Of a DNA stretch of 64,000 nt, positions 1 to 64,000 are shown piece by piece. Location: contig JAPLDF010000068.1 in NCBI GenBank assembly GCA_026391835.1, positions 124,001 through 188,000 of the forward strand. Direction: 5' to 3'. Each line of letters opens with the position of its first letter. The stretch's first letter is position 1. The stretch is from Bacteroidota bacterium (GTDB lineage: Bacteria > Bacteroidota > Bacteroidia > Bacteroidales > FEN-979). The notes under the pieces were generated by a model. It did no database searches, was not told the DNA's origin, and saw nothing but the letters and a program-made list of their open reading frames with translations. The translations under genes and the position numbers were made by a program.

Positions 1-50
1 CACGCATAACAGACTGGTCAAAACCCGGTAGCATAAATAAAAACTGATGG

Positions 51-85
51 AAAAGCCGTTCTGAATTTAAGGAACGGCTTTTTTT
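51..85 (+). terminator. Rho-independent terminator of the gene left of the window
   Basis: A perfect 9-bp stem (AAGCCGTTC at 53-61 and GAACGGCTT at 72-80) with a 10-nt loop is followed by a run of T. This is the classical intrinsic terminator form for a rightward gene. The end of that gene may lie in positions 1-47, where two frames stay open from the window edge to a stop (at 29-31 and 45-47), but too little is visible to identify it. Confidence 0.8.
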
Positions 86-141
86 CTTTTCACCCCGGCA
101 GGGTGGCATCCCTGACAGACCTGATAACATTGGCAGGGTTA

Positions 142-176
142 TTTGTTTATTTTTTAACAAAGTTTTGGTACTTTTG
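142..176 (+). promoter_or_regulatory. Bacteroidota-type promoter of gcvP
   Basis: TTTG at 142-145 and TACTTTTG (consensus TAnnTTTG) at 169-176 are separated by 23 bp, which fits the -33/-7 promoter of the Bacteroidota primary sigma factor. The predicted transcript starts near 182 and leaves a leader of only about 27 nt, too short for a glycine riboswitch. Confidence 0.65.
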
Positions 177-209
177 CGACACATTCGATAATCCTCAAAA
201 ACCTTCCAT

Positions 210-3068
210 ATGATCAACAACAACTTTGCACGAAGACATAACGGCCCGTTTGGTGATGAGATCAACCAGATGCTTGAAAAAATCGGGGTTAAATCAATGG
301 ATCAGCTCATTGACCAGACGGTTCCATCCTCCATCCGCATGAAAGCACCGCTGGATCTTCCGGCCGGGATGAATGAATACCAGTATCTCGGCCACATCAA
401 GGGCATCGGCGCAAAAAACAAACTTTACAGGAGTTTCATCGGCATGGGGTATTACGACACCATCGTTCCTGCGGTGATATTGAGGAATATCCTGGAGAAC
501 CCGGGATGGTATACAGCCTACACCCCATACCAGGCAGAGATTTCGCAGGGAAGGCTTGAAGCGCTGCTGAATTTCCAGACCATGGTGTGCGACCTCACTG
601 CGATGCCCATCGCAAACGCTTCACTGCTGGATGAAGGGACAGCAGCGTCGGAAGCCATGATCATGCTGTTCAACAGCCGTTCGCGCGATGCGGTTAAACG
701 CGGTGCCAACCAGTTCTTTGTATCCGAAAATCTCTTCCCGCAATCGATCGATGTCATCCGCACCCGTGCCATCCCCCTTGGCATCCAGCTGATCATCGGG
801 AAACAGGATGAATTTACCTTCAACGACATGGTTTTCGGATGTGTGATCCAGTACCCCAACCAGCACGGGGCCGTGTGTGATTATACCGAAATCGTTGCAA
901 AGGCGCATGCAGCAGGTGCCATGGTGGCAGTTGCAGCCGACCTGCTCAGCCTTACGCTTCTTTCTCCCCCGGGAGAGTGGGGAGCCGATATCGTCTTCGG
1001 ATCGACGCAGCGCTTTGGTATCCCGATGGGTTATGGCGGCCCCCATGCAGCCTATTTTGCCACCCGGGATGAATACAAGCGCCAGATGCCCGGCCGGATC
1101 ATCGGTGTGTCGGTGGATGCCAACGGCAACCGCGCACTCAGGATGGCACTGCAAACCCGCGAACAGCATATCAAGCGTGAAAAAGCCACCTCCAACATCT
1201 GCACATCCCAGGTACTCCTTGCTGTGATGGCCGGGATGTACGCGGTGTACCACGGTCCGAAAGGACTTCGCCAGATCGCCCGCCACATCAACATTCTCAC
1301 GGGTGTCCTGTCGCAGGAGGTTCAGAAATATGGCTACCAGCAATTGAACAGCTATTTCTTCGATACCGTGCTGATCGGGTTACCTGATGGTGTATCAGCC
1401 GATTCAATCCGGAAAGCCGCCCTCGAACATGAGATGAACCTCAGGTACATCGGCGAAAAGCAGATTGGAGTGAGTATTGACGAAACCACCTCATTGTCCG
1501 ACATCAACACCCTTGTCGGAATCCTGGCTGCCGCAAATGGAAAAACGTATACAGAATTTGTCTGCGATCCGAAGGAGTGTGAGCTGATCACCACCATTCC
1601 GCAGCAACTGGCGCGCACAACGGATTATCTCACCCATAAGGTGTTTAACAGCTATCATTCCGAAACGGAAATGATGCGCTATATCAAAAAACTCGAGATC
1701 AAGGACCTGGCATTGAACCGTTCCATGATCCCGCTGGGCTCCTGTACCATGAAACTGAACGCCGCATCTGAATTGTTCGCGCTCAGTTACCCGGAATTCG
1801 GCGGAATCCATCCCTTCGTGCCGAAAGACCAGGCTGCCGGGTACCAGTTCATGATCAGTGAACTTGCAAAAGACCTTGCAACAATTACCGGTTTCGATGC
1901 CGTGTCATTCATGCCCAACTCCGGTGCTGCCGGGGAATATGCCGGTTTGATGGTCATCCGCCAGTACCATATTTCGCAGGGGCAGGAGCACCGCAATGTG
2001 TGTATCATCCCATCCTCAGCCCATGGCACCAACCCCGCAAGCGCCGCCATGGCCGGCATGAAGGTGGTGGTGGTCAAATGCGACGAAAAGGGAAACATTG
2101 ACCTGGCTGACCTCCGTGAAAAAGCCATAGAATTCAAGGATACCCTTGCAGCACTGATGGTCACCTATCCATCAACGCACGGCGTGTTTGAGGAGGAGAT
2201 CCTCGACATCATCAACATCATCCACGAAAACGGCGGGCAGGTTTACATGGATGGCGCCAACATGAACGCCCAGGTCGGGCTGACGAATCCCGGCATCATC
2301 AAAGCCGACGTTTGCCACCTGAACCTGCATAAAACCTTTGCCATTCCACATGGCGGCGGCGGGCCAGGCGAAGGCCCGATTGCCGTTGCGAAGCACCTTT
2401 CCCCGTTCCTTCCCAACCACGTTTGTGTTGAAACAGGCGGTACCGAAGGCATTACGGCAGTTGCATCCGCCCCTTACGGAAGCGCACTGATCCTTACGAT
2501 CTCCTATGCCTATATCAAGCTGATGGGCGGAGGCGGCCTGACCGAGGCTACAAAAATGGCCATCCTCAATGCCAATTACCTGAAATCATGCCTGGAACCC
2601 TATTACCCGATACTCTATTCGGGCAAGAACGGGCGTTGTGCCCACGAGATGATCGTTGACTGCAACGGGATTACCAGACAGACCGGGATCGGGGCGATCG
2701 ACATTGCCAAACGCCTGATGGACTATGGGTTCCATGCCCCAACGGTGGCATTCCCTGTTCACGGTACCCTGATGGTTGAGCCTACCGAAAGCGAACCCTA
2801 TTCAGAACTGAACCGTTTTCTTGAAGCGATGGTAGCTATAAAGGGGGAGATTGATGAAATTGCTTCCGGCGCAGCCGACAAGACAAATAACGTGATCATG
2901 AAAGCTCCCCATACCGCACAGATGGTATCGGCTGACGAATGGAACCTCCCCTATTCGCGCCAGAAGGCTGCATTCCCGGTTGATTCACTCAGGGAGGACA
3001 AGTACTGGCCAACCGTAACCCGTATTGATGATGCGTTCGGCGACCGGAACCTGAATTGTACAGCTTAA
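210..3068 (+). CDS. gcvP: Glycine dehydrogenase (decarboxylating), P protein of the glycine cleavage system
   Basis: This PLP enzyme decarboxylates glycine and passes the aminomethyl group to the lipoyl arm of GcvH. The protein has 952 residues, so it is the single-chain form in which the two homologous halves (GcvPA and GcvPB of other bacteria) are fused. The N-terminus carries the typical F-x-x-RH-x-GP start. The PLP lysine is K708 in the LHKTF motif, followed by the glycine-rich PHGGGGPG loop. The ATG at 210 follows a good promoter and fits the family start. The gene stands alone. gcvT and a dihydrolipoyl dehydrogenase gene lie about 42 and 45 kb away and gcvH is not in the window. It is convergent with the next gene, with a palindromic element in between. 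Confidence 0.97.
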   Translation: MINNNFARRHNGPFGDEINQMLEKIGVKSMDQLIDQTVPSSIRMKAPLDLPAGMNEYQYLGHIKGIGAKNKLYRSFIGMGYYDTIVPAVILRNILENPGWYTAYTPYQAEISQGRLEALLNFQTMVCDLTAMPIANASLLDEGTAASEAMIMLFNSRSRDAVKRGANQFFVSENLFPQSIDVIRTRAIPLGIQLIIGKQDEFTFNDMVFGCVIQYPNQHGAVCDYTEIVAKAHAAGAMVAVAADLLSLTLLSPPGEWGADIVFGSTQRFGIPMGYGGPHAAYFATRDEYKRQMPGRIIGVSVDANGNRALRMALQTREQHIKREKATSNICTSQVLLAVMAGMYAVYHGPKGLRQIARHINILTGVLSQEVQKYGYQQLNSYFFDTVLIGLPDGVSADSIRKAALEHEMNLRYIGEKQIGVSIDETTSLSDINTLVGILAAANGKTYTEFVCDPKECELITTIPQQLARTTDYLTHKVFNSYHSETEMMRYIKKLEIKDLALNRSMIPLGSCTMKLNAASELFALSYPEFGGIHPFVPKDQAAGYQFMISELAKDLATITGFDAVSFMPNSGAAGEYAGLMVIRQYHISQGQEHRNVCIIPSSAHGTNPASAAMAGMKVVVVKCDEKGNIDLADLREKAIEFKDTLAALMVTYPSTHGVFEEEILDIINIIHENGGQVYMDGANMNAQVGLTNPGIIKADVCHLNLHKTFAIPHGGGGPGEGPIAVAKHLSPFLPNHVCVETGGTEGITAVASAPYGSALILTISYAYIKLMGGGGLTEATKMAILNANYLKSCLEPYYPILYSGKNGRCAHEMIVDCNGITRQTGIGAIDIAKRLMDYGFHAPTVAFPVHGTLMVEPTESEPYSELNRFLEAMVAIKGEIDEIASGAADKTNNVIMKAPHTAQMVSADEWNLPYSRQKAAFPVDSLREDKYWPTVTRIDDAFGDRNLNCTA

Positions 3069-3087
3069 CAAACACACCAATTCCGTC

Positions 3088-3210
3088 GAGGCTGTCTCAA
3101 AAGTCTGAAAACTTATCTTCACCGCAAAGACGCAAAGAATTGATTATCAATAATTTTATTTTTCGCGTCTTTGCGTCTTAGCGGTGAAATCTGACTTTTA
3201 AGACATCCTC
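3088..3210. repeat. Palindromic MITE-like element, copy 1
   Basis: The ends GAGGCTGTCTCAAAAGTC (3088-3105) and GACTTTTAAGACATCCTC (3193-3210) are imperfect terminal inverted repeats. Inside, TTCACCGCAAAGACGCAAAG pairs with the reverse complement on the right arm (CTTTGCGTCTTAGCGGTGAA) around an A+T-rich centre. The element fills the gap between two convergent genes, so it may also act as a two-way terminator. A second copy with the same centre lies at 18282-18413. No transposase is encoded and no clear target duplication is visible. Confidence 0.75.
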
Positions 3211-3231
3211 AAAGAATTTACCAGTTGTCGT

Positions 3232-4422
3232 TTACATATTATCAAGGCACAGCTTTATCTTCTGCCAGGTATTGTCGATGTCGTTGTCAAGACCGACGGA
3301 AAAGCGGACAAGTCCTTCCGACAATCCCATTTCGCGCTGGATCTCCTCGGGTACTTCTGACGATGTGCTTTTTCCGGAATTGCTGAAAAGTGTTTTAAAA
3401 TACCCCAAACTTACGGCAAGGTAACCCACTCCGGCTTTCTCCATCATCTCCATCAATTTTGCCGCCCGTTCGGCGGTCACCATGTCGATGGCTATCAGGC
3501 CCCCGAAACCGAATTCCGGATCCATCATCTCCTTCAGTTTTTGATGTCCCTTGTTGCCTGGCAGGCCGGGGTAGTTGATCTTCATGCCGTTTTCCTTGAA
3601 TTTCAGGGCAAGATACATGGCATTTTTGCTATGCTGTTTCATGCGGATATGGAGGGTATGCAAATTCTTCAGGATGCTTGAGGAACGCAGAGGATCCAGC
3701 GCGGGGCCAAGCAGCATCGCCGTACCGGCATTGACATCGCTCAGGGAATCAATAAACTCCTTTGATGCGCAAATGGCACCGGCAACGCAGTCGTTCTTCC
3801 CGTTGATGAACTTGGTCATGCTGTAGACCACAACATGCGCGCCCAGCTGAAAAGGCGCGATGATCATCGGTGTAAAAGTGTTGTCAACAACCAGCTTTAT
3901 GTTGTGTGCATCGGATATCTTCGCAAGGGCGGGGATGTCGGAAATCTGCAGCAGGGGATTCGTCATCGATTCGGTGTAGATCATTTTTGTATTCGGCCTG
4001 ATGGCCTGCTCTACGAGGTCGAGGTTCGTGATATCGACGAAGGTGACATCTATGTTGAATTTCTTCACATAGTTGAACAAAAACGCGAATGTGCCCCCGT
4101 AGGTGGTAAGGCTGCAAACGATGTGATCGCCGCTGTTGCATATCTGCAGGATGGAACATGTGATCGCTGCCATCCCTGATGCCGTAACCCAAGCCGACTC
4201 GGTTCCCTCCATCGCTGAAAGTGCATCGGCGAGGTACTTGTTGCTGGGGTTCCAGTGGCGGGAGTAAAGGAAACACCCCTCGGCATCTCCCTGGAAGGTG
4301 TCAAGCATGGTCTTGGCCTGCATGAAGGTGAAGGTTGCGGAGTCGCAAACGGATGGGTTTACGTCGCCATATTCGCCAAATTGAAGGAGGTCGAAAATTT
4401 TGGTTGAAGGATCTTTTTTCAT
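3232..4422 (-). CDS. PLP-dependent Cys/Met metabolism enzyme (trans-sulfuration family, lyase type)
   Basis: The 396-residue protein is a fold-type I PLP enzyme of the cystathionine gamma-synthase/gamma-lyase/methionine gamma-lyase family. Visible family residues are the YSR phosphate-contact motif (Y53, R55), the ASGMAAI loop (81-87), the stacking tyrosine in TTYGG (Y108), the VVDNTF aspartate (D180) and the Schiff-base lysine K204 in SMTKF. The cysteine next to the stacking tyrosine of classical methionine gamma-lyase is absent, so substrate cannot be assigned. The gene is divergent from an Lrp/AsnC regulator 217 bp away, which suggests amino-acid-responsive control and a role in methionine or cysteine breakdown. 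That role is inference. Confidence 0.85.
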   Translation of the reverse strand: MKKDPSTKIFDLLQFGEYGDVNPSVCDSATFTFMQAKTMLDTFQGDAEGCFLYSRHWNPSNKYLADALSAMEGTESAWVTASGMAAITCSILQICNSGDHIVCSLTTYGGTFAFLFNYVKKFNIDVTFVDITNLDLVEQAIRPNTKMIYTESMTNPLLQISDIPALAKISDAHNIKLVVDNTFTPMIIAPFQLGAHVVVYSMTKFINGKNDCVAGAICASKEFIDSLSDVNAGTAMLLGPALDPLRSSSILKNLHTLHIRMKQHSKNAMYLALKFKENGMKINYPGLPGNKGHQKLKEMMDPEFGFGGLIAIDMVTAERAAKLMEMMEKAGVGYLAVSLGYFKTLFSNSGKSTSSEVPEEIQREMGLSEGLVRFSVGLDNDIDNTWQKIKLCLDNM

Positions 4423-4435
4423 GGAAAAGGTTTTG

Positions 4436-4463
4436 GATTTACGATTTACGAATTACGATTTAC
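4436..4463. repeat. GATTTAC heptamer array in the leader of the PLP lyase gene
   Basis: Four 7-bp units (GATTTAC, GATTTAC, GAATTAC, GATTTAC) lie between the start codon at 4422 and the putative -7 element at 4504, so they would be transcribed as part of the leader. The same unit recurs at 20744-20785 and inside the coding region at 26613-26650. Confidence 0.8.
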
Positions 4464-4503
4464 GATTTGGGGTATGGAGACTGGATTCAAGATAATAAGA
4501 ATA

Positions 4504-4511
4504 CAAAAATA
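4504..4511 (-). promoter_or_regulatory. Putative -7 element for the leftward PLP lyase gene
   Basis: CAAAAATA on the plus strand reads TATTTTTG leftward, matching TAnnTTTG. No clear -33 TTTG is seen at the right spacing, so this is weaker than the facing Lrp promoter. The leader would be about 75 nt. Confidence 0.35.
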
Positions 4512-4547
4512 ATATTTTGTCAGCTATTTTTGTAAAAAGCTAACATA

Positions 4548-4581
4548 TTGTAATTAATAAACCTGTATTTTTTTATCTTTG
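4548..4581 (+). promoter_or_regulatory. Promoter of the Lrp/AsnC gene
   Basis: TTG at 4548-4550 and TATCTTTG at 4574-4581 are 23 bp apart, a good Bacteroidota -33/-7 pair. The start codon follows at 4639. Confidence 0.6.
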
Positions 4582-4638
4582 TTATCGTTTAACCTCTTTT
4601 TCATATAATTTGACAATGTTTTTCCGTAAAATCGACCA

Positions 4639-5106
4639 ATGAGCTTTAAAGTTGATAGTTTGGACAAGCGGATCCTCTCCTTTCTCACAAGGGATGCGCG
4701 AATTCCGTTTCTTGAGATTGCCAGGAAATGCAATGTTTCGGGGGCTGCCATCCACCAGCGTGTAAACCAGATGATTGCAGGAAAAATCGTTTCCGGCTCG
4801 CATTTTAATGTCGATCCGAAGGGACTTGGTTATGGCACATGCGCATTTATCGGACTGGTAATCAACCTGGTATCGACCAGTACCCATGCAACGGTTTTTA
4901 AGAAGATCATGCAGATCCCCGAGATCGTGGAGTGCCATCATGTTACCGGGAAGTACTCCCTGTTTGTGAAGATCTATGCAAAAGACAACGAGCATCTCCG
5001 AAAACTGATTACCGACAAGATCCAGTCGATCCCTGAAGTAACTACCACTGAGACATTTATATCGCTGGAGGTGGGGTTTATGCGGCAACTTGAAGTTGGG
5101 ACCTAA
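4639..5106 (+). CDS. Lrp/AsnC family transcriptional regulator
   Basis: The 155-residue protein has the standard feast/famine regulator layout: an N-terminal winged helix-turn-helix (about residues 5-65, starting with the family sequence DSLDKRIL) and a C-terminal RAM/AsnC ligand-binding domain (about 70-145, with the H-VTGKYSLFVKIYAKD strand). Such proteins form octameric discs and respond to amino acids. It is divergent from a PLP enzyme of methionine/cysteine metabolism and lies close to the threonine genes, so these are the likely targets. The ligand is not predictable from sequence alone. The stop is only 12 bp from the end of the convergent ThrH gene. Confidence 0.92.
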   Translation: MSFKVDSLDKRILSFLTRDARIPFLEIARKCNVSGAAIHQRVNQMIAGKIVSGSHFNVDPKGLGYGTCAFIGLVINLVSTSTHATVFKKIMQIPEIVECHHVTGKYSLFVKIYAKDNEHLRKLITDKIQSIPEVTTTETFISLEVGFMRQLEVGT

Positions 5107-5117
5107 TTGGTCACTGG

Positions 5118-5720
5118 TCATTGAATATACCGGGCCAGGACCTTCTTCAGCTCTTCATACTCCGTCACCACCCGGAATTCAGGATAATCACTGATCACGT
5201 TCTGCGGCGGCCTGAACAGGATGCCGACGTCGGCCTGTTTGAGCATGCTGATATCGTTGTAGGAATCACCCATGGCGATCACCTGGTATTTCAGTCCCTG
5301 CAGGGCCTCCACCGTTTTCCGTTTCGGATCGGGCTGGCGCAGCGTGTAATCGATGATCCTGTTGGTATCGTCCATCACCAGAGTGTGGCAGAAGAGGGTG
5401 GGGCGGCCAAGCTGCACCATCAGCGGATCGGCAAACTGGATGAATGTATCGGAAACCACGATCAACTGGGTTCGTTCCTTCACCCATCCGATAAATTCAA
5501 TGGCCCCGGGGAGCGGCTGTATCCGGGCAATAACATCCTGGATGTCATGCAGTTTTAACCCATGCTGATCAAGGATTTTCATGCGGCTCCGCATCAGCAG
5601 GTTGTAATCGGGTTCATCGCGGGTGGTGCGGCGCAGTTCGCCGATGCCGGTTTTATCGGCGACGTTGATCCATACTTCAGGAACGAAAACACCTTCAAGG
5701 TCGGAACAGAGGATATACAT
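5118..5720 (-). CDS. thrH: ThrH-like phosphoserine phosphatase / phosphoserine:homoserine phosphotransferase
   Basis: This 200-residue HAD-superfamily protein matches ThrH, known from Pseudomonas to dephosphorylate phosphoserine and to transfer the phosphate to homoserine. Motif I is D7-L-E9 (ThrH has DLEG where SerB has DxDST). Motif II is S90-D91-T92. A conserved lysine is K135, and motif III is GDSYND with D152 and D156. It is the last gene of a leftward run behind threonine synthase with a 61-bp gap. That context favours the phosphotransferase role, supplying O-phosphohomoserine to ThrC, but plain phosphoserine phosphatase activity for serine synthesis is equally possible. Confidence 0.85.
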   Translation of the reverse strand: MYILCSDLEGVFVPEVWINVADKTGIGELRRTTRDEPDYNLLMRSRMKILDQHGLKLHDIQDVIARIQPLPGAIEFIGWVKERTQLIVVSDTFIQFADPLMVQLGRPTLFCHTLVMDDTNRIIDYTLRQPDPKRKTVEALQGLKYQVIAMGDSYNDISMLKQADVGILFRPPQNVISDYPEFRVVTEYEELKKVLARYIQ

Positions 5721-5750
5721 GATGGCTACAAATTAAAACCTTATAAATTC

Positions 5751-5788
5751 AAAAAGCAAAATGCAAAGTCAAAATGCAAAATTAAAAT
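5751..5788. repeat. AAAATGC-type short repeats between thrC and thrH
   Basis: The A-rich stretch contains repeats of the form AAAATGCAAA/AAAGTCAAAATG and covers the stop codon region of thrC. A cleaner copy of the same family precedes guaA at 32640-32680. Confidence 0.6.
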
Positions 5789-7152
5789 GTAGTTAACAGG
5801 AATTTTTTAAAATCAAGGTAATCGACCGGTAAGGAATTTATGAATTCCGGTTTTTCGTCAAGTCCTTCAAGGCTTGCCGGCAAGGGCGGATCAAGGCCGG
5901 TGAGCTGCCTGATCTCTTCAGGGAACTTTGCGGGGTGGGCCGTTTCGAGTGAAACACACAGTTGTTCCTGCCGGTCATCCATGGGATTTATTTTCAGGTA
6001 TTCCATGAGGCCGGCCCATCCGACTGCTCCATGCGGTTCAAGCAGAACATGTTGTTCAAGATAGGCTTTCCTGATGGTTTCCCGGGTGAGCAAATCGGAA
6101 ATACTCACCGAAAATATCTCCTTTCGCATCAATGCCATGTCTGCCGGCCGGTGGATGTTCCCTTTTTCATCCATCATCCCGCCATAAAGTGCGACCAGCC
6201 TTGCCAGGTTGCTTGGATGCCCGACATTCATGGCGCTGGAGATGCAGTTCCGCGATGGTTCTACCTTTTCATACTTCCCGGTTTCCAGGTAATTGGGAAA
6301 CTCATCATTTGCATTTGTCGCAATGATGAACTTTTTTACCGGCAGTCCCATCCTCATGGCAAGTATGCCGCCCATCATATCCCCGAAATTCCCGGAAGGG
6401 ACAGAGAATATGATCCTTTCGGGATGGTTTTCCATGGCCAGCCTTGAAAATGCGTAAAAGTAATAGACGATCTGCGGGATCAGCCTGCCGATGTTGATGG
6501 AGTTGGCCGACGACAGGCTGAGGTGCTCCAGCTCAGGATCAGAAAAAGCCTGTTTCACAAGCGCCTGGCAATCGTCAAATTTGGCATCAAGCGCAAGCAC
6601 ATGGACGTTCCTGCCAAGGGTGGTCATCTGCTTGCGCTGTCGGCCGGTCACTTCCAGCCTGGGATAGAGCACCACAACCTGGATGTTGTCCAGTCCAAAA
6701 AACGCATTGGCCACCGCGCTCCCGGTGTCGCCGGAGGTAGCCGTAAGGATCAGCAGCTTTTGCCCGTTTAGTTTCAGGTAATGCTGCATGAGCCGTCCCA
6801 TCATCCGTGCGGCGAAGTCCTTGAAAGAAGCTGTCGGCCCCTGGTCGAGGCGCATGACATACTTCCGGCCGCTGACTTTTTCAAGCGGAACAGGATAATC
6901 ATAGGCATCCCTGACGAGTTCACGCAGTTCACCTTCCCCGATTTGCCCTACCAGGTACCTCCGTATAACATCAAAAGCAATCTCATGATACGGCAGTCCC
7001 GAATAGCCGGCGATATCGTCCTGCGATATCTGCGGGACCGATTGTGGCAGGTAAAGCCCCCTGTCCGGAGCCTGGCCCCTGAGCAGCGCCTGGCTGAAGG
7101 GGACTGCTTCAGCCTGCAGGTTTGTGGAGTAGAAAAGCAATGGTTGTTCCAT
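5782..7152 (-). CDS. thrC: Threonine synthase
   Basis: The 456-residue PLP enzyme converts O-phosphohomoserine to threonine. The PLP lysine is K111 in GPTASFKDF, the family signature. The TATSGDTGSAVANAFFG phosphate-binding region and the SVPSGNFGDMMGG motif are also present. The N-terminal domain (about 1-90) is the usual threonine synthase cap. The gene begins 1 bp after the stop of the upstream trans-sulfuration gene, so the two are surely co-transcribed, and thrH follows. Homoserine kinase is not in the window. Confidence 0.95.
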   Translation of the reverse strand: MEQPLLFYSTNLQAEAVPFSQALLRGQAPDRGLYLPQSVPQISQDDIAGYSGLPYHEIAFDVIRRYLVGQIGEGELRELVRDAYDYPVPLEKVSGRKYVMRLDQGPTASFKDFAARMMGRLMQHYLKLNGQKLLILTATSGDTGSAVANAFFGLDNIQVVVLYPRLEVTGRQRKQMTTLGRNVHVLALDAKFDDCQALVKQAFSDPELEHLSLSSANSINIGRLIPQIVYYFYAFSRLAMENHPERIIFSVPSGNFGDMMGGILAMRMGLPVKKFIIATNANDEFPNYLETGKYEKVEPSRNCISSAMNVGHPSNLARLVALYGGMMDEKGNIHRPADMALMRKEIFSVSISDLLTRETIRKAYLEQHVLLEPHGAVGWAGLMEYLKINPMDDRQEQLCVSLETAHPAKFPEEIRQLTGLDPPLPASLEGLDEKPEFINSLPVDYLDFKKFLLTTF

Positions 7153-7153
7153 A

Positions 7154-8389
7154 TCAGAATGCCTGGGGATATTTTCCCGTTTTAAAATCTTCCTTGACTA
7201 TCGGTTCGCTGTCGATCCTGTCGAAGGCCTGGGCCAGGTCGTCGATCAGGTCCTTCTCATCCTCAATGCCAATGGAGAACCGGATCATCGACGGTGAGAT
7301 CCCGGCCTTGCGCATCTCCGTTTCGCCCATGGCCGAATGGGTGGTTGAAGCCGGGTGGGTGACAATTGACCGGCATGTTCCAAGGTGTGTCGCATGGGTC
7401 ATTACCCTCAATGCATCGATGAACCGGGTTGCCTGTTCATAGTTGCCGTCGAGTTCAAATGACATCAGCGAACTGCATCCCTTCATCTGGGAAGCGATCA
7501 TTTTATGGTACGGGTTTGATTCAAGCCCGGGGTAGTTTACCCGGATCACTTTGGGATGCTTTTCAAGATAAGTTGCAACAGCCATCGCATTCAGGCAATG
7601 CCTTTCCATCCTGAGCGAAAGGGTTTCGAGGCCATTCAGGTTCAGCCAGGCATTGAAAGGCGCCATGGCCGGCCCAAGATATCGGATGCCGCTCTGCCGG
7701 ATCCCTTCAACAAGCGCCTTCGGACCGCATATGATGCCTCCAAGACTGGTGGCGTTGCCGCAGATATATTTGGTGGTGGAATGCACCACGATGTCGGCTC
7801 CCAGCAGAATTGGCTGCTGCAATGCCGGGGTCGTAATGGTATTGTCGACAACAAGCGGCAGGTTTTTTGATTTTGCAAGGGCTGAAAGGGCCGGTATGTC
7901 GGCAATAAACAGCGAAGGGTTGCTGGGACTCTCCACAAAAAGGAATTTTGTATTGGGGGTGATGGCTGCCGCCCAGGCATCGATGGATTCGGGGCTGGTT
8001 ACCCAGCTGACTTTTGCCCCCATCTTGGGCAGGCCGACATTAAACAAACCGAAAGTACCGCCGTACACTCGGTTTGAGGATACCACGTCATCTCCGGGAC
8101 TGAGCAGGTGGTGGGCCAGCAAAAAGATGGCAGACATGCCGGAGGCTGCCGCGATGGCGCCTTCGGTGTTTTCGAGCGCCGCCATGCGGTTCTCAAATAC
8201 CTGGACCGTCGGGTTATCCCAGCGGCCATAGGTAAAACCGGGTTTCTCACCGGTAAATATTGCAGCGGCCTCCTGTGCATCTAGATAGGGATAGGCTACC
8301 GACTGATAAATGGGTACCGACATGGAATCAGGATGAAATTCTGTCTTGCCGGCATGAATGGCTTTGGTATTGAACCCACGGTTTGGCAT
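7154..8389 (-). CDS. PLP-dependent trans-sulfuration family enzyme, probably O-acetyl/O-succinylhomoserine sulfhydrylase type
   Basis: The 411-residue protein starts with the FNTKAIHAG motif usual in O-acetylhomoserine sulfhydrylases. It has YGR (Y54, R56), the AASGMSA loop, the stacking tyrosine in NRVYGG (Y109), and the Schiff-base lysine K207 in STTKY, followed by a GNATSLGG segment. It would make homocysteine from an acyl-homoserine and sulfide, or act as a gamma-lyase. Its stop is 1 bp from the thrC start, joining methionine- and threonine-branch enzymes in one operon. It differs clearly from the other two family members in the window. Confidence 0.85.
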   Translation of the reverse strand: MPNRGFNTKAIHAGKTEFHPDSMSVPIYQSVAYPYLDAQEAAAIFTGEKPGFTYGRWDNPTVQVFENRMAALENTEGAIAAASGMSAIFLLAHHLLSPGDDVVSSNRVYGGTFGLFNVGLPKMGAKVSWVTSPESIDAWAAAITPNTKFLFVESPSNPSLFIADIPALSALAKSKNLPLVVDNTITTPALQQPILLGADIVVHSTTKYICGNATSLGGIICGPKALVEGIRQSGIRYLGPAMAPFNAWLNLNGLETLSLRMERHCLNAMAVATYLEKHPKVIRVNYPGLESNPYHKMIASQMKGCSSLMSFELDGNYEQATRFIDALRVMTHATHLGTCRSIVTHPASTTHSAMGETEMRKAGISPSMIRFSIGIEDEKDLIDDLAQAFDRIDSEPIVKEDFKTGKYPQAF

Positions 8390-8412
8390 AACGACCTCCT
8401 TTGTTTTTAAAT

Positions 8413-8431
8413 AGTTAAACTTTATTTAACT
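8413..8431. promoter_or_regulatory. Candidate operator: inverted repeat upstream of the sulfhydrylase-thrC-thrH operon
   Basis: AGTTAAA (8413-8419) and TTTAACT (8425-8431) form a perfect 7-bp inverted repeat with a 5-nt spacer. It lies between the -7 element (8446-8453) and the start codon at 8389, a position suited to a repressor. The binding protein is unknown; the nearby Lrp protein is only a guess. Confidence 0.3.
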
Positions 8432-8445
8432 GCAGAAAATTAGAA

Positions 8446-8453
8446 CAAACATA
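8446..8453 (-). promoter_or_regulatory. Putative -7 element of the sulfhydrylase-thrC-thrH operon
   Basis: CAAACATA on the plus strand reads TATGTTTG leftward (TAnnTTTG). The transcript would start near 8440, about 50 nt before the start codon. No good -33 element is seen. Confidence 0.45.
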
Positions 8454-8499
8454 CATAAAATTATCCTAAAAGAAATTTCGCCGGATGCGACCGCAAACC

Positions 8500-9975
8500 T
8501 CAGGCCTGCCTGTTTCTTAAAGTGGCTGAAGAGGCGCCTCCAGCCGAATACTCCGGAGTGGTGACCTTCACTTTCCTGCCATCCAGGACTGCAAGCGCCT
8601 GGTCGATATCTTTGATAATGTCATCGGGGTGTTCCACGCCGATGCAGAGCCTGATTAGGTTTGCAGGGATGCAGGCCAGTTTTCGCCCCTCCTCCCCCTG
8701 CTGGGCGTGGGTTGAAATTGCAGGGATGGTTGCCACCGATTTGATCCTTCCCAGGTCGGTGGCACGCCAGATGCGGGTAAATGCATTAAATACATCACGG
8801 GTTTGTTTTGCATCCCCTTTTATGTTGAATGACATCAAATGCCCGTACCGGTTCACCTTTGTGCCGTACTGGTCGTCGTATTCCGAATCAACCAGGTACA
8901 TGTAATCCGACGCCAGGCTGTGCAGGGCGTCTGTTTCCAGTCCAAGGTAGTCAACCTTTTCCACATGCCGGTGCTGCTCAAGGTACTGCGCAACCTTCAT
9001 GGTGCTGCGGCTCATGTGGTCCATCCGCATGCGGATCGTGCGGATGTCGTTCAGGGCGAGCACAGCATTCATGGGGGAAATATTTGGACCATTGTCGCGG
9101 TTGGGCAGCAATTTGAGCCAGGTGGCGAAATCGGCCTTCATCTCCGGGTTGTCAATGTTCGAGACCAGGTTTTTCCGGGAAATCACCGCCCCTGAAATTC
9201 CAAATCCGCTGGTGGCAAGTGATTTGGTGACCGACTGCACCACGATGTCGGCCCCGTGTTCAATTGGCCGCAGCAACGCCGGTGTGGCCACCGTTGAATC
9301 AATGATCAGCGGGAGCCCGTATTTATGGGCCAGGGCGGCAACTTTTTCAAGATCAAAAAATGCCTGGCAGGGGTTGCTCGGCATCTCTCCATAAAGGAAG
9401 CGTGTATTTTCGTCGATCAGTGATTCCCATTCGGCAAGATCGGTCGAATGACAAACTTTTCGCCATTCAACATCCCTGTCATGGTGCTTTCGCATGGAAA
9501 ACTGCTGGTAGGTTCCGCCGTAAACCTGCGCCGTGGCCACAAAATTCATCGGGGCCTTCGGGTTTCGCGGATCAACCACCAGGAAAGGATCCACCGCGCT
9601 CTGGATGGCTGCCATCCCGGATGAAGTGGCAATACACGATGTCTCCACATCCGAACCGTAGCCGTCCAGCAGGGCAAGCACACCTTCGAGATAATACATG
9701 GTGGGGTTGGCAATGCGGGAGTAACACCACGTTGGTATCCTGTACCCCAGGGCAGCCTCCATTTCATCGGCATCACGATATGCCTGCGATGTTGACATAT
9801 ACACCGGTTCAACAATTGATCCCTGGTTGAAATCAAGCGCCTCCTGCATGGAGTAAATGCCGTGGGTGGCGATGGTGTCGAACCGGCATTGTTTCATCTG
9901 CTCCCGGTAATCCCGGTGCCATTGCGCCGCACGTTTCGCTGCTTCCAGATAATGATCCATTCCGGTTGTTTCCAT
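8500..9975 (-). CDS. Long PLP-dependent trans-sulfuration family enzyme
   Basis: The 491-residue protein is about 90 residues longer than typical family members because of an N-terminal extension of some 45 residues and insertions around residues 130-180. Core residues are present: YSR (Y85, R87), SSGMAAI, the stacking tyrosine in QVYGG (Y152), D226 in LIIDST and the Schiff-base lysine K251 in SVTKS. Substrate cannot be read from sequence; gamma-lyase or acyl-homoserine sulfhydrylase activity are the family options. It has its own promoter and a 110-bp gap separates it from the sulfhydrylase gene that follows on the same strand. Confidence 0.8.
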   Translation of the reverse strand: METTGMDHYLEAAKRAAQWHRDYREQMKQCRFDTIATHGIYSMQEALDFNQGSIVEPVYMSTSQAYRDADEMEAALGYRIPTWCYSRIANPTMYYLEGVLALLDGYGSDVETSCIATSSGMAAIQSAVDPFLVVDPRNPKAPMNFVATAQVYGGTYQQFSMRKHHDRDVEWRKVCHSTDLAEWESLIDENTRFLYGEMPSNPCQAFFDLEKVAALAHKYGLPLIIDSTVATPALLRPIEHGADIVVQSVTKSLATSGFGISGAVISRKNLVSNIDNPEMKADFATWLKLLPNRDNGPNISPMNAVLALNDIRTIRMRMDHMSRSTMKVAQYLEQHRHVEKVDYLGLETDALHSLASDYMYLVDSEYDDQYGTKVNRYGHLMSFNIKGDAKQTRDVFNAFTRIWRATDLGRIKSVATIPAISTHAQQGEEGRKLACIPANLIRLCIGVEHPDDIIKDIDQALAVLDGRKVKVTTPEYSAGGASSATLRNRQA

Positions 9976-10029
9976 AAAGAGGCGATTTTGGATTTTGGTT
10001 TTAATAAGTCGATGAGGCTAACATGCAAT

Positions 10030-10060
10030 CAAAATTATAAAAAACATATAAACAATACAA
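10030..10060 (-). promoter_or_regulatory. Promoter of the long trans-sulfuration gene
   Basis: Reading leftward, TTG (10060-10058) and TAATTTTG (10037-10030) are 20 bp apart, a good -33/-7 pair. A 10-bp palindrome AACTTAAGTT lies just upstream at 10064-10073 and could be an operator. Confidence 0.55.
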
Positions 10061-10174
10061 CTTAACTTAAGTTTATCTTTTTATATGTCAACGTTGAATG
10101 AATATGGAATTCAGGTAATTTCTTTGTTACTTTGCCCGTTTATTTATTGAACCTTATCCTTGAGGCATCCAACC

Positions 10175-11617
10175 ATGAAAAGAAATTATATTAAAACACC
10201 GGCAATACTGATCCTTGCAGTTGCCATGCTGATTTCCCTGGCCGGCCGGGCCCAGGAAGGCAAGACGATGAAAATGCTCAAAGGAACCTGGTCGGGTACC
10301 CTTAAAATTCAATCCAAACAACTCCGGCTGGTCATGAACATCTCATCCGATGAAGCCGACAGCCTCAACGTCACCTTCGACAGCCCCGACCAGGGCGTGA
10401 TGGACCTGCCGACCAGCAAAGTAGTGCTGGCGGATAACCTGTTGACTGTTGAAGCACATGGCATCGGCGGTGAATTTACAGGCAAGGTCAATAAAACGAA
10501 TGATTCCATCCCTGGCTCATGGAAGCAGGGTGGCATGTCATTCCCGATTGTCATGGTGAGGGAGGGAAAAAGAGTTACCATGAACCGTCCGCAGGAGCCG
10601 AAACCACCCTTCCCGTATCGCATTGAGGAGGTGACATTTCCCAATGTTGCAGGCGGCTTTGAACTTTCTGGAACATTGACACTTCCGGAAAAGACGGGAA
10701 CATTCGCGGCAGCAATCCTCATTACCGGCTCAGGTCCGCAAAACCGTGATGAAGAGTTGCTCGGGCACAAAACCTTCCTGGTGCTTGCCGACTACCTGAC
10801 ACGCCTGGGATTTGCCGTATTGCGCTATGACGATCGCGGCGTTGGAAAGTCAAAAGGGGAATTTAAAACCGCCACTTCCCTCGATTTTGCAACCGATGCC
10901 GAGGCTGCTTTCTCCTTTTTGAAGAAACACACGGAGATCGACTCAGCAAAGATTGGTTTTATCGGCCACAGTGAAGGAGGACTTATCGCACCGATTGTTG
11001 CTTCCCGTCGCCGGGATGTCGCCTTTGTGGTGCTGATGGCCGGTCCCGGAGTGACGGGAGAACAAATTCTCCTGCTCCAGTCGGCCCTCATCTCCAAAAC
11101 CGAAGGTGAGGACGAGAAAAGTATCAAACAGAATGAAAAACTCAGCAAAGAGATGTACGCTGTGCTGAAAAAGAACAGCGACGATACAAAGGCCGGTCAG
11201 AAACTCAGGCTGCTTATTGCCGATTTCGACAAAAAGAACGTGAAAGATGCAAACTACCACCCCATGACGGAGGAGGAACTCAATGCCCAGGTTGCCAGCC
11301 TGACCTCACCATGGTTCCGCTGCTTTCTTACCCTAAACCCTGAAGTGTATTTATCGAAGGTTACCTGCCCGTTCCTTGCAATCAACGGGAGCCTTGACCT
11401 GCAGGTTCCGCCAAAAGAGAACCTGGAAGCCATTGAAAAAGCCCTGATCTTCGGAGGAAATTCATCCTATGTGGTCGAAGAACTTCCCGAACTGAACCAT
11501 CTTTTCCAGACAGCGACCACAGGCAGCCCGACAGAATATGTCAAAATTGAAGAAACCATTTCCCCGACAGCTTTGGGGCTGATAGGGAAATGGCTTCAGA
11601 ACAATGTTGGACGGTAA
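10175..11617 (+). CDS. Exported alpha/beta hydrolase
   Basis: The 480-residue protein has a signal peptide (about 1-26, ending near GRAQ), an N-terminal beta-rich domain (about 30-140) and an alpha/beta hydrolase domain (150-480). The catalytic triad is visible: S266 in GHSEGG, D408 in NGSLD and H442 in ELNHLF. The family acts as periplasmic esterases or peptidases of broad or unknown substrate. The open frame extends to a TTG at 10160, but the ATG at 10175 gives a normal signal peptide and is preferred. The gene is convergent with the next, with a 30-bp gap. Confidence 0.85.
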   Translation: MKRNYIKTPAILILAVAMLISLAGRAQEGKTMKMLKGTWSGTLKIQSKQLRLVMNISSDEADSLNVTFDSPDQGVMDLPTSKVVLADNLLTVEAHGIGGEFTGKVNKTNDSIPGSWKQGGMSFPIVMVREGKRVTMNRPQEPKPPFPYRIEEVTFPNVAGGFELSGTLTLPEKTGTFAAAILITGSGPQNRDEELLGHKTFLVLADYLTRLGFAVLRYDDRGVGKSKGEFKTATSLDFATDAEAAFSFLKKHTEIDSAKIGFIGHSEGGLIAPIVASRRRDVAFVVLMAGPGVTGEQILLLQSALISKTEGEDEKSIKQNEKLSKEMYAVLKKNSDDTKAGQKLRLLIADFDKKNVKDANYHPMTEEELNAQVASLTSPWFRCFLTLNPEVYLSKVTCPFLAINGSLDLQVPPKENLEAIEKALIFGGNSSYVVEELPELNHLFQTATTGSPTEYVKIEETISPTALGLIGKWLQNNVGR

Positions 11618-11647
11618 CAGAAACTGGGTTCCTTACGATTCCGTCTT

Positions 11648-13750
11648 TTACTTTTGGATGCTCATTTTCCGGGTGTCGATGACCCTGCCGCCGCTTACCA
11701 GGCGATAGAAGTACAACCCGCTGCCAAATGATGAAGTTGAAACAGTGATCTGGCCGGCACCGGCTTTTACAGGTTCCGTTACCAGTGTTTTCCCGGTGAT
11801 GTCGGAAATCTCAAGCACCATGTCACGATCTATCGAACCAAGGAGGATGGACGTTTCATTGCAGGCCGGATTCGGAAAATTCTGACCAAGAAATGCAGCA
11901 CGAACCGCCTCTTTATCATTGATGCCAACGCCATCCATAAACCAGTCATAGGTCTTCTTCAGCACATCATTTCTGATCGCTGCTGCCTGGACCATCTCAA
12001 GACCTACACCGAAATAAATAACCTTTGCCTGGTCCTTCGTTGATTTGACCGCACCGATTTTTGTCAGTGTTGTGTTGTAGTAGAATGCAGCCGTGGCATC
12101 CTGCACCGGGTTGATCTGGTCGGGGTACATGTTCCCGCCATAAACATCTACAATGGCTGAAGTAGCCACGGTGCCGTAAATCGGATCGAGGACGTTCGCC
12201 ACCAGTTTATTGTTGGCAGTGCCTCCGTCGTCGACAAAGGCAGCTTTCAGGTAATTCGTATAGAGATCCTGGGTTACGGGCGTGCCATGGCTTCCTGCTG
12301 CAGCACTCATAATGTCCCAGCCAATATCCTGTCCTGCAACAAGGAGGTTTTTCCCATTGTCTACAAATGACTTTACTGCGAGGGCTTCAGGATCGGTAAA
12401 GGCGGGGAATGTCCATGCCACGTTGTAAAATATGTTCACGATCTCGGTAAGGACGCCTGCAGTTTTAGCCTGTACGAAGAGGTTTGATTTCATTACAGCA
12501 AGATGATCACAACCGGCAGCTTTCAAACCGGCAATATATACATCCGAGTGGAGTGTGGCATTGTTGTCGCCGGCAGCATTCACAATCAAGGTGTTCACAT
12601 TCGAAATCACATGGGCTGTAAAATATTTAACCGGGGCATTGGGCTTGTTAACAGAGGAGAGTTCAAAGGTAAAATCTTCGAAACCGGCAGTATCGCCGGG
12701 AGTGACCTGGAGGGTGAGCGATTTTGGGGTTCCTTTGACAAGATTTACGACAGTACTGTCGGTAAACGTCAGTCCATCAATTACAAAACTCGAACTCCAG
12801 CCGGCAGGCGGCGCTGAAACCAGCTTGATTTTGAAAGGTTCCGTACCCGCTATGTTGCTGTTGGCGGCCAGGTTAAAACTGGTCATCAGGCTGGGCTGGC
12901 CGAGTTTCATGACACTGTCGGAAGTGCTGATATCGCCCACATACAGGTTGGTGCCATCAATAACCGGAACAACATCGCCGGAAAGGATTTCCTGGTGCCC
13001 TTCGGCAACGGAAACAGCAATTTCGCAATTTTCAACTACGCAGGGAATATTGTTGTAAGCTGCCGGGATGATGTAAGTATACGTTTTTTCAACAAGCGAC
13101 CCCTGGGTGGTGGTGGTCACTGCATCACCCCATTGCCCGGTGATCAGGTAGCGAAGCATCTCCATATGTTCATAATTGCTTCCTGCACCGCCGCCTGTCT
13201 GCGGACCAAAAACATGATTCTGGATGAGCGCCACATTGATGTAATTGGTTGGCACGGCACTGTTGGCGGTGTAATACAACTCGACATGAACTGTCACCTC
13301 GCGGGTGGCGGCATTAAACGATGACTCAACCCCAACGTTTACCGGTGAGGGCTGCTGCAGGATGATTTCGGAACTGGAAGTCCAGTCTCCGCGGCCCAGG
13401 GCGGTAGTTGTTCCAATAAAAACATGTCTGTTTACGGTCCCTGAAGGATACCCTGTAAGCGCGGTTTGACCGGCAAGCGCATCACCGAAAGGCGTACGGT
13501 AATCGGGCTCCCCTGTATTGGGTGTGGCAAAAGAGCCCTGGTGAATGGCAATAACCACAGCTCTCCCAGGGTGATTGGCCAGGATGGCCGCCGAAATCGC
13601 ATGCCCTTCGGGGCAGTACTGGCAATGGATTCCTGTATATTCTTCCAACACAATGTTCTTGTTGAGCGGTTGTGTTGTTACGAGTGTTTGCGATTGTGCA
13701 GCAAAAAGGCCTGCTGCAAAGATCAATAAGGTTGTAAAGATTTTTTTCAT
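11648..13750 (-). CDS. T9SS-exported protein with N-terminal Omp28-like CxxC domain
   Basis: The 700-residue protein has a signal peptide (1-21), then a domain resembling Omp28-family outer-membrane proteins, with a thioredoxin-like C43-Q-Y-C46 motif in a TGIHCQYCPEG context and a following QGSFATPNTG region. The middle part (about 260-620) is beta-rich and not recognised in detail. The C-terminal ~80 residues are a type A sorting domain (NFPNPACNETSI at the start, GLYFYRL and DTRKMSIQK at the end), so the protein should cross the outer membrane by T9SS and be anchored or released at the surface. The function is not known. A thiol-redox role is suggested only by the CxxC pair. Confidence 0.85.
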   Translation of the reverse strand: MKKIFTTLLIFAAGLFAAQSQTLVTTQPLNKNIVLEEYTGIHCQYCPEGHAISAAILANHPGRAVVIAIHQGSFATPNTGEPDYRTPFGDALAGQTALTGYPSGTVNRHVFIGTTTALGRGDWTSSSEIILQQPSPVNVGVESSFNAATREVTVHVELYYTANSAVPTNYINVALIQNHVFGPQTGGGAGSNYEHMEMLRYLITGQWGDAVTTTTQGSLVEKTYTYIIPAAYNNIPCVVENCEIAVSVAEGHQEILSGDVVPVIDGTNLYVGDISTSDSVMKLGQPSLMTSFNLAANSNIAGTEPFKIKLVSAPPAGWSSSFVIDGLTFTDSTVVNLVKGTPKSLTLQVTPGDTAGFEDFTFELSSVNKPNAPVKYFTAHVISNVNTLIVNAAGDNNATLHSDVYIAGLKAAGCDHLAVMKSNLFVQAKTAGVLTEIVNIFYNVAWTFPAFTDPEALAVKSFVDNGKNLLVAGQDIGWDIMSAAAGSHGTPVTQDLYTNYLKAAFVDDGGTANNKLVANVLDPIYGTVATSAIVDVYGGNMYPDQINPVQDATAAFYYNTTLTKIGAVKSTKDQAKVIYFGVGLEMVQAAAIRNDVLKKTYDWFMDGVGINDKEAVRAAFLGQNFPNPACNETSILLGSIDRDMVLEISDITGKTLVTEPVKAGAGQITVSTSSFGSGLYFYRLVSGGRVIDTRKMSIQK

Positions 13751-13783
13751 GGTTTCCGGATTAGGTTAAAACTTATCATGTTA

Positions 13784-13791
13784 CAAATATA
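13784..13791 (-). promoter_or_regulatory. Putative -7 element of the Omp28-like T9SS gene
   Basis: CAAATATA on the plus strand reads TATATTTG leftward, about 34 bp before the start codon at 13750. No -33 element is evident. Confidence 0.4.
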
Positions 13792-13889
13792 TGCAAAATT
13801 GAATGTCTATTTTGTGAAGTGTTGCCCCTGCAGGAAATTTTTTCCGATACCCCCGGCAAAATCGGAGCAGGCGGGTGTTGATTTATCCA

Positions 13890-13897
13890 TATCTTTG
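13890..13897 (+). promoter_or_regulatory. Putative -7 element of purB
   Basis: TATCTTTG matches TAnnTTTG 90 bp before the purB start. The leader would contain a TTTTTAA triple repeat (13958-13980). A -33 element is not clear. Confidence 0.4.
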
Positions 13898-13986
13898 CTA
13901 AGCGTATCTATGGGAATGGGCCAGTGACCGGTGACATGTCACCTCATGCCTGATCGTAATTTTTAATTTTTAATTTTTAAGCTGTT

Positions 13987-15339
13987 ATGGATCTTCCTTT
14001 GAACGCCGTCTCCCCCATTGATGGCCGTTATCACACCATTACGGAACCTTTGGCTGCATTTTTCTCTGAAGGAGCCATCATACGGTACCGTGTGCTGGTC
14101 GAGGTGGAGTATTTCATCGCCTTGTGCCGCATCCCGCTGCCGGAATTAAAAGGGTTCGACAAGAAGATGTTTCCAAAACTCCGGAACATCTACGAGAAGT
14201 TTGAACCGGAAGACGCCCTGAGAGTCAAGGAGATAGAAAAGGAAACAAACCATGATGTCAAGGCTGTCGAATATTTCCTGAAAGAGCAGTTCAGCCTTCT
14301 TGGCCTGGATCCGTTCAGGGAATTTATCCATTTCGGGCTTACCTCCCAGGATATTAACAACACGGCTTTCCCGCTGGCGATGCGCGATGCGTACCGCGAC
14401 ATCCTGGAACCTGCACTTGAAACGATCTACGGGGACCTGCTGGAGCGGTCGATGCAGTGGAACCATGTTCCGATGCTTGCCCGCACCCATGGGCAGCCTG
14501 CTTCTCCCACCACTGTCGGCAAAGAACTTTATGTGTTTGTCGAGCGACTTGGGATGCAGCTGGCGCTCCTCGAAACGATCCCTGTCTCCGCCAAGCTCGG
14601 AGGGGCTACCGGAAACTTCAATGCACACCTGGCAGCTTATCCCCGTATCGACTGGGTCAAATTCGCCAACAAGTTCATCAATGATACCCTTGGTCTCGAA
14701 CGTTGCCAAACCACGACGCAGATTGAACACTACGACAACATGGCGGCCTTTTTTGACAACCTCAAGCGCATCAATACCATCCTGATCGACCTCGACCGCG
14801 ATATGTGGAGCTATATTTCGATGGAATATTTCAAACAGAAAGTAAAGGCAACAGAAACCGGCTCATCCACCATGCCGCACAAGGTAAATCCCATCGATTT
14901 CGAAAATTCAGAGGGCAACCTTGGCCTGGCCAATGCAGTTTTTGAACACCTGTCGGAAAAACTACCCGTTTCCCGCCTGCAGCGCGACCTCACCGACTCC
15001 ACCGTAATCCGCAACATCGGGGTCCCCATGGCCCATTCGCTGATCGCGTACAAATCGTTGCTGAAAGGATTAAACAAACTGATTATCAACGAATCAAAAC
15101 TAAAAAAAGACCTTGATGAAAACTGGGCCGTTGTATCCGAAGCCATCCAAACCATTCTTCGCCGCGAAAACTACCCAAACCCCTATGAAGCATTGAAACT
15201 GCTCACCCGGGGCCAGGGGGGAATTACCCGGGCCACCCTCGTAAAGTTCATCGATGCCTTAAAAGTTACAAAGAAAGTAAAGGATGAACTTAAAGCCATC
15301 ACACCGGAAAATTATACCGGAATCATCCCAAATATTTAA
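13987..15339 (+). CDS. purB: Adenylosuccinate lyase
   Basis: The 450-residue enzyme of the fumarase/aspartase superfamily catalyses two fumarate-releasing steps of purine synthesis (SAICAR to AICAR, adenylosuccinate to AMP). The superfamily signature GSSTMPHKVNP occupies residues 292-302, with the catalytic serine at 293 or 294. The N-terminal SPIDGRY motif and the TSQDINNTA and ARTHGQPASPTT substrate loops are intact. The form resembles the E. coli type, which also begins with SPIDGRY. It is followed at 33 bp by a polysaccharide gene cluster, with no functional link apparent. Confidence 0.97.
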   Translation: MDLPLNAVSPIDGRYHTITEPLAAFFSEGAIIRYRVLVEVEYFIALCRIPLPELKGFDKKMFPKLRNIYEKFEPEDALRVKEIEKETNHDVKAVEYFLKEQFSLLGLDPFREFIHFGLTSQDINNTAFPLAMRDAYRDILEPALETIYGDLLERSMQWNHVPMLARTHGQPASPTTVGKELYVFVERLGMQLALLETIPVSAKLGGATGNFNAHLAAYPRIDWVKFANKFINDTLGLERCQTTTQIEHYDNMAAFFDNLKRINTILIDLDRDMWSYISMEYFKQKVKATETGSSTMPHKVNPIDFENSEGNLGLANAVFEHLSEKLPVSRLQRDLTDSTVIRNIGVPMAHSLIAYKSLLKGLNKLIINESKLKKDLDENWAVVSEAIQTILRRENYPNPYEALKLLTRGQGGITRATLVKFIDALKVTKKVKDELKAITPENYTGIIPNI

Positions 15340-15371
15340 CATTCAGCATTTCGCACATTTTATTTTAGTGA

Positions 15372-16946
15372 ATGACAAGCCTGGTTAACCCGAACAAGAT
15401 TTACGGCATTATAAAAAAGTCATGGAATGACCAGCCGCTGGTCATTATCATGGTTCTGGCCATTTTATTCCGCCTGCTCGCAGCCATCTTTGCAAAGGGC
15501 TGGGGGATGCTGGATGATCATTTCCTTGTGATCGAAGCACCCCAGTCATGGGTATATGGCAAAGATTATAATTCCTGGCTTCCCGGGGGGCAAAACAATG
15601 TCGGCCCGACCGGCCACAATTTTTTCTACCCTGGAATAAATTTCCTGCTGTTTACCCTCATGAAATGGATGTATATCGGCGATCCCCAGGTTAAAATGCT
15701 AATTGTTCGGATTTTACATGGAGCATTTTCGCTCATCACCGTCTATTACGGATACCGGATCGTTGAAACCCTTTCTGATAAAAAATCCGCAAGGCTGGCA
15801 GGGATCCTGCTTGCACTCTATTTCTTCATGCCATGGATCAGCGTGAGAAACCTCGTCGAGTCGGTCAGCATACCGTTCCTGATGCTGGGGTTCTGGCAAA
15901 TTATCAACCCCCGCAAAACCTCCGGACCATTCAGGTTATGGCTTCTTACGGGAATTTTATTCGGTCTTGCCACCGACGTGCGATACCAGTCGGTGCTCTT
16001 CCCTGTGGGCGTGTTTATTATCATCCTGTTTGAAAGAAAATGGAAGGAAGTTGCCGGCATGGCGACCGGGATGTTCTGCTCGTTCCTCCTGGTTCAAACA
16101 ACGATTGACGTGTCCATATGGGGATATCCTTTTGCAGAGTTCCTGGGGTATATCAAGGTAAATATCACCGACCGCAACTCCTATTTTAACCTGCCCTGGT
16201 ACAACTATTTTATCACCGTTGGCGGTATCCTGTTACCGCCCGTAAGCATATTTCTTCTCTACGGGTACATCCGCGGATGGAAGCGGTATTTCCTGCTCTT
16301 TTTCCCATCAGCCCTGTTTTTCGCGTTCCACTCTTTTTACCCGAACAAACAGGAAAGGTTCATCCTTCCTTTCGTTCCTTTTCTCATCATGCTCGGAACC
16401 ATGGGTTATTATCAATACATTGTACCCTCAGGCTTCTGGTCACAGCGGAAAAAACTGCTCCGGGCCTGCTGGATCTTCTTCTGGGTGATCAACATACTCC
16501 TGCTTTCGGGTTTAACCTTCATGTATTCGAAGCGCGCCCAGGTGGAATCGATGTATTATCTTTCAAGGTATCCTTACGTAGCAAATTATATTATTGAAGA
16601 TGCCGATGGGAATGTGCCCATGTCGCCAATCTTTTACACCGGGAAATGGCCCTGGCATCCCGAAAAAACGCCTACGGATACGACAATATACCAACGGGTT
16701 ACAGCCATTGCCGCACAGCCTAAGTTTTATCATCCGCAGTTCTTCCTGTTTACAGGCGACCGGAACCTCAGCAACCGGGTTGCTGCTGCTAAAAAAAGTT
16801 TCCCGCTCCTTGTCTACGAAACCACCATTGAACCGGGCTTTATTGACAAGCTCATGCACCGGTTAAACCCGGTTAACAAGGCGAACAACATTTATATTTA
16901 CAGGAACAGGGATTTCTATAAATCAAAAATAGAATCAGTAAACTGA
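15372..16946 (+). CDS. Membrane glycosyltransferase, GT22 (Alg9/PIG-B mannosyltransferase)-like
   Basis: The 524-residue integral membrane protein has roughly ten hydrophobic segments between residues 20 and 400 and a soluble C-terminal domain. After the first membrane segment it has the acidic loop GWGMLDDHFLV, the position where GT-C enzymes carry their catalytic DD or DE pair. The SFYPNKQERFILPF segment matches the HKE-RF motif of GT22 proteins (HKEERFL in eukaryotes). GT-C enzymes transfer sugars from lipid-linked donors on the outer face of the inner membrane. It heads a short polysaccharide cluster with an O-antigen ligase gene and a GT2 gene, so it probably builds a surface glycan. Confidence 0.75.
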   Translation: MTSLVNPNKIYGIIKKSWNDQPLVIIMVLAILFRLLAAIFAKGWGMLDDHFLVIEAPQSWVYGKDYNSWLPGGQNNVGPTGHNFFYPGINFLLFTLMKWMYIGDPQVKMLIVRILHGAFSLITVYYGYRIVETLSDKKSARLAGILLALYFFMPWISVRNLVESVSIPFLMLGFWQIINPRKTSGPFRLWLLTGILFGLATDVRYQSVLFPVGVFIIILFERKWKEVAGMATGMFCSFLLVQTTIDVSIWGYPFAEFLGYIKVNITDRNSYFNLPWYNYFITVGGILLPPVSIFLLYGYIRGWKRYFLLFFPSALFFAFHSFYPNKQERFILPFVPFLIMLGTMGYYQYIVPSGFWSQRKKLLRACWIFFWVINILLLSGLTFMYSKRAQVESMYYLSRYPYVANYIIEDADGNVPMSPIFYTGKWPWHPEKTPTDTTIYQRVTAIAAQPKFYHPQFFLFTGDRNLSNRVAAAKKSFPLLVYETTIEPGFIDKLMHRLNPVNKANNIYIYRNRDFYKSKIESVN

Positions 16947-16966
16947 GCCTTAGCTGTATATGAAAT

Positions 16967-18247
16967 ATGAACTTTGGTAAGATGGCACTGCTTAAAAACG
17001 AGATAACCACTGAAAGTGTTTTCCTGTATACCCTGTATGCCATTGCTTTTACTATACCTGTGTATGGACGGCTGATCCCGCTGCTGATCCTGGTTTTGGG
17101 AATAACCTGGCTTGTCCGGGGCAGGTATGTGCAAAATTTCCGGCTGATCTTCAAAGAGAAAAAACGTTTCCTGGTTTTCTCCCTGTCATTCATCTACCTG
17201 TTTTACCTGGTCGGCATGTTGTGGACCGACAACCTGGAATATGGCTGGTTCGACCTGGAGGTCAAGTTTTCCCTGTTGTTGTTTCCGCTCATTTTTTCCA
17301 TGTCCGGGTTGCCTTTGGTCAGTAAGCAGGAGACCGCAACAATTTTCAAATTTTTTATTGCCGGTTGTATTGCAGGCAGTCTCCTGCTGGTGGGGCATGC
17401 TTTTTACTGCAGTGCCGTTCTTCACCTGCCTGATTCTTTCTACTATTCCAAACTGGCATGGGCCTCGCATCCGTCGTATTATTCAATGTACCTGGCCTTT
17501 GCTGCTTCAAACATGCTCTATTTTCTTCTGATTCGCAGGGAAACAATAAAAAAGACGGAAACAGCCGCCTATGTCACGGCACTTGTTTTCTTTACGGTGA
17601 TGATCGTTTTATTAAGCTCAAAGGCCGGGCTCCTCATATGGGGCGCTGTAATAACTTTTTATACGTTCCTGCTGCTGGTCATAGTGAAAAACCGGCTGAA
17701 AGGTGTCCTGTTTTTCAGCATTGCCCTGGTGCTGTTGCTCCTCGCCCTGCAGCTTTTCCCGAATGTGGCAAACCGGGTTTCACAGGCCAAAAGAGATGTT
17801 TCGTCGGCGGATACCGTGGGGAATTCAAAACGGAGCACGGGTGAACGCATCATGATCTGGAACGCTTCGCTGGGGGTGGTCCGGGATAATTTCTTTTTTG
17901 GCGCCGGCACCGGCGATGTCAAGGATAAACTGATGGAGGGATACGCACAAACAAACTCACTGGCGGTACTGAAAGAACACCGCAATGCCCATAACCAGTT
18001 CGTCCAGACATGGATAGCACTCGGCGTGCTGGGATTTCTCCTGTTTGCATCCATGCTGGTGATACCGGCAATTATTTCCTGCCGGATGCGTTTCTATCCC
18101 TATTTCGCATTTTTATTCATCATGGCAATCAGCCTGTTTTTCGAATCAATGTTTGAAACACAGGCAGGGGTTGTGTTTTTTGCATTTTTCAACACCATTA
18201 TGTTTGGAGACCTGCTGTTTTCGTCACCTGAACCAGCTGTCTCTTAA
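16967..18247 (+). CDS. O-antigen ligase/polymerase family membrane protein (Wzy_C)
   Basis: The 426-residue protein has about ten to twelve membrane segments and the Wzy_C motif region: GERIMIW near residue 290, GAGTGD near 313-318 and A341-H342-N343 before FVQTWIALGVLG. These are the hallmark residues of the large periplasmic loop in WaaL and Wzy-type proteins, which join or polymerise undecaprenyl-linked glycans. Ligase and polymerase cannot be told apart from sequence. It lies 20 bp after the GT22-like gene. Confidence 0.85.
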   Translation: MNFGKMALLKNEITTESVFLYTLYAIAFTIPVYGRLIPLLILVLGITWLVRGRYVQNFRLIFKEKKRFLVFSLSFIYLFYLVGMLWTDNLEYGWFDLEVKFSLLLFPLIFSMSGLPLVSKQETATIFKFFIAGCIAGSLLLVGHAFYCSAVLHLPDSFYYSKLAWASHPSYYSMYLAFAASNMLYFLLIRRETIKKTETAAYVTALVFFTVMIVLLSSKAGLLIWGAVITFYTFLLLVIVKNRLKGVLFFSIALVLLLLALQLFPNVANRVSQAKRDVSSADTVGNSKRSTGERIMIWNASLGVVRDNFFFGAGTGDVKDKLMEGYAQTNSLAVLKEHRNAHNQFVQTWIALGVLGFLLFASMLVIPAIISCRMRFYPYFAFLFIMAISLFFESMFETQAGVVFFAFFNTIMFGDLLFSSPEPAVS

Positions 18248-18281
18248 GATTTTTTTTTCGCAATGTACCAACAAAATAATG

Positions 18282-18413
18282 GAGGCTGTCTTAAAAGCAT
18301 GAAACCTTATGTTCACCGCGAAGACGCCAAGACGCAAAGAATTGATTATCAATAATTTTATTTTTTTGCTCCTTTGCGTCTTAGCGGTGAAATTTGACTT
18401 TTGAGACAACCTC
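18282..18413. repeat. Palindromic MITE-like element, copy 2
   Basis: The ends are GAGGCTGTCTTAAAAGC and GACTTTTGAGACAACCTC. The arms TTCACCGCGAAGACGCC and CTTTGCGTCTTAGCGGTGAA pair around a centre that is identical to copy 1 (AGAATTGATTATCAATAA and onward). The copies are about 85% alike by eye, differing mainly in a small insertion in the left arm. It occupies most of the 207-bp gap between the O-antigen ligase gene and the GT2 gene. Confidence 0.75.
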
Positions 18414-18453
18414 AGGATAAGTTGTTTAATATTGTTTCTGATTCAGCAAGCAG

Positions 18454-19326
18454 ATGAAAGTCTCCGGGTTTACCTTCGTGCGCAATGCAATCAAATACGA
18501 CTACCCCGTGGTGGAATCGATCAGGTCGATATTGCCGGTTTGCGATGAGTTTATTGTGGCGGTGGGCAAATCGGAGGACGATACACGCAACCTGGTATTG
18601 TCGATCGGGGATCCGAAGATCAGGATAATCGATACGGTTTGGGACGACTCGCTGCGCGAAGGCGGTCAGGTACTTGCGGTCGAGACCAACAAAGCATTTG
18701 ATGCCATTTCGCCCGACTCTGCCTGGGGGTTTTACATCCAGGCCGATGAGGTGGTCCATGAAAAATACCTTCCTGCAATCAGGGCTGCCATGGAACAATA
18801 TGCTTCCGATCCGGCGGTAGAAGGGCTGGTCTTCAATTATACGCATTTCTATGGCTCTTATAAATATATCGGCGACTCCCGCAAATGGTACCGGCATGAA
18901 GTGAGGGTGATCCGCAACGACAAGCTGATCCGCTCATACCTCGATGCCCAGGGTTTCAGGAAAGAGGGGAGAAAGTTGTTTGTCGCGCCGGTAGATGCCT
19001 TTGTCTATCACTATGGGTGGGTAAAACCGCCCCAGGCACAGCAGGCCAAGCAACAAACTTTCCACCGGTACTGGCATACCGACCGGTGGATTGACAAGAC
19101 CGTGCCGAAGTCGGAAACCTTCGATTACAGCGGCATGGATTACCTGTCACTGTTTACGGGCACTCATCCCCTGGTAATGCGCGACCGGATCGCCGGAAAG
19201 GACTGGGAATTTACCCCTGATACTTCCAACAACCACCATTCGCTTAAATCGGTCATCCTCCGATTTATTGAAAAGAAGACAGGCTGGCGGGTCGGGGAAT
19301 ACAGGAATTTCAGGATTGCCAGGTAA
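18454..19326 (+). CDS. Glycosyltransferase family 2 protein
   Basis: The 290-residue soluble protein begins with the GT2 nucleotide-binding strand (SGFTFVRNAIKYDYP) and continues with the CDEFIVAVGKSEDDT segment common in this group. An acidic QADEVVHE motif near residue 92 probably takes the role of the DxD metal-binding site. The C-terminal part (about 180-250) is rich in W, H and Y. It is likely a cytoplasmic sugar transferase for a surface polysaccharide, acting with the membrane proteins upstream. The donor and acceptor are unknown. Confidence 0.85.
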   Translation: MKVSGFTFVRNAIKYDYPVVESIRSILPVCDEFIVAVGKSEDDTRNLVLSIGDPKIRIIDTVWDDSLREGGQVLAVETNKAFDAISPDSAWGFYIQADEVVHEKYLPAIRAAMEQYASDPAVEGLVFNYTHFYGSYKYIGDSRKWYRHEVRVIRNDKLIRSYLDAQGFRKEGRKLFVAPVDAFVYHYGWVKPPQAQQAKQQTFHRYWHTDRWIDKTVPKSETFDYSGMDYLSLFTGTHPLVMRDRIAGKDWEFTPDTSNNHHSLKSVILRFIEKKTGWRVGEYRNFRIAR

Positions 19327-19332
19327 GATACT

Positions 19333-19381
19333 ACAAGTGACAAGTGACAAGTGACAAGTGACAAGTGACAAATGACAAGTG
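19333..19381. repeat. ACAAGTG heptamer array, seven units
   Basis: Seven contiguous 7-bp units (ACAAGTG with one ACAAATG variant) follow directly after the stop codon of the GT2 gene. Related arrays lie at 27447-27516 and, in the opposite orientation, 44575-44609. Confidence 0.95.
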
Positions 19382-19409
19382 AAGCGTGATTAAAATGGCA
19401 TTCTTTTTT

Positions 19410-19417
19410 TATCTTTG
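19410..19417 (+). promoter_or_regulatory. -7 element of the DUF5606 gene
   Basis: TATCTTTG matches TAnnTTTG and lies 17 bp before the ATG at 19435, leaving a leader of roughly 12 nt. No clear -33 element is present; the upstream DNA is the ACAAGTG array. Confidence 0.5.
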
Positions 19418-19434
19418 CAAAAAACTATCAGACT

Positions 19435-19899
19435 ATGGATTTAAGTAAGATCTTATCGATTGCCGGAAAAAACGGCTTGTTTAAAGTCGTTTCACAGGGC
19501 AAAAACACCGTTATTGTGGAATCACTCAATGATAACAAACGTTTCCCGGCCTTCGGACATGAAAAGATGAGTTCGCTGGAGGAGATAAGCGTATTTACAA
19601 CCGGTGACGACCTTGCATTGAAAGAAGTGTTCAAGGCTTTTTATGAAAAATTAGAAGGAAAACCTGCCATCGATCATAAATCGGACAACAACACACTGAA
19701 GAAATTTTTCCTCGGGATGGTTCCCGAATATGACCAGGACCGCGTATATGTTTCAGATATCAAAAAGATGGTAAGCTGGTACAACACCCTTCTGGAACAG
19801 GGACTCCTTGACTTCACCGAAGAAACAAAAGAGCCGGAGGCTTTGGAAACCCCTCCCGAAACCGCCGCCCCGGCCGATGATGCCCCGGAAAAAGTGTAA
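19435..19899 (+). CDS. DUF5606 family protein
   Basis: The 154-residue protein belongs to a small cytoplasmic family conserved across Bacteroidota and of unknown function. The N-terminal part (1-55) forms short beta strands with the typical KILSIAGKNGLFKVVSQGKNTVIVESL pattern. The middle (60-125) is helical with a GMVPEYDQDRVYVSDIKKMVSWYN segment. The tail (126-154) is acidic and rich in P, E and A, and is probably disordered. No catalytic residues are recognisable. pyrK starts 54 bp downstream on the same strand. Confidence 0.75.
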   Translation: MDLSKILSIAGKNGLFKVVSQGKNTVIVESLNDNKRFPAFGHEKMSSLEEISVFTTGDDLALKEVFKAFYEKLEGKPAIDHKSDNNTLKKFFLGMVPEYDQDRVYVSDIKKMVSWYNTLLEQGLLDFTEETKEPEALETPPETAAPADDAPEKV

Positions 19900-19953
19900 A
19901 TTAAAATCTTCCGTGAATTTCGAACAACCCATGTGACTAAATTCCGGCCAGCG

Positions 19954-20733
19954 ATGGAGTTAAAAAAACTTGTTGAAGATCTCAGGGTTACCGGGGTCAC
20001 CCGTTTAAATAAGCGTCACTTCACACTTGAACTGCTTTCGCCTGTGAAGCTGCCGTTGATCCTTCCCGGGCAGTTTGCACAGGCCCTTGTTGAAAATTCC
20101 CCATCGACATTTCTGCGTCGCCCTTTTTCAATTCATTCGGTCGATTACCAAAAAAATACCCTGCGCCTGCTGATCCAGATCAAGGGCCCGGGGACAAGTC
20201 ACCTGGCCGAACTGAAAGCCGGTGATCATCTCAACCTCATTTACCCGCTGGGAAATTCGTTTTCGTTGCCTTTTACCAAAGATGTACTCCTTGTAGGCGG
20301 CGGATGTGGTGTGGCCCCCCTGCTATTCCTCGCTCAATTTCTCAACCAGAACAACATTCATCCAACCATCCTCCTTGGGTTCCGGACCAGGGAAGAAGTT
20401 TCGGAAATAGACGCCTATTCGCGGTGCGGAAAAGTTTTGATAACTACCGACGACGGAACTGAAGGAGAAAAAGGGCTGGTGGTCGACCATTCAATCTTCC
20501 AGCGTGAGAAGATTGAATTTAAAAAAATCTATTGCTGCGGCCCGGATGCCATGATGAAAGCCGTGGCAAAAATTGCACGGATGAACAATACCGACTGTGA
20601 AGTCTCACTCGAAAACACCATGGCCTGCGGCTTTGGTGTGTGCCTTTGCTGCATCACCCCAACCGACAAGGGAAACGAACGTGTGTGTGTTGAAGGACCG
20701 GTTTTTAATATCAGGCGGCTGCCATGGAAGTAA
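19954..20733 (+). CDS. pyrK: Dihydroorotate dehydrogenase B, electron-transfer subunit
   Basis: The 259-residue flavoprotein passes electrons from the PyrD flavin to NAD+. Visible parts are the FAD-binding RRPFS motif (55-59), the NAD-binding GGGCGVAP loop (115-122) and the [2Fe-2S] cysteines C225, C230, C233 and C245. The spacing is close to that of Bacillus PyrK. The frame extends to a GTG at 19933, but the ATG at 19954 matches the family start and is chosen. pyrD follows after 70 bp that contain a heptamer repeat array. Confidence 0.93.
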   Translation: MELKKLVEDLRVTGVTRLNKRHFTLELLSPVKLPLILPGQFAQALVENSPSTFLRRPFSIHSVDYQKNTLRLLIQIKGPGTSHLAELKAGDHLNLIYPLGNSFSLPFTKDVLLVGGGCGVAPLLFLAQFLNQNNIHPTILLGFRTREEVSEIDAYSRCGKVLITTDDGTEGEKGLVVDHSIFQREKIEFKKIYCCGPDAMMKAVAKIARMNNTDCEVSLENTMACGFGVCLCCITPTDKGNERVCVEGPVFNIRRLPWK

Positions 20734-20743
20734 GACTATATAC

Positions 20744-20785
20744 GATTTACGATTTACGATTTACGATTTTTGATTTACGATTTTT
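20744..20785. repeat. GATTTAC heptamer array between pyrK and pyrD
   Basis: Six 7-bp units in the order GATTTAC x3, GATTTTT, GATTTAC, GATTTTT fill most of the gap between two subunits of one enzyme. It is the same family as 4436-4463. Confidence 0.9.
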
Positions 20786-20803
20786 GACATTTTACCATAT
20801 AAC

Positions 20804-21718
20804 ATGCCCGATCTCTCTGTAAATATCGCAGGACTCCCTTTCAAAAACCCGGTGACAACCGCCTCGGGGACCTTTGGGTATGGTGACGAGTTTCGTGACT
20901 TTATTGACCTGGGAAGGCTCGGAGGCATTTTTGTAAAAGCAGTGACGGGTAAAAACCGTGACGGCAACGCCTATCCGCGCATGGCAGAAACTTCATCGGG
21001 GATGTTGAATTCTGTTGGATTGCAAAACAAGGGAATTGAACACTTCTGCCATGAGATCTATCCAAGGATTAAAAATTTCAATACAAACATAATTGTCAAT
21101 GTATCGGGTTCCACCGTTGAAGAATATGTTGAAGTTGCCGAACGCATCAATGAACTCGACAACATCCCCGCCATCGAACTGAACATCTCCTGCCCCAATG
21201 TAAAACTGGGTGGCATGGCCTTTGGCACCATTCCTTCCATGGCCACGGAGGTCACCGCCGAGGTACGCAAGGTTTACCACAAAGTATTGATGGTGAAACT
21301 ATCTCCAAACGTCACCAGCATCTCCGACCTCGCCAAAGCCGTCGTTGATGGCGGCGCCGATGTGATCACCCTGATCAACACCTTGCTGGGAATGGCAATT
21401 GATGCTGAACGCCGGCGGCCGGTATTGTCGACCATCACCGGGGGGTTGTCAGGCCCGGCAATCAAGCCCGTCGCCCTGCGCATGGTGTGGCAGGTGCATA
21501 AAGCGGTTCATGTCCCGATCATCGGGCTGGGAGGCATCATGAATGCCACCGACGCCATTGAGTTCATCCTTGCAGGCGCTTCGGCCATCCAGGTTGGTAC
21601 CGCCAACTTTATCGACCCGGCAGCCTCCGTAAAAATCGCGGATGGCATTGAATCATACATGGAAAGGCATAAAATCAAGCACATAACCGACCTGGTAGGC
21701 GCCCTCAGAACCGAATAA
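20804..21718 (+). CDS. pyrD: Dihydroorotate dehydrogenase B, catalytic subunit
   Basis: The 304-residue FMN enzyme oxidises dihydroorotate to orotate in pyrimidine synthesis. It is the class 1B type, shown by the catalytic cysteine C130 in LNISCPN, the N-terminal [13 protein letters not shown] region and the [13 protein letters not shown] and GLGGI phosphate-binding segments. The partner PyrK lies just upstream, as in other bacteria with the NAD-linked enzyme. Confidence 0.96.
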
Positions 21719-21773
21719 TCCGTCATTCCCATATTTTTCCTATCTTTCCGGTCTGCATTTAACCAACCCGAAT

Positions 21774-24371
21774 ATGAAACCACGCCGCATCATCCCCACT
21801 GCATTATCCGCATTGCTTGCATTGTCTTCATTGTTTGCATTGTTTGCATTGTCTTCATTGCCTGCATTGTTTCCTTTGCCCGCATACCTCAGCTTTGTCC
21901 ACCCCGCAACGTTTCTGCAATCGAAAAACATGGTCACCTCTGCCAAATGGCAACATCCATCCCTTGAACCCAACGACTGGACGGCCATGCAGCGCCTTTA
22001 TCCTTATGGCCGGATCAACCCGGCAGCCTTCCTGGAAGCGACCCGGCAGACCAAAAGTATGATGGACCATGCGGCTGTCAGCAACAATCCCTGGGTATTT
22101 ACCGGTCCCGACAACATCGGCGGCAGGATCACCGACATTGAATCCCCGGCAGGGAATCCCTCGACCATCTATATCGGGGCGGCTACCGGCGGGGTGCTGA
22201 AAACAACCAACCAGGGTGCGACATGGACCAACCTCTTCTCAGGTGTTCCGGTTATCTCTGTGGGCGATATCTCGATTGATCCGAACAATGACCAGGTGTT
22301 GTATTGTGGAACAGGAGAAGCCAATTCATCCAGCTTCAGTTTCCTCGGCAACGGGATCTATAAATCAACCGATGCCGGTGCGTCATGGCAAAACATGGGA
22401 CTCACCCATTCAGCCTATATTGGCAGGGTTGTCGTGGATTATTCAAATTCTCAGCGGGTTTTCGTTGCGGCCTGCGGCAATCTCTTCACCGCCACTGATG
22501 AACGCGGCGTTTACCGCACTGTTGACGGCGGGCAATCATGGCAACGCGTACTTTACATCAACGATTCCACATCGGCCATTGACCTTGTACAGCATCCCAC
22601 CAACCCGCTGATCCTGTATGCCTCCATGTGGGAGCGGATACGGGGATTGACCTACCGGCAGTCATTCGGAGATGGTTCCGGCCTCTGGAAAAGCACGGAC
22701 GGCGGCACTACCTGGAATGAACTCACCAACGGTCTGCCGACAGGAAACAATGTCGGCCGCATCGGCATTGCCATAGCCAGATCAAGCCCCGACATCCTGT
22801 ACGCATTTTATGATCTTGACAACTATGATGTGGGTGTTTACAAATCGGTCAACGGGGGCCAGTCATGGACCCGGACCAACGATGGCAGCCTGTTTAGCAT
22901 GAACAGCAACTTCGGCTGGTATTTCGGGCAGGTGCGCGTTGATCCGGCGAACCCCGACAGGGTATTCGTGATGGGAGTAGACCTTTTCAGCACCGAAGAT
23001 GGAGGAGCCAGCTGGACCGACCTTTCATCGTGGGAGTTCCATGTTGATCACCATGCCATGTTTTTTGATGAGGCAAACAACAGGATCATCGAAGGAAACG
23101 ACGGCGGCCTTTACCTGAGCAGCGATCATGGTTACAACTGGGATAAGGTCAACAACCTGCCATTGACCCAATTCTACGCGATCGACATTGACAACCAGAA
23201 CCCTGAGCGCATCTACGGTGGCACGCAGGATAACAACACCATCCGCACCCAGACAGGCGGAACGAGCGACTGGGAACCAATTCTCGGAGGTGATGGCATG
23301 TATACCCTGGTGGATTATACCGATCCGAATACCATCTATGCCGAGTACCAGTGGGGTAATCTGTACCGGTCCGACGACGGCGGGCCAACCATGAACTATA
23401 TTGCCGGGCCGATGTCGGGCGACCGCGTAAACTGGTCCGCTCCCCTTGTGATGCATCCCACCGATCCGTCTGTTATCTATTTCGGGACATACCGGGTTTG
23501 GAAATCCATCGACAAAGGAGACAGCTGGCAACCGGTCAGCGATGACCTCACCGGAGGCATCGATCAGTATTTTTATTCGATTACCACCCTTGCCATTTCC
23601 GCCCTGGATCCATCCATTGTCATCGCCGGAAGCGGAGACGGGAAAGTTCACATCTCCCGCAATGATGGCCAGTCGTGGCAGAACATTTCGGCGGGGTTGC
23701 CAAACCGGTGGGTGACGAAAGTTGCCGCCGATCCTTTCAACGCGCAAACCATCTATGCCACCCTGTCGGGGTTCCGCTGGGATGAGTCCCTGCCGCATGT
23801 GTTCAAATCTAACGACCTTGGATCGACCTGGGTTGATATCACCGGCAACCTGCCTGAATTCCCGGTAAACGATATCGCCCTTGATCCCGATCTTCCCGGG
23901 CGGATCATTGTTGCAACCGATGCCGGCGTATATGGAACCACCAATGGTGGCCAATACTGGTACTGGATCTGGGACGGATTGCCCGCGGTGCCGGTTTATG
24001 CGCTCAAAATCCATGCCCCCACCCGGACCATCGTTGCGGGAACCTACGGGTTATCCTCGTACAAAGCACAGCTGGATGACCTGATGACGGGAGTTTCACC
24101 CGGGGCCACACCGGCAGCCATACATCTTGTTGCAAATCCAAACCCGGTTGAAACCAGTACAACCTTGAAATTTTACCTGCCGGCTGAAGATAAAATTACG
24201 GGTACAGCATACCGGATGAATGGCTCATCTGCCGGTGAAATTTTCTCAAAAACACTCCCCGCGGGAAGACAGGAAATATCCTGGTCTCCGCGAAATTTCC
24301 CGGCCGGGATCTACCTGGTCAAAATCGAAGGAAAAAAGTTTTCAGCGACCACCAAAATTGTAAAATATTGA
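21774..24371 (+). CDS. T9SS-exported Asp-box (BNR/sortilin-like) beta-propeller protein
   Basis: The 865-residue protein has a long hydrophobic signal region (about 10-40) encoded by a 9-bp tandem repeat. The mature part (about 90-780) contains many Asp-box repeats of the form S-x-D-x-G-x-x-W (for example STDAGASW, STDGGTTW, SVNGGQSW, SRNDGQSW, SNDLGSTW), which build one or two beta-propellers as in Vps10/sortilin and sialidase-like proteins. Catalytic sialidase residues are not evident. The last ~80 residues (PNPVETSTTLKFYLP to GIYLVKIEG...KIVKY) are a type A T9SS sorting domain. It is probably a surface-bound or secreted binding protein with unknown ligand. Confidence 0.87.
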   Translation: MKPRRIIPTALSALLALSSLFALFALSSLPALFPLPAYLSFVHPATFLQSKNMVTSAKWQHPSLEPNDWTAMQRLYPYGRINPAAFLEATRQTKSMMDHAAVSNNPWVFTGPDNIGGRITDIESPAGNPSTIYIGAATGGVLKTTNQGATWTNLFSGVPVISVGDISIDPNNDQVLYCGTGEANSSSFSFLGNGIYKSTDAGASWQNMGLTHSAYIGRVVVDYSNSQRVFVAACGNLFTATDERGVYRTVDGGQSWQRVLYINDSTSAIDLVQHPTNPLILYASMWERIRGLTYRQSFGDGSGLWKSTDGGTTWNELTNGLPTGNNVGRIGIAIARSSPDILYAFYDLDNYDVGVYKSVNGGQSWTRTNDGSLFSMNSNFGWYFGQVRVDPANPDRVFVMGVDLFSTEDGGASWTDLSSWEFHVDHHAMFFDEANNRIIEGNDGGLYLSSDHGYNWDKVNNLPLTQFYAIDIDNQNPERIYGGTQDNNTIRTQTGGTSDWEPILGGDGMYTLVDYTDPNTIYAEYQWGNLYRSDDGGPTMNYIAGPMSGDRVNWSAPLVMHPTDPSVIYFGTYRVWKSIDKGDSWQPVSDDLTGGIDQYFYSITTLAISALDPSIVIAGSGDGKVHISRNDGQSWQNISAGLPNRWVTKVAADPFNAQTIYATLSGFRWDESLPHVFKSNDLGSTWVDITGNLPEFPVNDIALDPDLPGRIIVATDAGVYGTTNGGQYWYWIWDGLPAVPVYALKIHAPTRTIVAGTYGLSSYKAQLDDLMTGVSPGATPAAIHLVANPNPVETSTTLKFYLPAEDKITGTAYRMNGSSAGEIFSKTLPAGRQEISWSPRNFPAGIYLVKIEGKKFSATTKIVKY
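21801..21872 (+). repeat. In-frame 9-bp tandem repeat encoding the signal-peptide core
   Basis: Eight consecutive 9-bp units related to GCATTGTTT/GCATTGTCT/TCATTGCCT encode Ala/Ser-Leu-x triplets from residue 10 to 33 of the Asp-box protein. Every unit adds three residues without shifting the frame. Confidence 0.9.
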
Positions 24372-24400
24372 ATGAACAATGAGGGAATATTGTGAGTCAA

Positions 24401-24455
24401 AGGAAGGTTAGAGGAAGGTTAGAGGAAGGTCAGAGGAAGGTTAGAGGAAGGTCAG
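24401..24455. repeat. 11-bp tandem array, five units
   Basis: Five contiguous units AGGAAGGTTAG or AGGAAGGTCAG follow 30 bp after the stop codon of the Asp-box gene. The unit length differs from the 7- and 8-bp arrays elsewhere in the window. Confidence 0.95.
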
Positions 24456-24477
24456 CGGATTTGGATAATAACCTGAG

Positions 24478-24558
24478 CCGGGGACAAAGAAAAATAGGAG
24501 CGTGAAACTGCTCTCCCCGGGTATGGCAAATATAATACATTTTTCATGGTTTTCAAAA
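24478..24558 (-). ncRNA. Possible small structured RNA with its own promoter
   Basis: Leftward, a TTTTG (24558-24554) and TATATTTG (24534-24527) pair with a 19-bp spacer forms a good promoter. The predicted start near 24521 is followed at once by CCGGGGA, which pairs with TCCCCGG 29 nt later; a GAGC/GCTC stem sits inside. No known RNA family is recognised and no U-tract terminator follows, so this is tentative. It could also be a chance element in the murB 3-prime region. Confidence 0.25.
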
Positions 24559-24701
24559 TAATCCGGAAAGCAAGGCTTGTGCAGGAGAAACAAGCAGAAT
24601 TTTCGCCCGTCCTGACATGTTCCCCGGCAATGGATCGTTGTAACACGCCAGGCAGCACATGGAGGAAAACAGTGGTAAAATTTAAAAGACAGCCTGCAAA
24701 T

Positions 24702-25781
24702 CTAGCCAATCACATTCACTTCCGTCTCCAGCCTGATCCCGAACTTCTGTTCTACCGAACTGATGATATGGTTTGCAAGACCAAGAATCTGCGGGCCTGT
24801 GGCATTGCCATAATTCACCAGTACCAGCGGCTGATTTGGGTGCACCCCGGCATCCCCGCTGCGGTAACCTTTCCACCCGCATTGTTCGATGAGCCAGGCT
24901 GCCGGGATCTTTGCAAATGTTTCAGAAACCGCATCATCTCCGGGTGATTGTAAATAAACCGGCATCTCCGGAAAACCGGTTTGCAACGAATCCAGCAATT
25001 TTTTACTGATGACCGGGTTTTTAAAGAAGCTGCCGGCATTGCCAATCTCTGCCGGATCGGGTAGTTTCCGGCGGCGGATGCTGCATACTGCAGCACGCAC
25101 ATCTGAAATGGTGGGTTCAATCACCCCCATGCGCCCCAGTTCAGGCCGAAGGTCGCCATAATCAAGCTTCAGCAAACTGTTTCCCATTACCCTGTCACCC
25201 TGTAACCCTGTCACCCCGGTTTTATTCAACCTGAACGTAACATTCAGAATGATCACCTTTCCCTTGAGCGCCCTCTTGAAAATACTGTCGCGATACCCGA
25301 ACTGACATTCGGCATTGGTGAACCGCTTTTGTTTTCCGGAGTCGATCTCAATTACCTGCACCGATTCGATGGTATCTTTCACCTCCACTCCATAGGCGCC
25401 TATATTCTGAATTGGTGATGCGCCCACTGTGCCGGGAATGAGGGAGAGGTTCTCCAGCCCGCTCCATTCCCTGTCAACACAATGCTGAACAAATTCATCC
25501 CAGTTTTCACCTGCCTCAGCAGTTACATGCACATGGTTTTCGTCTTCATCGCGGATGACAATTCCCTTTGAATTGATCCGGATGACAATGCCTCCGAAAT
25601 TCCTGGTAAAAAGCACATTGCTGCCACATCCCAGGAAGAGGATCGGCATGTGTATCATATGGCGGTAGTTAAGCAGTGTCAAAACCTCCGAATGGGTTTT
25701 TGCTTCAACAAAATAGCGGGCTTCCACCTCCATTCCAAAGGTGTGCAGGGCTTTCAGGGATACTTTCTGGTCTAAATGCAT
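24702..25781 (-). CDS. murB: UDP-N-acetylenolpyruvoylglucosamine reductase
   Basis: The 359-residue flavoenzyme reduces enolpyruvyl-UDP-GlcNAc to UDP-MurNAc in peptidoglycan synthesis. FAD-binding features (LGCGSNVLF and IPGTVGASPIQNIGAYG) are present, as are the catalytic residues R164 in YRDS, S251 in GNAGSFFKNP and E354 near the C-terminus. It is the type I (E. coli-like) form. The frame continues upstream, but the ATG at 25781 gives the normal MHLDQKVSLKALHTFG start. An extra stretch of about 15 residues before KLDYGDL (25189-25217) is encoded by an 8-bp tandem repeat and looks like an in-frame insertion. Confidence 0.93.
   Translation of the reverse strand: MHLDQKVSLKALHTFGMEVEARYFVEAKTHSEVLTLLNYRHMIHMPILFLGCGSNVLFTRNFGGIVIRINSKGIVIRDEDENHVHVTAEAGENWDEFVQHCVDREWSGLENLSLIPGTVGASPIQNIGAYGVEVKDTIESVQVIEIDSGKQKRFTNAECQFGYRDSIFKRALKGKVIILNVTFRLNKTGVTGLQGDRVMGNSLLKLDYGDLRPELGRMGVIEPTISDVRAAVCSIRRRKLPDPAEIGNAGSFFKNPVISKKLLDSLQTGFPEMPVYLQSPGDDAVSETFAKIPAAWLIEQCGWKGYRSGDAGVHPNQPLVLVNYGNATGPQILGLANHIISSVEQKFGIRLETEVNVIG
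25189..25217 (-). repeat. 8-bp tandem repeat inside murB
   Basis: ACCCTGTC, ACCCTGTA and ACCCTGTC are directly repeated, followed by a partial unit ACCCC. In murB this reads as roughly GVTGLQGDRVMG, located between two conserved strands (VTFRLNK and LDYGDLRPEL). It has the form of the intergenic short arrays, but lies in coding sequence and keeps the frame. Confidence 0.7.
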
Positions 25782-25796
25782 GGCGTTGCGAAACGT

Positions 25797-25833
25797 CAAA
25801 ATTAGTTCAAATGAACGAGATATCATATATTTG
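25797..25833. promoter_or_regulatory. Back-to-back -7 elements between murB and the four-helix gene
   Basis: CAAAATTA at 25797-25804 reads TAATTTTG leftward and would serve murB. TATATTTG at 25826-25833 reads rightward and would serve the four-helix-bundle gene at 25888. Neither has a convincing -33 element. Confidence 0.4.
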
Positions 25834-25834
25834 T

Positions 25835-25862
25835 GATTTCGGATTTCGGATTTCGGAATTTG
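25835..25862. repeat. GATTTCG heptamer array, left flank of the four-helix gene
   Basis: Three GATTTCG units and a GAATTTG variant lie 26 bp before the four-helix gene. An inverted version of the same sequence lies directly after the gene at 26256-26289. Confidence 0.85.
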
Positions 25863-25887
25863 CGGGTTCTGATTTAACTTGTTACTT

Positions 25888-26250
25888 ATGAATAAGGAAG
25901 AATTAAAAGATCGGACGAAAAAATTCGCTTTGAGAATTATTCAACTTGCCGGGGCATTGCCAAATACAAAAACCGGGAATGTAATATCTCACCAAATTAT
26001 CCGGCCGGGAACTTCTGTAGGTGCAAATTACCGGTCAGCATGCCGTGCAAAGTCAACCAAGGACTTTATAAATAAACTGAATATCATTGAAGAAGAAGCT
26101 GATGAGACAATGTATTGGTTAGAAATCATAAATGAAGCCCAACTTCTCAAACCTGAGCTTCTTACTGAAATCACGCTCGAAGCAAATCAACTTACAGCTA
26201 TTTTTACTGCTGCCGGTAAAACCTCCAAAATCAAATTAAACCAAAAATAG
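25888..26250 (+). CDS. Four-helix-bundle protein (23S rRNA-intervening-sequence / S23 family)
   Basis: The 120-residue, mainly helical protein matches the small family first found encoded in intervening sequences of 23S rRNA genes and related to Avd of diversity-generating retroelements. Conserved family features are the KFALRIIQLAGALP helix, the QIIRPGTSVGANYRSACRA turn and the helix with EEEADETMYWLEII. Members are thought to form basic pentameric barrels that bind nucleic acid. The open frame starts at a TTG (25879), but the ATG at 25888 is preferred. No reverse transcriptase or rRNA gene is nearby. Inverted GATTTCG repeats flank the gene. Confidence 0.85.
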   Translation: MNKEELKDRTKKFALRIIQLAGALPNTKTGNVISHQIIRPGTSVGANYRSACRAKSTKDFINKLNIIEEEADETMYWLEIINEAQLLKPELLTEITLEANQLTAIFTAAGKTSKIKLNQK

Positions 26251-26255
26251 CACCC

Positions 26256-26289
26256 AAATTCGAAATCTCAAATCCGAAATCCGAATTCC
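26256..26289. repeat. Inverted GATTTCG repeats, right flank of the four-helix gene
   Basis: The sequence AAATTCGAAATCTCAAATCC and the following GAAATCCGAATTCCC are the reverse complement of GATTTCG-type units. Together with 25835-25862 they form an inverted pair around one gene. The next gene starts 2 bp later. Confidence 0.8.
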
Positions 26290-26290
26290 C

Positions 26291-27454
26291 ATGCCCCTGG
26301 CCATCGTCTCTGTTACCAACGACCTTACCACCGATCAACGGGTTGACCGCACCTGTTGTACCCTGGTAAAATCGGGTTATGAGGTATTGCTGGTCGGGCG
26401 CAGGATGCGGAACAGCAAAACGCTGGCACCACGCTCCTACCGGATGCACCGGATGAGGCTCCTTTTTGACAAAGGCCCTCTTTTTTACGCAGAATACAAC
26501 ATCGCCCTGTTTTTCTTCCTCCTCATGCACCGGCATGATCTTGTTGTGTCAAACGATCTTGATACCCTGCCTGCAAACTACTTTGCCGAACAGGTAAAAC
26601 ATATTTTTTCATCAAATCGTAAATATAAAATCCCAAATCGTAAATCCCCAATATTCCACCTCCACGACTGCCATGAGTACTTTCGCGGTGTTCCCGAACT
26701 CGTAGGCCGAAAAACCGTGACCAGGGTATGGAAATGGATCGAGGACCGGATCTTTCCAAAACTGGAACATGTGATTGCCGTGAACCAGTCGGTAGCTGAC
26801 CTATACACCGCCGAGTACGGCAACCATATCGAAGTGATCCGGAACGTGCCGTTCAGGAAACCACCCACCGGTGCGGGCGGGAGGGGTTCGCCGAACATCC
26901 CGGGGGGCCGGAAAATCATCCTGTACCAGGGCGCCGTAAATATCGACCGCGGACTTGAAGAGGCGATCCTGTCCATGAAATACCTGGAAACCGACGCCAT
27001 TCTGGTCATCGCAGGAATCGGGGATATTTGGGAATCGCTGAAACAGTTCACCGTGGAGCATGGGCTTTCCGAAAAAGTAAGGTTCCTGGGACAGGTTCCG
27101 TTCCAGGAGTTGCATGCCATTACGCTGACGGCGGACCTGGGACTCTCCATCGAAAAAGATGTCAGCATCAATTACCATTACTGCCTCCCGAACAAATTCC
27201 TCGACTACATCCAGGCAAACATCCCGGTTTTGGTTTCCCCCTTCCCCGAGATGAAGTCGATCGTGGATCAATACAACATTGGCGAATTCATCGATAACCA
27301 CCACCCGGAGGCACTTGCCACCCGGATGGATTCGATGCTGAACAATCCCGGGAAAATGGCCATGTATAGGGAGAATCTCCTCAGGGCAGCGGGTGAACTT
27401 TGCTGGGAACGGGAAGAGGTAAAGTTGGTGGAAATACTGCGGAATGACAAGTGA
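26291..27454 (+). CDS. Glycosyltransferase family 4-like protein with repeat-derived insertion
   Basis: The 387-residue protein has the GT-B plan: an N-terminal acceptor domain (1-200) with SNDLDTLPA and HDCHEYFRGVPEL, and a C-terminal nucleotide-sugar domain (210-387) with YQGAVNIDRGLEEAI, AGIGD and the NKFLDYIQANIPVLVSPFPEM segment. It most likely adds a sugar to a lipid-linked or protein-linked glycan. Residues about 108-120 come from a GATTTAC-type repeat read in reverse (26613-26650) and interrupt a strand just before the HDCHEYF motif. The last codons and the stop are supplied by the first ACAAGTG units. Confidence 0.85.
   Translation: MPLAIVSVTNDLTTDQRVDRTCCTLVKSGYEVLLVGRRMRNSKTLAPRSYRMHRMRLLFDKGPLFYAEYNIALFFFLLMHRHDLVVSNDLDTLPANYFAEQVKHIFSSNRKYKIPNRKSPIFHLHDCHEYFRGVPELVGRKTVTRVWKWIEDRIFPKLEHVIAVNQSVADLYTAEYGNHIEVIRNVPFRKPPTGAGGRGSPNIPGGRKIILYQGAVNIDRGLEEAILSMKYLETDAILVIAGIGDIWESLKQFTVEHGLSEKVRFLGQVPFQELHAITLTADLGLSIEKDVSINYHYCLPNKFLDYIQANIPVLVSPFPEMKSIVDQYNIGEFIDNHHPEALATRMDSMLNNPGKMAMYRENLLRAAGELCWEREEVKLVEILRNDK
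26613..26650 (+). repeat. GATTTAC-family repeat inside the GT4 coding sequence
   Basis: The reverse complement contains GATTTACGATTT and ATTTACGATTTG, the same units as the intergenic arrays at 4436 and 20744. It reads in frame as NRKYKIPNRKSP, a basic stretch not expected in this part of the fold. Confidence 0.8.
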
Positions 27455-27516
27455 CAAGTGACAAATGACAAGTGACAAATGACAAGTGACAAGTGACAAG
27501 TGACAAATGACAAGTG
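27447..27516. repeat. ACAAGTG heptamer array, ten units, joining two glycosyltransferase genes
   Basis: Ten contiguous units (ACAAGTG with three ACAAATG variants) form the entire junction. The stop TGA of the upstream gene is at 27452-27454 and the ATG of the downstream gene is at 27507-27509, both inside the array. Confidence 0.95.
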
Positions 27517-28640
27517 GCAATCATCTTCATATAATCTCCTTCGACATTCCTTTTCCGGCCAATTATGGCGGGGTGATCGATGTTTTTTATAAAATCAGGG
27601 CCCTGCACCGTGCAGGTGTTGAAATTCACCTGCATTGCTTTGAACACAGGCGTGAACATTCCGGGGAATTAAACCGATACTGTGCTGAAGTGCTCTATTA
27701 TCCGCGAAACGCAGGTTTAATGGCTAACATCGGGATAAGGCCCTATATTGTGGCCAGCAGGATGTCGCAGGAGCTGGTGAACAACCTCCTGAAGGATGAC
27801 TACCCCATTCTTTTTGAGGGGCTGCACACCTGTGGTATCATGTCGGACTCCCGGCTGAAGGGCCGGTTTATGATTTACCGCGAAAGCAATATCGAACATC
27901 ACTACTATTACCACCTGTTTAAAGCCGAAAAACACCCCGGGAAAAAACTCTATTTCCTGGCAGAAAGCGTGAAACTGAAGTTCTTTCAGAAAATTCTCCG
28001 TCATGCTTCGGTCATGCTGGCCGTTTCGGGCGACGACACAAAGTACCTTGCATCCGCCTTTCCCGCCCAAAAAGTGGTTTACCTGCCAAGTTTTCACCGC
28101 GATGATGAGGTCCATATCCTGCCAGGCAAAGGCAGCTATGCACTTTACCAGGGCAAACTTTCCGTTCCCGAAAACATTGTGGCTGTTGAGTATCTTATCA
28201 ACAGGGTATGGGAGGATTCTTTTCCTGAACTGCTTGTTGCAGGCCTTGATCCGCCCGGGCGGCTCACAAGGCTGGCAGCGCAGCACCCCAACATCCGGAT
28301 CATCGCGAACCCCACGGACGATGAAATGTTCCGCCTGATCCGCGAAGCACAGGTCAACCTCATGGTCACTTTTCAGCCTACCGGGCTAAAACTTAAACTG
28401 CTCAATGCGCTTTTCAACGGGCGGTTTTGCCTGGTAAACCCCGATATGGTTGCAGGCACATCCCTCGACGAACTTTGCCACATTGCCGGCACATCCCGGG
28501 AATTAAAAGATAAGCTCCTGCACCTCTTCTCACTTGACTTCACGCCAGGCCTTATCGCCCACAGGCAATCCATTCTTCAGAAGCACCATTCAAACCAAAA
28601 TAATTGCAATTTGTTCCTGGAGATATTAAATTTGCGTTGA
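27507..28640 (+). CDS. Glycosyltransferase (GT-B fold, family 4-like)
   Basis: The 377-residue protein begins HIISFDIPFPANYGGVIDVFYKIRALHRAG, the typical start of a GT-B acceptor domain in which a Gly-Gly loop follows the first strand. The C-terminal domain includes YQGKLSVPENIVAVEYL and the acidic/loop region TFQPTGLKLKLLNALFNGRFCLVN, where the family binds the nucleotide sugar. The only in-frame ATG before the first strand lies within an ACAAGTG array (27507), so repeat length could affect its translation. It is probably paired with the GT4 gene upstream in glycan assembly. Confidence 0.82.
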   Translation: MTSGNHLHIISFDIPFPANYGGVIDVFYKIRALHRAGVEIHLHCFEHRREHSGELNRYCAEVLYYPRNAGLMANIGIRPYIVASRMSQELVNNLLKDDYPILFEGLHTCGIMSDSRLKGRFMIYRESNIEHHYYYHLFKAEKHPGKKLYFLAESVKLKFFQKILRHASVMLAVSGDDTKYLASAFPAQKVVYLPSFHRDDEVHILPGKGSYALYQGKLSVPENIVAVEYLINRVWEDSFPELLVAGLDPPGRLTRLAAQHPNIRIIANPTDDEMFRLIREAQVNLMVTFQPTGLKLKLLNALFNGRFCLVNPDMVAGTSLDELCHIAGTSRELKDKLLHLFSLDFTPGLIAHRQSILQKHHSNQNNCNLFLEILNLR

Positions 28641-28676
28641 TATTTAACCTACCTTTATAGGTTCTAAGCCCTCCCT

Positions 28677-29552
28677 ATGAAAAAGATTCTTGTACCAGTC
28701 GATTTTTCAAGCCATACCGATATCACCTGCAGGTATGCCCTTGAATTTGCCAAAGTATTTGGTGCCGAAATCAAACTTTTCCATACTTATTTTGACCAGA
28801 TTTTCATCGCCGATACGAGTTTCCCCGATACGCTCGACATGAGTACCATCTACAATGAAGAGCTGATGAAAGAGATTTTCAGGCAGGCCGAGCGGAACAT
28901 GGAGGAGCTGGAAGAAAAGGTCAGGAACCTGATTCAGAAAGAGAACCTTGCCAATATTACCGTCTCTTCGGCTGTAACGGGTGGCGAACTTGAACAGGAA
29001 TTGAAAGAAATCTGCAACGAATTCCACCCCGACCTGGTAGTGATGGGAACCACGGGAAAAGGTAAAAATGTGAACATCTGGGGAAAGGTATCCACCTTCA
29101 TCATCGACCATGCGAAGGTTCCGGTAATTACTGTTCCCGACATCAAAAATTTCCACGGGTTTGAAACGATCATGTTCGCGGCAGATCTTTCGGAAGGGAA
29201 CGCTACCACCATTACCGGCCTGATAGATCTATTCTCGGTATTTTCGGCCAGGATTCTCGTGGTTCACTTCATCACCAAGGCGAAACAGAGCGATGCTTAT
29301 GTGAAAATGAAAGCCTTGCAAATGAAATTCGGGAAAGAAGAAAAGACCAACCAGGTAAGTTTCGAAGTGATTGAAGTTGCCGAGGACAACCAGGCAGCGG
29401 TTGACCAGTTTGTGACTGCCAAAAAAATACAGATGATCGCGTTCCAGCCGCATAAGCACGGCCTGCTCTATATGTTCTTTACAAAAAACATCACGAAAAA
29501 GAACCTTTTTGCAACCAATGTCCCGTTGCTCTCGGTGCCCAGCCCGGTTTAA
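28677..29552 (+). CDS. Tandem universal stress protein (two UspA domains)
   Basis: The 291-residue cytoplasmic protein has two UspA folds (1-155 and about 160-291). The first has the canonical KKILVPVDFS start and an ATP-binding-like GTTGKGK loop (G124, G127, G129), though the usual GS that ends this motif is replaced by WGKVST. The second is degenerate, with no GxxGxG loop visible. Such proteins are induced by stress or stationary phase in many bacteria; the precise role here is unknown. The gene stands alone and is convergent with the LysM gene (3-bp gap). Confidence 0.88.
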   Translation: MKKILVPVDFSSHTDITCRYALEFAKVFGAEIKLFHTYFDQIFIADTSFPDTLDMSTIYNEELMKEIFRQAERNMEELEEKVRNLIQKENLANITVSSAVTGGELEQELKEICNEFHPDLVVMGTTGKGKNVNIWGKVSTFIIDHAKVPVITVPDIKNFHGFETIMFAADLSEGNATTITGLIDLFSVFSARILVVHFITKAKQSDAYVKMKALQMKFGKEEKTNQVSFEVIEVAEDNQAAVDQFVTAKKIQMIAFQPHKHGLLYMFFTKNITKKNLFATNVPLLSVPSPV

Positions 29553-29555
29553 CGG

Positions 29556-31052
29556 TCAGTTGACCGGCACCAGCTTGTAATTCTCATATTTATAAATCTC
29601 CCAATGCCGGTTTTCAAACCCATTGTCCCTGGTTTGAATGAAGTCGAACCTGGTTTGCAATGAATTCATCTTAAACTCCCCGATGCACCGTCCGATATTG
29701 GTTCCATATGCATTCAATGCCGAAAGAAAATAATACGCCTGGTCGAATCCCTGGAAAGCAAGGAGTTCAGGATCTGTTTTATATAACTCATGGTACCGGC
29801 GAACGAACTGTTTCACAGCCGCATCATCATAATCGATGAACGACCTTGCCATCATGTGCGTTTTCAGGGCAACAAGATATTCATTTTCCAGGCCATCCAT
29901 GGCAGACCAGTTTGGCAGACCGACCAGGGTGAGGTTATATTCATTGCGCAGTTTATAGATCCCTCTCAGCAAGTCAAGCGCATACTCCTGGTTATCTGAC
30001 ATAACCACCACATAGTTCGGTTTATCTTTTGAATACAGCCCGATGGCGGCCTCCTGGCTTTCGACCACCTGGACCTTCAGGTTCCGCTCCTGGCACTCCT
30101 TTTTAAGCCGGTCGGGCGCATCATGGTCTCCATATTGTCCGTTCCTGATGATCAGCACCTGTCCGCCGCCGAAGGCATCCGCCATAAAACCGGCCAATTG
30201 CTCCAGCTGCGCCTTTTTTGAGGGCTGCACCTTAAAAACGTACGGGTTGCCTGCAACCAGTTCATTCCGCTCGGAAATCGGGTTTATCAAGCTGATCTTA
30301 TTCTTTTTAGCGAAGGCCGCCACGATCTGGAAATTCGCATGGTACAGCAACCCGAAGATCATATCCATCGATTTCAACTCCGGTTTTTTCAACAGCAAAC
30401 GTGTCTGGAGGGTATCTTTGTCGGCATCGTATACATACAACTTTATCTTTACGCCAAGTTTCTCAAGCGAGTCGAGGGCAAGGCGGAATCCTTCATAAAA
30501 GGGAAGGAACTGAAAAGATTTTGACGTTTCGAATATTTTGGGATCAGGATTTTCGGCATCGACCTCGTCAACACCGGCCAGGTACAAAGGCAACATCAGG
30601 GCAACCTTGTATACCGCTTTTTTGGTTGTTTTGTCTTTTCCGCAGGGCAATTCGGGAATAATCACCGAATCGGATTTTGAAACAGCTTCCTTTACTGCCG
30701 GGTTATTCACTTTTCCTGCTGCAACCTTCTCTTTGCCGGCAGCCGACTTTGGAATGGCCACAGTTTTTTGCCCGGGGAAGGGGATCCTGAGTTTTTGATC
30801 CGCTTTGATCCCCTCTTTCACACCCGGATTTTCACGGATGATGTCATTTACCTCCACACCATAAGCCTTGGAGATCATATAGAGCGTCTGGCCCCTCTTA
30901 ATGGTGTGAATGTAAAAATCCCTGCCATCAATTTTCTCGGTAACAGAAGATTTTATCTGCTTCAACTGGTCCTGGGGAGACTGAGCCCCGGCCTCCAAAC
31001 AGAAAAACTGACCAAAAAGCACAAAAAGAATAAAAACCGGAAAGTATCTCAT
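29556..31052 (-). CDS. Exported LysM protein with periplasmic-binding-protein (type 1) domain
   Basis: The 498-residue protein has a signal peptide (1-24, ending AGAQ), a LysM peptidoglycan-binding domain (about 47-91, RGQTLYMISKAYGVEVNDIIRENP), a linker rich in K and A, and a large domain (about 145-498) resembling substrate-binding proteins of amino-acid ABC transporters. No permease or ATPase gene is next to it, so it may be a cell-wall-attached sensor or scaffold rather than a transporter part. The frame opens with a TTG at 31073, which lies inside the -7 element; the ATG at 31052 is therefore chosen. Confidence 0.82.
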   Translation of the reverse strand: MRYFPVFILFVLFGQFFCLEAGAQSPQDQLKQIKSSVTEKIDGRDFYIHTIKRGQTLYMISKAYGVEVNDIIRENPGVKEGIKADQKLRIPFPGQKTVAIPKSAAGKEKVAAGKVNNPAVKEAVSKSDSVIIPELPCGKDKTTKKAVYKVALMLPLYLAGVDEVDAENPDPKIFETSKSFQFLPFYEGFRLALDSLEKLGVKIKLYVYDADKDTLQTRLLLKKPELKSMDMIFGLLYHANFQIVAAFAKKNKISLINPISERNELVAGNPYVFKVQPSKKAQLEQLAGFMADAFGGGQVLIIRNGQYGDHDAPDRLKKECQERNLKVQVVESQEAAIGLYSKDKPNYVVVMSDNQEYALDLLRGIYKLRNEYNLTLVGLPNWSAMDGLENEYLVALKTHMMARSFIDYDDAAVKQFVRRYHELYKTDPELLAFQGFDQAYYFLSALNAYGTNIGRCIGEFKMNSLQTRFDFIQTRDNGFENRHWEIYKYENYKLVPVN

Positions 31053-31070
31053 TATTTCATTTTTTCGCTG

Positions 31071-31078
31071 CAAACCTA
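31071..31078 (-). promoter_or_regulatory. -7 element of the LysM gene
   Basis: CAAACCTA on the plus strand reads TAGGTTTG leftward (TAnnTTTG), 18 bp before the ATG at 31052. It decides against the upstream TTG as start codon. The gene is only 24 bp behind guaA but seems to have its own promoter. Confidence 0.45.
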
Positions 31079-31097
31079 CTGCTCAATGTCGCTGTTT

Positions 31098-32627
31098 TTA
31101 TTCCCACTCAATCGTTGCCGGCGGTTTTGAACTGATATCGTACACCACCCTGTTCACGCCTTTTACCTTGTTGATGATGTCGTTGCTCACCTTTGCAAGG
31201 AATTCGTATGGCAGATGCGCCCAATCGGCTGTCATGCCATCGGTGGAGGTTACGGCCCGTAAAGCTACCACATTTTCATAAGTACGCTCATCGCCCATCA
31301 CACCCACCGACTGTACCGGAAGCAATACTGCAAAGGCCTGCCATACCGTATGATACAAATTGAATGTGCGCAATCCCGAGATAAAAACATCATCAACCTC
31401 CTGCAGCAGGGTCACTTTTTCGCGGTCGATGTCGCTGAGAATCCGCACGGCCAGCCCGGGACCCGGGAATGGGTGACGGTCGAGGAAAATGGAATCGAGA
31501 CCAAGGGTATACCCTACTTTCCGCACCTCATCCTTGAACAGGCTGCTTAGGGGCTCAACGACCTTCAGTTTCATGTAATCCGGCAGGCCGCCTACGTTGT
31601 GGTGCGATTTTATGGTGGCCGACGGGCCTTTGACAGAATGCGATTCAATGACATCAGGGTAGATGGTTCCCTGTGCCAGCCATTTGATATCCTGTATCTT
31701 GTGTGCTTCGGCATCGAACACATCGATAAATGTTTTCCCGATGATCTTGCGCTTCTGTTCCGGATCCACAACGCCTTTCAATGCGTCGACGAACAGATCG
31801 CGGGCGTCCACACCTGTAATATTCAATTCCAGCGTTTTATACCGTTCAAGTACATTCTCAAATTCATTTTTGCGGAGCAACCCGTTATCGACGAAAATAC
31901 AATAGAGATTTTTCCCGATGGCCTTGTGCAGCAGCATGGCCGTTACGGATGAATCGACACCTCCCGAAAGCCCCAGTACAACCTTGTCGTTGCCCAGTTT
32001 TTGTTTCAACGATGCGATGGTGCTTTCCACAAAAGATTCGGGTGTCCATAACTGGTGGCAGCCGCATATGCGGACGACGAAATTCTTCAGCAACTTGAGG
32101 CCCTCTGTGGTGTGATATACCTCGGGGTGGAACTGGATGCCATAGGTGAGTTCATTTTCGATGCGGAACCCGGCATAAAGCACGTCCGGCGTACTGGCAA
32201 TAACGGCGAAGTCGTCCGGTACACCCAGGATGGTATCGGCATGCGACATCCATACCTGGGTTCCCAATTCCATACCATGCATCAATTCGTTGTCTTCATC
32301 CATGCATGATAGTTTCGCACGGCCATATTCCCTGATCTCCGAAGGGGCGACAACCCCGCCGGATGAGTGGGCCAGGTATTGCGCTCCATAGCATACGCCC
32401 AGAAGAGGCATTTTGCGCCTGATGTTTGTAAGATCAGGAAACGGGGCATTGTCGTCCCTTACCGAATAAGGGCTGCCCGAAAGGATCACCCCCATGATGT
32501 GATCATCCAGCACCGGGATTTTATTGAACGGGTGAATTTCACAATACACATTCAGTTCGCGCACCCGCCTTGCAATGAGCTGGGTGTACTGGGAACCGAA
32601 ATCGAGGATCAGGATGGTTTCTTGCAT
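31098..32627 (-). CDS. guaA: GMP synthase (glutamine-hydrolysing)
   Basis: The 509-residue enzyme aminates XMP to GMP. The class I glutamine amidotransferase domain (1-190) has the triad C79 (GVCYGAQ), H167 and E169 (FHPE). The ATP-pyrophosphatase domain has the SGGVDSS P-loop (221-227), and the dimerisation domain ends with the conserved PPATIEWE. The start matches the family ([18 protein letters not shown]). A TATATTTG element ends only 5 bp before the ATG, so the mRNA may be leaderless. Confidence 0.97.
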
Positions 32628-32631
32628 GGTG

Positions 32632-32639
32632 CAAATATA
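32632..32639 (-). promoter_or_regulatory. -7 element of guaA, implying a leaderless transcript
   Basis: CAAATATA on the plus strand reads TATATTTG leftward. The distance from its last base to the A of the start codon is about 5 nt, so transcription should start at or next to the ATG. The -33 region falls in AAAATGC repeats. Confidence 0.45.
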
Positions 32640-32680
32640 TTAAAATGCAAAATGCAAAATGGAAAATGCAAAGTGCAATG
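32640..32680. repeat. AAAATGC heptamer array upstream of guaA
   Basis: Units AAAATGC, AAAATGC, AAAATGG, AAAATGC, AAAGTGC and a partial AATG follow in register at 7-bp spacing. The same family, less regular, is at 5751-5788. Confidence 0.85.
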
Positions 32681-32712
32681 GGTGTAATTATTGACGGGTG
32701 TGACCCTGGTGG

Positions 32713-34758
32713 TTATTTCAATTTGCTAAACTTTGAACAAACCGATTTTTCCGTGTTTCTCAGCCTTGCCATATACAAACCTGCAGGAAGATCGGATACA
32801 TCGATCGTAACTGTGGCATTAAACACTTCTGAAACACTGGTTGTTTTGACCGGCATCCCGGATGAATTTATCAACTCTATGGCAATCAAATCCTTCATGC
32901 CATCCGGAATCCGGATCGTCAGGCGATCACGGGCAGGGACGGGAAACAGTGACAAAGCTTGTTTTGTCTTTTCAGCATCGATACCGGCCGACCACCCTAC
33001 CGGGCTATTCCAAACACCTGATGCCGATTCGCTGATGAACAGGTCGTATCCCGAAAAATCCAGCCCGGTCACATCACTGAAACCAGCTTCTGAAATATCC
33101 ATCCACGTTGTGCCGCCATTGGCGGTGTAAAGCACGGTTCCGTGCCTGGTTGCAACATAAAGCCGTTTGCCCCTTGCCGCGATATCGCTCACATCGGTCC
33201 CGACCAGTGCGGTTCCAACCGGGAGACAGGTATTTGTGGCGTAATCCTTTTTAAGGAGGCCTGCTGCAGATGCCACGAAAATATCTTTGTCGGTGGCAGC
33301 AATACCAATGATATCCGGAACGAGGCATGTTGTGTTTCCCCAGGCAGCTCCATTCGCTTCGTAAAACAATCCCTGGTCGGTGCCCGCGTACAGGGTATCC
33401 ATGCAAACCTCAAGTTTATAGACTTTCTTTCCTTTCAGATACTTATAAACCCATGAAACCCCGTTATCCGCAGAGGAATAAATCCCATCAGATGTCCCGG
33501 CATACAGGACATTCCCATACGTTCCGAACGAATAGGCCTCATCCCCGGGAATGCCCGCAGTATGAAGGATATCATTGGTTGCGGTATCCACAATGCCCAC
33601 ACCCGTATAGCCTGCAATAAGAAAATTTGGCCCGGCGTGAAAGGCATCTTTTACTGACCAGGAGTTTACGTCATTGCATAGCAACCAGGTTTTACCATCG
33701 TTGGAAGAAGTGTATACATCCCAGCCGAACAAGCTGGATACAGAAGCAAAAAGCACATCTCCCGCACTCCTGATGCATGAGACTCCGTACGCAGAATTAC
33801 CAACCGGCAACGCGTTAACACCGCGCCACTTGTCGCCTGAATATTCATAACATCCCAATATAGTCGACCATTTGGAGAGGTAGGCAAAAAAATGTCCGTT
33901 GCATGTGGCTATCGCATATGCGGTCGTATCACTCGACCATTGGGCCAACAAGGTTTTCCATGTTCCGGTTGCGAACGAATACCTGGCAAGAGGAGCGTCG
34001 TTTCCCATATTTGCATAGAGATATGCTGAATCCGCAGCCATGGAATATACCTGGTATCCGCCGCTATAGCCCAAAAGTGTCCAGGTCAGGCCTTTGTTCA
34101 CAGACCTTTTGATCCCATTGGAAGATCCCGTATAAAGTATCCCGTTTGACGATATGAGAGAACTGTGCTGATCGTAATAGGTATAGGTGTTTACAACTTC
34201 CCAGGCAGAAAAACTTACCCCGTCGAAGGAGCATTTGTAAAGGATGTCGCCGTTGTCGGTGAACTGAAATGCATACACTTCATTGTCCATGATGGCCGGA
34301 TAGATCCCCCAGCCCCCGGTAGTCAATCCCCCGGGCGACTCATTCCAGGTTACCCCGTAGTCGGTTGAATAGGAGAGAATATTTGATGAGTTTATGGCAA
34401 CGATGACCTGTCCCATCAGGCCGAGGAACCGACCGGCAGACGGGCCGGATTGTTCTGTCCAGGTTACCCCTCCGTCGCGGGTGATATGATATGAATAGTC
34501 GTTGATCACCATGAACTTATCATTCCCTGCAATAACCGCCGAGGAAGATAAGGAAGGAAAGGTCTTCATTGCATTCCAGGTCAAACCGGAAGTTGTGAAT
34601 ATCGATACGCCGGTATTGGTAAGCATGCCGACCGCCCCCGGTGACGAAGATAATCCGTACACATCACCTGCATAGTAAGAGCTGGTGCGTGACCATTGCG
34701 AATAGGTGAACGATGCAACACCGGTAAGCAGTACCAGGATAAGTGAAAATTTTTTCAT
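32713..34758 (-). CDS. T9SS-exported Asp-box (BNR-like) repeat protein
   Basis: The 681-residue protein has a signal peptide (1-20) and a body of beta-propeller type with Asp-box-like repeats (TRDGGVTW, STDYGVTW, SVNKGLTW, SSNDGKTW, SADNGVSW, TANGGTTW). The last ~75 residues (from LFPVPARDRLTIRIP to GLYMARLRNTEKS) are a type A T9SS sorting domain. It resembles the 865-residue Asp-box protein in plan but the sequences are clearly different. The ligand or substrate is unknown. It follows the M23 peptidase gene after 171 bp on the same strand, without strong sign of co-transcription. Confidence 0.85.
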   Translation of the reverse strand: MKKFSLILVLLTGVASFTYSQWSRTSSYYAGDVYGLSSSPGAVGMLTNTGVSIFTTSGLTWNAMKTFPSLSSSAVIAGNDKFMVINDYSYHITRDGGVTWTEQSGPSAGRFLGLMGQVIVAINSSNILSYSTDYGVTWNESPGGLTTGGWGIYPAIMDNEVYAFQFTDNGDILYKCSFDGVSFSAWEVVNTYTYYDQHSSLISSNGILYTGSSNGIKRSVNKGLTWTLLGYSGGYQVYSMAADSAYLYANMGNDAPLARYSFATGTWKTLLAQWSSDTTAYAIATCNGHFFAYLSKWSTILGCYEYSGDKWRGVNALPVGNSAYGVSCIRSAGDVLFASVSSLFGWDVYTSSNDGKTWLLCNDVNSWSVKDAFHAGPNFLIAGYTGVGIVDTATNDILHTAGIPGDEAYSFGTYGNVLYAGTSDGIYSSADNGVSWVYKYLKGKKVYKLEVCMDTLYAGTDQGLFYEANGAAWGNTTCLVPDIIGIAATDKDIFVASAAGLLKKDYATNTCLPVGTALVGTDVSDIAARGKRLYVATRHGTVLYTANGGTTWMDISEAGFSDVTGLDFSGYDLFISESASGVWNSPVGWSAGIDAEKTKQALSLFPVPARDRLTIRIPDGMKDLIAIELINSSGMPVKTTSVSEVFNATVTIDVSDLPAGLYMARLRNTEKSVCSKFSKLK

Positions 34759-34929
34759 GGCCGGAAAAGTTTATTACTGTGTTATTCCTTCAGGTTCTGC
34801 TTCCCTGTGGTCGACCTGAAACTAAAACACAGGGCGAACCATTGCAGGGAATGAACGGGAGCAGGTTCATTCAGAACCAGATCATAAATATAAAAGAAAA
34901 AATGTTTGTTTTGAGAAAAACGGGAATTT

Positions 34930-36660
34930 TTAACGAACAAGCGCCGCTTCATAACGTGAGGCGTTCCCCACTGCATCAGTCACCGTAAGTACGAACAGGT
35001 TTTTTCCCGGTTTCATGTTCTCATCGAAGGCATAGGTCAGCAGACGGTTTTTCTCATCGTAATCCATGAGGATCCATTTTCCGTTGAGGGTGCCGCGGTA
35101 GGTTTTGATCCCCGAAAGGTTGTCGGAAATCTTAACGAGGATGGAAGATTGCTTCTTCACCTTTTTATTCGGAAAAATATTGATCACCCTAATTACGGGA
35201 GGTTCGGTATCGACAGTTACCGTGTAATTTCCGAAATCGCGGATCTGGGCGGTGATCCAGCCATTTGCCCATGTTCCGCCCCTGCTTGTAAATTTATTTC
35301 CCGAAGTTACAGCCACAATTACAGCTTTTGGCTCCAGGTTTTTCGGCAGGTTATCCGTTTTGATTGACAGGGTGCAATATGTATGCAACGGTGTATATTG
35401 ATTATGAAGGTGATGAACGCCAGAATAAGAGCCAAATACAGGTGGCGTAACAGAGTACTCAAAGGGGAGGTCATCATAAACAGCCACGGCGGGAACCTCA
35501 AACTTCAGGTTGGACCGCTCGAAATGATTATCGGTTTTATACGAAAACAATTGATCGCCTGCATGGTCTGAAGGTTTTTGCCTGCCGCCGGTGTTCGCCT
35601 GGGGATGACTTCTGACATAAAACACAAGCGTGGCAGGGTTCCCGAACGCATCCTTTACAACATACTGTATTTTATGTGCTTTTGTATCTGTAAAATTAAC
35701 CACACCGTGGTTTTTCACATCGTTATAAACACTCAGCTTATTGTTGGGTGCCACATATGACCGCTGGATCTTGCGGCCGTTCTGTAAAAAAGCGGGATAA
35801 TCCATCAGGCTGTTCACATAGCGTGTTTCGGAAAAAGCGAACCGTTCGATGTTCTGTGAAAACACCTTCACCCCGTCAACGGTCAGGTCAATGGCGTGCA
35901 CCCCGGTTTTCAGTCCGCCTTCGGCATGATCGGAAGTTTCGATGCCAAAGATGATATTCCCCGAAACCTTCACCGTATCGGCCATCTTCAGCCTGAAGGT
36001 GCCTCCCGAGCCTGTTACCGGGATCAGCACCGCTTTATCAGAAAAATTAACCATTGCATTATCCCCGAACGGAAAAATCTTAATCCAGGTGATCATGGGA
36101 GGAATGCCATCGGCTTTCATGAAACCAAAATTAAGCGGATCAATGATCTCCTGGGTTTTGGCATCACGGATCTCAAAATGCACATGCGGGCCGCCTGACG
36201 CCCCGGAATTCCCGGAATAGGCAATCACGTCGCCCCTTTTAACCTTGAGTGTTCCTTCAGGGACCTCGACATCCATGGCAAAAGACTCCTTTTTCACCTG
36301 CTGTGCCTTCACCCAGCTGCCAATCGCACCGGCGTAATTCCTGAGATGCCCGTACAGGGAGGTATATCCATTGGTGTGGGTGACATACAATGCCTTACCG
36401 AATCCGCCGGGCGATACGTTCACCCTCGAAACATAGCCATCGGCGATGGCGTATACCGGTTTGCCCTGCACCCCTTCAGTACGTATATCGATTCCCGAAT
36501 GAAAATGATTCCTGCGGATCTCGCCAAAAGAACCTGCCAGTGAAACCGGGAAACTTACCGGCGACCGGAAATAGGTCTTCGGATATTGTTGCTGCGCCAT
36601 AGTCAATACGACAGGGAGAAACAGGAGCACGAAAAGAAACTGCAGGCGGGGTTTTATCAT
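34930..36660 (-). CDS. Exported M23 family metallopeptidase
   Basis: The 576-residue protein has a signal peptide (1-22), then a LytM/M23 domain (about 40-165) with all zinc ligands: H54 and D58 in HFHSGIDIR, and H159 and H161 in PHVHFEIRD. The enzymes cut peptide cross-links of peptidoglycan. The long C-terminal part (about 200-576) is beta-rich and probably binds the wall or partners. It starts 3 bp after the stop of the dipeptidyl peptidase III gene, so the two are probably co-transcribed. Confidence 0.92.
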   Translation of the reverse strand: MIKPRLQFLFVLLFLPVVLTMAQQQYPKTYFRSPVSFPVSLAGSFGEIRRNHFHSGIDIRTEGVQGKPVYAIADGYVSRVNVSPGGFGKALYVTHTNGYTSLYGHLRNYAGAIGSWVKAQQVKKESFAMDVEVPEGTLKVKRGDVIAYSGNSGASGGPHVHFEIRDAKTQEIIDPLNFGFMKADGIPPMITWIKIFPFGDNAMVNFSDKAVLIPVTGSGGTFRLKMADTVKVSGNIIFGIETSDHAEGGLKTGVHAIDLTVDGVKVFSQNIERFAFSETRYVNSLMDYPAFLQNGRKIQRSYVAPNNKLSVYNDVKNHGVVNFTDTKAHKIQYVVKDAFGNPATLVFYVRSHPQANTGGRQKPSDHAGDQLFSYKTDNHFERSNLKFEVPAVAVYDDLPFEYSVTPPVFGSYSGVHHLHNQYTPLHTYCTLSIKTDNLPKNLEPKAVIVAVTSGNKFTSRGGTWANGWITAQIRDFGNYTVTVDTEPPVIRVINIFPNKKVKKQSSILVKISDNLSGIKTYRGTLNGKWILMDYDEKNRLLTYAFDENMKPGKNLFVLTVTDAVGNASRYEAALVR

Positions 36661-36663
36661 GTG

Positions 36664-38724
36664 TTATCGAACGGGTAAAAATGAAAATTTCTTCGAGTAT
36701 GAAAGCATCTGGGCAGCAAAATCATCGGGGTAGGTGATTTTTACATCCGTTACGGTTTCGCCATTCCTGACAAGCGTGTATTCGGGATTGATAAACCCCG
36801 TATAGGGCGCAATGTTCAACTTTTTGTATCTCTCAAGTACTTCTTTGTGAAGTGCTGGGTCAACCTGGACTGCATAGGCCTCCACCAGCTCTTTCGCTGC
36901 ATTGTAATCGCCTTCGGACGTAATCCGCTGTACGATTTTCAGCAATTCTCCAAATTTCTCCCGCAATGCACGGTAGTCGTTGATCTTAAAATAGGTCTTC
37001 CCGTCGCGGGTGATCATTTCGATGGTCTTGTCATCCAGGCCTTTTTCATATACCCAATGGGCGATCAGGGCCCGGTCGCGCATGTGCGACTCCTCAATGG
37101 TCTTCCCGGGATGGATCCGCACCAGCTGGGTCATCAAGCCGTTGCGGATATAACTGTCGTATTCGGCTTTGGCCACTTCGTCGTTCGGGACCAACCCGAA
37201 TTTTTCAAGAACAGGATCCTTGATAAAATAGAGCGCAAACAGGTCGGCCCGTGCCTCTTCGATGGTGGAGTGATAATTTTTCAGGGAATCGGGTCCCACC
37301 CCTTTTTTCAGTTGCCCGGAACCATGCCCGAGGCATTCGTGCAGGTCGGTTGTGAGGTTCCCGGCCAGGTGGCCGTATTCGCCGGCCCGGTCGATCTCCT
37401 CCTTTGAAAATGCAAACTCATCCAGGAACCCGTTGCCTTTGGCCGCCTGGTCGTATGCATTGGTGATATTGTCCATGGTCACCGATTTTGAACCGTACTC
37501 CTTCCTGATCCAGTTCGCATTCGGAAGGTTGATCCCGATCGGGGTGGTGGGATCGCTTTCGCCGCCAAGTTGCGCCACAGTAATGACCTTGGCAGTGACC
37601 CCTTTGACTTTCTTCTTTTTAAATTCGGGGGATACCGGCGAAATGTCTTCAAAATATTGTGCATTCCTGCTCAGGATTTCGGTACGCTTCGTCGCCTCGA
37701 CGTCCTTGAAATTCACGATCGATTCCCATGAACCCTTCATGGCCATGGGATCGCCGTACACCTCAATAAATCCGTTTATAAAGTCAACAAGCGAATGCTG
37801 GTCTTTCACCCATGCGATGTTGTATTCATCCCAGGTTGCGAGGTCTCCTGAACGGTAATAGGCGACCAGTTTGTTCACCGCTTCGTTTTGCTCGGGGGTT
37901 TCGGTCACTGCCGAAGCTTTTTCAAGCCACATCACGATCTGTTCGATGCACCTGGTATACAATCCTCCGACTTTGTAGGTCTTCTCTACGATCTTCCCGT
38001 TTTCCTTCACCAGCTTGGAATTCAGTCCGAAAGAGACCAGGGTATCCTGTTTGTTCTTCCTGGCCTTTTTCTTCATGCCGGCGTAGAACGCCTCTGCCTC
38101 CTTCTGGTTCACCCCATCGTAAAAATTGGATGCTGAACTCAGCACAAGATCGTTTTTAGGATCGAGGCTCACTCTTTTTGGCGCCACAGCAGGGTCGAAC
38201 AGCAATGGTGATACCTCGGCAAGGAACTGTTCTTTGCCCTGCCCCTTCGCAAGCGGCAGTGATTCGGACCTGGTGTTTTTAACCAGTGTGGCAAAATATT
38301 CCTGTGAAAATTCCGGCAAAAACTTATCCGTGGAATAATGGTGATGAATTCCATTGCAAAACCACACCCGTTTGAGGTAAACAACGAAATTTTTGTAATC
38401 CCCGCTGTTCCTGTCGCCGGTATAATCGCGGTAGATGGCTTCCAGCGTGGTTCGGATGAGCAGGTTTGATTTGTAATTCTGATCATAGGTGATGTCCCTG
38501 CCGCAGAGCGCTGCCTGGCTCAGGTAATAGACCAGCTCCTTTTGCTTCAGCGAGAGCTCTTCAAATCCAGGAACCTGGTAACGCAGGATCTTCGAATCGG
38601 CAAACTGCTCTGTTAAATATTTAAAATCATCTTTTACATCCTTGTTCTTATCTTTCCCGCTTTGAGGAGAAGAGAATGCTGTGATTGCTATTGACATGAT
38701 CATAAGTGTGCTTAGTGTTCTCAT
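36664..38724 (-). CDS. Dipeptidyl peptidase III (M49 family), HECLGH type
   Basis: The 686-residue zinc peptidase removes dipeptides from N-termini of short peptides. The zinc motif is HECLGH (H462, E463, H467), the variant known from Bacteroides DPP III, and the second motif is EEARAD with E489/E490. Length fits the bacterial family. The N-terminus (MRTLSTLMIMSIAITAFSS) looks like a signal peptide, which points to a periplasmic enzyme rather than the cytosolic one of eukaryotes. The adjoining M23 peptidase gene suggests joint handling of wall or nutrient peptides. Confidence 0.93.
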   Translation of the reverse strand: MRTLSTLMIMSIAITAFSSPQSGKDKNKDVKDDFKYLTEQFADSKILRYQVPGFEELSLKQKELVYYLSQAALCGRDITYDQNYKSNLLIRTTLEAIYRDYTGDRNSGDYKNFVVYLKRVWFCNGIHHHYSTDKFLPEFSQEYFATLVKNTRSESLPLAKGQGKEQFLAEVSPLLFDPAVAPKRVSLDPKNDLVLSSASNFYDGVNQKEAEAFYAGMKKKARKNKQDTLVSFGLNSKLVKENGKIVEKTYKVGGLYTRCIEQIVMWLEKASAVTETPEQNEAVNKLVAYYRSGDLATWDEYNIAWVKDQHSLVDFINGFIEVYGDPMAMKGSWESIVNFKDVEATKRTEILSRNAQYFEDISPVSPEFKKKKVKGVTAKVITVAQLGGESDPTTPIGINLPNANWIRKEYGSKSVTMDNITNAYDQAAKGNGFLDEFAFSKEEIDRAGEYGHLAGNLTTDLHECLGHGSGQLKKGVGPDSLKNYHSTIEEARADLFALYFIKDPVLEKFGLVPNDEVAKAEYDSYIRNGLMTQLVRIHPGKTIEESHMRDRALIAHWVYEKGLDDKTIEMITRDGKTYFKINDYRALREKFGELLKIVQRITSEGDYNAAKELVEAYAVQVDPALHKEVLERYKKLNIAPYTGFINPEYTLVRNGETVTDVKITYPDDFAAQMLSYSKKFSFLPVR

Positions 38725-38821
38725 AAACTACATTATTAAGCTTTATTACGGTCAACCGGGGCCGGCTCAACCCTGAACATGTATTAACTGCCAGGCAGAC
38801 AAGTCGCCAAATCCGTAATTT

Positions 38822-39586
38822 TTAACTTTTAATTTTTAATTTTGTTTGCTCATCCAATATAATCCCCTCCTTATAAACCGGCACCACATGCGTCGAATCA
38901 ATATGGAAAGAGTATGGGATCACATCATCCAGCCCAAGCTTTTTGAGGCGATGGCGGTGGGCGGCTTTTTCAATATATCCCGGGATATCGGGCCGTGCCA
39001 GGCTCCACAGGTCAGTCGCGGCGGCCGCCGAATCGCAATGGGTTGCAAAGTGTTTTGATGCAAGCAACTGCTCAGCCAGTGCTCCTGCAAAGATGGTATC
39101 TTCAAGGCAAAATTTATTTTTCCAGCCTGAACAGAGGATGACCACATTTTTATCCTGGTCGATCAGCCAGCCTGTGAGGGCGGCGAGGTTGATAAAGGCC
39201 CCCATGGCGATCTTTTCTGCTTTCTTCGCAATGTCAAGTGCGCGGGTGCCATTGGTCGTGCAATAAACCAGGGTTTTCCCTTCAATGGCATCCCGGGTGA
39301 AGTTAAATGCAGAATTTCCGAAATCGGCAAAGTCGAGTTTTTTGCCATCCTGCTCCGATGCCACAAGAAACCCCTTCTCTTTCATGGCCTTCGCCTCCTC
39401 CAGCGTAGCAACGGGAATGATGCTGCTTATACCGTTTTCAAAGGCGGCACAAATGGAAGTCGTGGCACGGAGGATATCGACAAGCACCACGATGTAGCTT
39501 TCTTTTGTCTGGATCTCAGAGAAAAGTTTCGGAGAGAAGCATACTTCAACGGATCGGGGATTGACTGGCTGCGTTTCCATTTCCAT
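38822..39586 (-). CDS. ComB-like 2-phosphosulfolactate phosphatase
   Basis: The 254-residue protein matches the ComB family, which in methanogens removes phosphate from 2-phosphosulfolactate during coenzyme M synthesis. Family motifs are VLVDILRATTSICAAFENG, LVYCTTNGTRAL and the CSGWKNKFCLEDTIFAGAL segment. Bacteroidota do not make coenzyme M, and the other genes (comA, comC) are not in the window, so the substrate is uncertain. The ATG at 39586 overlaps the LRR gene's TGA by one base, so translation is probably coupled. Confidence 0.85.
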   Translation of the reverse strand: MEMETQPVNPRSVEVCFSPKLFSEIQTKESYIVVLVDILRATTSICAAFENGISSIIPVATLEEAKAMKEKGFLVASEQDGKKLDFADFGNSAFNFTRDAIEGKTLVYCTTNGTRALDIAKKAEKIAMGAFINLAALTGWLIDQDKNVVILCSGWKNKFCLEDTIFAGALAEQLLASKHFATHCDSAAAATDLWSLARPDIPGYIEKAAHRHRLKKLGLDDVIPYSFHIDSTHVVPVYKEGIILDEQTKLKIKS

Positions 39587-42180
39587 CAATAGAACACGAT
39601 TTCACAATTGGGATGCGCCATTTTCAGTTTTTCCACCCGCTTTGCCGAAACTTTGGTGTTGAACATCTTGACCGATTCCAGTTTGGTCATGCCGTCGAGT
39701 ACGTCAACATTGCCGACCCGTGTGTTATAGAACTCCATCACCTTCATGTTCACGAGTTTCTGCAGGTACTTCAGGTTCTTGACCTGGGTGCCGTTGAATT
39801 TCAGCACCTCCAGCTGCATCATGTTCTGTAATGCGTCAATGTCTTCAACCTGGGTATTGGAAAAATCGAGTTCCGTGAGGTTTGGGAGCCCTGTCACCGG
39901 TGTAAGATCGAGCACGGGATTTTTAGTGCAGCGGAGTACTTTCAATTTCGGCATCCGGGTAACGGGGTCCAGCTTTGAAACAGAGGTACCCGAAAACTGC
40001 AGCTCCGTTAAACGGGATAAATGCAGCAACGGGTTCAGGTCGGAAATCTGGAAATTTTCGGAAACGACGACTTTGGAAAGTCCTGCAACCTGCTGAAGCT
40101 GAATTTTATCAGGGGTTCCCTTTATGCCGACCTGGTCGAGAAGTACATCTTTCCATGGCTGGCTCAGTCCCTGCCACCATTCGGTATTTTCACCGGTCTG
40201 GAACACCAGCATGCAACCGGGGTTTTTACCGGCGAATTTATCAGCTTCCGGCACATCCAACGGGGTATTGTCGGCAAACACAAACTGTAGTTTTGTCAGC
40301 CCGTACAAGGGACTCAGGTCGGCCACCTGGGTATTGTCAACCGAAAGGGTTTCGAGGCCGGCAATACCCGAAAGCGGCTTCAGGTCGGCGACCTTTGTAT
40401 TCGATGCATTCAGGACTTTTAATTCGGTCAGGTCCTTCAACGGATCAAGCGATGTGATGCCGGTACTCTGGCACTGCAGGTTTCTCAGAAGGATCAGTTT
40501 ACTCAGCGGGGCAAGCGTGGTCATGGTCACCCGTCCAACGATGCTGATGCTATCGAGTAAAGCCAGCTGGTGAAGCTGCTCGGTATTTGGCTGGTTGTCA
40601 AATTTCAGGTAAAAATTGAACTGGTTCTGCCATTCCGGGGTCATCCCTTTCCACCATGCTGCCAGCTCCTTTGAGGCATAAACCAGCGAAGCTTCCGGGT
40701 GTTTCTTTATAAAGTTCAATGCCTCTTTTTGCGTGATGCCGGTGTTGTTGCAGTATACACGCTGCAGGGCGGTGAGGTTTTCAAGTGGCGCAAGACTCTT
40801 TATACCGGTACTGTCGCTCAACAGGATACGCAAGGTTACCAGGTTTTTCAGCGCATCCAGGTTATCGACCTGCGTTGAGGAGATGTTCAGCAATTCGAGG
40901 TTGACAAGGCTGGCCAACGGGCCAATATCCTTTACTGAGGTATGGCTGGCACGGAGATCCTTGATGGTGGTCATATCCGTGACGGCATCCAGGGTATTCA
41001 CCCTGGTTCCGCTGATGTCGAGCATATTGAGCGACTGGAAGACAGGAACCACTGACAAGTCGCTTACAGCCGTCCCCTTCATCCTCAGCTGGTTGATATG
41101 GATGCAATAGTGCAATGGCTCAAGGGTGGTAACTGCAGTGTTGGAGATGTCGAGGATTTCCATTTTGTTGAGGTTACGCATGGGCATGAGGTCGCTCACC
41201 CCTGTTCCCGAAATATTTACTTCCTTCAGGTCCGATAATTTGTTCAGCGGCTCCACGCTGACAATGGTTTTATTTCCGGAGAGATCAACGCGGCCGGCAT
41301 GAACAATCTGGTTGAGAAACTGGTAAAACTCCGAACCCATGATGGGCGTCTTTTGTCCGCCTACCATGGCAACTGAATCGTTGAAACTATCGATCGAAGC
41401 CATGGGCATGCTGCCTTCAAGTTTCATATCGGCGGCCAGAACCGCTTTCCAGTCCTGCGACAGGCCGTTCCACCAGTTGCGCATATCGTCTTTTTCGTTC
41501 AGCTTCGTCGTATAAACACTCACGATCTTCATTTGCTGCTTCACCGAATCAAAGTTCATTTCGATATACCGCACCTTGTTGGAATTTACCGAATCGCTGT
41601 TCAGTGTCAGGCCGCGGAGGTTGCGGTTGGCAGTCACCCGGAAATAGGTAAGTCCGTCCTGCCCCGCTTCCACGCTTACATCCTGCACGGAGTAGTTGAA
41701 TTTGGCGCTCTTGAAAAAGAAGCTTACATCGCTGAGGTAAGCGGGCATATCCTTATACAACGGAACCAGGCGGTTTTCATCCAGGTCGTCTTCGATCTGC
41801 ACCTCTTCATCCCAGCACCATTTCAGGTAGCTCTGCGAAAGGATGGTCTGCTTTTCGTTCACCGCATTGCGCGGATCAGCAAGAAAGTTGAGCGAACTCT
41901 CGAAGAATTTTACCAGCGGGGTCACCTGGAGTTTAAAGGTATCGATCTTGTTTGCCGCAATCATTCCCGCTTTTGATTTTACCTCAACGGTTTTCCCGTT
42001 GGGCCCGTTTTTTTTGGTGACGGTGGTTCCGGATTTTTTCTGAGTTCCGGTGCCGGTTTTTTTCTTAGCCTGGCCTGAAGTGGACGTTCCACTCTTTTTT
42101 GTCGTGGTTTTTGTCTGTGCCATGACAGGCAGGCCACTTATTATCAGAGACAGAAACAGAAGGAGATAAATCTTCTTCAT
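39586..42180 (-). CDS. Exported leucine-rich-repeat protein with three WW-x-GL modules
   Basis: The 864-residue protein has a signal peptide (1-21), a basic low-complexity linker (22-75, rich in K, T, S and G), an N-terminal domain of unknown type (about 80-230) and three blocks of short LRRs (about 300-490, 543-655 and 690-864; repeat consensus LxxLxxLxxSxTxVxDLxPL, 22-23 residues, SDS22/internalin-like). Each block is preceded by a short module with WW-N/K/Q-G-L/M-x-x-x-W (W236-W237, W509-W510, W668-W669). No sorting domain or membrane anchor is seen. It closes a leftward cluster of four exported proteins. The function is unknown. Confidence 0.8.
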   Translation of the reverse strand: MKKIYLLLFLSLIISGLPVMAQTKTTTKKSGTSTSGQAKKKTGTGTQKKSGTTVTKKNGPNGKTVEVKSKAGMIAANKIDTFKLQVTPLVKFFESSLNFLADPRNAVNEKQTILSQSYLKWCWDEEVQIEDDLDENRLVPLYKDMPAYLSDVSFFFKSAKFNYSVQDVSVEAGQDGLTYFRVTANRNLRGLTLNSDSVNSNKVRYIEMNFDSVKQQMKIVSVYTTKLNEKDDMRNWWNGLSQDWKAVLAADMKLEGSMPMASIDSFNDSVAMVGGQKTPIMGSEFYQFLNQIVHAGRVDLSGNKTIVSVEPLNKLSDLKEVNISGTGVSDLMPMRNLNKMEILDISNTAVTTLEPLHYCIHINQLRMKGTAVSDLSVVPVFQSLNMLDISGTRVNTLDAVTDMTTIKDLRASHTSVKDIGPLASLVNLELLNISSTQVDNLDALKNLVTLRILLSDSTGIKSLAPLENLTALQRVYCNNTGITQKEALNFIKKHPEASLVYASKELAAWWKGMTPEWQNQFNFYLKFDNQPNTEQLHQLALLDSISIVGRVTMTTLAPLSKLILLRNLQCQSTGITSLDPLKDLTELKVLNASNTKVADLKPLSGIAGLETLSVDNTQVADLSPLYGLTKLQFVFADNTPLDVPEADKFAGKNPGCMLVFQTGENTEWWQGLSQPWKDVLLDQVGIKGTPDKIQLQQVAGLSKVVVSENFQISDLNPLLHLSRLTELQFSGTSVSKLDPVTRMPKLKVLRCTKNPVLDLTPVTGLPNLTELDFSNTQVEDIDALQNMMQLEVLKFNGTQVKNLKYLQKLVNMKVMEFYNTRVGNVDVLDGMTKLESVKMFNTKVSAKRVEKLKMAHPNCEIVFY

Positions 42181-42186
42181 AGCAAT

Positions 42187-43020
42187 TTAATTTATATGTG
42201 TGTAGTTCCGCATCAAATCCCGTTTTTCCTTGTCGTTCACACGGAGTAAATTGGAGATAAGCCAGCCGGAATTCACATTGTTTCGGTTGAACCATGAGAG
42301 TTCAAAGTACCAGTTCTGAACCTGGAATACATGGAATTTGACATTGTTCACCTCCTGAAAGCTGAGATTTCCGTCTTTCATTTCCATCACGAACAGGGCG
42401 GTCATATCGGGCTGATATTCCTTCTCAAAATAATAATCGAGGTTTTCGGGTTCCCTGAATGCTTTATGCAGGTTCATGAAATCAAGTTCATGACTCATCG
42501 GGTGGATAAAGTATTTCAGGTTGGCAGAGTCGTTGAGATGTACGAACCAGGAATTAAAGCGGTCGAAGAATACATTTGAGATAACCCATTTGTAGCCGTC
42601 ATGCTGTTTTTCAATTTTCAGGTAAAGGATGAGGTTGACCTTCTCTTTCTTATACAAAAAGGAGGCTGCCACCTCGGCAAACCACCCTTTTGAATAAAAA
42701 TCAAGAAATGCCGGGTTCTTCTTGTTCAGCGCATCGTCGATAAAAACAAATTTGGCATCTGAACTGATCACCGGGCTCGAATTGTCAAACAGCATGTTCA
42801 TGTACTTCTTGCGCGATTTCAGGTCGCGGTATGCAGGGTTACCAGGATAATACCGCTTTCCCTGCACATCCTCCTCCCCGTTGAACCTCAGGAAAAACTG
42901 GTTTACCTGTTTGGTCTGCGCATAAAACACCGACTCATCCCCGGTCAACGAACCAATGGATCCCTGCGAAAAAGAGGCAACCGGCAGCCACAAGAGTATT
43001 ATCCATGTGAGTTTTCTCAT
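42187..43020 (-). CDS. Exported protein of unknown function (277 aa)
   Basis: After a signal peptide (1-19, ending ASFSQ) the protein has a mixed alpha/beta pattern: a helix (VNQFFLRFNGEE), a region with KKYMNMLFDNSSPVIS, and several strands (VNLILYLKIEKQ, YKWVISNVFFDRF, WYFELSWFNR). I do not recognise the family. The layout of an initial helix followed by curved strands resembles an NTF2-like fold, as in the neighbouring 192-residue protein, but this is only by eye. Its stop is 6 bp from the start of the LRR gene, so they are co-transcribed. Confidence 0.7.
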   Translation of the reverse strand: MRKLTWIILLWLPVASFSQGSIGSLTGDESVFYAQTKQVNQFFLRFNGEEDVQGKRYYPGNPAYRDLKSRKKYMNMLFDNSSPVISSDAKFVFIDDALNKKNPAFLDFYSKGWFAEVAASFLYKKEKVNLILYLKIEKQHDGYKWVISNVFFDRFNSWFVHLNDSANLKYFIHPMSHELDFMNLHKAFREPENLDYYFEKEYQPDMTALFVMEMKDGNLSFQEVNNVKFHVFQVQNWYFELSWFNRNNVNSGWLISNLLRVNDKEKRDLMRNYTHIN

Positions 43021-43083
43021 AGAACAGAATAAAAATTAAAAATTAAAAATCACCTTTCGTAATTCGTAATTTTTAATTCGTAA
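43021..43083. repeat. A+T-rich TTTTTAA/AATTCGT short repeats
   Basis: The gap holds AAAATTAAAAATTAAAAAT and then AATTCGTAATTTTTAATTCG, both with 7- to 8-bp periodicity. Similar TTTTTAA repeats occur at 13958-13980, 38817-38842 and 46000-46025, always directly before or after genes. Confidence 0.6.
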
Positions 43084-43662
43084 TTATTTGGAGGTTTCTT
43101 TAACGCGGATATCGCCCAGCATCACATCCCAGAACCCGATGAGGCGGCCACCGATCTGCGTCTCCTTGCGTTTGACATATACCGTGATGTCCTTCTTGGT
43201 TGTATCTTCATACACCAGCCCCTTTTCCTTGTCGTATGCCTGGAACCGCTGGTATACCGTGATCACGCCAACGTAGGTGCCATCGGGCTGCCTTACGAGG
43301 TCGCTCACATACTGGATCTTGTACCAGTCGATGGTCACCCTGTCGTAGTTGAGTTGCATCAGGCGGTCGAAATATTCCCGCACCTTGTAGTAGTTAACAT
43401 CCTGCTTGCCGAGGGATGAAACCCCGATCTCACTGTTTTCCATAAACAGTTCAGCGGCACGTTCAATCACGCGCTGGGCGTCAGACCACGGGGTCTTTTT
43501 GTCACCAATGATGCTGATGTATTTGCTGAGGTCGCGAACCTTTTCGAGGGCAAGGCTGTCAATGGCCTGTTTGCGCTGTGGCGAAAGGTTATCCTGTGCG
43601 GCAACCCGGTTCGACACCGCGATCAGGGAGGCCAATATGATGAATGAAAGAAGTTTTCTCAT
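43084..43662 (-). CDS. Exported protein of unknown function, possibly NTF2-like (192 aa)
   Basis: A signal peptide (1-22, ending VAAQ) precedes a 170-residue domain with a helix (ERAAELFMENSEIGVSS), a YYKVREYFDRLMQLNY segment and four predicted strands (VTIDWYKIQYVSDLV, TYVGVITVYQRFQAY, KDITVYVKRKE, GFWDVMLGDIRV). This order is that of NTF2/SnoaL-like domains. The family is not identified. The gene ends 63 bp before the 277-residue protein gene and starts 5 bp after the lipoprotein gene. Confidence 0.7.
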   Translation of the reverse strand: MRKLLSFIILASLIAVSNRVAAQDNLSPQRKQAIDSLALEKVRDLSKYISIIGDKKTPWSDAQRVIERAAELFMENSEIGVSSLGKQDVNYYKVREYFDRLMQLNYDRVTIDWYKIQYVSDLVRQPDGTYVGVITVYQRFQAYDKEKGLVYEDTTKKDITVYVKRKETQIGGRLIGFWDVMLGDIRVKETSK

Positions 43663-43667
43663 GGTTG

Positions 43668-44483
43668 TTACTTTTTAATTAAATCGAGTTCTTTGATTTT
43701 TCCACCTGCATCGGTCATGATGGCATCAATGTCGTTCTTGCTTGCCTTGGTATCCCTGAGGAAGTTAAGGTAGCGTTTGATGGTTGTGGGTTTGTCGTAA
43801 TCGACCGTAGAACCTTCGCGGCTGATGATGATCAGGACGGGTGCATCGTCGGAAGTGAAGAACTGCAGGGTTTTCTGAATGGTGTTGTCGGCCTGTGTCA
43901 GGTTGCCTGTTTTTGCTGCATTTGCGATCGTTGTGAAGGCATTCTCCAACTGTGTTTTCACCGGCAGGTTGCTTCCCCCGCCTGAACGCATCTCCGCGAT
44001 CTTTTTCTCGAGCCTTGCGGTAAGTTCATCAATCTCCGTATCATTCAGGTTTTGACGTTTGATGGCATTGAGCTCCTTTTCCAGTTCATCTGCCGATTTA
44101 TTGTCCTTGTTCAGCAGGAGGTCATACAGGGCCGCCCGCGCCACATCGACTTTCTGGGCTTTTGCCTGTGTTTGTTCCGCGAGCAGGGTTTTCAGTTTTT
44201 GCTGGGCCTGGATGATCATATCGTTGAGGATAGGATCGTTCAGGTTCTTATCCATGATGGCACCAACGATCCGTTTCTGCTCTTCATACGAAAGCGTGGA
44301 AGTGCCGCTGATGATGGGCTTCAGCTGGTTTTTGGCCTGCTCGATCTGCGCCTTGCGCTCTTTCTTCGATAACTTGCCTGTCGATTTGCAGCTATCGGCT
44401 CCCGCAACCATGAGCATCATCAGCAGGATGAACATCATGTGCTGCCAGCGGACTGACTTGATTTTATTTGCTATTTCTGACAT
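43668..44483 (-). CDS. Putative lipoprotein with coiled coil (271 aa)
   Basis: The N-terminus has a hydrophobic segment (15-29) followed by GADSC, a possible lipobox with C32, so the protein may be anchored to a membrane by lipid. Residues 37-175 are charged and helical with coiled-coil character. The C-terminal part (about 205-271) includes an APVLIIISREG strand and YDKPTTIKRYLNFLRD, which I do not recognise. It is the first gene of the leftward cluster (lipoprotein, 192 aa, 277 aa, LRR, ComB). The hydrophobic stretch begins unusually late for a signal peptide, so a later ATG is possible. Confidence 0.65.
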   Translation of the reverse strand: MSEIANKIKSVRWQHMMFILLMMLMVAGADSCKSTGKLSKKERKAQIEQAKNQLKPIISGTSTLSYEEQKRIVGAIMDKNLNDPILNDMIIQAQQKLKTLLAEQTQAKAQKVDVARAALYDLLLNKDNKSADELEKELNAIKRQNLNDTEIDELTARLEKKIAEMRSGGGSNLPVKTQLENAFTTIANAAKTGNLTQADNTIQKTLQFFTSDDAPVLIIISREGSTVDYDKPTTIKRYLNFLRDTKASKNDIDAIMTDAGGKIKELDLIKK

Positions 44484-44608
44484 ATTTGTTGGTTTTGGTA
44501 AGTTGGTAAAATGGTGAACGGGTAGACGGGTAAACGGGTAAACGGGTAAACGGGTAAACCTGAAAATGCCCTGTTACTTGTCACTTGTCACTTGTCACTT
44601 GTCATTTG
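44484..44608. other. Gap built of two repeat arrays between gcvT and the lipoprotein gene
   Basis: About two thirds of the 125 bp are repeats: an 8-bp GGTAAACG array (44513-44560) and a reversed ACAAGTG array (44575-44609). No promoter is evident for the lipoprotein gene. Confidence 0.7.
44513..44560. repeat. GGTAAACG octamer array, six units
   Basis: Units GGTGAACG, GGTAGACG, GGTAAACG x3 and GGTAAACC are contiguous. The same unit forms the inverted pair at 50398-50546. Confidence 0.95.
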
Positions 44609-44609
44609 T
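44575..44609. repeat. Reversed ACAAGTG array, five units
   Basis: Units TACTTGT, CACTTGT x3 and CATTTGT lead directly into the stop codon of gcvT (44609-44611), so the gcvT stop TGA is the edge of the array. It mirrors the arrays after the stops at 19326 and 27454. Confidence 0.92.
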
Positions 44610-45697
44610 CATGCTTTATAAAACGGAAACTTAACCACCTTTGCCCTGAGGATTTTTTCCCTGATTTTAATATGAATTTCACTTCCTTCTTTCGACAATG
44701 CGGTTGGTACATAACCCATGCCGATGGGTATTTTTACAGATGGTCCCATGGTACCAGACGTAACTTCGCCGATTTTATTGCCCGTGGCATCCACAATTTC
44801 ATATTCATGGCGGGGTATACCCTTGTCAACCATCTCAAAGCCAACCAGTTTCCGGGTTGTTCCTTCCAGCTTCTGTTTCAGCAGGGCAGCTTTATTGACA
44901 AACTCTTTGTAATCGGTGAATTTCGTGATCCAGCCCAGCCCGGCTTCGATGGGCGAGGTGGTATCGTTGATATCGTTTCCATAAAGACAGTAACCCATTT
45001 CGAGCCGAAGGGTATCACGCGCGGCCAGGCCGATCGGTTTGATACCGAATTCAGCTCCTGCTTTGAATACAGCCTCCCAGATTTTCGGAGCGTCTTCATT
45101 GGCCATGTATATCTCACAACCGCCTGAACCGGTATACCCGGTGGTGGCAAAAATAACATCCGGAACACCGGCAAACGTCAGTTTCTTAAAGGTGTAATAT
45201 TCCATGCCGGTGACCTTGGTGTCGGTCAGTTTCTGCATTGCCATGAGCGCCAGGGGGCCCTGGATGGCCAGCTGTGCGATTTCATCAGAAGCATTGTACA
45301 ACTCTGCTCCCATTTTATTGTGTTTATTGCACCAGTCCCAGTCCTTGTCGATGTTTGAGGCATTCACCACGAGCAGGTAGGTGAGATCATCCACCTTGTA
45401 AACGAGCAGGTCATCCACAATGCCGCCGGTCTCATTCGGGAAACAGGAGTACTGCACTTTACCGGGAACCAGTTTTGAGGCATCGTTTGAAGTGACCCAT
45501 TGAATAAAATCAAGCGCTTTCGGCCCTTTCACCCAAAATTCACCCATGTGTGAAACATCAAAAACACCAAGTGCCTTGCGCACGGTTTCATGTTCGGCGT
45601 TAACACCTTCATACTGAACCGGCATGTTGTAGCCGGCAAACGGGACCATCTTGGCGCCCATTGCTTCGTGGAACTTTGTGAATGCTGTATTTTTCAT
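44609..45697 (-). CDS. gcvT: Aminomethyltransferase, T protein of the glycine cleavage system
   Basis: The 362-residue protein transfers the one-carbon unit from aminomethyl-lipoyl GcvH to tetrahydrofolate and releases ammonia. Family features are [11 protein letters not shown] near residue 45, SNDASKL, the conserved [11 protein letters not shown] folate-site region and [20 protein letters not shown]. The length is normal. It follows a leader of about 105 nt. The stop codon is the first part of an ACAAATG repeat. It is not linked to gcvH or gcvP, which are respectively absent and 42 kb away. Confidence 0.96.
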
Positions 45698-46030
45698 GAG
45701 CTATAATGTTGGTTAAATCAGTTCTCATTTCTCCTGGCAGCTGCATTACTTTCCTGCAGGCAGTAACTTTTTACAAGGGATGTGGTGCAGTATTTGCTTT
45801 AAACGGTGCAAAAGTAGGAAAAATTGCATGTTAAATTGCTGAATGTTCATATTTAACAGCAATTGTTCATATGTTCAGGCAAATTATTTTTAAATTTGAC
45901 ACGTGTTATTTATCCTTAAATTCCTGTCCCACTTTATGATATTTTTATGGATAAGTGACATTTTCACAACCGTCATGCCGGTATGCCAGGATACCGCCTG
46001 AAATTTTTAATTTCTAATTTTTAATTCATT
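45698..46030. other. 333-bp divergent region between gcvT and miaA
   Basis: On the gcvT side there is a -7 element (CAAAAGTA at 45809-45816, TACTTTTG leftward) and a 105-nt leader. Farther on, TGTTCA occurs three times (45844, 45864, 45872), twice followed by TAT, a possible operator. The miaA side ends with TTTTTAA-type repeats. I find no RNA gene and no known riboswitch. Confidence 0.55.
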
Positions 46031-46969
46031 TTGATTACCATCCTCGGTCCCACAGCAACAGGCAAGACTGCCCTCGCAGCCCGGCTTGCCCATGCGTTCA
46101 ACGGGGAGGTAATCAGCGCCGACTCACGCCAGGTATACCGTGGCATGAATATCGGCACAGGCAAGGATTACGGGGATTATACCGTCGACGGCGACCAGGT
46201 GCCCTTCCACCTCATCGACATTGTGGATCCCGGCTGTGAATACAACATTTATGAATACCAGAAGGATTTTTTAACAGCATACCGCGACATACGCGCCCGG
46301 AACAGGCTCCCGGTCCTGTGCGGCGGTTCGGGGATGTATCTTGAAGCCGTGCTGAAAGGCTACCAGCTGGCCAGGGATGAAAACGACGACGATTTTCTGG
46401 CTTCACTGCAGGACAAACCGGATTCGCAACTGGTCGAAATATTAAAATCCTATAAAACACCACACAACATTACCGACACGGAGGAGCGCCCCAGGCTGCT
46501 CAAAGCCATCATGGTGGCCCGTGCCGCCGAAAAAGCCGCATCACCGGAAGAACCTGCAGGAAAATCAACTGATCCTGCCAATAACCTTGCTTTCCCGAAA
46601 ATCGAATCCGTCGTCTTTGGCATCGACTTTCCCCGGGGACTTGTAAAAGCACGCATCGCCAAGCGGCTGGAATACCGCCTGGAACATGGGATGATCGGGG
46701 AAGTTGAGCAATTGCTGGCCGGAGGCATCAGCCCTGAAAGGCTCATGAAATACGGGCTGGAATATAAATTTGTCACGATGTTCCTCACTGGAAACATCTC
46801 CCGGGCCAACCTCTTTTTAGAACTCAACATTGCCATCCGCCAGTTCGCAAAACGCCAGATGACCTGGTTCCGCCGCATGGAGAAGCAGGGCATCACCATC
46901 CACTGGATCGACGGGAGGATGCCGCTTGAAAAAAAGGTGGCACAGGTAAGACAGGTCACCGGAGGCTGA
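46031..46969 (+). CDS. miaA: tRNA dimethylallyltransferase
   Basis: The 312-residue enzyme adds a dimethylallyl group to A37 of tRNAs reading codons that start with U. The P-loop GPTATGKT is at 6-13, followed by the conserved SADSRQVYRGMNIGTGK segment, and DFPRG, E-RL-YGLEY and RQFAKRQMTWFR are present near the C-terminus. The only plausible start is TTG at 46031, because a stop codon lies 9 bp before and no ATG is available. A short extra stretch (residues about 169-187, rich in P, A and E) interrupts the middle region. Confidence 0.93.
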   Translation: MITILGPTATGKTALAARLAHAFNGEVISADSRQVYRGMNIGTGKDYGDYTVDGDQVPFHLIDIVDPGCEYNIYEYQKDFLTAYRDIRARNRLPVLCGGSGMYLEAVLKGYQLARDENDDDFLASLQDKPDSQLVEILKSYKTPHNITDTEERPRLLKAIMVARAAEKAASPEEPAGKSTDPANNLAFPKIESVVFGIDFPRGLVKARIAKRLEYRLEHGMIGEVEQLLAGGISPERLMKYGLEYKFVTMFLTGNISRANLFLELNIAIRQFAKRQMTWFRRMEKQGITIHWIDGRMPLEKKVAQVRQVTGG

Positions 46970-46976
46970 CAGCCTC

Positions 46977-48281
46977 TCAGTCTCTCAGGCAGCGGAGTGA
47001 GAAACCGTATCCTTTGTAATTGTAATCGACATAGCTGTGGCCGGTATAAATGACCAGGTACCTGCCGTGATAGTCGTCGATGTGCCACTCGCTGCTGCTG
47101 CTCCAGTAGAACCCGTATGATCCGCGGCTGACAAGCTGACCGTTGGTGATGTTGAGGCACCCTGCGGCATGTATTTTCAAACCGGAGTTCCAGGGGCCGG
47201 CAGGATCGGTCCAGACACCACTGGCATCCACGTTAAACCACTCGGTAAACGTAGGAATGCGCCAGCCGGCGCCAAGTTCGAGGGTACAGGGATCGTTGGC
47301 AGAAAGCCAGTACAGCGGGTCGTCTTGTGAAGTAGCCCAGATGGTACCGGGGGTACGGGTGGTGCCGTCGTGCTGGTAACCCTGTTTGCGGTTAAACTGC
47401 CAGTACCAGCCGGCCGAAGCTTCGGTGGCATCATCAGCAGCCGTGGCCTGGTTACTGGCTCCCAGGTTGCTGGTAATCCAGCATTTCGCGGGTTCGCCGG
47501 GGATATTTGTAACAGTGCCATAGGTAACCGTTTTGGGTACCGGGGCAACGGCCCCTGCACCATGGGTCACGATGAGCGACGAGCCGCAGGTAAAACCAGA
47601 GAAAAAGAAGGTCTCCGTTTTACTCTCTTCCGGGGCGTCGAGGATGATGGAGGTAAGGCCTTTAAAATAACCTGTCATCTTCAGGTTATCTTTAAATGCA
47701 AACGGCAAATCAGACTGGAAAGCGGAAGATTTCAAACCGGAACCGCTGTCGCCGGCACCAAGATACGACAGGGAGCATGCAGATACGCCGGGTTTGGCAT
47801 CAGCCACCATCTTAATACTGCTTTGCCTGGACTGGTATATGGCTGTAAATAGGTAGATCCTGCTGCTGCCGGGGGTGAATGAAAATGAGTGATATCCTTT
47901 ATTCAGTTCCTTCTCAAGCGAGACGGCCACCCTGCCTTCGGCATCCGTGACCTGCAACTGGACAACTCCTGTTTCAGGCATATAGATTTTAACAGAAGTT
48001 CTCTCGCCAACCGGGTTTGGAGAATTCTGGAACACCCGCAGCCCATTGGTTGCAGGAGATGGTTCACTGATCCCCACGTTGTTTTTAATGAACACCGTGT
48101 CGGGCCAGTGAAGTGTCAGTTCCCAGTTCCTGTCAAGGTTCTGGATTTTAACACTATCAACATGTACATGTTTTCCGATGCTGTCGCCGGTAAATGAGAG
48201 TGTGATCACCGATCTCTGTGCCAGGGTGCTGACAGTAAAAAGAAGAATAAACAAGGCAGTTGAAAGAACAGTTGTTTTCAT
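46977..48281 (-). CDS. Exported FISUMP-domain protein with an internal sorting-like domain
   Basis: The 434-residue protein has a signal peptide (1-21). Residues about 84-165 look like a type A T9SS sorting domain (FQNSPNPVGERTSVKIYMPETG and DAEGRV onward), yet it is internal. Residues about 255-434 match the Fibrobacter succinogenes major paralogous (FISUMP) domain, seen in WYWQFNRKQGY, GWRIPTFTEWF and GFYWSSSSEWH...GFSLRCLRD. FISUMP domains belong to the DUF1566/C-type-lectin-like group. The function is unknown and a carbohydrate or surface role is possible. It is convergent with miaA with a 7-bp gap. Confidence 0.78.
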   Translation of the reverse strand: MKTTVLSTALFILLFTVSTLAQRSVITLSFTGDSIGKHVHVDSVKIQNLDRNWELTLHWPDTVFIKNNVGISEPSPATNGLRVFQNSPNPVGERTSVKIYMPETGVVQLQVTDAEGRVAVSLEKELNKGYHSFSFTPGSSRIYLFTAIYQSRQSSIKMVADAKPGVSACSLSYLGAGDSGSGLKSSAFQSDLPFAFKDNLKMTGYFKGLTSIILDAPEESKTETFFFSGFTCGSSLIVTHGAGAVAPVPKTVTYGTVTNIPGEPAKCWITSNLGASNQATAADDATEASAGWYWQFNRKQGYQHDGTTRTPGTIWATSQDDPLYWLSANDPCTLELGAGWRIPTFTEWFNVDASGVWTDPAGPWNSGLKIHAAGCLNITNGQLVSRGSYGFYWSSSSEWHIDDYHGRYLVIYTGHSYVDYNYKGYGFSLRCLRD

Positions 48282-48401
48282 GGTGTCGGGAATTATTTTT
48301 ATACGGCCGAATTAACAGCAAATATACGCGATAATTCCATTTCTGTTTTCAGTTTACGGCATTTTTATGCCAGGTGCTCCTGTATTAAAACGTTACTTCG
48401 A

Positions 48402-48431
48402 TTGGCATCACCCGGGATTTTAGTATCTTTG
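48402..48431 (+). promoter_or_regulatory. Promoter of lpdA
   Basis: TTG at 48402-48404 and TATCTTTG at 48424-48431 are separated by 19 bp, an optimal -33/-7 pair. The leader is about 18 nt. Confidence 0.65.
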
Positions 48432-48454
48432 CCGATTCCAAAAAAACGAAATTC

Positions 48455-49843
48455 ATGAACTACGATATCATTGTCATTGGCAGCGGTCCGGGTGGATATG
48501 TTGCTGCCATCCGCGCTGCCCAGCTGGGATTCAGGGTGGCCGTTGTCGAACGGGCTGAACTTGGCGGGATCTGCCTCAACTGGGGGTGTATCCCCACCAA
48601 GGCCCTGCTGAAAAGCGCCAGCGTGTTCCAATATCTTAAGCATGCCGCCGATTACGGCATCACAGCCGGGGAATCCACCCCCGATTTTCCGGCCATTATC
48701 AAACGCAGCCGCGATGTAGCCGACCAGATGAGCAAGGGAATACAATTCCTGCTCAAGAAAAATAAGGTGGAACATATCCGGGGATTCGGGAAGGTAAAAC
48801 CGGGAAAGATCGTGGAGGTGACCGATGAGGCCGGCATAAAGACAGACTACTCCGCAAGTCATATTATCCTCGCAACCGGCACCCGCTCCCGTGAATTGCC
48901 AAACCTGAAACAGGATGGCAAAAAGATCATCGGGTACCGCGAAGCCATGACGCTACCCGTGCAACCCAAATCGATGGTGGTTGTTGGTTCCGGCGCCATC
49001 GGATCTGAATTTGCCTATTTCTACCAGTCGCTCGGTACCAGTGTCACGCTCATTGAAGTGCTCCCGAATATTGTCCCCATCGAGGATGAAGAAGTTTCAA
49101 AAGCGCTCGAACGCTTCTTCAAGAAGTCGGGCATGAAAGTGCTAGCCGGGGTCTCTGTAGAATCTGTTGATACTTCGGGCGAGGGCTGCCTTGTGACCGT
49201 CACCGCTAAAAAAGGCACGGAAATCATTGTCTGTGACATCGTTCTTTCGGCAGTTGGTGTTGCCACGAACCTTGAAGGACTTGGCCTCGAAGAGACCGGC
49301 ATTGCTACCGAACGCGGCAAAGTAACCGTTGACGATTATTACAAAACCAGTGTCGACGGCTATTATGCCATTGGTGATATCGTGAAAGGGCCGGCACTCG
49401 CGCATGTTGCGTCGCACGAAGGAATCATCTGCGTCGAGAAGATCGCCGGCAAACATGTTGAACCACTCGATTATGGAAACATCCCCGGATGTACGTATAC
49501 CCACCCCGAAATTGCCTCTGTCGGCATGACCGAAAAAGCTGCCCGGGAAGCGGGCTATGAAATCCTGGTCGGAAAATTCCCGTTCACCGCCTCCGGAAAA
49601 GCGACAGCCTCGGGTGCACGGGATGGTTTTATCAAGGTGATCTTTGACGCCAGGTACGGCGAATGGCTCGGCGCCCATATGATCGGCGAAAATGTCACGG
49701 AACTGATCGCCGAGGTTGTGGTTGCCCGCAAACTCGAAACTACCGGCAAAGAGATCATTGAAGCGGTTCACCCGCATCCGACCATGAGCGAAGCAGTAAT
49801 GGAAGCTGTGGCGGTGGCATATGGCGAGTGTGTTCATTTATAA
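48455..49843 (+). CDS. lpdA: Dihydrolipoyl dehydrogenase
   Basis: The 462-residue flavoenzyme reoxidises dihydrolipoyl groups of the glycine cleavage system and 2-oxo acid dehydrogenases. It has the FAD-binding GSGPGGYVAA motif (9-18), the redox-active pair C40 and C45 in GICLNWGCIPTK, the NAD-binding GSGAIGSEFA motif and the C-terminal HPHPTMSEA with the catalytic histidine. It is a likely L protein for GcvP and GcvT of this window. No 2-oxo acid dehydrogenase genes are adjacent. rfbC starts 8 bp downstream. Confidence 0.95.
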   Translation: MNYDIIVIGSGPGGYVAAIRAAQLGFRVAVVERAELGGICLNWGCIPTKALLKSASVFQYLKHAADYGITAGESTPDFPAIIKRSRDVADQMSKGIQFLLKKNKVEHIRGFGKVKPGKIVEVTDEAGIKTDYSASHIILATGTRSRELPNLKQDGKKIIGYREAMTLPVQPKSMVVVGSGAIGSEFAYFYQSLGTSVTLIEVLPNIVPIEDEEVSKALERFFKKSGMKVLAGVSVESVDTSGEGCLVTVTAKKGTEIIVCDIVLSAVGVATNLEGLGLEETGIATERGKVTVDDYYKTSVDGYYAIGDIVKGPALAHVASHEGIICVEKIAGKHVEPLDYGNIPGCTYTHPEIASVGMTEKAAREAGYEILVGKFPFTASGKATASGARDGFIKVIFDARYGEWLGAHMIGENVTELIAEVVVARKLETTGKEIIEAVHPHPTMSEAVMEAVAVAYGECVHL

Positions 49844-49851
49844 ATAAATTC

Positions 49852-50394
49852 ATGAAAATCATTAAAACTCCGTTAGAAGGCTTACTGATCATCAAACCGG
49901 ATGTGTTTGAAGATGACCGTGGCTATTTTTTCGAATCATACAGCCATGAAAAATTCCTGAAAGAAGGGCTGGACATCAAGTTCCTGCAGGACAACGAATC
50001 AAAATCGAAGAAAGGGGTGCTCAGGGGGCTTCACTACCAGGCTCCGCCGTTTGCACAGGGAAAGCTGGTGCGTGTGATGCGCGGATCGGTACTCGATGTG
50101 GCTGTGGATATCCGGAAAGATTCCCCGACATACGGAAAATGGGAATCGATCGTTCTTTCTGGACAAAATAAATGGATGTACTGGATCCCGGCCGGATTTG
50201 CCCATGGATTCGCAACGCTCGAAGACGATACGATTTTCTTCTATAAATGTACGAACGTCTATAGCAAAGTCTCCGAAGGAAGCATCCGCTGGAACGATCC
50301 CGATCTCAATATTGACTGGGGAATCGTCGCCCCGGTGGTTTCGGATAAGGATAAGGTGGCACCTTTGTTTATGGAGGTGGTGAGTCCGTTTTGA
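49852..50394 (+). CDS. rfbC: dTDP-4-dehydrorhamnose 3,5-epimerase
   Basis: The 180-residue cupin enzyme makes dTDP-4-dehydro-L-rhamnose, a precursor for surface polysaccharides. The catalytic histidine is H61 in RGLHYQ and the tyrosine is Y131; K71 and the PAGFAHGF region complete the active site. The frame extends into the end of lpdA, but the ATG at 49852 gives the standard MKIIKTPLEGLLIIKPDVFEDDRG start. The usual partners rfbA, rfbB and rfbD are not in the window, which is unusual since they are commonly clustered. Confidence 0.94.
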   Translation: MKIIKTPLEGLLIIKPDVFEDDRGYFFESYSHEKFLKEGLDIKFLQDNESKSKKGVLRGLHYQAPPFAQGKLVRVMRGSVLDVAVDIRKDSPTYGKWESIVLSGQNKWMYWIPAGFAHGFATLEDDTIFFYKCTNVYSKVSEGSIRWNDPDLNIDWGIVAPVVSDKDKVAPLFMEVVSPF

Positions 50395-50397
50395 ATT

Positions 50398-50546
50398 GGT
50401 AAACGGGTAAACGGGTAAACGAGTAAACCGGTAAATGATGGACATTATACGATTTTTTGTTCACCAGTCTACCTGCTCACCTGTTTACCCGTTTACCTGC
50501 TCACCCGTTCACCCGTTTACCTGCTCACTCGTTTACCCGTTTACCC
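50398..50546. repeat. Octamer arrays in inverted orientation
   Basis: Five GGTAAACG-type units (50398-50437) are followed after 21 bp by eleven 8-bp units of the reverse type, GTTTACCC/GCTCACCT (50459-50546). The two arrays can pair into a long hairpin. They occupy nearly the entire 170-bp gap between rfbC and the lytic transglycosylase gene. Confidence 0.93.
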
Positions 50547-50564
50547 TGTAATTAAGCATCAAAC

Positions 50565-51566
50565 ATGAAAACTAAAATACGCTATATATCCGGTGGTTTA
50601 TTGCTTTTACTGATCTGTGCGATATCAATTTGCGCGATCGTGGAGGTGAAAAACCAGGAGACGGAATACCGAAGCCTCTTTTTCCGCCACATGAAGGTCA
50701 TTTCACCTGAGATTCCTGCATCGGCAAACTTTGCGGGCGAAGAGGCGCCGCTGGATCTTATATATGTCAGGGAAGCCTTTGAACGGGAGATCCTTGCCAA
50801 CACCTTCATGCATTCCACCTCCATCATGATGTTCAAGCGGGCCAGCCGCTGGTTCCCGGTGATAGAGCCGATCCTGAAGAAAAACGGCATCCCGGATGAT
50901 TTCAAATTCCTGGCGGTAGCCGAAAGCAACCTGGTGAATGTAGTTTCACCCGCAGGCGCCGAAGGCTACTGGCAGTTCATCAAACCAACAGGGCTGAAGT
51001 ACGGACTTGAGATCAACGAAAAAGTTGACGAACGTTACAACATGGAAAAAGCCACCCAGGCGGCCTGCGATTATTTCCGGGATGGCTATAATAAATACAA
51101 AAGCTGGACGCTCGTTGCCGCCTCCTACAACCGTGGCATCGAGGGCATTCAGAAGGCGCTTGACAACCAGAAGGTTGCAAACTACTACGACCTCTACCTG
51201 AACGATGAAACGTCCCGTTACGTTTTCCGGATCATGGCCCTCAGGGAAGTATACAACCACCCGGTTCAGTTTGGTTTTTTCCTGCGTGAGAAAGACTTTT
51301 ATCCCCAGGTTCCTGTTCGTCTAGTAACCATCGACAGCAGCATCGGCAGCCTTCCTGCTTTCGCCAGGGCCATGTCAATCAATTACAGGATCCTGCGGGA
51401 GATGAACCCGTGGATACGAAATTACAGCCTGCCAAACATTAACAAGAAGTCTTACATTTTCAGGATCCCCAAAGATGGCGCCCTCAGTTTTGAGACACTG
51501 ATGAAAAAGGTTCCCGCATGTGAAACATTCTTTCATGACACGCTGAAAATCAACGAAATTAACTAA
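50565..51566 (+). CDS. Lytic transglycosylase (MltD-like, SLT domain)
   Basis: The 333-residue protein has one N-terminal membrane or signal segment (8-26) and an SLT goose-lysozyme-like domain (about 95-240). The catalytic glutamate is E120 in AVAESNL, followed by the family motifs GAEGYWQF (131-138) and AASYNRG. The C-terminal part (about 260-320) resembles a single degenerate LysM-type sequence (INYRILREMNPWI). It cleaves the glycan strand of peptidoglycan in the periplasm. The gene is preceded by the octamer inverted arrays and is followed by uvrA after 23 bp. Confidence 0.9.
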   Translation: MKTKIRYISGGLLLLLICAISICAIVEVKNQETEYRSLFFRHMKVISPEIPASANFAGEEAPLDLIYVREAFEREILANTFMHSTSIMMFKRASRWFPVIEPILKKNGIPDDFKFLAVAESNLVNVVSPAGAEGYWQFIKPTGLKYGLEINEKVDERYNMEKATQAACDYFRDGYNKYKSWTLVAASYNRGIEGIQKALDNQKVANYYDLYLNDETSRYVFRIMALREVYNHPVQFGFFLREKDFYPQVPVRLVTIDSSIGSLPAFARAMSINYRILREMNPWIRNYSLPNINKKSYIFRIPKDGALSFETLMKKVPACETFFHDTLKINEIN

Positions 51567-51589
51567 CAGGACCGTTTTTCAAGACCATT

Positions 51590-54412
51590 GTGGAAGAAAA
51601 TCTCGAAGTATTTGGCGCGCGGGTTCACAACCTGAAAAACATCGACCTGACGATTCCCCGTCACAAGCTGGTTGTATTCACCGGGCTTAGCGGGAGCGGC
51701 AAGTCGTCACTGGCTTTCGACACCATCTACGCCGAGGGGCAGCGCCGCTACATGGAGACCTTCTCGGCCTACGCCCGCCAGTTTATCGGCAACCTGGAAC
51801 GTCCGGATGTGGATAAGATCAACGGGCTCAGCCCGGTCATCTCCATTGAACAGAAATCGACCAACCGCAACCCCCGCTCAACCGTCGGGACCATCACGGA
51901 AATTTACGATTTCATGCGCCTCCTTTTTGCCCGTGCGGCGGATGCCTTTTCATATGTTACCGGGGAGCAGATGGTCAGGTACAGCGAGCAGCAAATCGTG
52001 GAGCTGATTCTTTCCCACTACCCCGGGAAAGATATCCTGGTGCTCGCCCCCATCGTAAAAGGCCGCAAGGGACACTACAGGGAGCTGTTTGAGCAGATCC
52101 GCAAACAGGGCTTTCTCAACGTCCGCATCGACGGGGAGGTAAAGGAAATCACGCACGGACTGCAGCTTGACCGGTACAAGATCCACGATGTTGAAATCGT
52201 GATCGACCAGGTGAGTGTGAAACCCGAATCCAGGACAAGGCTTTCGGGATCTGTCAGCCTGGCTATGCGCCAGGGGAAGGATGTGCTCATGGTGCTTGAC
52301 CAGGAAACCAATGTTGCCAGGCATTTCAGCCGGCTGCTGATGTGTCCCACCTCGGGGATCTCCTATGACGAGCCGGAACCCAATTCATTTTCGTTCAACT
52401 CGCCCTACGGGGCCTGTCCGAAATGCAACGGGCTCGGGACCATTTCGGAGATTGACATGAACAAAATCATCCCCGACCGTTCGAAGAGCATTAAAAAAGG
52501 GGGCATCGTTCCGATCGGGGAGTTCAAGAATTCATGGATATTCAAGCAGATCGAGGCGATCGGTGAAAAATACGGCTTCGATCTCAACACCCCCATCTCT
52601 GAAATTTCCGAAAATGCCATCAATGTCATCCTGAACGGATCAGATGAAGTGATCAGGGTGAAAAACGAGTACCTTGGCGTTTCATCAAGTTATGCGTTGA
52701 ACTTTGAAGGAATCGTCAGCTTCATCAACGCGCAGCATGCCGAAGCCGCCCCGGCAGGCATCATGAAATGGGTGAGCAGTTTCATGAATAAAATGCCCTG
52801 CCCCGAGTGCAACGGCGCACGGCTAAAAAAGCAATCGCTCTTTTTCAAACTCGGCGGTAAAAACATTGCCGAACTTGCCAACATTGACCTGGTGAACCTT
52901 TCTGAATGGTTTGACCAGCTTGGCACACAACTGGATGAGCGCAAAAAAACCATCGCCTACGAGATCATCCGCGAGATCAGGGCACGCATCCAGTTCCTGC
53001 TCGATGTAGGCATTGGTTACCTTACACTGAACCGCACGGCACGCAGCCTTTCAGGTGGCGAGAGCCAGCGGATCAGGCTGGCCACCCAGATCGGCTCACA
53101 ACTGGTCGGCGTACTCTATATCCTCGATGAGCCCAGCATCGGCCTGCACCAGCACGACAACCTCCGGCTGATCCGTGCCCTGCAAAACCTGCGGGATGCC
53201 GGGAATTCGGTGATCGTGGTCGAACACGACCAGGAGACCATCATGGCCGCCGACTATGTGATTGACATCGGCCCGGGGGCAGGCATTCACGGCGGAAGGA
53301 TCGTCGCGCAGGGCACCCCTGGAGAGATCATGAAGGATGGCCACCTCACCGGCCTTTATCTCAGCGGGAAACGCAAGATCAACGTACCAAAGGAGCGGCG
53401 CAAGGGAAACGGGAAATTTCTCACCCTCACCGGTGCCTCCGGCAACAACCTGAAGAATGTCGATCTGAAACTTCCCCTCGGAACACTCATCTGCATCACC
53501 GGGTTGTCGGGCAGCGGGAAATCTTCGCTCATCAACGAAACGCTCTATCCCATCCTGAGCCAGCATTTCTACAAATCAGACCAGAAACCGCTGCAATACA
53601 AGTCCATCGACGGGATTAAAAATGTGGACAAGGTCATTGAAATCGACCAGTCGCCCATTGGACGGACACCCCGGTCAAATCCTGCCACCTACACCAAGGT
53701 ATTTGATGAGATCCGGAAGCTGTTTGCCGGGCTGCCCGAATCAAAAATGCGCGGCTACCTTCCCGGGCGCTTTTCATTCAACGTAAAAGGCGGAAGATGC
53801 GAAACCTGCAAAGGCGCCGGCCTGCGGGTGATCGAGATGAATTTCCTGCCCGACGTTTACGTGCCCTGCGAAACCTGCTATGGTCACCGCTATAACCGTG
53901 AAACCCTCGAGGTCCGTTACAAGGGCAAATCGATCAACGATGTGCTCAACATGACCATTGAGCAGGCGGTTGACTTTTTTGAGAACATCCCGTTTATCGT
54001 GCACAAGATCAGCACGCTCAACGAGGTCGGGCTGGGTTACATCACCCTCGGGCAGCAATCGACCACCCTCTCGGGCGGCGAGGCACAGCGCGTCAAACTG
54101 GCTACGGAACTATCAAAAACCGACACGGGCAACACCATATATATCCTCGATGAGCCCACAACCGGCCTGCATTTCGAAGATGTGAAGGTCCTGCTGTGCG
54201 TGCTGAATAAACTGGTTGCAAAAGGAAACACGGTGCTCGTGATCGAACACAACATGGAGGTGATCAAGGTAGCCGACCACATCATCGATTTAGGACCTGA
54301 AGGTGGCGAGCGTGGCGGGCAGGTGCTTGCCCAGGGAACCCCGGAGCAGGTTGCAAAACATAAAACGAGTTTTACTGCGGTATATCTAAGAGAAATCCTG
54401 TTGCATTCGTAA
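51590..54412 (+). CDS. uvrA: Excinuclease ABC subunit A
   Basis: The 940-residue ABC-type ATPase recognises damaged DNA in nucleotide excision repair. Both Walker A motifs (GLSGSGKSS at 32-40 and again from G638) and both signature motifs (LSGGESQRIRLA and LSGGEAQRVKLA) are intact. Zinc-finger cysteine pairs are visible (CPKCNG, CPECNG, CETCKG and CETCYG). The start is a GTG at 51590; the following EENLEVFGARVHNLKNIDL is the standard N-terminus. uvrB is not in the window. Confidence 0.97.
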   Translation: MEENLEVFGARVHNLKNIDLTIPRHKLVVFTGLSGSGKSSLAFDTIYAEGQRRYMETFSAYARQFIGNLERPDVDKINGLSPVISIEQKSTNRNPRSTVGTITEIYDFMRLLFARAADAFSYVTGEQMVRYSEQQIVELILSHYPGKDILVLAPIVKGRKGHYRELFEQIRKQGFLNVRIDGEVKEITHGLQLDRYKIHDVEIVIDQVSVKPESRTRLSGSVSLAMRQGKDVLMVLDQETNVARHFSRLLMCPTSGISYDEPEPNSFSFNSPYGACPKCNGLGTISEIDMNKIIPDRSKSIKKGGIVPIGEFKNSWIFKQIEAIGEKYGFDLNTPISEISENAINVILNGSDEVIRVKNEYLGVSSSYALNFEGIVSFINAQHAEAAPAGIMKWVSSFMNKMPCPECNGARLKKQSLFFKLGGKNIAELANIDLVNLSEWFDQLGTQLDERKKTIAYEIIREIRARIQFLLDVGIGYLTLNRTARSLSGGESQRIRLATQIGSQLVGVLYILDEPSIGLHQHDNLRLIRALQNLRDAGNSVIVVEHDQETIMAADYVIDIGPGAGIHGGRIVAQGTPGEIMKDGHLTGLYLSGKRKINVPKERRKGNGKFLTLTGASGNNLKNVDLKLPLGTLICITGLSGSGKSSLINETLYPILSQHFYKSDQKPLQYKSIDGIKNVDKVIEIDQSPIGRTPRSNPATYTKVFDEIRKLFAGLPESKMRGYLPGRFSFNVKGGRCETCKGAGLRVIEMNFLPDVYVPCETCYGHRYNRETLEVRYKGKSINDVLNMTIEQAVDFFENIPFIVHKISTLNEVGLGYITLGQQSTTLSGGEAQRVKLATELSKTDTGNTIYILDEPTTGLHFEDVKVLLCVLNKLVAKGNTVLVIEHNMEVIKVADHIIDLGPEGGERGGQVLAQGTPEQVAKHKTSFTAVYLREILLHS

Positions 54413-54463
54413 TTTCCTTTCAGGTCGGATCTTTCATTTTCCGGCGCTTTACAAAAGAAATAT

Positions 54464-54512
54464 TACACGAAGGTCCGCGAAGGAATCACGAAGTTACACG
54501 AAGGAGCGTAGT
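54464..54512. repeat. CACGAAGG-type dispersed repeat before the LOG gene
   Basis: TTACACGAAGG occurs twice (54463-54473 and 54495-54505) with CGCGAAGGAATCACGAAG between them. The gap is 148 bp. A similar sequence with other wording is at 61580-61640 (CACAAAAGCACGAGGACACAAAG). Confidence 0.5.
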
Positions 54513-54532
54513 AACCGGCTTCATATATTCTT

Positions 54533-54540
54533 TACCTTTG
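54533..54540 (+). promoter_or_regulatory. -7 element of the LOG gene
   Basis: TACCTTTG matches TAnnTTTG 20 bp before the ATG at 54561. No clear -33 element is visible. Confidence 0.45.
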
Positions 54541-54560
54541 AACCATCAAATAAACGCTAC

Positions 54561-55271
54561 ATGCAACCTGAAGACATCGAAAAACTGCAACAATCCATTC
54601 AACCAAAAAACTGGTCGGAGACCATCAGCTATGACACCTGGGAAATACTCAAAGTCATTTCCGAGATGGTGGAGGGCTTCGAAAAACTGAGCAGGATCGG
54701 GCCTTGTGTCTCCATCTTCGGATCGGCGCGCACCAGGGACGGGCATCCTTACTACAAACTCACCGAAGAAATCGCCTACCTGATGACCAAGGCGGGGTTC
54801 GGGATCATCACCGGCGGGGGCCCGGGCATCATGGAGGCAGCCAACAAAGGAGCCCATTTCGCAGGGGGAAAATCGGTTGGGCTGAACATCAACCTGCCCT
54901 TTGAACAAAGTCCCAACCCGTTTATTGACAGGAACAAACTCATCAATTTCAATTTCTTTTACGTCCGGAAAACCATGTTTATGCGGTATTCCATGGGATT
55001 TATCGCTTTGCCCGGCGGTTTCGGCACCCTGGATGAGCTCACCGAGGCAATTACCCTTATCCAGACCCATAAGCTGGTCAATTTCCCGATCGTACTTGTG
55101 GGGCGTAAATACTGGCAGGGGCTGATCGACTGGATCAAATCAACCGTTCTGGAAGAAAACAACATTGCCGCTATCGACCTTGATATTTTCAAAGTGGTTG
55201 ACACTGCTGAGGAAGCGGTGGGGCATATCACCGAATTCTACAAGACATACGCCCTTAAACCTAACTTCTAG
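54561..55271 (+). CDS. LOG family protein (nucleotide 5-prime-monophosphate phosphoribohydrolase)
   Basis: The 236-residue protein belongs to the family formerly called lysine decarboxylase-like, now known to include cytokinin riboside 5-monophosphate phosphoribohydrolases. The nucleotide-binding PGGFGTLDE motif is intact (its arginine/lysine variation fits the family) and the GGGPGIMEAANKGA motif is present. The bacterial role outside plant-associated species is probably nucleotide hydrolysis or salvage. The N-terminal 40 residues are helical. rsfS follows after 49 bp. Confidence 0.9.
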   Translation: MQPEDIEKLQQSIQPKNWSETISYDTWEILKVISEMVEGFEKLSRIGPCVSIFGSARTRDGHPYYKLTEEIAYLMTKAGFGIITGGGPGIMEAANKGAHFAGGKSVGLNINLPFEQSPNPFIDRNKLINFNFFYVRKTMFMRYSMGFIALPGGFGTLDELTEAITLIQTHKLVNFPIVLVGRKYWQGLIDWIKSTVLEENNIAAIDLDIFKVVDTAEEAVGHITEFYKTYALKPNF

Positions 55272-55290
55272 CAGACTGCCGATAAATGAT

Positions 55291-55298
55291 TACTTTTG
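55291..55298 (+). promoter_or_regulatory. -7 element of rsfS that decides its start codon
   Basis: TACTTTTG matches TAnnTTTG and ends 1 bp before an ATG at 55300. Transcription should begin about 4-7 nt later, after that ATG, which leaves the ATG at 55321 as the first start codon on the message. Confidence 0.45.
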
Positions 55299-55320
55299 CA
55301 TGATAATTCAAAGTTCCTTC

Positions 55321-55698
55321 ATGCCAGGAAAGAAGAAACGGGAGCCCCGGGAAATATTGATCGGGGCAGTTGGTACCGCGATGACTGACAAAATAGCCAG
55401 GGACCCGGTCATCCTTGATTTTACCGGGTTGAATGGCACCGTATGCGATGCCTTTGTCATATGCCACGGGAGTTCGCGGACGCAGGTCGAGGCCATTGCC
55501 GGTCACGTAATCGAAGAAGTAAAGAAGAAAACCGGTCTGAATCCCTACCATCAGGAGGGATTTGAAAATGCGGAATGGATTTTGATCGACTATTTCGACG
55601 TGATCATTCACATTTTCCAGGAAGAGCGGCGTAAGTTCTACAATATAGAGCAGTTATGGGCTGATGCACGCATTACTACGATTGACACGCACGAATAA
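55321..55698 (+). CDS. rsfS: Ribosomal silencing factor RsfS
   Basis: The 125-residue protein binds ribosomal protein uL14 and blocks subunit joining when nutrients are short. Family features are VILDFTGLNGTVCDAFVICHGSSRTQVEAIA and the ENAEWILIDYFDVIIHIFQEERRKFYNIEQLWADA segment, which differs from the common DWV-D-GDVVVHVF form only slightly. The open frame extends far upstream, overlapping the LOG gene; the start at 55321 is chosen from the family length and from the promoter position. An ATG at 55300 is the alternative. ftsH follows after 32 bp. Confidence 0.9.
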   Translation: MPGKKKREPREILIGAVGTAMTDKIARDPVILDFTGLNGTVCDAFVICHGSSRTQVEAIAGHVIEEVKKKTGLNPYHQEGFENAEWILIDYFDVIIHIFQEERRKFYNIEQLWADARITTIDTHE

Positions 55699-55730
55699 AC
55701 AGAGTTACTAAATTTTTGGAATCAGACAGA

Positions 55731-57740
55731 ATGGCAGATAAAGGTAGTAGTTTCATCCCTCCCAAAGGCAAACGGCCAAAATTCAATTTTTACTGGATCT
55801 ACGCGATACTGGCTATAGGATTTATAGCCATACAGTATTTCAATTATTCCAATCCCGTTGAAGAAATAACCTGGGCAAGGCTGGTCGAGGTCCTCACCAA
55901 GCAGGACGTCGAAAAAATTGTGATTGTGAACAAGGAGAAAGCCGAGATCTATATCAAAAAAGAGAAGCTTAAATCCGACACTGTTTACAAAAAATTCACC
56001 AAGCGCAGTTTTGGCACATCCTCGGCAACCAGCCCCGAATACACCTACCAGGTGGGTTCGGAGGAAATTTTCCACGGATTGCTGAAAGATACCCGCGACA
56101 GCGTGGTTTCACGTATGAAACGCGACAGTCTTCCTGCCGCACAGGTGGTTGAATTCCTGAAACAATATCCCTATCCCCCATCCACCGATACCCGGAAAGA
56201 TGTGTTTGGCGACATCCTGGGCTACCTGTTTCTGCCCGTCATCCTCATCGGCGCGTGGTTCCTCATCATGCGTTTCATGAGCAAAGGCGGTGGCGGAGGC
56301 GGCCAGATTTTCAACATTGGCAAGTCGAAGGCGCAGCTCTTTGACAAAGACACCAGTGTGAGCATTACCTTCAATGATGTGGCAGGGCTCGAAGAGGCCA
56401 AGGTCGAGATCATGGAGATCGTCGATTTCCTGAAAAACCCATCAAAATACACCAACCTCGGCGGCAAGATCCCGAAAGGCGCCCTGCTGGTCGGCCCCCC
56501 GGGAACCGGGAAGACGCTGCTGGCAAAAGCTGTGGCGGGCGAGGCAAAAGTTCCCTTCTTCTCCATTTCAGGCTCCGACTTTGTTGAAATGTTTGTCGGC
56601 GTCGGCGCATCCCGCGTCCGCGACCTTTTCAGGCAGGCGAAGGAGAAGGCTCCCTGCATTATTTTCATCGACGAAATTGATGCCATCGGCCGCGCCAGGG
56701 GGCGCAATGCCATTACCGGCGCCAACGACGAACGTGAAAATACCCTGAACCAGCTGCTCACCGAGATGGATGGTTTCGGAACCAACGCAGGTGTCATCAT
56801 CCTTGCAGCCACCAACCGGGCCGATATCCTCGACCGGGCGCTGATGCGCGCCGGAAGGTTCGACCGCCAGATCAACGTGGAACTGCCCGATCTCGAAGAA
56901 CGCAAGGCGATCTTCCAGGTCCACCTGAAACCTTTGAAACTTGATCCGGGTCTCGACGTCGGATTCCTGGCCAAACAAACCCCGGGGTTCTCGGGAGCCG
57001 ACATTGCCAATGTCTGCAACGAATCAGCCCTGATCGCCGCCCGCAAAAACAAGCAGACCATCGAAAAGCAGGATTTTCTCGATGCAATCGACCGTATCAT
57101 CGGCGGACTGGAAAAGCGTAACAAGATCATCTCCGTTCATGAAAAGAAAGTGATTGCCTACCACGAATCGGGCCACGCCACCACAAGCTGGCTCCTCGAA
57201 TACGCCCATCCGCTGGTAAAGGTGACCATCGTGCCGCGCGGAAAGGCGCTGGGCGCTGCCTGGTACCTCCCCGAGGAACGCCAGATCACCACCTACGAGC
57301 AGATGTTTGACGAAATCACCTCCGCTATGGGCGGACGAGCCTCCGAAGAACTGATCTTCGGCAAAGTCTCCACCGGCGCGTTGAACGACCTCGAAAAAGT
57401 CTCAAAACAGGCGTATGCCATGGTGGTCTACTTCGGACTCAACAAGGAGATCGGGAATATCAGCTTTTACGATTCCAGTGGCCAGAACGAATACTCATTC
57501 CAGAAACCATACAGCGAAAAAACCGCTGAAACCATCGACCAGGAAGTTCGTAAAATCGTTGAAGCCGCCTATGAGCGGGCCAAGACAATTCTTGCCGAAA
57601 ACCGCGACAAACTTGAACAACTGGCTACCCTGCTGCTTGACCGTGAAGTCATTTTCAGGGAGGACCTCGAAGAAATTTTTGGAAAACGCCCATGGGATAA
57701 AGAAGAGGAAAAACCACCTCTGCCAATATTGTTATCATAA
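55731..57740 (+). CDS. ftsH: ATP-dependent zinc metalloprotease FtsH
   Basis: The 669-residue membrane protease degrades damaged or short-lived membrane and cytosolic proteins as a hexamer. It has a first membrane segment (about 20-37), a periplasmic region, a second segment (about 155-175), then a glycine-rich linker (GGGGGG). The AAA domain has Walker A GPPGTGKT (255-262), Walker B IIFIDEID and the SRH arginines. The zinc motif is HESGH (H478, E479, H482). The usual third ligand is a D in the LEKV-QA region. The frame opens with a TTG at 55716; the ATG at 55731 is preferred. It heads an ordered block with the LUD, cdsA and psd genes. Confidence 0.96.
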
Positions 57741-57758
57741 CCTGATCCTGATTCGCGC

Positions 57759-58412
57759 ATGGAAGAAAGCACCTCCAGGGAAAAGATCCTGAAAAAAGTC
57801 AGGGATGCACTCATCGAAAAGACGGAAGCCCCTTACCCCATCATCGACATGGACTCCTCTGTTTACAAAGAGCTGACCGAACCCCTTGATGTTGCATTTG
57901 CCGAAGAGTTTGTAAGAATTGCAGGCAAGTTTGTTTATTGTGAAAGTGAGGATGAATTTATCGGCATCCTCAAATCCTTCATCCTTGAAAAAGACTGGGG
58001 AGTCCTTTTTTGCCAGGATCCCGTGCTTCACCGGATCCTCAAAACGGGCGGAATCCCGTTCGAGGCCCATTCAGAAGCCGTGCTTGAGGCCAGGATTGGC
58101 ATTACGCGCTGTGAATACCTGATAGCACGCCTCGGAACCATCATGGTTTCCTCGAGACTGAGCCCCGGACGAAAAATCACGGTTTATCCTGAAATACACC
58201 TGGTGCTAGGCTACACCTCCCAGCTTGTTCCCGATCTGAAACAGGCCCTTGCAGGGATCAAGAAGAAATACCGTGAGAACTATCCATCCATGATCTCCCT
58301 CATCTCCGGTCCAAGCCGTACTGCCGATATTGAAAAAACACTCGTGATGGGAGCACATGGGCCAAAAGAGCTCTTTGTCTTTTTAGTCGATGATGCTTCA
58401 ACCAATTCCTAA
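57759..58412 (+). CDS. LUD-domain protein (LutC-like)
   Basis: The 217-residue protein matches the LUD (LutB/LutC, DUF162) family. LutC is part of the L-lactate oxidation complex in some bacteria, but lone LUD proteins of Bacteroidota have no settled role. Family features are the central EAVLEARIGITRCEYLIARLGTIMVSS region and the C-terminal SLISGPSRTADIEKTLVMGAHGPKELFVFLVD segment. Neither lutA nor lutB is near it. It sits 18 bp after ftsH and 11 bp before cdsA. Confidence 0.85.
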   Translation: MEESTSREKILKKVRDALIEKTEAPYPIIDMDSSVYKELTEPLDVAFAEEFVRIAGKFVYCESEDEFIGILKSFILEKDWGVLFCQDPVLHRILKTGGIPFEAHSEAVLEARIGITRCEYLIARLGTIMVSSRLSPGRKITVYPEIHLVLGYTSQLVPDLKQALAGIKKKYRENYPSMISLISGPSRTADIEKTLVMGAHGPKELFVFLVDDASTNS

Positions 58413-58423
58413 CCAAACAACGG

Positions 58424-59278
58424 ATGAGTAATTTCTGGAAAAGAACCATTACCGGCCTGTCGATGGTGTTCATCCTGCTTGCGGCGATATATTTCAGCGG
58501 CTGGGTGTTCGCGGTGATTTTCCTGCTCATCACCATTCTCGGGCTCTGGGAATTCTATGGCCTTATCTCCAGTGAAACCTGTCATCCTCAAAAATATTAC
58601 GGCATATTTGCAGGCATCTTGTTATACCTGGCAACTGTTGTTGTACACCTGGCTCCATGGTGGCTTAATCTTGCCGGTCAACCGTGGTTTGTATTTATTC
58701 CGTTTATTGTACCAATCCCGCTGTTTTTCATATCCTTTATCATCGAAATCTACCGCGACAGGCCGAATCCCCTGGCGAATGTTGCCACCACGACACTCGG
58801 ATTTCTCTACATAGCGTTGCCATTGTCACTGCTGATCTACTTCAACCGGCCGGATGTGCTGCACTTCCTGGGCATGCCGGTGATCCTGGTCGGATACTTT
58901 GCCTTCACATGGATTTATGATACGGCCGCTTACCTGTATGGCAGGCAGTTCGGAAAACACAAATTTTTTGAACGCATTTCTCCCAAAAAAACATGGGAAG
59001 GAACAATTGCTGGAGCTGTGGTAACGCTGGCTGTAGCATTTGGCCTCCATCTGCTTGTAAGGGACCTGCCCCTTACCGACTGGCTGGCGCTTGCCTGCAT
59101 CGTCATCTTCTTTGGCACCCATGGCGACCTTGCGGAATCGTTGCTCAAACGCAGCCTGAACATCAAAGATTCAGGGACCATCCTTCCGGGGCATGGCGGC
59201 ATCCTCGACCGGTTCGACACCATGCTTATTTCAGCACCTTTCGTATTTTTGTATTTCTTTTTTCAACACCCTATCTGA
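58424..59278 (+). CDS. cdsA: Phosphatidate cytidylyltransferase
   Basis: The 284-residue integral membrane enzyme makes CDP-diacylglycerol from phosphatidate and CTP. The full family signature is present near the C-terminus (S-LLKR-x4-KDSG-x-x-LPGHGG-x-LDR-x-D, residues about 240-267). Seven or eight membrane segments precede and surround it. It is followed after 5 bp by the phosphatidylserine decarboxylase gene, an apt pairing for phosphatidylethanolamine synthesis. A phosphatidylserine synthase gene is not in the window. Confidence 0.95.
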   Translation: MSNFWKRTITGLSMVFILLAAIYFSGWVFAVIFLLITILGLWEFYGLISSETCHPQKYYGIFAGILLYLATVVVHLAPWWLNLAGQPWFVFIPFIVPIPLFFISFIIEIYRDRPNPLANVATTTLGFLYIALPLSLLIYFNRPDVLHFLGMPVILVGYFAFTWIYDTAAYLYGRQFGKHKFFERISPKKTWEGTIAGAVVTLAVAFGLHLLVRDLPLTDWLALACIVIFFGTHGDLAESLLKRSLNIKDSGTILPGHGGILDRFDTMLISAPFVFLYFFFQHPI

Positions 59279-59283
59279 CAACC

Positions 59284-59943
59284 ATGACAATTCACCGAGA
59301 AGGATATAAGACCATCACCATCGCTTTTTTATTTGTGGCGGCAGTATTGCTGGCATTTAACGATATATGGGTGAGCCAGACCTGGTTCCATTATACTTTG
59401 TACGCAGCAGGACTTTGGTTTTTCATCATGATCGTCAGGTTTTTCAGGTCACCGAAACGGCAAGCGGCAGGTGGAGACAAGATCATCCTTTGCCCTGCCG
59501 ACGGCAAGATCGTGGTGATCGAAAGGACCATCGAACCCGAATATTTCAAGGATGAACGCATACAGGTATCCATCTTTATGTCGGCGACCAATGTTCATGT
59601 GAACTGGTTCCCCGTAGCCGGCGAAATCGTTTACTACTATTACCATCCCGGGAAGCACATGGTGGCATTCAATCCCAAGGCTTCGCTTGAAAATGAGCGG
59701 GCCACAACGGTAATCCAGTATGCCGACAATAAAAGGATCCTTGTCAGGCAGATTGCAGGAGCCATGGCACGGCGGATCAAATGTTACCCGAAAGTCGGTG
59801 AACCGGTTATCCAGGGAGATGAACTTGGATTTATCAAATTTGGTTCCCGCGTCGACCTTCTGCTGCCCGTTGATACAAAACTTGATATCAAGCTGGGGCA
59901 AAAAGTTATCGGGAAACGTACCATCATCGGGCACATCGCCTAG
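59284..59943 (+). CDS. psd: Phosphatidylserine decarboxylase proenzyme, PSD-A type
   Basis: The 219-residue proenzyme decarboxylates phosphatidylserine to phosphatidylethanolamine at the inner membrane. Two membrane segments lie near 10-25 and 35-52. Self-cleavage should occur between G187 and S188 in KFGSRVDLLLP, giving a pyruvoyl group on S188. This short form with GS instead of LGST is common in Bacteroidota. The catalytic region includes FMSATNVHVNWFP with H105. A longer open frame from 58993 overlaps cdsA and is rejected; the ATG at 59284 gives the family start. Confidence 0.95.
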   Translation: MTIHREGYKTITIAFLFVAAVLLAFNDIWVSQTWFHYTLYAAGLWFFIMIVRFFRSPKRQAAGGDKIILCPADGKIVVIERTIEPEYFKDERIQVSIFMSATNVHVNWFPVAGEIVYYYYHPGKHMVAFNPKASLENERATTVIQYADNKRILVRQIAGAMARRIKCYPKVGEPVIQGDELGFIKFGSRVDLLLPVDTKLDIKLGQKVIGKRTIIGHIA

Positions 59944-59949
59944 CCTCCC

Positions 59950-60609
59950 CTACTCTTCGAGGGCTCTTTTCAGGAAGACATTGAAGGGATACATTGTCTT
60001 GAAGTCCATCAATACAATTTCATTGAAATGATCTGATGCAACCACTTCATCCCTGACGGAGGTTGAAAGTGTATAATGCTTGTACTTCAGCAATTCGATA
60101 TCCGGAAAATCCTTTGGGAAATCGCGGGGTGCCATTTTCCCCTTTTCATTGTCCAGCAAGCCATTGCTGTGCTTCCTGAGTTTCTTCTCTTCAAGGATGG
60201 CCTTGAATTCCGAAACATTGTAATAGATCTCATTCCTGATTTTTTTCAGCTGGTCGGGTTCGGGCATGTAAACACCGGCAGCAAGAAATGATCCGCCCGG
60301 CTGCAGGTGAACATAATACCCCGGCCCTGGGCTTTTTCTTCCGGCGCGGGTGATCCAGGCACCCATGTTGATCTTATAGGGCGATTTGTCTTTGGCAAAG
60401 CGCACATCCCTGAATATCCGGAACATACAATCCTTCGCCTCAACATATTTCACCGCATCATCGAACTTCGCCAGTTCCGGGATAAGCGTATTCACAAACG
60501 ACTCAACCTCGGCTTTCGCCTCATCATACTGCTTTTTGTTTTTCTGAAACCATTCACGGTTGTTGTTTTCCTCCAGCTGAGTTAAAAAATCCAATACCAC
60601 CTTCTTCAT
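59950..60609 (-). CDS. DUF2461 family protein
   Basis: The 219-residue cytoplasmic protein matches DUF2461 (TIGR02453), a widespread family of unknown function. Typical motifs are FLTQLEENNNREWFQKNKKQYDEAK, RIFRDVRFAKDKSPYKINMGAWI and PGYYVHLQPGGSFLAAGVYMPEPDQLKKIR. It stands alone on the minus strand and converges with psd (6-bp gap). The upstream gap of 130 bp to the next gene shows nothing notable apart from A-runs. Confidence 0.9.
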   Translation of the reverse strand: MKKVVLDFLTQLEENNNREWFQKNKKQYDEAKAEVESFVNTLIPELAKFDDAVKYVEAKDCMFRIFRDVRFAKDKSPYKINMGAWITRAGRKSPGPGYYVHLQPGGSFLAAGVYMPEPDQLKKIRNEIYYNVSEFKAILEEKKLRKHSNGLLDNEKGKMAPRDFPKDFPDIELLKYKHYTLSTSVRDEVVASDHFNEIVLMDFKTMYPFNVFLKRALEE

Positions 60610-60739
60610 ATGATCATTCGTTTATCTGATTACCAGGAAAAATTTCAATCCACAAACCTACAAAATAACAGGAATAAAAAAAATTACTATTTCCCATATT
60701 ACCTTTTTCATTTTTCCCGATTAAGCAGGAAAAAGGATT

Positions 60740-61558
60740 ATGAAAAACCTGATCATCATCTGTTTCCTGTCATTCCTGCCCCCCCTGGGAGGATACGCCG
60801 CAGGAGAGCGAACACCGGCCGGGGGAAGATCACAGTCAATGGGCGGGACTTCGGTGGCCCAAAGCGACTTCTGGTCGCTGAGCAACAACCAGGCAGGCAC
60901 AGCATGGCTCACCCGGGCCGGAGCTGGCATGGCCTGCGAAAACCATTTCCTGGTAAAAGCGCTCAGCTGCGAACAACTCGGCCTGGCCCTGCCGGTCAGG
61001 GCAGGAACTTTCGGGCTCATTGTGAACAGGTGGGGCAACATCCAATACAGCGAAATAAAAGCCGGGCTGAGCTATGCACGAAAATTTGGCAAATACTTCG
61101 CAGTTGGTATCCAGTTTGACTATTTCAGGATCCAGGTCACAGACGGTTATGGCAGTAAAAACCTTGCTACCTGCGAAATTGGACTGATGTACCAGGCAGA
61201 CAGGCACTTTTCGGTCGGGGTACAGGTGGTGAATCCTGTACCGGTTAAAATCACTGATCATCCTACAGAACAATTGCCTTCAGTGATCTGTATCGGACTC
61301 TCCTACCGGTTTTCCGATGATTTTCTTGTCAACGCAGAGGCGGAAAAGGACATGATCAATCCTGTCGTATTCCGCACCGGCGCTGAGTATCACATTGCCA
61401 GGCCTGCCTTTGTCCGGATCGGGTTGTCAACCGGGCCCATGTCATTTACCTTCGGGTTCGGGCTGGAATTTGGAAAGATAAGGTTCGATATAGCCTCCGG
61501 CTACCACCAGGCACTTGGGTTCAGTCCCTCCGGTTCATTTATATATTCATTCAGATAG
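60740..61558 (+). CDS. Predicted outer-membrane beta-barrel protein (PorV/PorQ-like)
   Basis: After a signal peptide (1-20, ending GGYAAG) the 272-residue protein has a GGRSQSMGGTSVAQSDFWSLSNNQAG segment. This matches the start of PorV/PorQ-like and FadL-like barrels of Bacteroidota. About twelve amphipathic strands follow and the last residues are SFIYSFR, with a C-terminal aromatic. PorV and PorQ belong to the type IX secretion machinery, but the assignment is only by motif and general layout, so a different barrel is possible. The gene lies 92 bp before the HhH-barrel gene on the same strand. Confidence 0.7.
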   Translation: MKNLIIICFLSFLPPLGGYAAGERTPAGGRSQSMGGTSVAQSDFWSLSNNQAGTAWLTRAGAGMACENHFLVKALSCEQLGLALPVRAGTFGLIVNRWGNIQYSEIKAGLSYARKFGKYFAVGIQFDYFRIQVTDGYGSKNLATCEIGLMYQADRHFSVGVQVVNPVPVKITDHPTEQLPSVICIGLSYRFSDDFLVNAEAEKDMINPVVFRTGAEYHIARPAFVRIGLSTGPMSFTFGFGLEFGKIRFDIASGYHQALGFSPSGSFIYSFR

Positions 61559-61579
61559 CCGGAGATAAAAACCGGGATG

Positions 61580-61640
61580 CCGGTACAAAAACACGGGGAA
61601 ATGCCACAAAAGCACGAGGACACAAAGATTCACAAGTCAA
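61580..61640. repeat. CACAAAAGCACGAGG-type dispersed repeat before the HhH gene
   Basis: The sequence is similar in style to CACGAAGG repeats at 54464-54512 and to the TTCACCGCAAAGACG arms of the MITE-like elements, with repeated ACAAAG/CACGAG words. It occupies most of the gap between the two barrel genes. Confidence 0.4.
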
Positions 61641-61649
61641 ACAATAAGT

Positions 61650-63779
61650 ATGAAAGCAGTTATTTTTATAGTCCTTGCGCCCATGACGCTTGCGACTGCA
61701 CCGCTTCCAGTCCCGGGGCAAACGGATTACCATGCAGATACAGCAATGCCCTTTGTCCATACCATCCAGATTGACGACCAGGTTGAAAGATCAGCTGAAG
61801 CGCTGGAATTGGACCAGGATTATTCGAGCCTGGTTGAAGACCTGGTGGACCTTGCCGCCAAACCGGTAAACCTGAATGCCGCGAAGGAGGATGACCTTGA
61901 TGCAATCCCTTTTCTTACCCCCGCGCAACGCATAGGGTTGTTTGACTATCTCAAGACCTACGGAGAGGTGTTTTCGGTGTATGAACTGCAGTCCATTCCG
62001 GGATTTGACTCAGGCCTGATCCAGAATATCCGGCCATTCATCGCGATCATTCCGCCTTCGCACATTCCCGCCCTTACACCTAAAAACCTTATAAAGTACG
62101 GCCATCACGATGTGCTGCTCCGCTGCGAACAAAGTTTTCCAAAGGCAATGGGTTACCAGGCAACCGATTCACTTTTGGCAGCCAATCCGGGCAAATACTA
62201 CCCGGGAAATCCTCAAAGATATTATTTCCGGTACACCTGGTCGTGGTTTGACAAATTACGCATCGGTCTTGCCGGTGAAAAAGATCCGGGCGAACAATTT
62301 TTCAGGGGTGCCCAGGCAAACGGAATGGATTTTTATGCCGCTTACATATCATTGAGCAAAATTGGTTTCCTGAAAAATCTGACAATCGGGAATTTCAGGG
62401 TTTCTTACGGCCAGGGACTGACCATCGGGTCGGGACTGTCGCTGGGATCGGTCCCGGGGTTTTCATCCGGCGGTATGGCAATAAACGGCATCAGACCTGG
62501 GCTGGGGATGGGCGAGGCCTCTTATTTACGTGGAGCTGCTGCGACGATAAAAATCAAGCGTGTCGAGATCAGCGGCTTTGCATCATTGCATCCGCGTGAT
62601 GCAACGGCAGTCCTTTCCGACAGTTCCTCCCGGAATGTTGAGGAATTCAGTTCCTTTACCACGTCGGGATATCACCGCACCGGCCAGGAACTGGCCAAAC
62701 GGAATGCGGTGACCGAACTGGTTTGCGGCGGGAACCTCAGTTTCAGCGTGGCCCCGAACCAGCAACTTGGCTTCAAAATCGGGCTCACCGGGCTGTTCAG
62801 CAGGTATTCCGCCAGGCTGATGCCGGCAATTCATCCCTACAATCAGTTCGGGTTCCGCGGAAATCAAAATTTCAACACCGGTGTGGATTTCCAGGTACGC
62901 TACCGTGGCATGTACTTTTTTGGTGAAATAAGCCGTAGCCGGAATAAAGGCGTTGCCTTCCTGACCGGCACCACCCTGGCCCCAGGTTCGCGGGTTGGCA
63001 TTACCCTGATCTACAGGAATTACGGACCCTCCTGTCAAAACCTTTTTTCCAGCGCATTTGGCCAGAACAGCCTGAACGCAAATGAACGCGGCATTTATAC
63101 AGCAATCAGCACCGCGATCAGCCCGAAGCTCAACCTCTCGGGATATATTGATCTTTTCACCTTTCCGTGGATGAAGTACCGTGTTGATGCACCAACCAGG
63201 GGCCGGGAATATGGCTTGATGCTTGGATGGCAGGCTGCCAGGAGTGTAAATGTCAACATGCGCTTCTACCAGAAAAATACGCGTATCAATGGAACATCCC
63301 AGCCAAACCAGGTCATCCATAAATTGTACGATTACCTCACAAGAAGTTACAGGTTTGGCCTGGAATGGCTCCCCTGCAATGGCATCCTGTTAAAATCACG
63401 GATTGAAGTGAAGGAGGCTGGTGAAACACATGGAAACCTTCCTTTTGGATACCTGGTATACCAGGAAGCTCAAATCAAGGCATTCAAAATTCCGGAAACC
63501 ATCACACTGCTTTTTGCGTTGTTTGATGTTCCCGATTACAATTCAAGGATTTACGTGTATGAGCCGGAGGTTCTTTATGGCTATTCCGTTCCGGCTTACC
63601 AGGGCCAGGGGATGCGAACATGCATGGTGACGAAGTTCGGCATTGCACGGAGAATTGACTTATGGTTTCGCGGAGGCATCACCTGGTATACCGACCGCAA
63701 TGAGGTTGGTACCGGGCTCGATCTGACAAATGGCAATTTCAGGGCTGAACTTACCGGGCAACTTCTGATCAGGTTTTAA
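61650..63779 (+). CDS. Exported helix-hairpin-helix protein with outer-membrane barrel
   Basis: The 709-residue protein has a signal peptide (1-24), then a HhH region (about 65-130) with KPVNLNAAKEDDLDAIPFLTPAQ and VYELQSIPGFDSGLIQNI, the ComEA-type repeat. Residues from about 150 to the end alternate hydrophobic and polar residues and are rich in Y, F and G, typical of a large beta-barrel; the end is QLLIRF with a C-terminal phenylalanine. The family is common in Bacteroidota but not characterised. A role in DNA uptake or binding at the outer membrane can be suspected from the HhH motif, but is not shown. Confidence 0.78.
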   Translation: MKAVIFIVLAPMTLATAPLPVPGQTDYHADTAMPFVHTIQIDDQVERSAEALELDQDYSSLVEDLVDLAAKPVNLNAAKEDDLDAIPFLTPAQRIGLFDYLKTYGEVFSVYELQSIPGFDSGLIQNIRPFIAIIPPSHIPALTPKNLIKYGHHDVLLRCEQSFPKAMGYQATDSLLAANPGKYYPGNPQRYYFRYTWSWFDKLRIGLAGEKDPGEQFFRGAQANGMDFYAAYISLSKIGFLKNLTIGNFRVSYGQGLTIGSGLSLGSVPGFSSGGMAINGIRPGLGMGEASYLRGAAATIKIKRVEISGFASLHPRDATAVLSDSSSRNVEEFSSFTTSGYHRTGQELAKRNAVTELVCGGNLSFSVAPNQQLGFKIGLTGLFSRYSARLMPAIHPYNQFGFRGNQNFNTGVDFQVRYRGMYFFGEISRSRNKGVAFLTGTTLAPGSRVGITLIYRNYGPSCQNLFSSAFGQNSLNANERGIYTAISTAISPKLNLSGYIDLFTFPWMKYRVDAPTRGREYGLMLGWQAARSVNVNMRFYQKNTRINGTSQPNQVIHKLYDYLTRSYRFGLEWLPCNGILLKSRIEVKEAGETHGNLPFGYLVYQEAQIKAFKIPETITLLFALFDVPDYNSRIYVYEPEVLYGYSVPAYQGQGMRTCMVTKFGIARRIDLWFRGGITWYTDRNEVGTGLDLTNGNFRAELTGQLLIRF

Positions 63780-63783
63780 AAAA

Positions 63784-63892
63784 GATTCTCGCAGATCTTC
63801 GCAGATTCTTTTCGTAGATATTCGCAGGTTTTTTATTAAACCGGGTTTTCTGCGAAAATCTGCGACGAAATCAGCGAAAATCTGCGAGAGAA
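63784..63892. repeat. Long imperfect palindrome of CGCAGATTTTCG-type repeats
   Basis: The left arm (63784-63831) contains CTCGCAGATCTTCGCAGATT and TCGTAGATATTCGCAGG; the right arm (63845-63892) is close to its reverse complement (TCTGCGAAAATCTGCG repeated). The two arms of about 48 bp can form a hairpin with a 13-nt loop. It lies just after the stop of the HhH-barrel gene and could act as terminator or mRNA stabiliser. Confidence 0.8.
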
Positions 63893-63916
63893 ATCACAGG
63901 AATCTGCGTGAACCTG

Positions 63917-64000
63917 TTATTTATGATGCGGGTTTCCCATTTTTTTCAGTCCCTCCATTCCATGGATATTCATCCCCTTCGATAGTTTGGAAACTGTCGA
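63917..64000 (-). CDS. Possible 3-prime end of a leftward gene cut by the window edge
   Basis: Two minus-strand frames are open from the edge to a stop near 63920: one ends GLKKMGNPHHK (stop at 63917-63919), the other ends GGTEKNGKPAS (stop at 63921-63923). The plus-strand frames carry early stops. One of these is likely the C-terminus of a gene that lies mainly beyond the window. It cannot be identified from 27 or fewer residues. Confidence 0.3.
   Translation of the reverse strand, partial: STVSKLSKGMNIHGMEGLKKMGNPHHK

Follow-up and report, generated by a model that had tools for sequence, protein, structure and literature searches.

Outward-reading 7- and 8-bp tandem arrays in the intergenic spacers of a Bacteroidales family, with units that change in step within a species

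Tandem arrays with 7- or 8-bp units lie mostly between genes in the genomes of one Bacteroidales family. Their G-richer strand is biased to read outward from the adjacent gene end, neighbouring arrays converge far more often than they diverge, the units of the GTGACNN family change in concert between species, and arrays at different loci of one species do not share blocks of unit order. The abundance of heptamers in bacteria is already known; the additions here are a polarity that does not hinge on a particular unit, change that is concerted in trans, and a unit order that is not common between loci. That the arrays tend to face each other, and that their sequence changes in step across a genome, hints at one shared process. 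We propose, tentatively and as something short of probable, that these arrays are kept to a species-specific unit in trans and are laid outward from the spacer edges, most likely by extension of 3′ ends.

The main sample comprised 1.98 Mb from 31 genomes of the family, with mismatches allowed in arrays and genes called as greedy ORFs; each assembly of a relative's genome is split into tens to hundreds of contigs. In this sample 160 arrays had a 7-bp unit and 85 an 8-bp unit, with 2, 5, 7 and 0 arrays at 5, 6, 9 and 10 bp, respectively, and shuffled sequences yielded no 7-bp array. The source genome (5.35 Mb) was represented by the window, that is, the whole 64,000-nt stretch of DNA analysed, and 20 further stretches, 464 kb in total. 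These contained 43 perfect period-7 runs, compared with 0.3 expected from dinucleotide shuffles, and 40 of the 43 fall outside called genes; 11 runs were found at period 8, 3 at period 9 and none at periods 4, 5 and 6. The arrays thus have the character of heptamer-type long simple sequence repeats, being far above chance and mostly outside genes. Across the entire source genome, three consecutive copies of GATTTAC gave 40 overlapping matches, while the reversed-pattern control gave none. An earlier note on this DNA had named the lack of a unit-length peak, or confinement of the arrays to the 64-kb segment, as outcomes that would count against it. Instead, the excess of 7- and 8-bp units extends over the whole genome and the family, and arrays are spread over the 5.35 Mb and over other assemblies. 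An assembly artefact is unlikely because the family's other assemblies have the same peak and convergent heptamer arrays also occur in strain-titled records of Rufibacter and Adhaeribacter, with one convergent pair in Rufibacter glacialis and one in Adhaeribacter soli. Outside the family, 400 kb from five genomes of other families held three 7/8-bp arrays, and one of the genomes searched (G043) had no array of whatever period in 80 kb; the trait is therefore patchy in the wider order.

The arrays are short, with a median of 4.4 units, and the sample includes 61 distinct heptamer units. GGG or CCC is present in 30 of 191 arrays. The suggestion that the families are equal in length but not in sequence holds in part: a common theme, picked after the units had been seen, recurs among distinct units beyond its frequency in letter-shuffled ones, and some single arrays switch unit family in register.

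In the window, where at least ten gaps had been said to hold arrays, we count 15 gaps with a 7- or 8-bp array, among them three whose array is weak or overlapping (at 5745, 9984 and 38816), and each heptamer named in the earlier note was found. Several arrays stand directly upstream of gene starts, at the following distances: GATTTAC at 4436..4468 (+), 13 nt from gene 3232-4422(-) and reading outward; a short GATTTTG array at 9984..10002 (+), 8 nt from gene 8500-9975(-); TAATTTT at 13957..13980 (+), the TTTTTAA of the note, 6 nt from the adenylosuccinate lyase gene at 13987(+), with the outward unit AAAAATT; GATTTCG at 25835..25857 (+), 8 nt from the murB start (-); AAAATGC at 32642..32678 (+), 14 nt from the guaA start (-); and AATTTTT at 46002..46026 (-), again the note's TTTTTAA, 4 nt from the IPP transferase gene at 46031(+), with the outward unit AAAAATT. 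Two follow stop codons. The ACAAGTG (GTGACAA) array at 19333..19382 (+) begins 6 nt past the stop at 19326(+), in a spacer where several congeners have other GTGACNN units or an octamer, and the ACGATTT array at 20741..20783 (+), the GATTTAC of the note, begins 7 nt past the stop in the spacer between a DHODB-type gene and pyrD, which holds various arrays in congeners. A degenerate AAATGCA-type array at 5745..5789 (+) lies in the gap of two minus-strand genes, flanked by the start of one (5118-5720) and the stop of the other (threonine synthase, 5782-7152), and AAATCCG at 26256..26289 (+) lies between a 23S IVP gene (+) and a glycosyltransferase gene (+). The TGACAAG array at 27445..27520 (+), the ACAAGTG of the note, takes up a whole spacer and covers both the stop of 26291-27454 and the start called at 27507, and TAATTTT at 38816..38843 (+), the note's TTTTTAA, overlaps the stop of gene 38822-39589(-).

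The remaining arrays of the window form head-to-head pairs. TAAAAAT at 43030..43050 (+), which lies 9 nt from gene 42187-43020(-) on its start side, is the left arm to TTCGTAA at 43056..43085 (-), which adjoins the stop of gene 43084-43662(-) and has the outward unit TTACGAA. The GGTAAACG octamer, also named in the earlier note, was found in two places. At 44505..44559 (+), upstream of the start of gene 43668-44483(-), it faces a TGTCACT array (reversed ACAAGTG; outward unit GTGACAA) at 44572..44612 (-) that abuts the gcvT stop (-). At 50398..50435 (+), 3 nt past the stop at 50394(+), it faces its own reversed form, CACCCGTTTACC (outward unit GGTAAACG), at 50459..50546 (-), 18 nt upstream of the start at 50565(+), so that both arms belong to one unit family.

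Units do recur in both orientations, as had been claimed, but orientation is not free and tends to track the side of the spacer. In 69 arrays versus 16, with 50 neutral, the G-richer strand points away from the gene end next to it, whether that is a stop or a start; collapsed to spacer groups the counts are 36 versus 11 with one tie (p = 3.5e-4). In spacers with arrays the GC skew is +0.30 on the stop side and falls to -0.24 on the start side, a gradient that is absent from array-free spacers. Without G-tract units the polarity remains (50 versus 14), and consequently a G-tract or G-quadruplex unit is not needed for placement. The bias is lost more than 60 nt from a gene end. Most of the larger unit families obey it; AAATGGTG is mixed (3 versus 3). 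Exceptions amount to 16 of the 85 signed arrays, to 4 of 17 and 4 of 13 whole-genome ACGATTT loci in G000 and G001, all at stop ends, and to 3 of 17 GTGACNN rows in G014, where several of the 24 polarity rows are pieces of one array. Avoidance of G directly upstream of starts also occurs in array-free spacers and may explain part of the signal on the start side.

A second measure is independent of gene calls. Of 90 pairs of neighbouring arrays, 25 were convergent (+,-) and 1 divergent (-,+) (p = 8e-7); pairs in the same orientation (24) were as common as convergent ones. Counted by distinct ortholog spacers the ratio is 18 to 1, and at the loosest threshold it is 34 to 6. Eighty named loci gave 7 convergent and no divergent pairs; when L087, which is the same place as the sampled G026, is removed, 6 convergent pairs from 4 loci are left.

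The arrays are direct repeats, some of them paired as inverted arms. We considered whether they are intercistronic RNA hairpins of a terminator, mRNA-stabilising or BIME-like kind, with arms kept complementary. Inverted arrays of one family are predicted to fold strongly at 50398-50546 (z -5.9) and at L203 of G014 (z -7.8), and L137 of Rufibacter is likewise a pair of inverted arrays of one family. However, 13 of 81 spacers with arrays and 18 of 120 without (sampled out of 210) had z below -2, and hairpin selection was rejected because these shares do not differ. Both arms carried the same or a one-mismatch unit in 5 of the 25 convergent pairs (null about 11%) and differed in unit length in 8 of the 25, which argues that arm pairing is not the main cause of convergence. 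Arrays near a gene end also follow the polarity with or without a partner, in a test that required none. We therefore regard hairpins as very unlikely to account for the arrays. No Rfam family matched the window at gathering score. A supply of stop codons by the units was rejected as well, since ACGATTT, when placed after stops, contains no stop codon in any frame, and GGTAAACG, when placed before starts, has none in the sense direction.

The variable bases of GTGACNN, the family in which concerted change was measured, have a similarity of 0.557 between unlinked loci within a species, compared with 0.104 between species and 0.094 at orthologous loci of different species. Whole-genome GTGACNN matches, which overlap within an array, agree with this among the matches listed; G014 alone has 894, overlapping ones counted. 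At orthologous spacers within the genus, arrays were present in both members of 98 pairs, in one of 202 and in neither of 574, among the matches listed and with many of the compared pairs coming from the same spacer. One spacer can hold different unit families in different species. Together, concerted unit change and the polarity bias indicate a common cause acting in trans. Such a cause could be a DNA- or RNA-binding factor, with the arrays as its selected sites, the unit drifting with its specificity and the polarity reflecting its placement relative to gene ends. Species-specific GTGACNN units at unlinked loci, conserved array presence at orthologous spacers, and a unit order in G014 like that of independent sites with tolerated variants all fit this reading. 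Against it, one genome can have many families of two lengths in equivalent positions, most of the larger ones sharing one polarity (AAATGGTG not); the occupant of a spacer changes family between species; and the window's array-flanking genes with a Pfam match are mostly ordinary metabolic ones. We consider selected binding sites possible but rather doubtful.

The bacterial preference for 7-bp simple repeats has been a question since at least 2007, and two published discussions attribute it to polymerase slippage. Here this would mean ordinary slippage with a polymerase-set size preference, vertical inheritance, and removal of coding arrays by selection. According to the accessible part of PMC4679880, 7 bp was the commonest period of long repeats in most genomes of Mrazek 2007. 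GTGACNN units two apart in G014 are alike beyond chance (86 of 197 versus 71.6 expected), and all arrays scored as whole units show a lag-1 excess (342 versus 288.6); these two results imply that slippage contributes. In contrast, adjacent GTGACNN units in G014 show no lag-1 autocorrelation (77 of 230 identical versus 83.3 expected), and slippage predicts neither one unit at many unlinked loci, nor turnover between species at orthologous loci, nor convergent polarity. Copying of blocks between loci found no support: unit order common to arrays of G014 did not exceed shuffles (mean LCS 2.48 versus 2.61), and the longest match was reached in 11 of 200 shuffles in G013 (3 arrays only) and in 142 shuffles in G000 (5 arrays only). 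Inspection by eye found no fixed order in which unit families follow one another on the G-rich strand. A polarity independent of the unit, change concerted in trans and the absence of a common unit order together argue against slippage as the sole cause, and we think it quite unlikely as the main explanation.

The earlier note had conceived a common mechanism, for instance a maturase or integrase. A trans-acting cause is indicated by the concerted change and the polarity, but searches for RVT_1 and Y1_Tnp gave no support to these particular enzymes. Spread by a telomerase-, retron- or maturase-like reverse transcriptase or by a REP-type Y1 transposase would suit the convergent G-rich strands, which resemble fused telomere repeats, the many loci reached by unit families, and the 2 RVT_1 and 10 Y1_Tnp matches in G000 itself. 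Yet RVT_1 was undetected in the array-bearing drafts G011, G012, G014 and G020 (95-98% completeness), despite the 894 matches in G014, so that the reverse transcriptase expected of a telomerase-like or retroelement origin went undetected in these four genomes. Y1_Tnp was undetected in G005, G008, G011, G012 and G016, of which G016 has no array in its 10 kb and the other four bear arrays, although absence from drafts is not proof. The comparison with REP/BIME elements is mixed, with no Y1 matches in five genomes of the genus, array-bearing G008 and G012 included, versus 10 in G000. Spread by either enzyme seems highly improbable. Ku was found in none of the 37 genomes searched, while a control match was obtained in Bacillus subtilis; Ku-type end-joining scars were rejected on this ground, and simple end joining is less obvious. 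A reading as Chi sites, G-rich asymmetric 7-8-mers facing a break, is disfavoured by the many families found in one genome.

In the extension of 3′ ends that we favour, the substrate would be broken or frayed DNA within spacers, which tolerate insertions. The G-richer strand would grow at these 3′ ends in steps of one or two units, copied from a shared pool of templates that might be other arrays or a short nucleic acid; we infer both the broken ends and the existence and nature of this pool. Once the two ends were rejoined, the left side would carry a G-rich array and the right side the C-rich mirror image, meeting head-to-head, and ordinary slippage could afterwards adjust copy number. More broadly, though we judge it unlikely, several phyla may possess an unrecognised end-extension activity that needs neither Ku nor a canonical reverse transcriptase and adds G-rich 7-8-nt units, copied from shared templates, to 3′ DNA ends in the outward direction. 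This would amount to telomere-like addition at internal intergenic breaks, with head-to-head heptamer arrays as its footprint. End extension, if correct, would mean that a DNA-writing process has been overlooked; selected binding sites would mean the same for a regulator acting across the genome. The three measurable signatures can be applied to any genome.

The STRR of heterocystous cyanobacteria are reportedly tandem heptanucleotides between genes. Their host phylum and, probably, their unit sequences differ from those of the present arrays. The description of our arrays as STRR-like is fair as a resemblance and as nothing more. Heptamers were likewise the commonest class among the long repeats of prokaryotes in Mrazek 2007, and the idea of 7 nt as a polymerase contact is already in print there, both as cited in the accessible portions of PMC4679880 and PMC4692102. 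Apart from these two papers, the literature matches listed included no report of heptamer polarity or concerted change. Satellites derived from heptamers in prokaryotes form species-specific short-unit families genome-wide, with transposition suggested as possible (PMC6749651); they centre on longer arrays, and the accessible text mentions neither polarity nor 7/8-bp spacer pairs.

TAACTGA heptamers occur in Beggiatoaceae, cyanobacteria and some Bacteroidetes (MacGregor 2015, PMC4679880), and this unit is not among the 61 of our sample. The accessible part of that paper describes mostly intergenic arrays with a strong orientation bias near start codons (of 170, 147 point to a start and 12 to a stop, with 5 other and 6 at contig ends; a Microcystis sample of 24 sets had no such bias), related units mixed in one array, and strain-specific histories, all of which recall the present arrays. 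Unlike them, it concerns one unit, proposed as the binding site of a post-transcriptional regulator. The GGGGA(C/T)T arrays of Nostoc (Rehm et al. 2015, PMC4692102, accessible portion) are also heptameric, mostly intergenic (68%) and similarly placed relative to ORFs, but have a G-quadruplex unit and few reported paired repeats. Another close parallel in that portion is the GGGAATC heptamer of Xanthomonas, which is dispersed and mostly intergenic, with four units commonest there and a median of 4.4 here, and occupies mostly the same gene pairs while length and sequence vary between species. There too the G-rich strand points outward from a near ORF and pairs converge, although here 24 same-orientation pairs occur as well. 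Xanthomonas and Nostoc each have a G-quadruplex unit, whereas the present arrays comprise dozens of units of 7 and 8 bp, a G-tract in 30 of 191, and concerted species-specific change has been measured in them.

All of the repeat units named in the earlier note were recovered when Tandem Repeats Finder was run on the window. In the window and 20 further stretches of the same genome (G000; 5.35 Mb in 86 contigs), 464 kb in all, perfect period-7 runs numbered 43, compared with 0.3 expected from shuffles, and 40 of the 43 lay outside called genes. The same 464 kb held 11 perfect runs of period 8, three of period 9 and none of period 4, 5 or 6. With mismatches allowed, a 1,976,016-base sample drawn from 31 of the family's genomes contained 160 arrays of period 7 and 85 of period 8, while periods 4, 5, 6 and 9 gave 10, 2, 5 and 7, periods 10 to 15 gave 0, 5, 2, 2, 14 and 3, and shuffles gave 9, 5, 1, 0 and 1 at periods 4 to 8. 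Genomes differ individually: spacer arrays were missing from the sampled stretches of G006, G007, G016 and G023. The 7/8-bp peak is family-wide, not order-wide; five other families of the order yielded three such arrays in 400 kb. Period 7 was the commonest of periods 4 to 14 in 80 loci from named records (1.42 Mb, nearly all titled Bacteroidota), with 18 arrays versus 6, 2, 3 and 3 at periods 4, 5, 6 and 8. By guaA, the closest named records were Draconibacterium orientale (L082, 88%) and two assemblies titled uncultured Bacteroidales (L081, 88%; L083, 85%), which places the host within or near the Bacteroidales.

The commonest heptamers in G000 were AAATCGT (equivalent to GATTTAC), AAGTGAC (equivalent to ACAAGTG) and AAAAATT. 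Among octamers, AAACGGGT (equivalent to GGTAAACG) was the most frequent. Distinct units fitted a shared theme better than letter-shuffled units (heptamers 0.36 versus 0.14, octamers 0.32 versus 0.05), a comparison that is descriptive because the theme was written down after the units were seen. Families switch in register inside single arrays (L049 5637-5691, L047 6307-6375), and adjoining stretches switch between 8 and 7 bp (L036 1260-1372). Different species amplified different families. Three consecutive GATTTAC units were present in 20 of 61 genomes, with 297 overlapping matches in G001, 144 in G007 despite its array-free sampled stretches, 123 in G013, 40 in G000 and none in either G014 or G017. 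Three consecutive units of GTGACNN, the ACAAGTG-type family with two variable bases, gave 894 matches in G014, 349 in G017, 91 in G000 and 2 in G002 (11 genomes searched). The reversed-pattern control gave 0 everywhere except G009 (2) and G017 (10).

Of the 955 co-directional spacers in the family sample 129 carried arrays, as did 16 of 170 divergent and 10 of 177 convergent ones. Forty of 245 arrays lay within called ORFs, some of which were short or had the array at their end, and 14 were left without assignment to a spacer or ORF. Co-directional spacers had a median length of 108 bp with arrays and 51.5 bp without. Among 874 pairs of orthologous co-directional spacers in the genus, a count in which many pairs derive from one spacer, arrays were found in both members of 98, in one of 202 and in neither of 574; both members had a unit in common at 10 of these 98 pairs versus a null of 410/11349 (3.6%). 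The clearest orthologous case is the spacer upstream of pyrD, with arrays of several families in at least 11 of 19 genus genomes.

Several other features of the window were observed. Arrays flank both sides of a gene for a PF05635 23S rRNA-intervening-sequence protein (25879-26250), an isolated gene with murB on one side and a glycosyltransferase gene on the other. At 19383-19434, upstream of a DUF5606/DUF6852 gene, lies a TTCTTTTTTTATCTTTGC-like block, seen in many of the relatives listed, which resembles a Bacteroidota promoter; the array at this gene lies on the far side of the block. A 9-bp tandem repeat, its period divisible by 3, occupies 21800-21885 within the 5′ end of gene 21774-24371, whose product is sortilin-like and weakly matches a secretion tail. 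In the relative G015 a comparable GCATTG repeat follows pyrD. An 11-bp array, AGGAAGGTTAG, lies at 24401-24459 in a convergent spacer; all five 11-bp arrays in the family sample were in convergent or divergent spacers. Two groups of imperfect repeats of 10 and 22 bp, TCGCAGAT and ATCTGCGA, face each other at the right end (63789-63908).

The arrays tend to be oriented with respect to genes. Read outward from the nearer gene end, the unit had G>C in 69 arrays, G<C in 16 and was neutral in 50 (n = 135, gene end within 40 nt). The G>C versus G<C split was 41 versus 10 at stop ends and 28 versus 6 at start ends; it was 8 versus 0 in convergent and 4 versus 0 in divergent spacers. When each spacer, as defined by its flanking ortholog groups, was counted once, it was 36 versus 11 with one tie (P = 3.5e-4). 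Two G/C-neutral families were also consistently oriented: ACGATTT (the GATTTAC family) by 18 versus 1 at a 15-nt margin and 20 versus 4 at margin 1, and AAAAATT by 8 versus 1 and 9 versus 1; AAATGGTG was mixed (3 versus 3 at margin 1). ACGATTT loci fetched by pattern were 13 outward, 4 inward and 3 within ORFs in G000, where they partly overlap the sample behind the margin counts, and 9, 4 and 1 in G001; outward versus inward was 11 versus 0 at starts and 11 versus 8 at stops. GTGACNN matches listed for G014, several of which are pieces of a single array, were 14 outward, 3 inward and 7 within ORFs. Polarity reaches about 60 nt from the gene end and is absent farther out. Along co-directional spacers with arrays, GC skew falls from +0.30 (stop end) to -0.24 (start end). 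It is almost level in array-free ones, except in the final fifth ahead of the start (-0.23 and -0.13).

Neighbouring arrays were also compared using no gene calls. Of 90 pairs within 150 bp, 25 were convergent (G-rich left arm, C-rich right arm) and one divergent (P = 8e-7), 24 had the same orientation and 40 included a neutral unit; signing two neutral families by convention gave 33 versus 1. The 25 pairs represent 18 distinct spacers in 12 species. The ratio varied with threshold, from 34 versus 6 at the loosest to 20 versus 0 and 11 versus 0 at stricter settings. The named loci gave 7 versus 0, one of the seven (L087) being the same place as in G026 and the other six coming from four loci. 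Convergent heptamer arrays were seen in L137, L153, L155 and L159 (Rufibacter, Adhaeribacter and a Bacteroidetes assembly), which shows the form outside this Bacteroidales family. Convergent octamer pairs of the CGCAGAGA type were seen at L162 12730-12793 and L201 18887-18950 (G003, G014); octamers of a similar kind (CTCTGCG) are widespread among environmental genomes. The two arms had identical or one-mismatch units in 5 of the 25 pairs, compared with about 11% when arrays within the species are paired at random, and the folding of array spacers was not distinguishable from that of array-free ones. Since arm units mostly differ and folding does not, selection for hairpins is not the main cause.

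GTGACNN units change in concert within a genome. Among the matches listed, the variable bases of GTGACNN were mainly AA/GA in G000, AC/GC in G017 and AG/GG/GC in G014. For 33 arrays from seven species, similarity was 0.557 when both loci belonged to one species (99 pairs) and 0.104 when they belonged to different species (429 pairs; P = 0.0005, 2000 label permutations). For cross-species pairs with a common neighbour gene it was 0.094 (36 pairs). Unit order was shared among 20 variable arrays of G014 no more than in shuffles. Adjacent GTGACNN units were not alike above chance (77/230 versus 83.3), whereas units two apart were (86/197 versus 71.6, P = 0.005), and whole-unit comparison over all arrays gave a lag-1 excess (342/756 versus 288.6). 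These counts indicate that slippage acts, yet alone it leaves the matching of unlinked arrays unexplained. A binding factor with drifting specificity would account for concerted change as well as end extension does, but less easily for the common polarity of many families, and we consider it somewhat less likely than end extension. Our tentative proposal is that 3′ ends inside spacers may be repeatedly extended by short steps from a common unit pool. Such extension would be the simplest single cause of outward growth, convergence, sharing of units without sharing of blocks, and survival only in spacers.

Candidate machinery was examined in 37 draft genomes, in which absence is no proof. RVT_1 was detected in 25 and undetected in array-bearing G011, G012, G014 and G020; Y1_Tnp was detected in 29 and undetected in array-bearing G005, G008, G011 and G012, among others; Ku was detected in 0.

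According to passages of PMC4679880 and PMC4692102 that cite Mrazek 2007, heptamers are the commonest long SSR, and contact with the polymerase was put forward for their abundance. For G-quadruplex heptamers, Rehm et al. (PMC4692102) describe this placement relative to genes in Xanthomonas, with convergent pairs, and in Nostoc, with few pairs. In the part of MacGregor 2015 (PMC4679880) that concerns TAACTGA, the sets in a Beggiatoaceae genome mostly face the start codon, and a Microcystis sample has no such bias. A satellite survey had suspected, in a passage on short repeats, a transposition mechanism (PMC6749651). As far as literature searches go, two features of the present arrays appear to be new: a polarity rule that extends over numerous units of two lengths, most of them non-quadruplex, and concerted change of the unit sequence within a genome.
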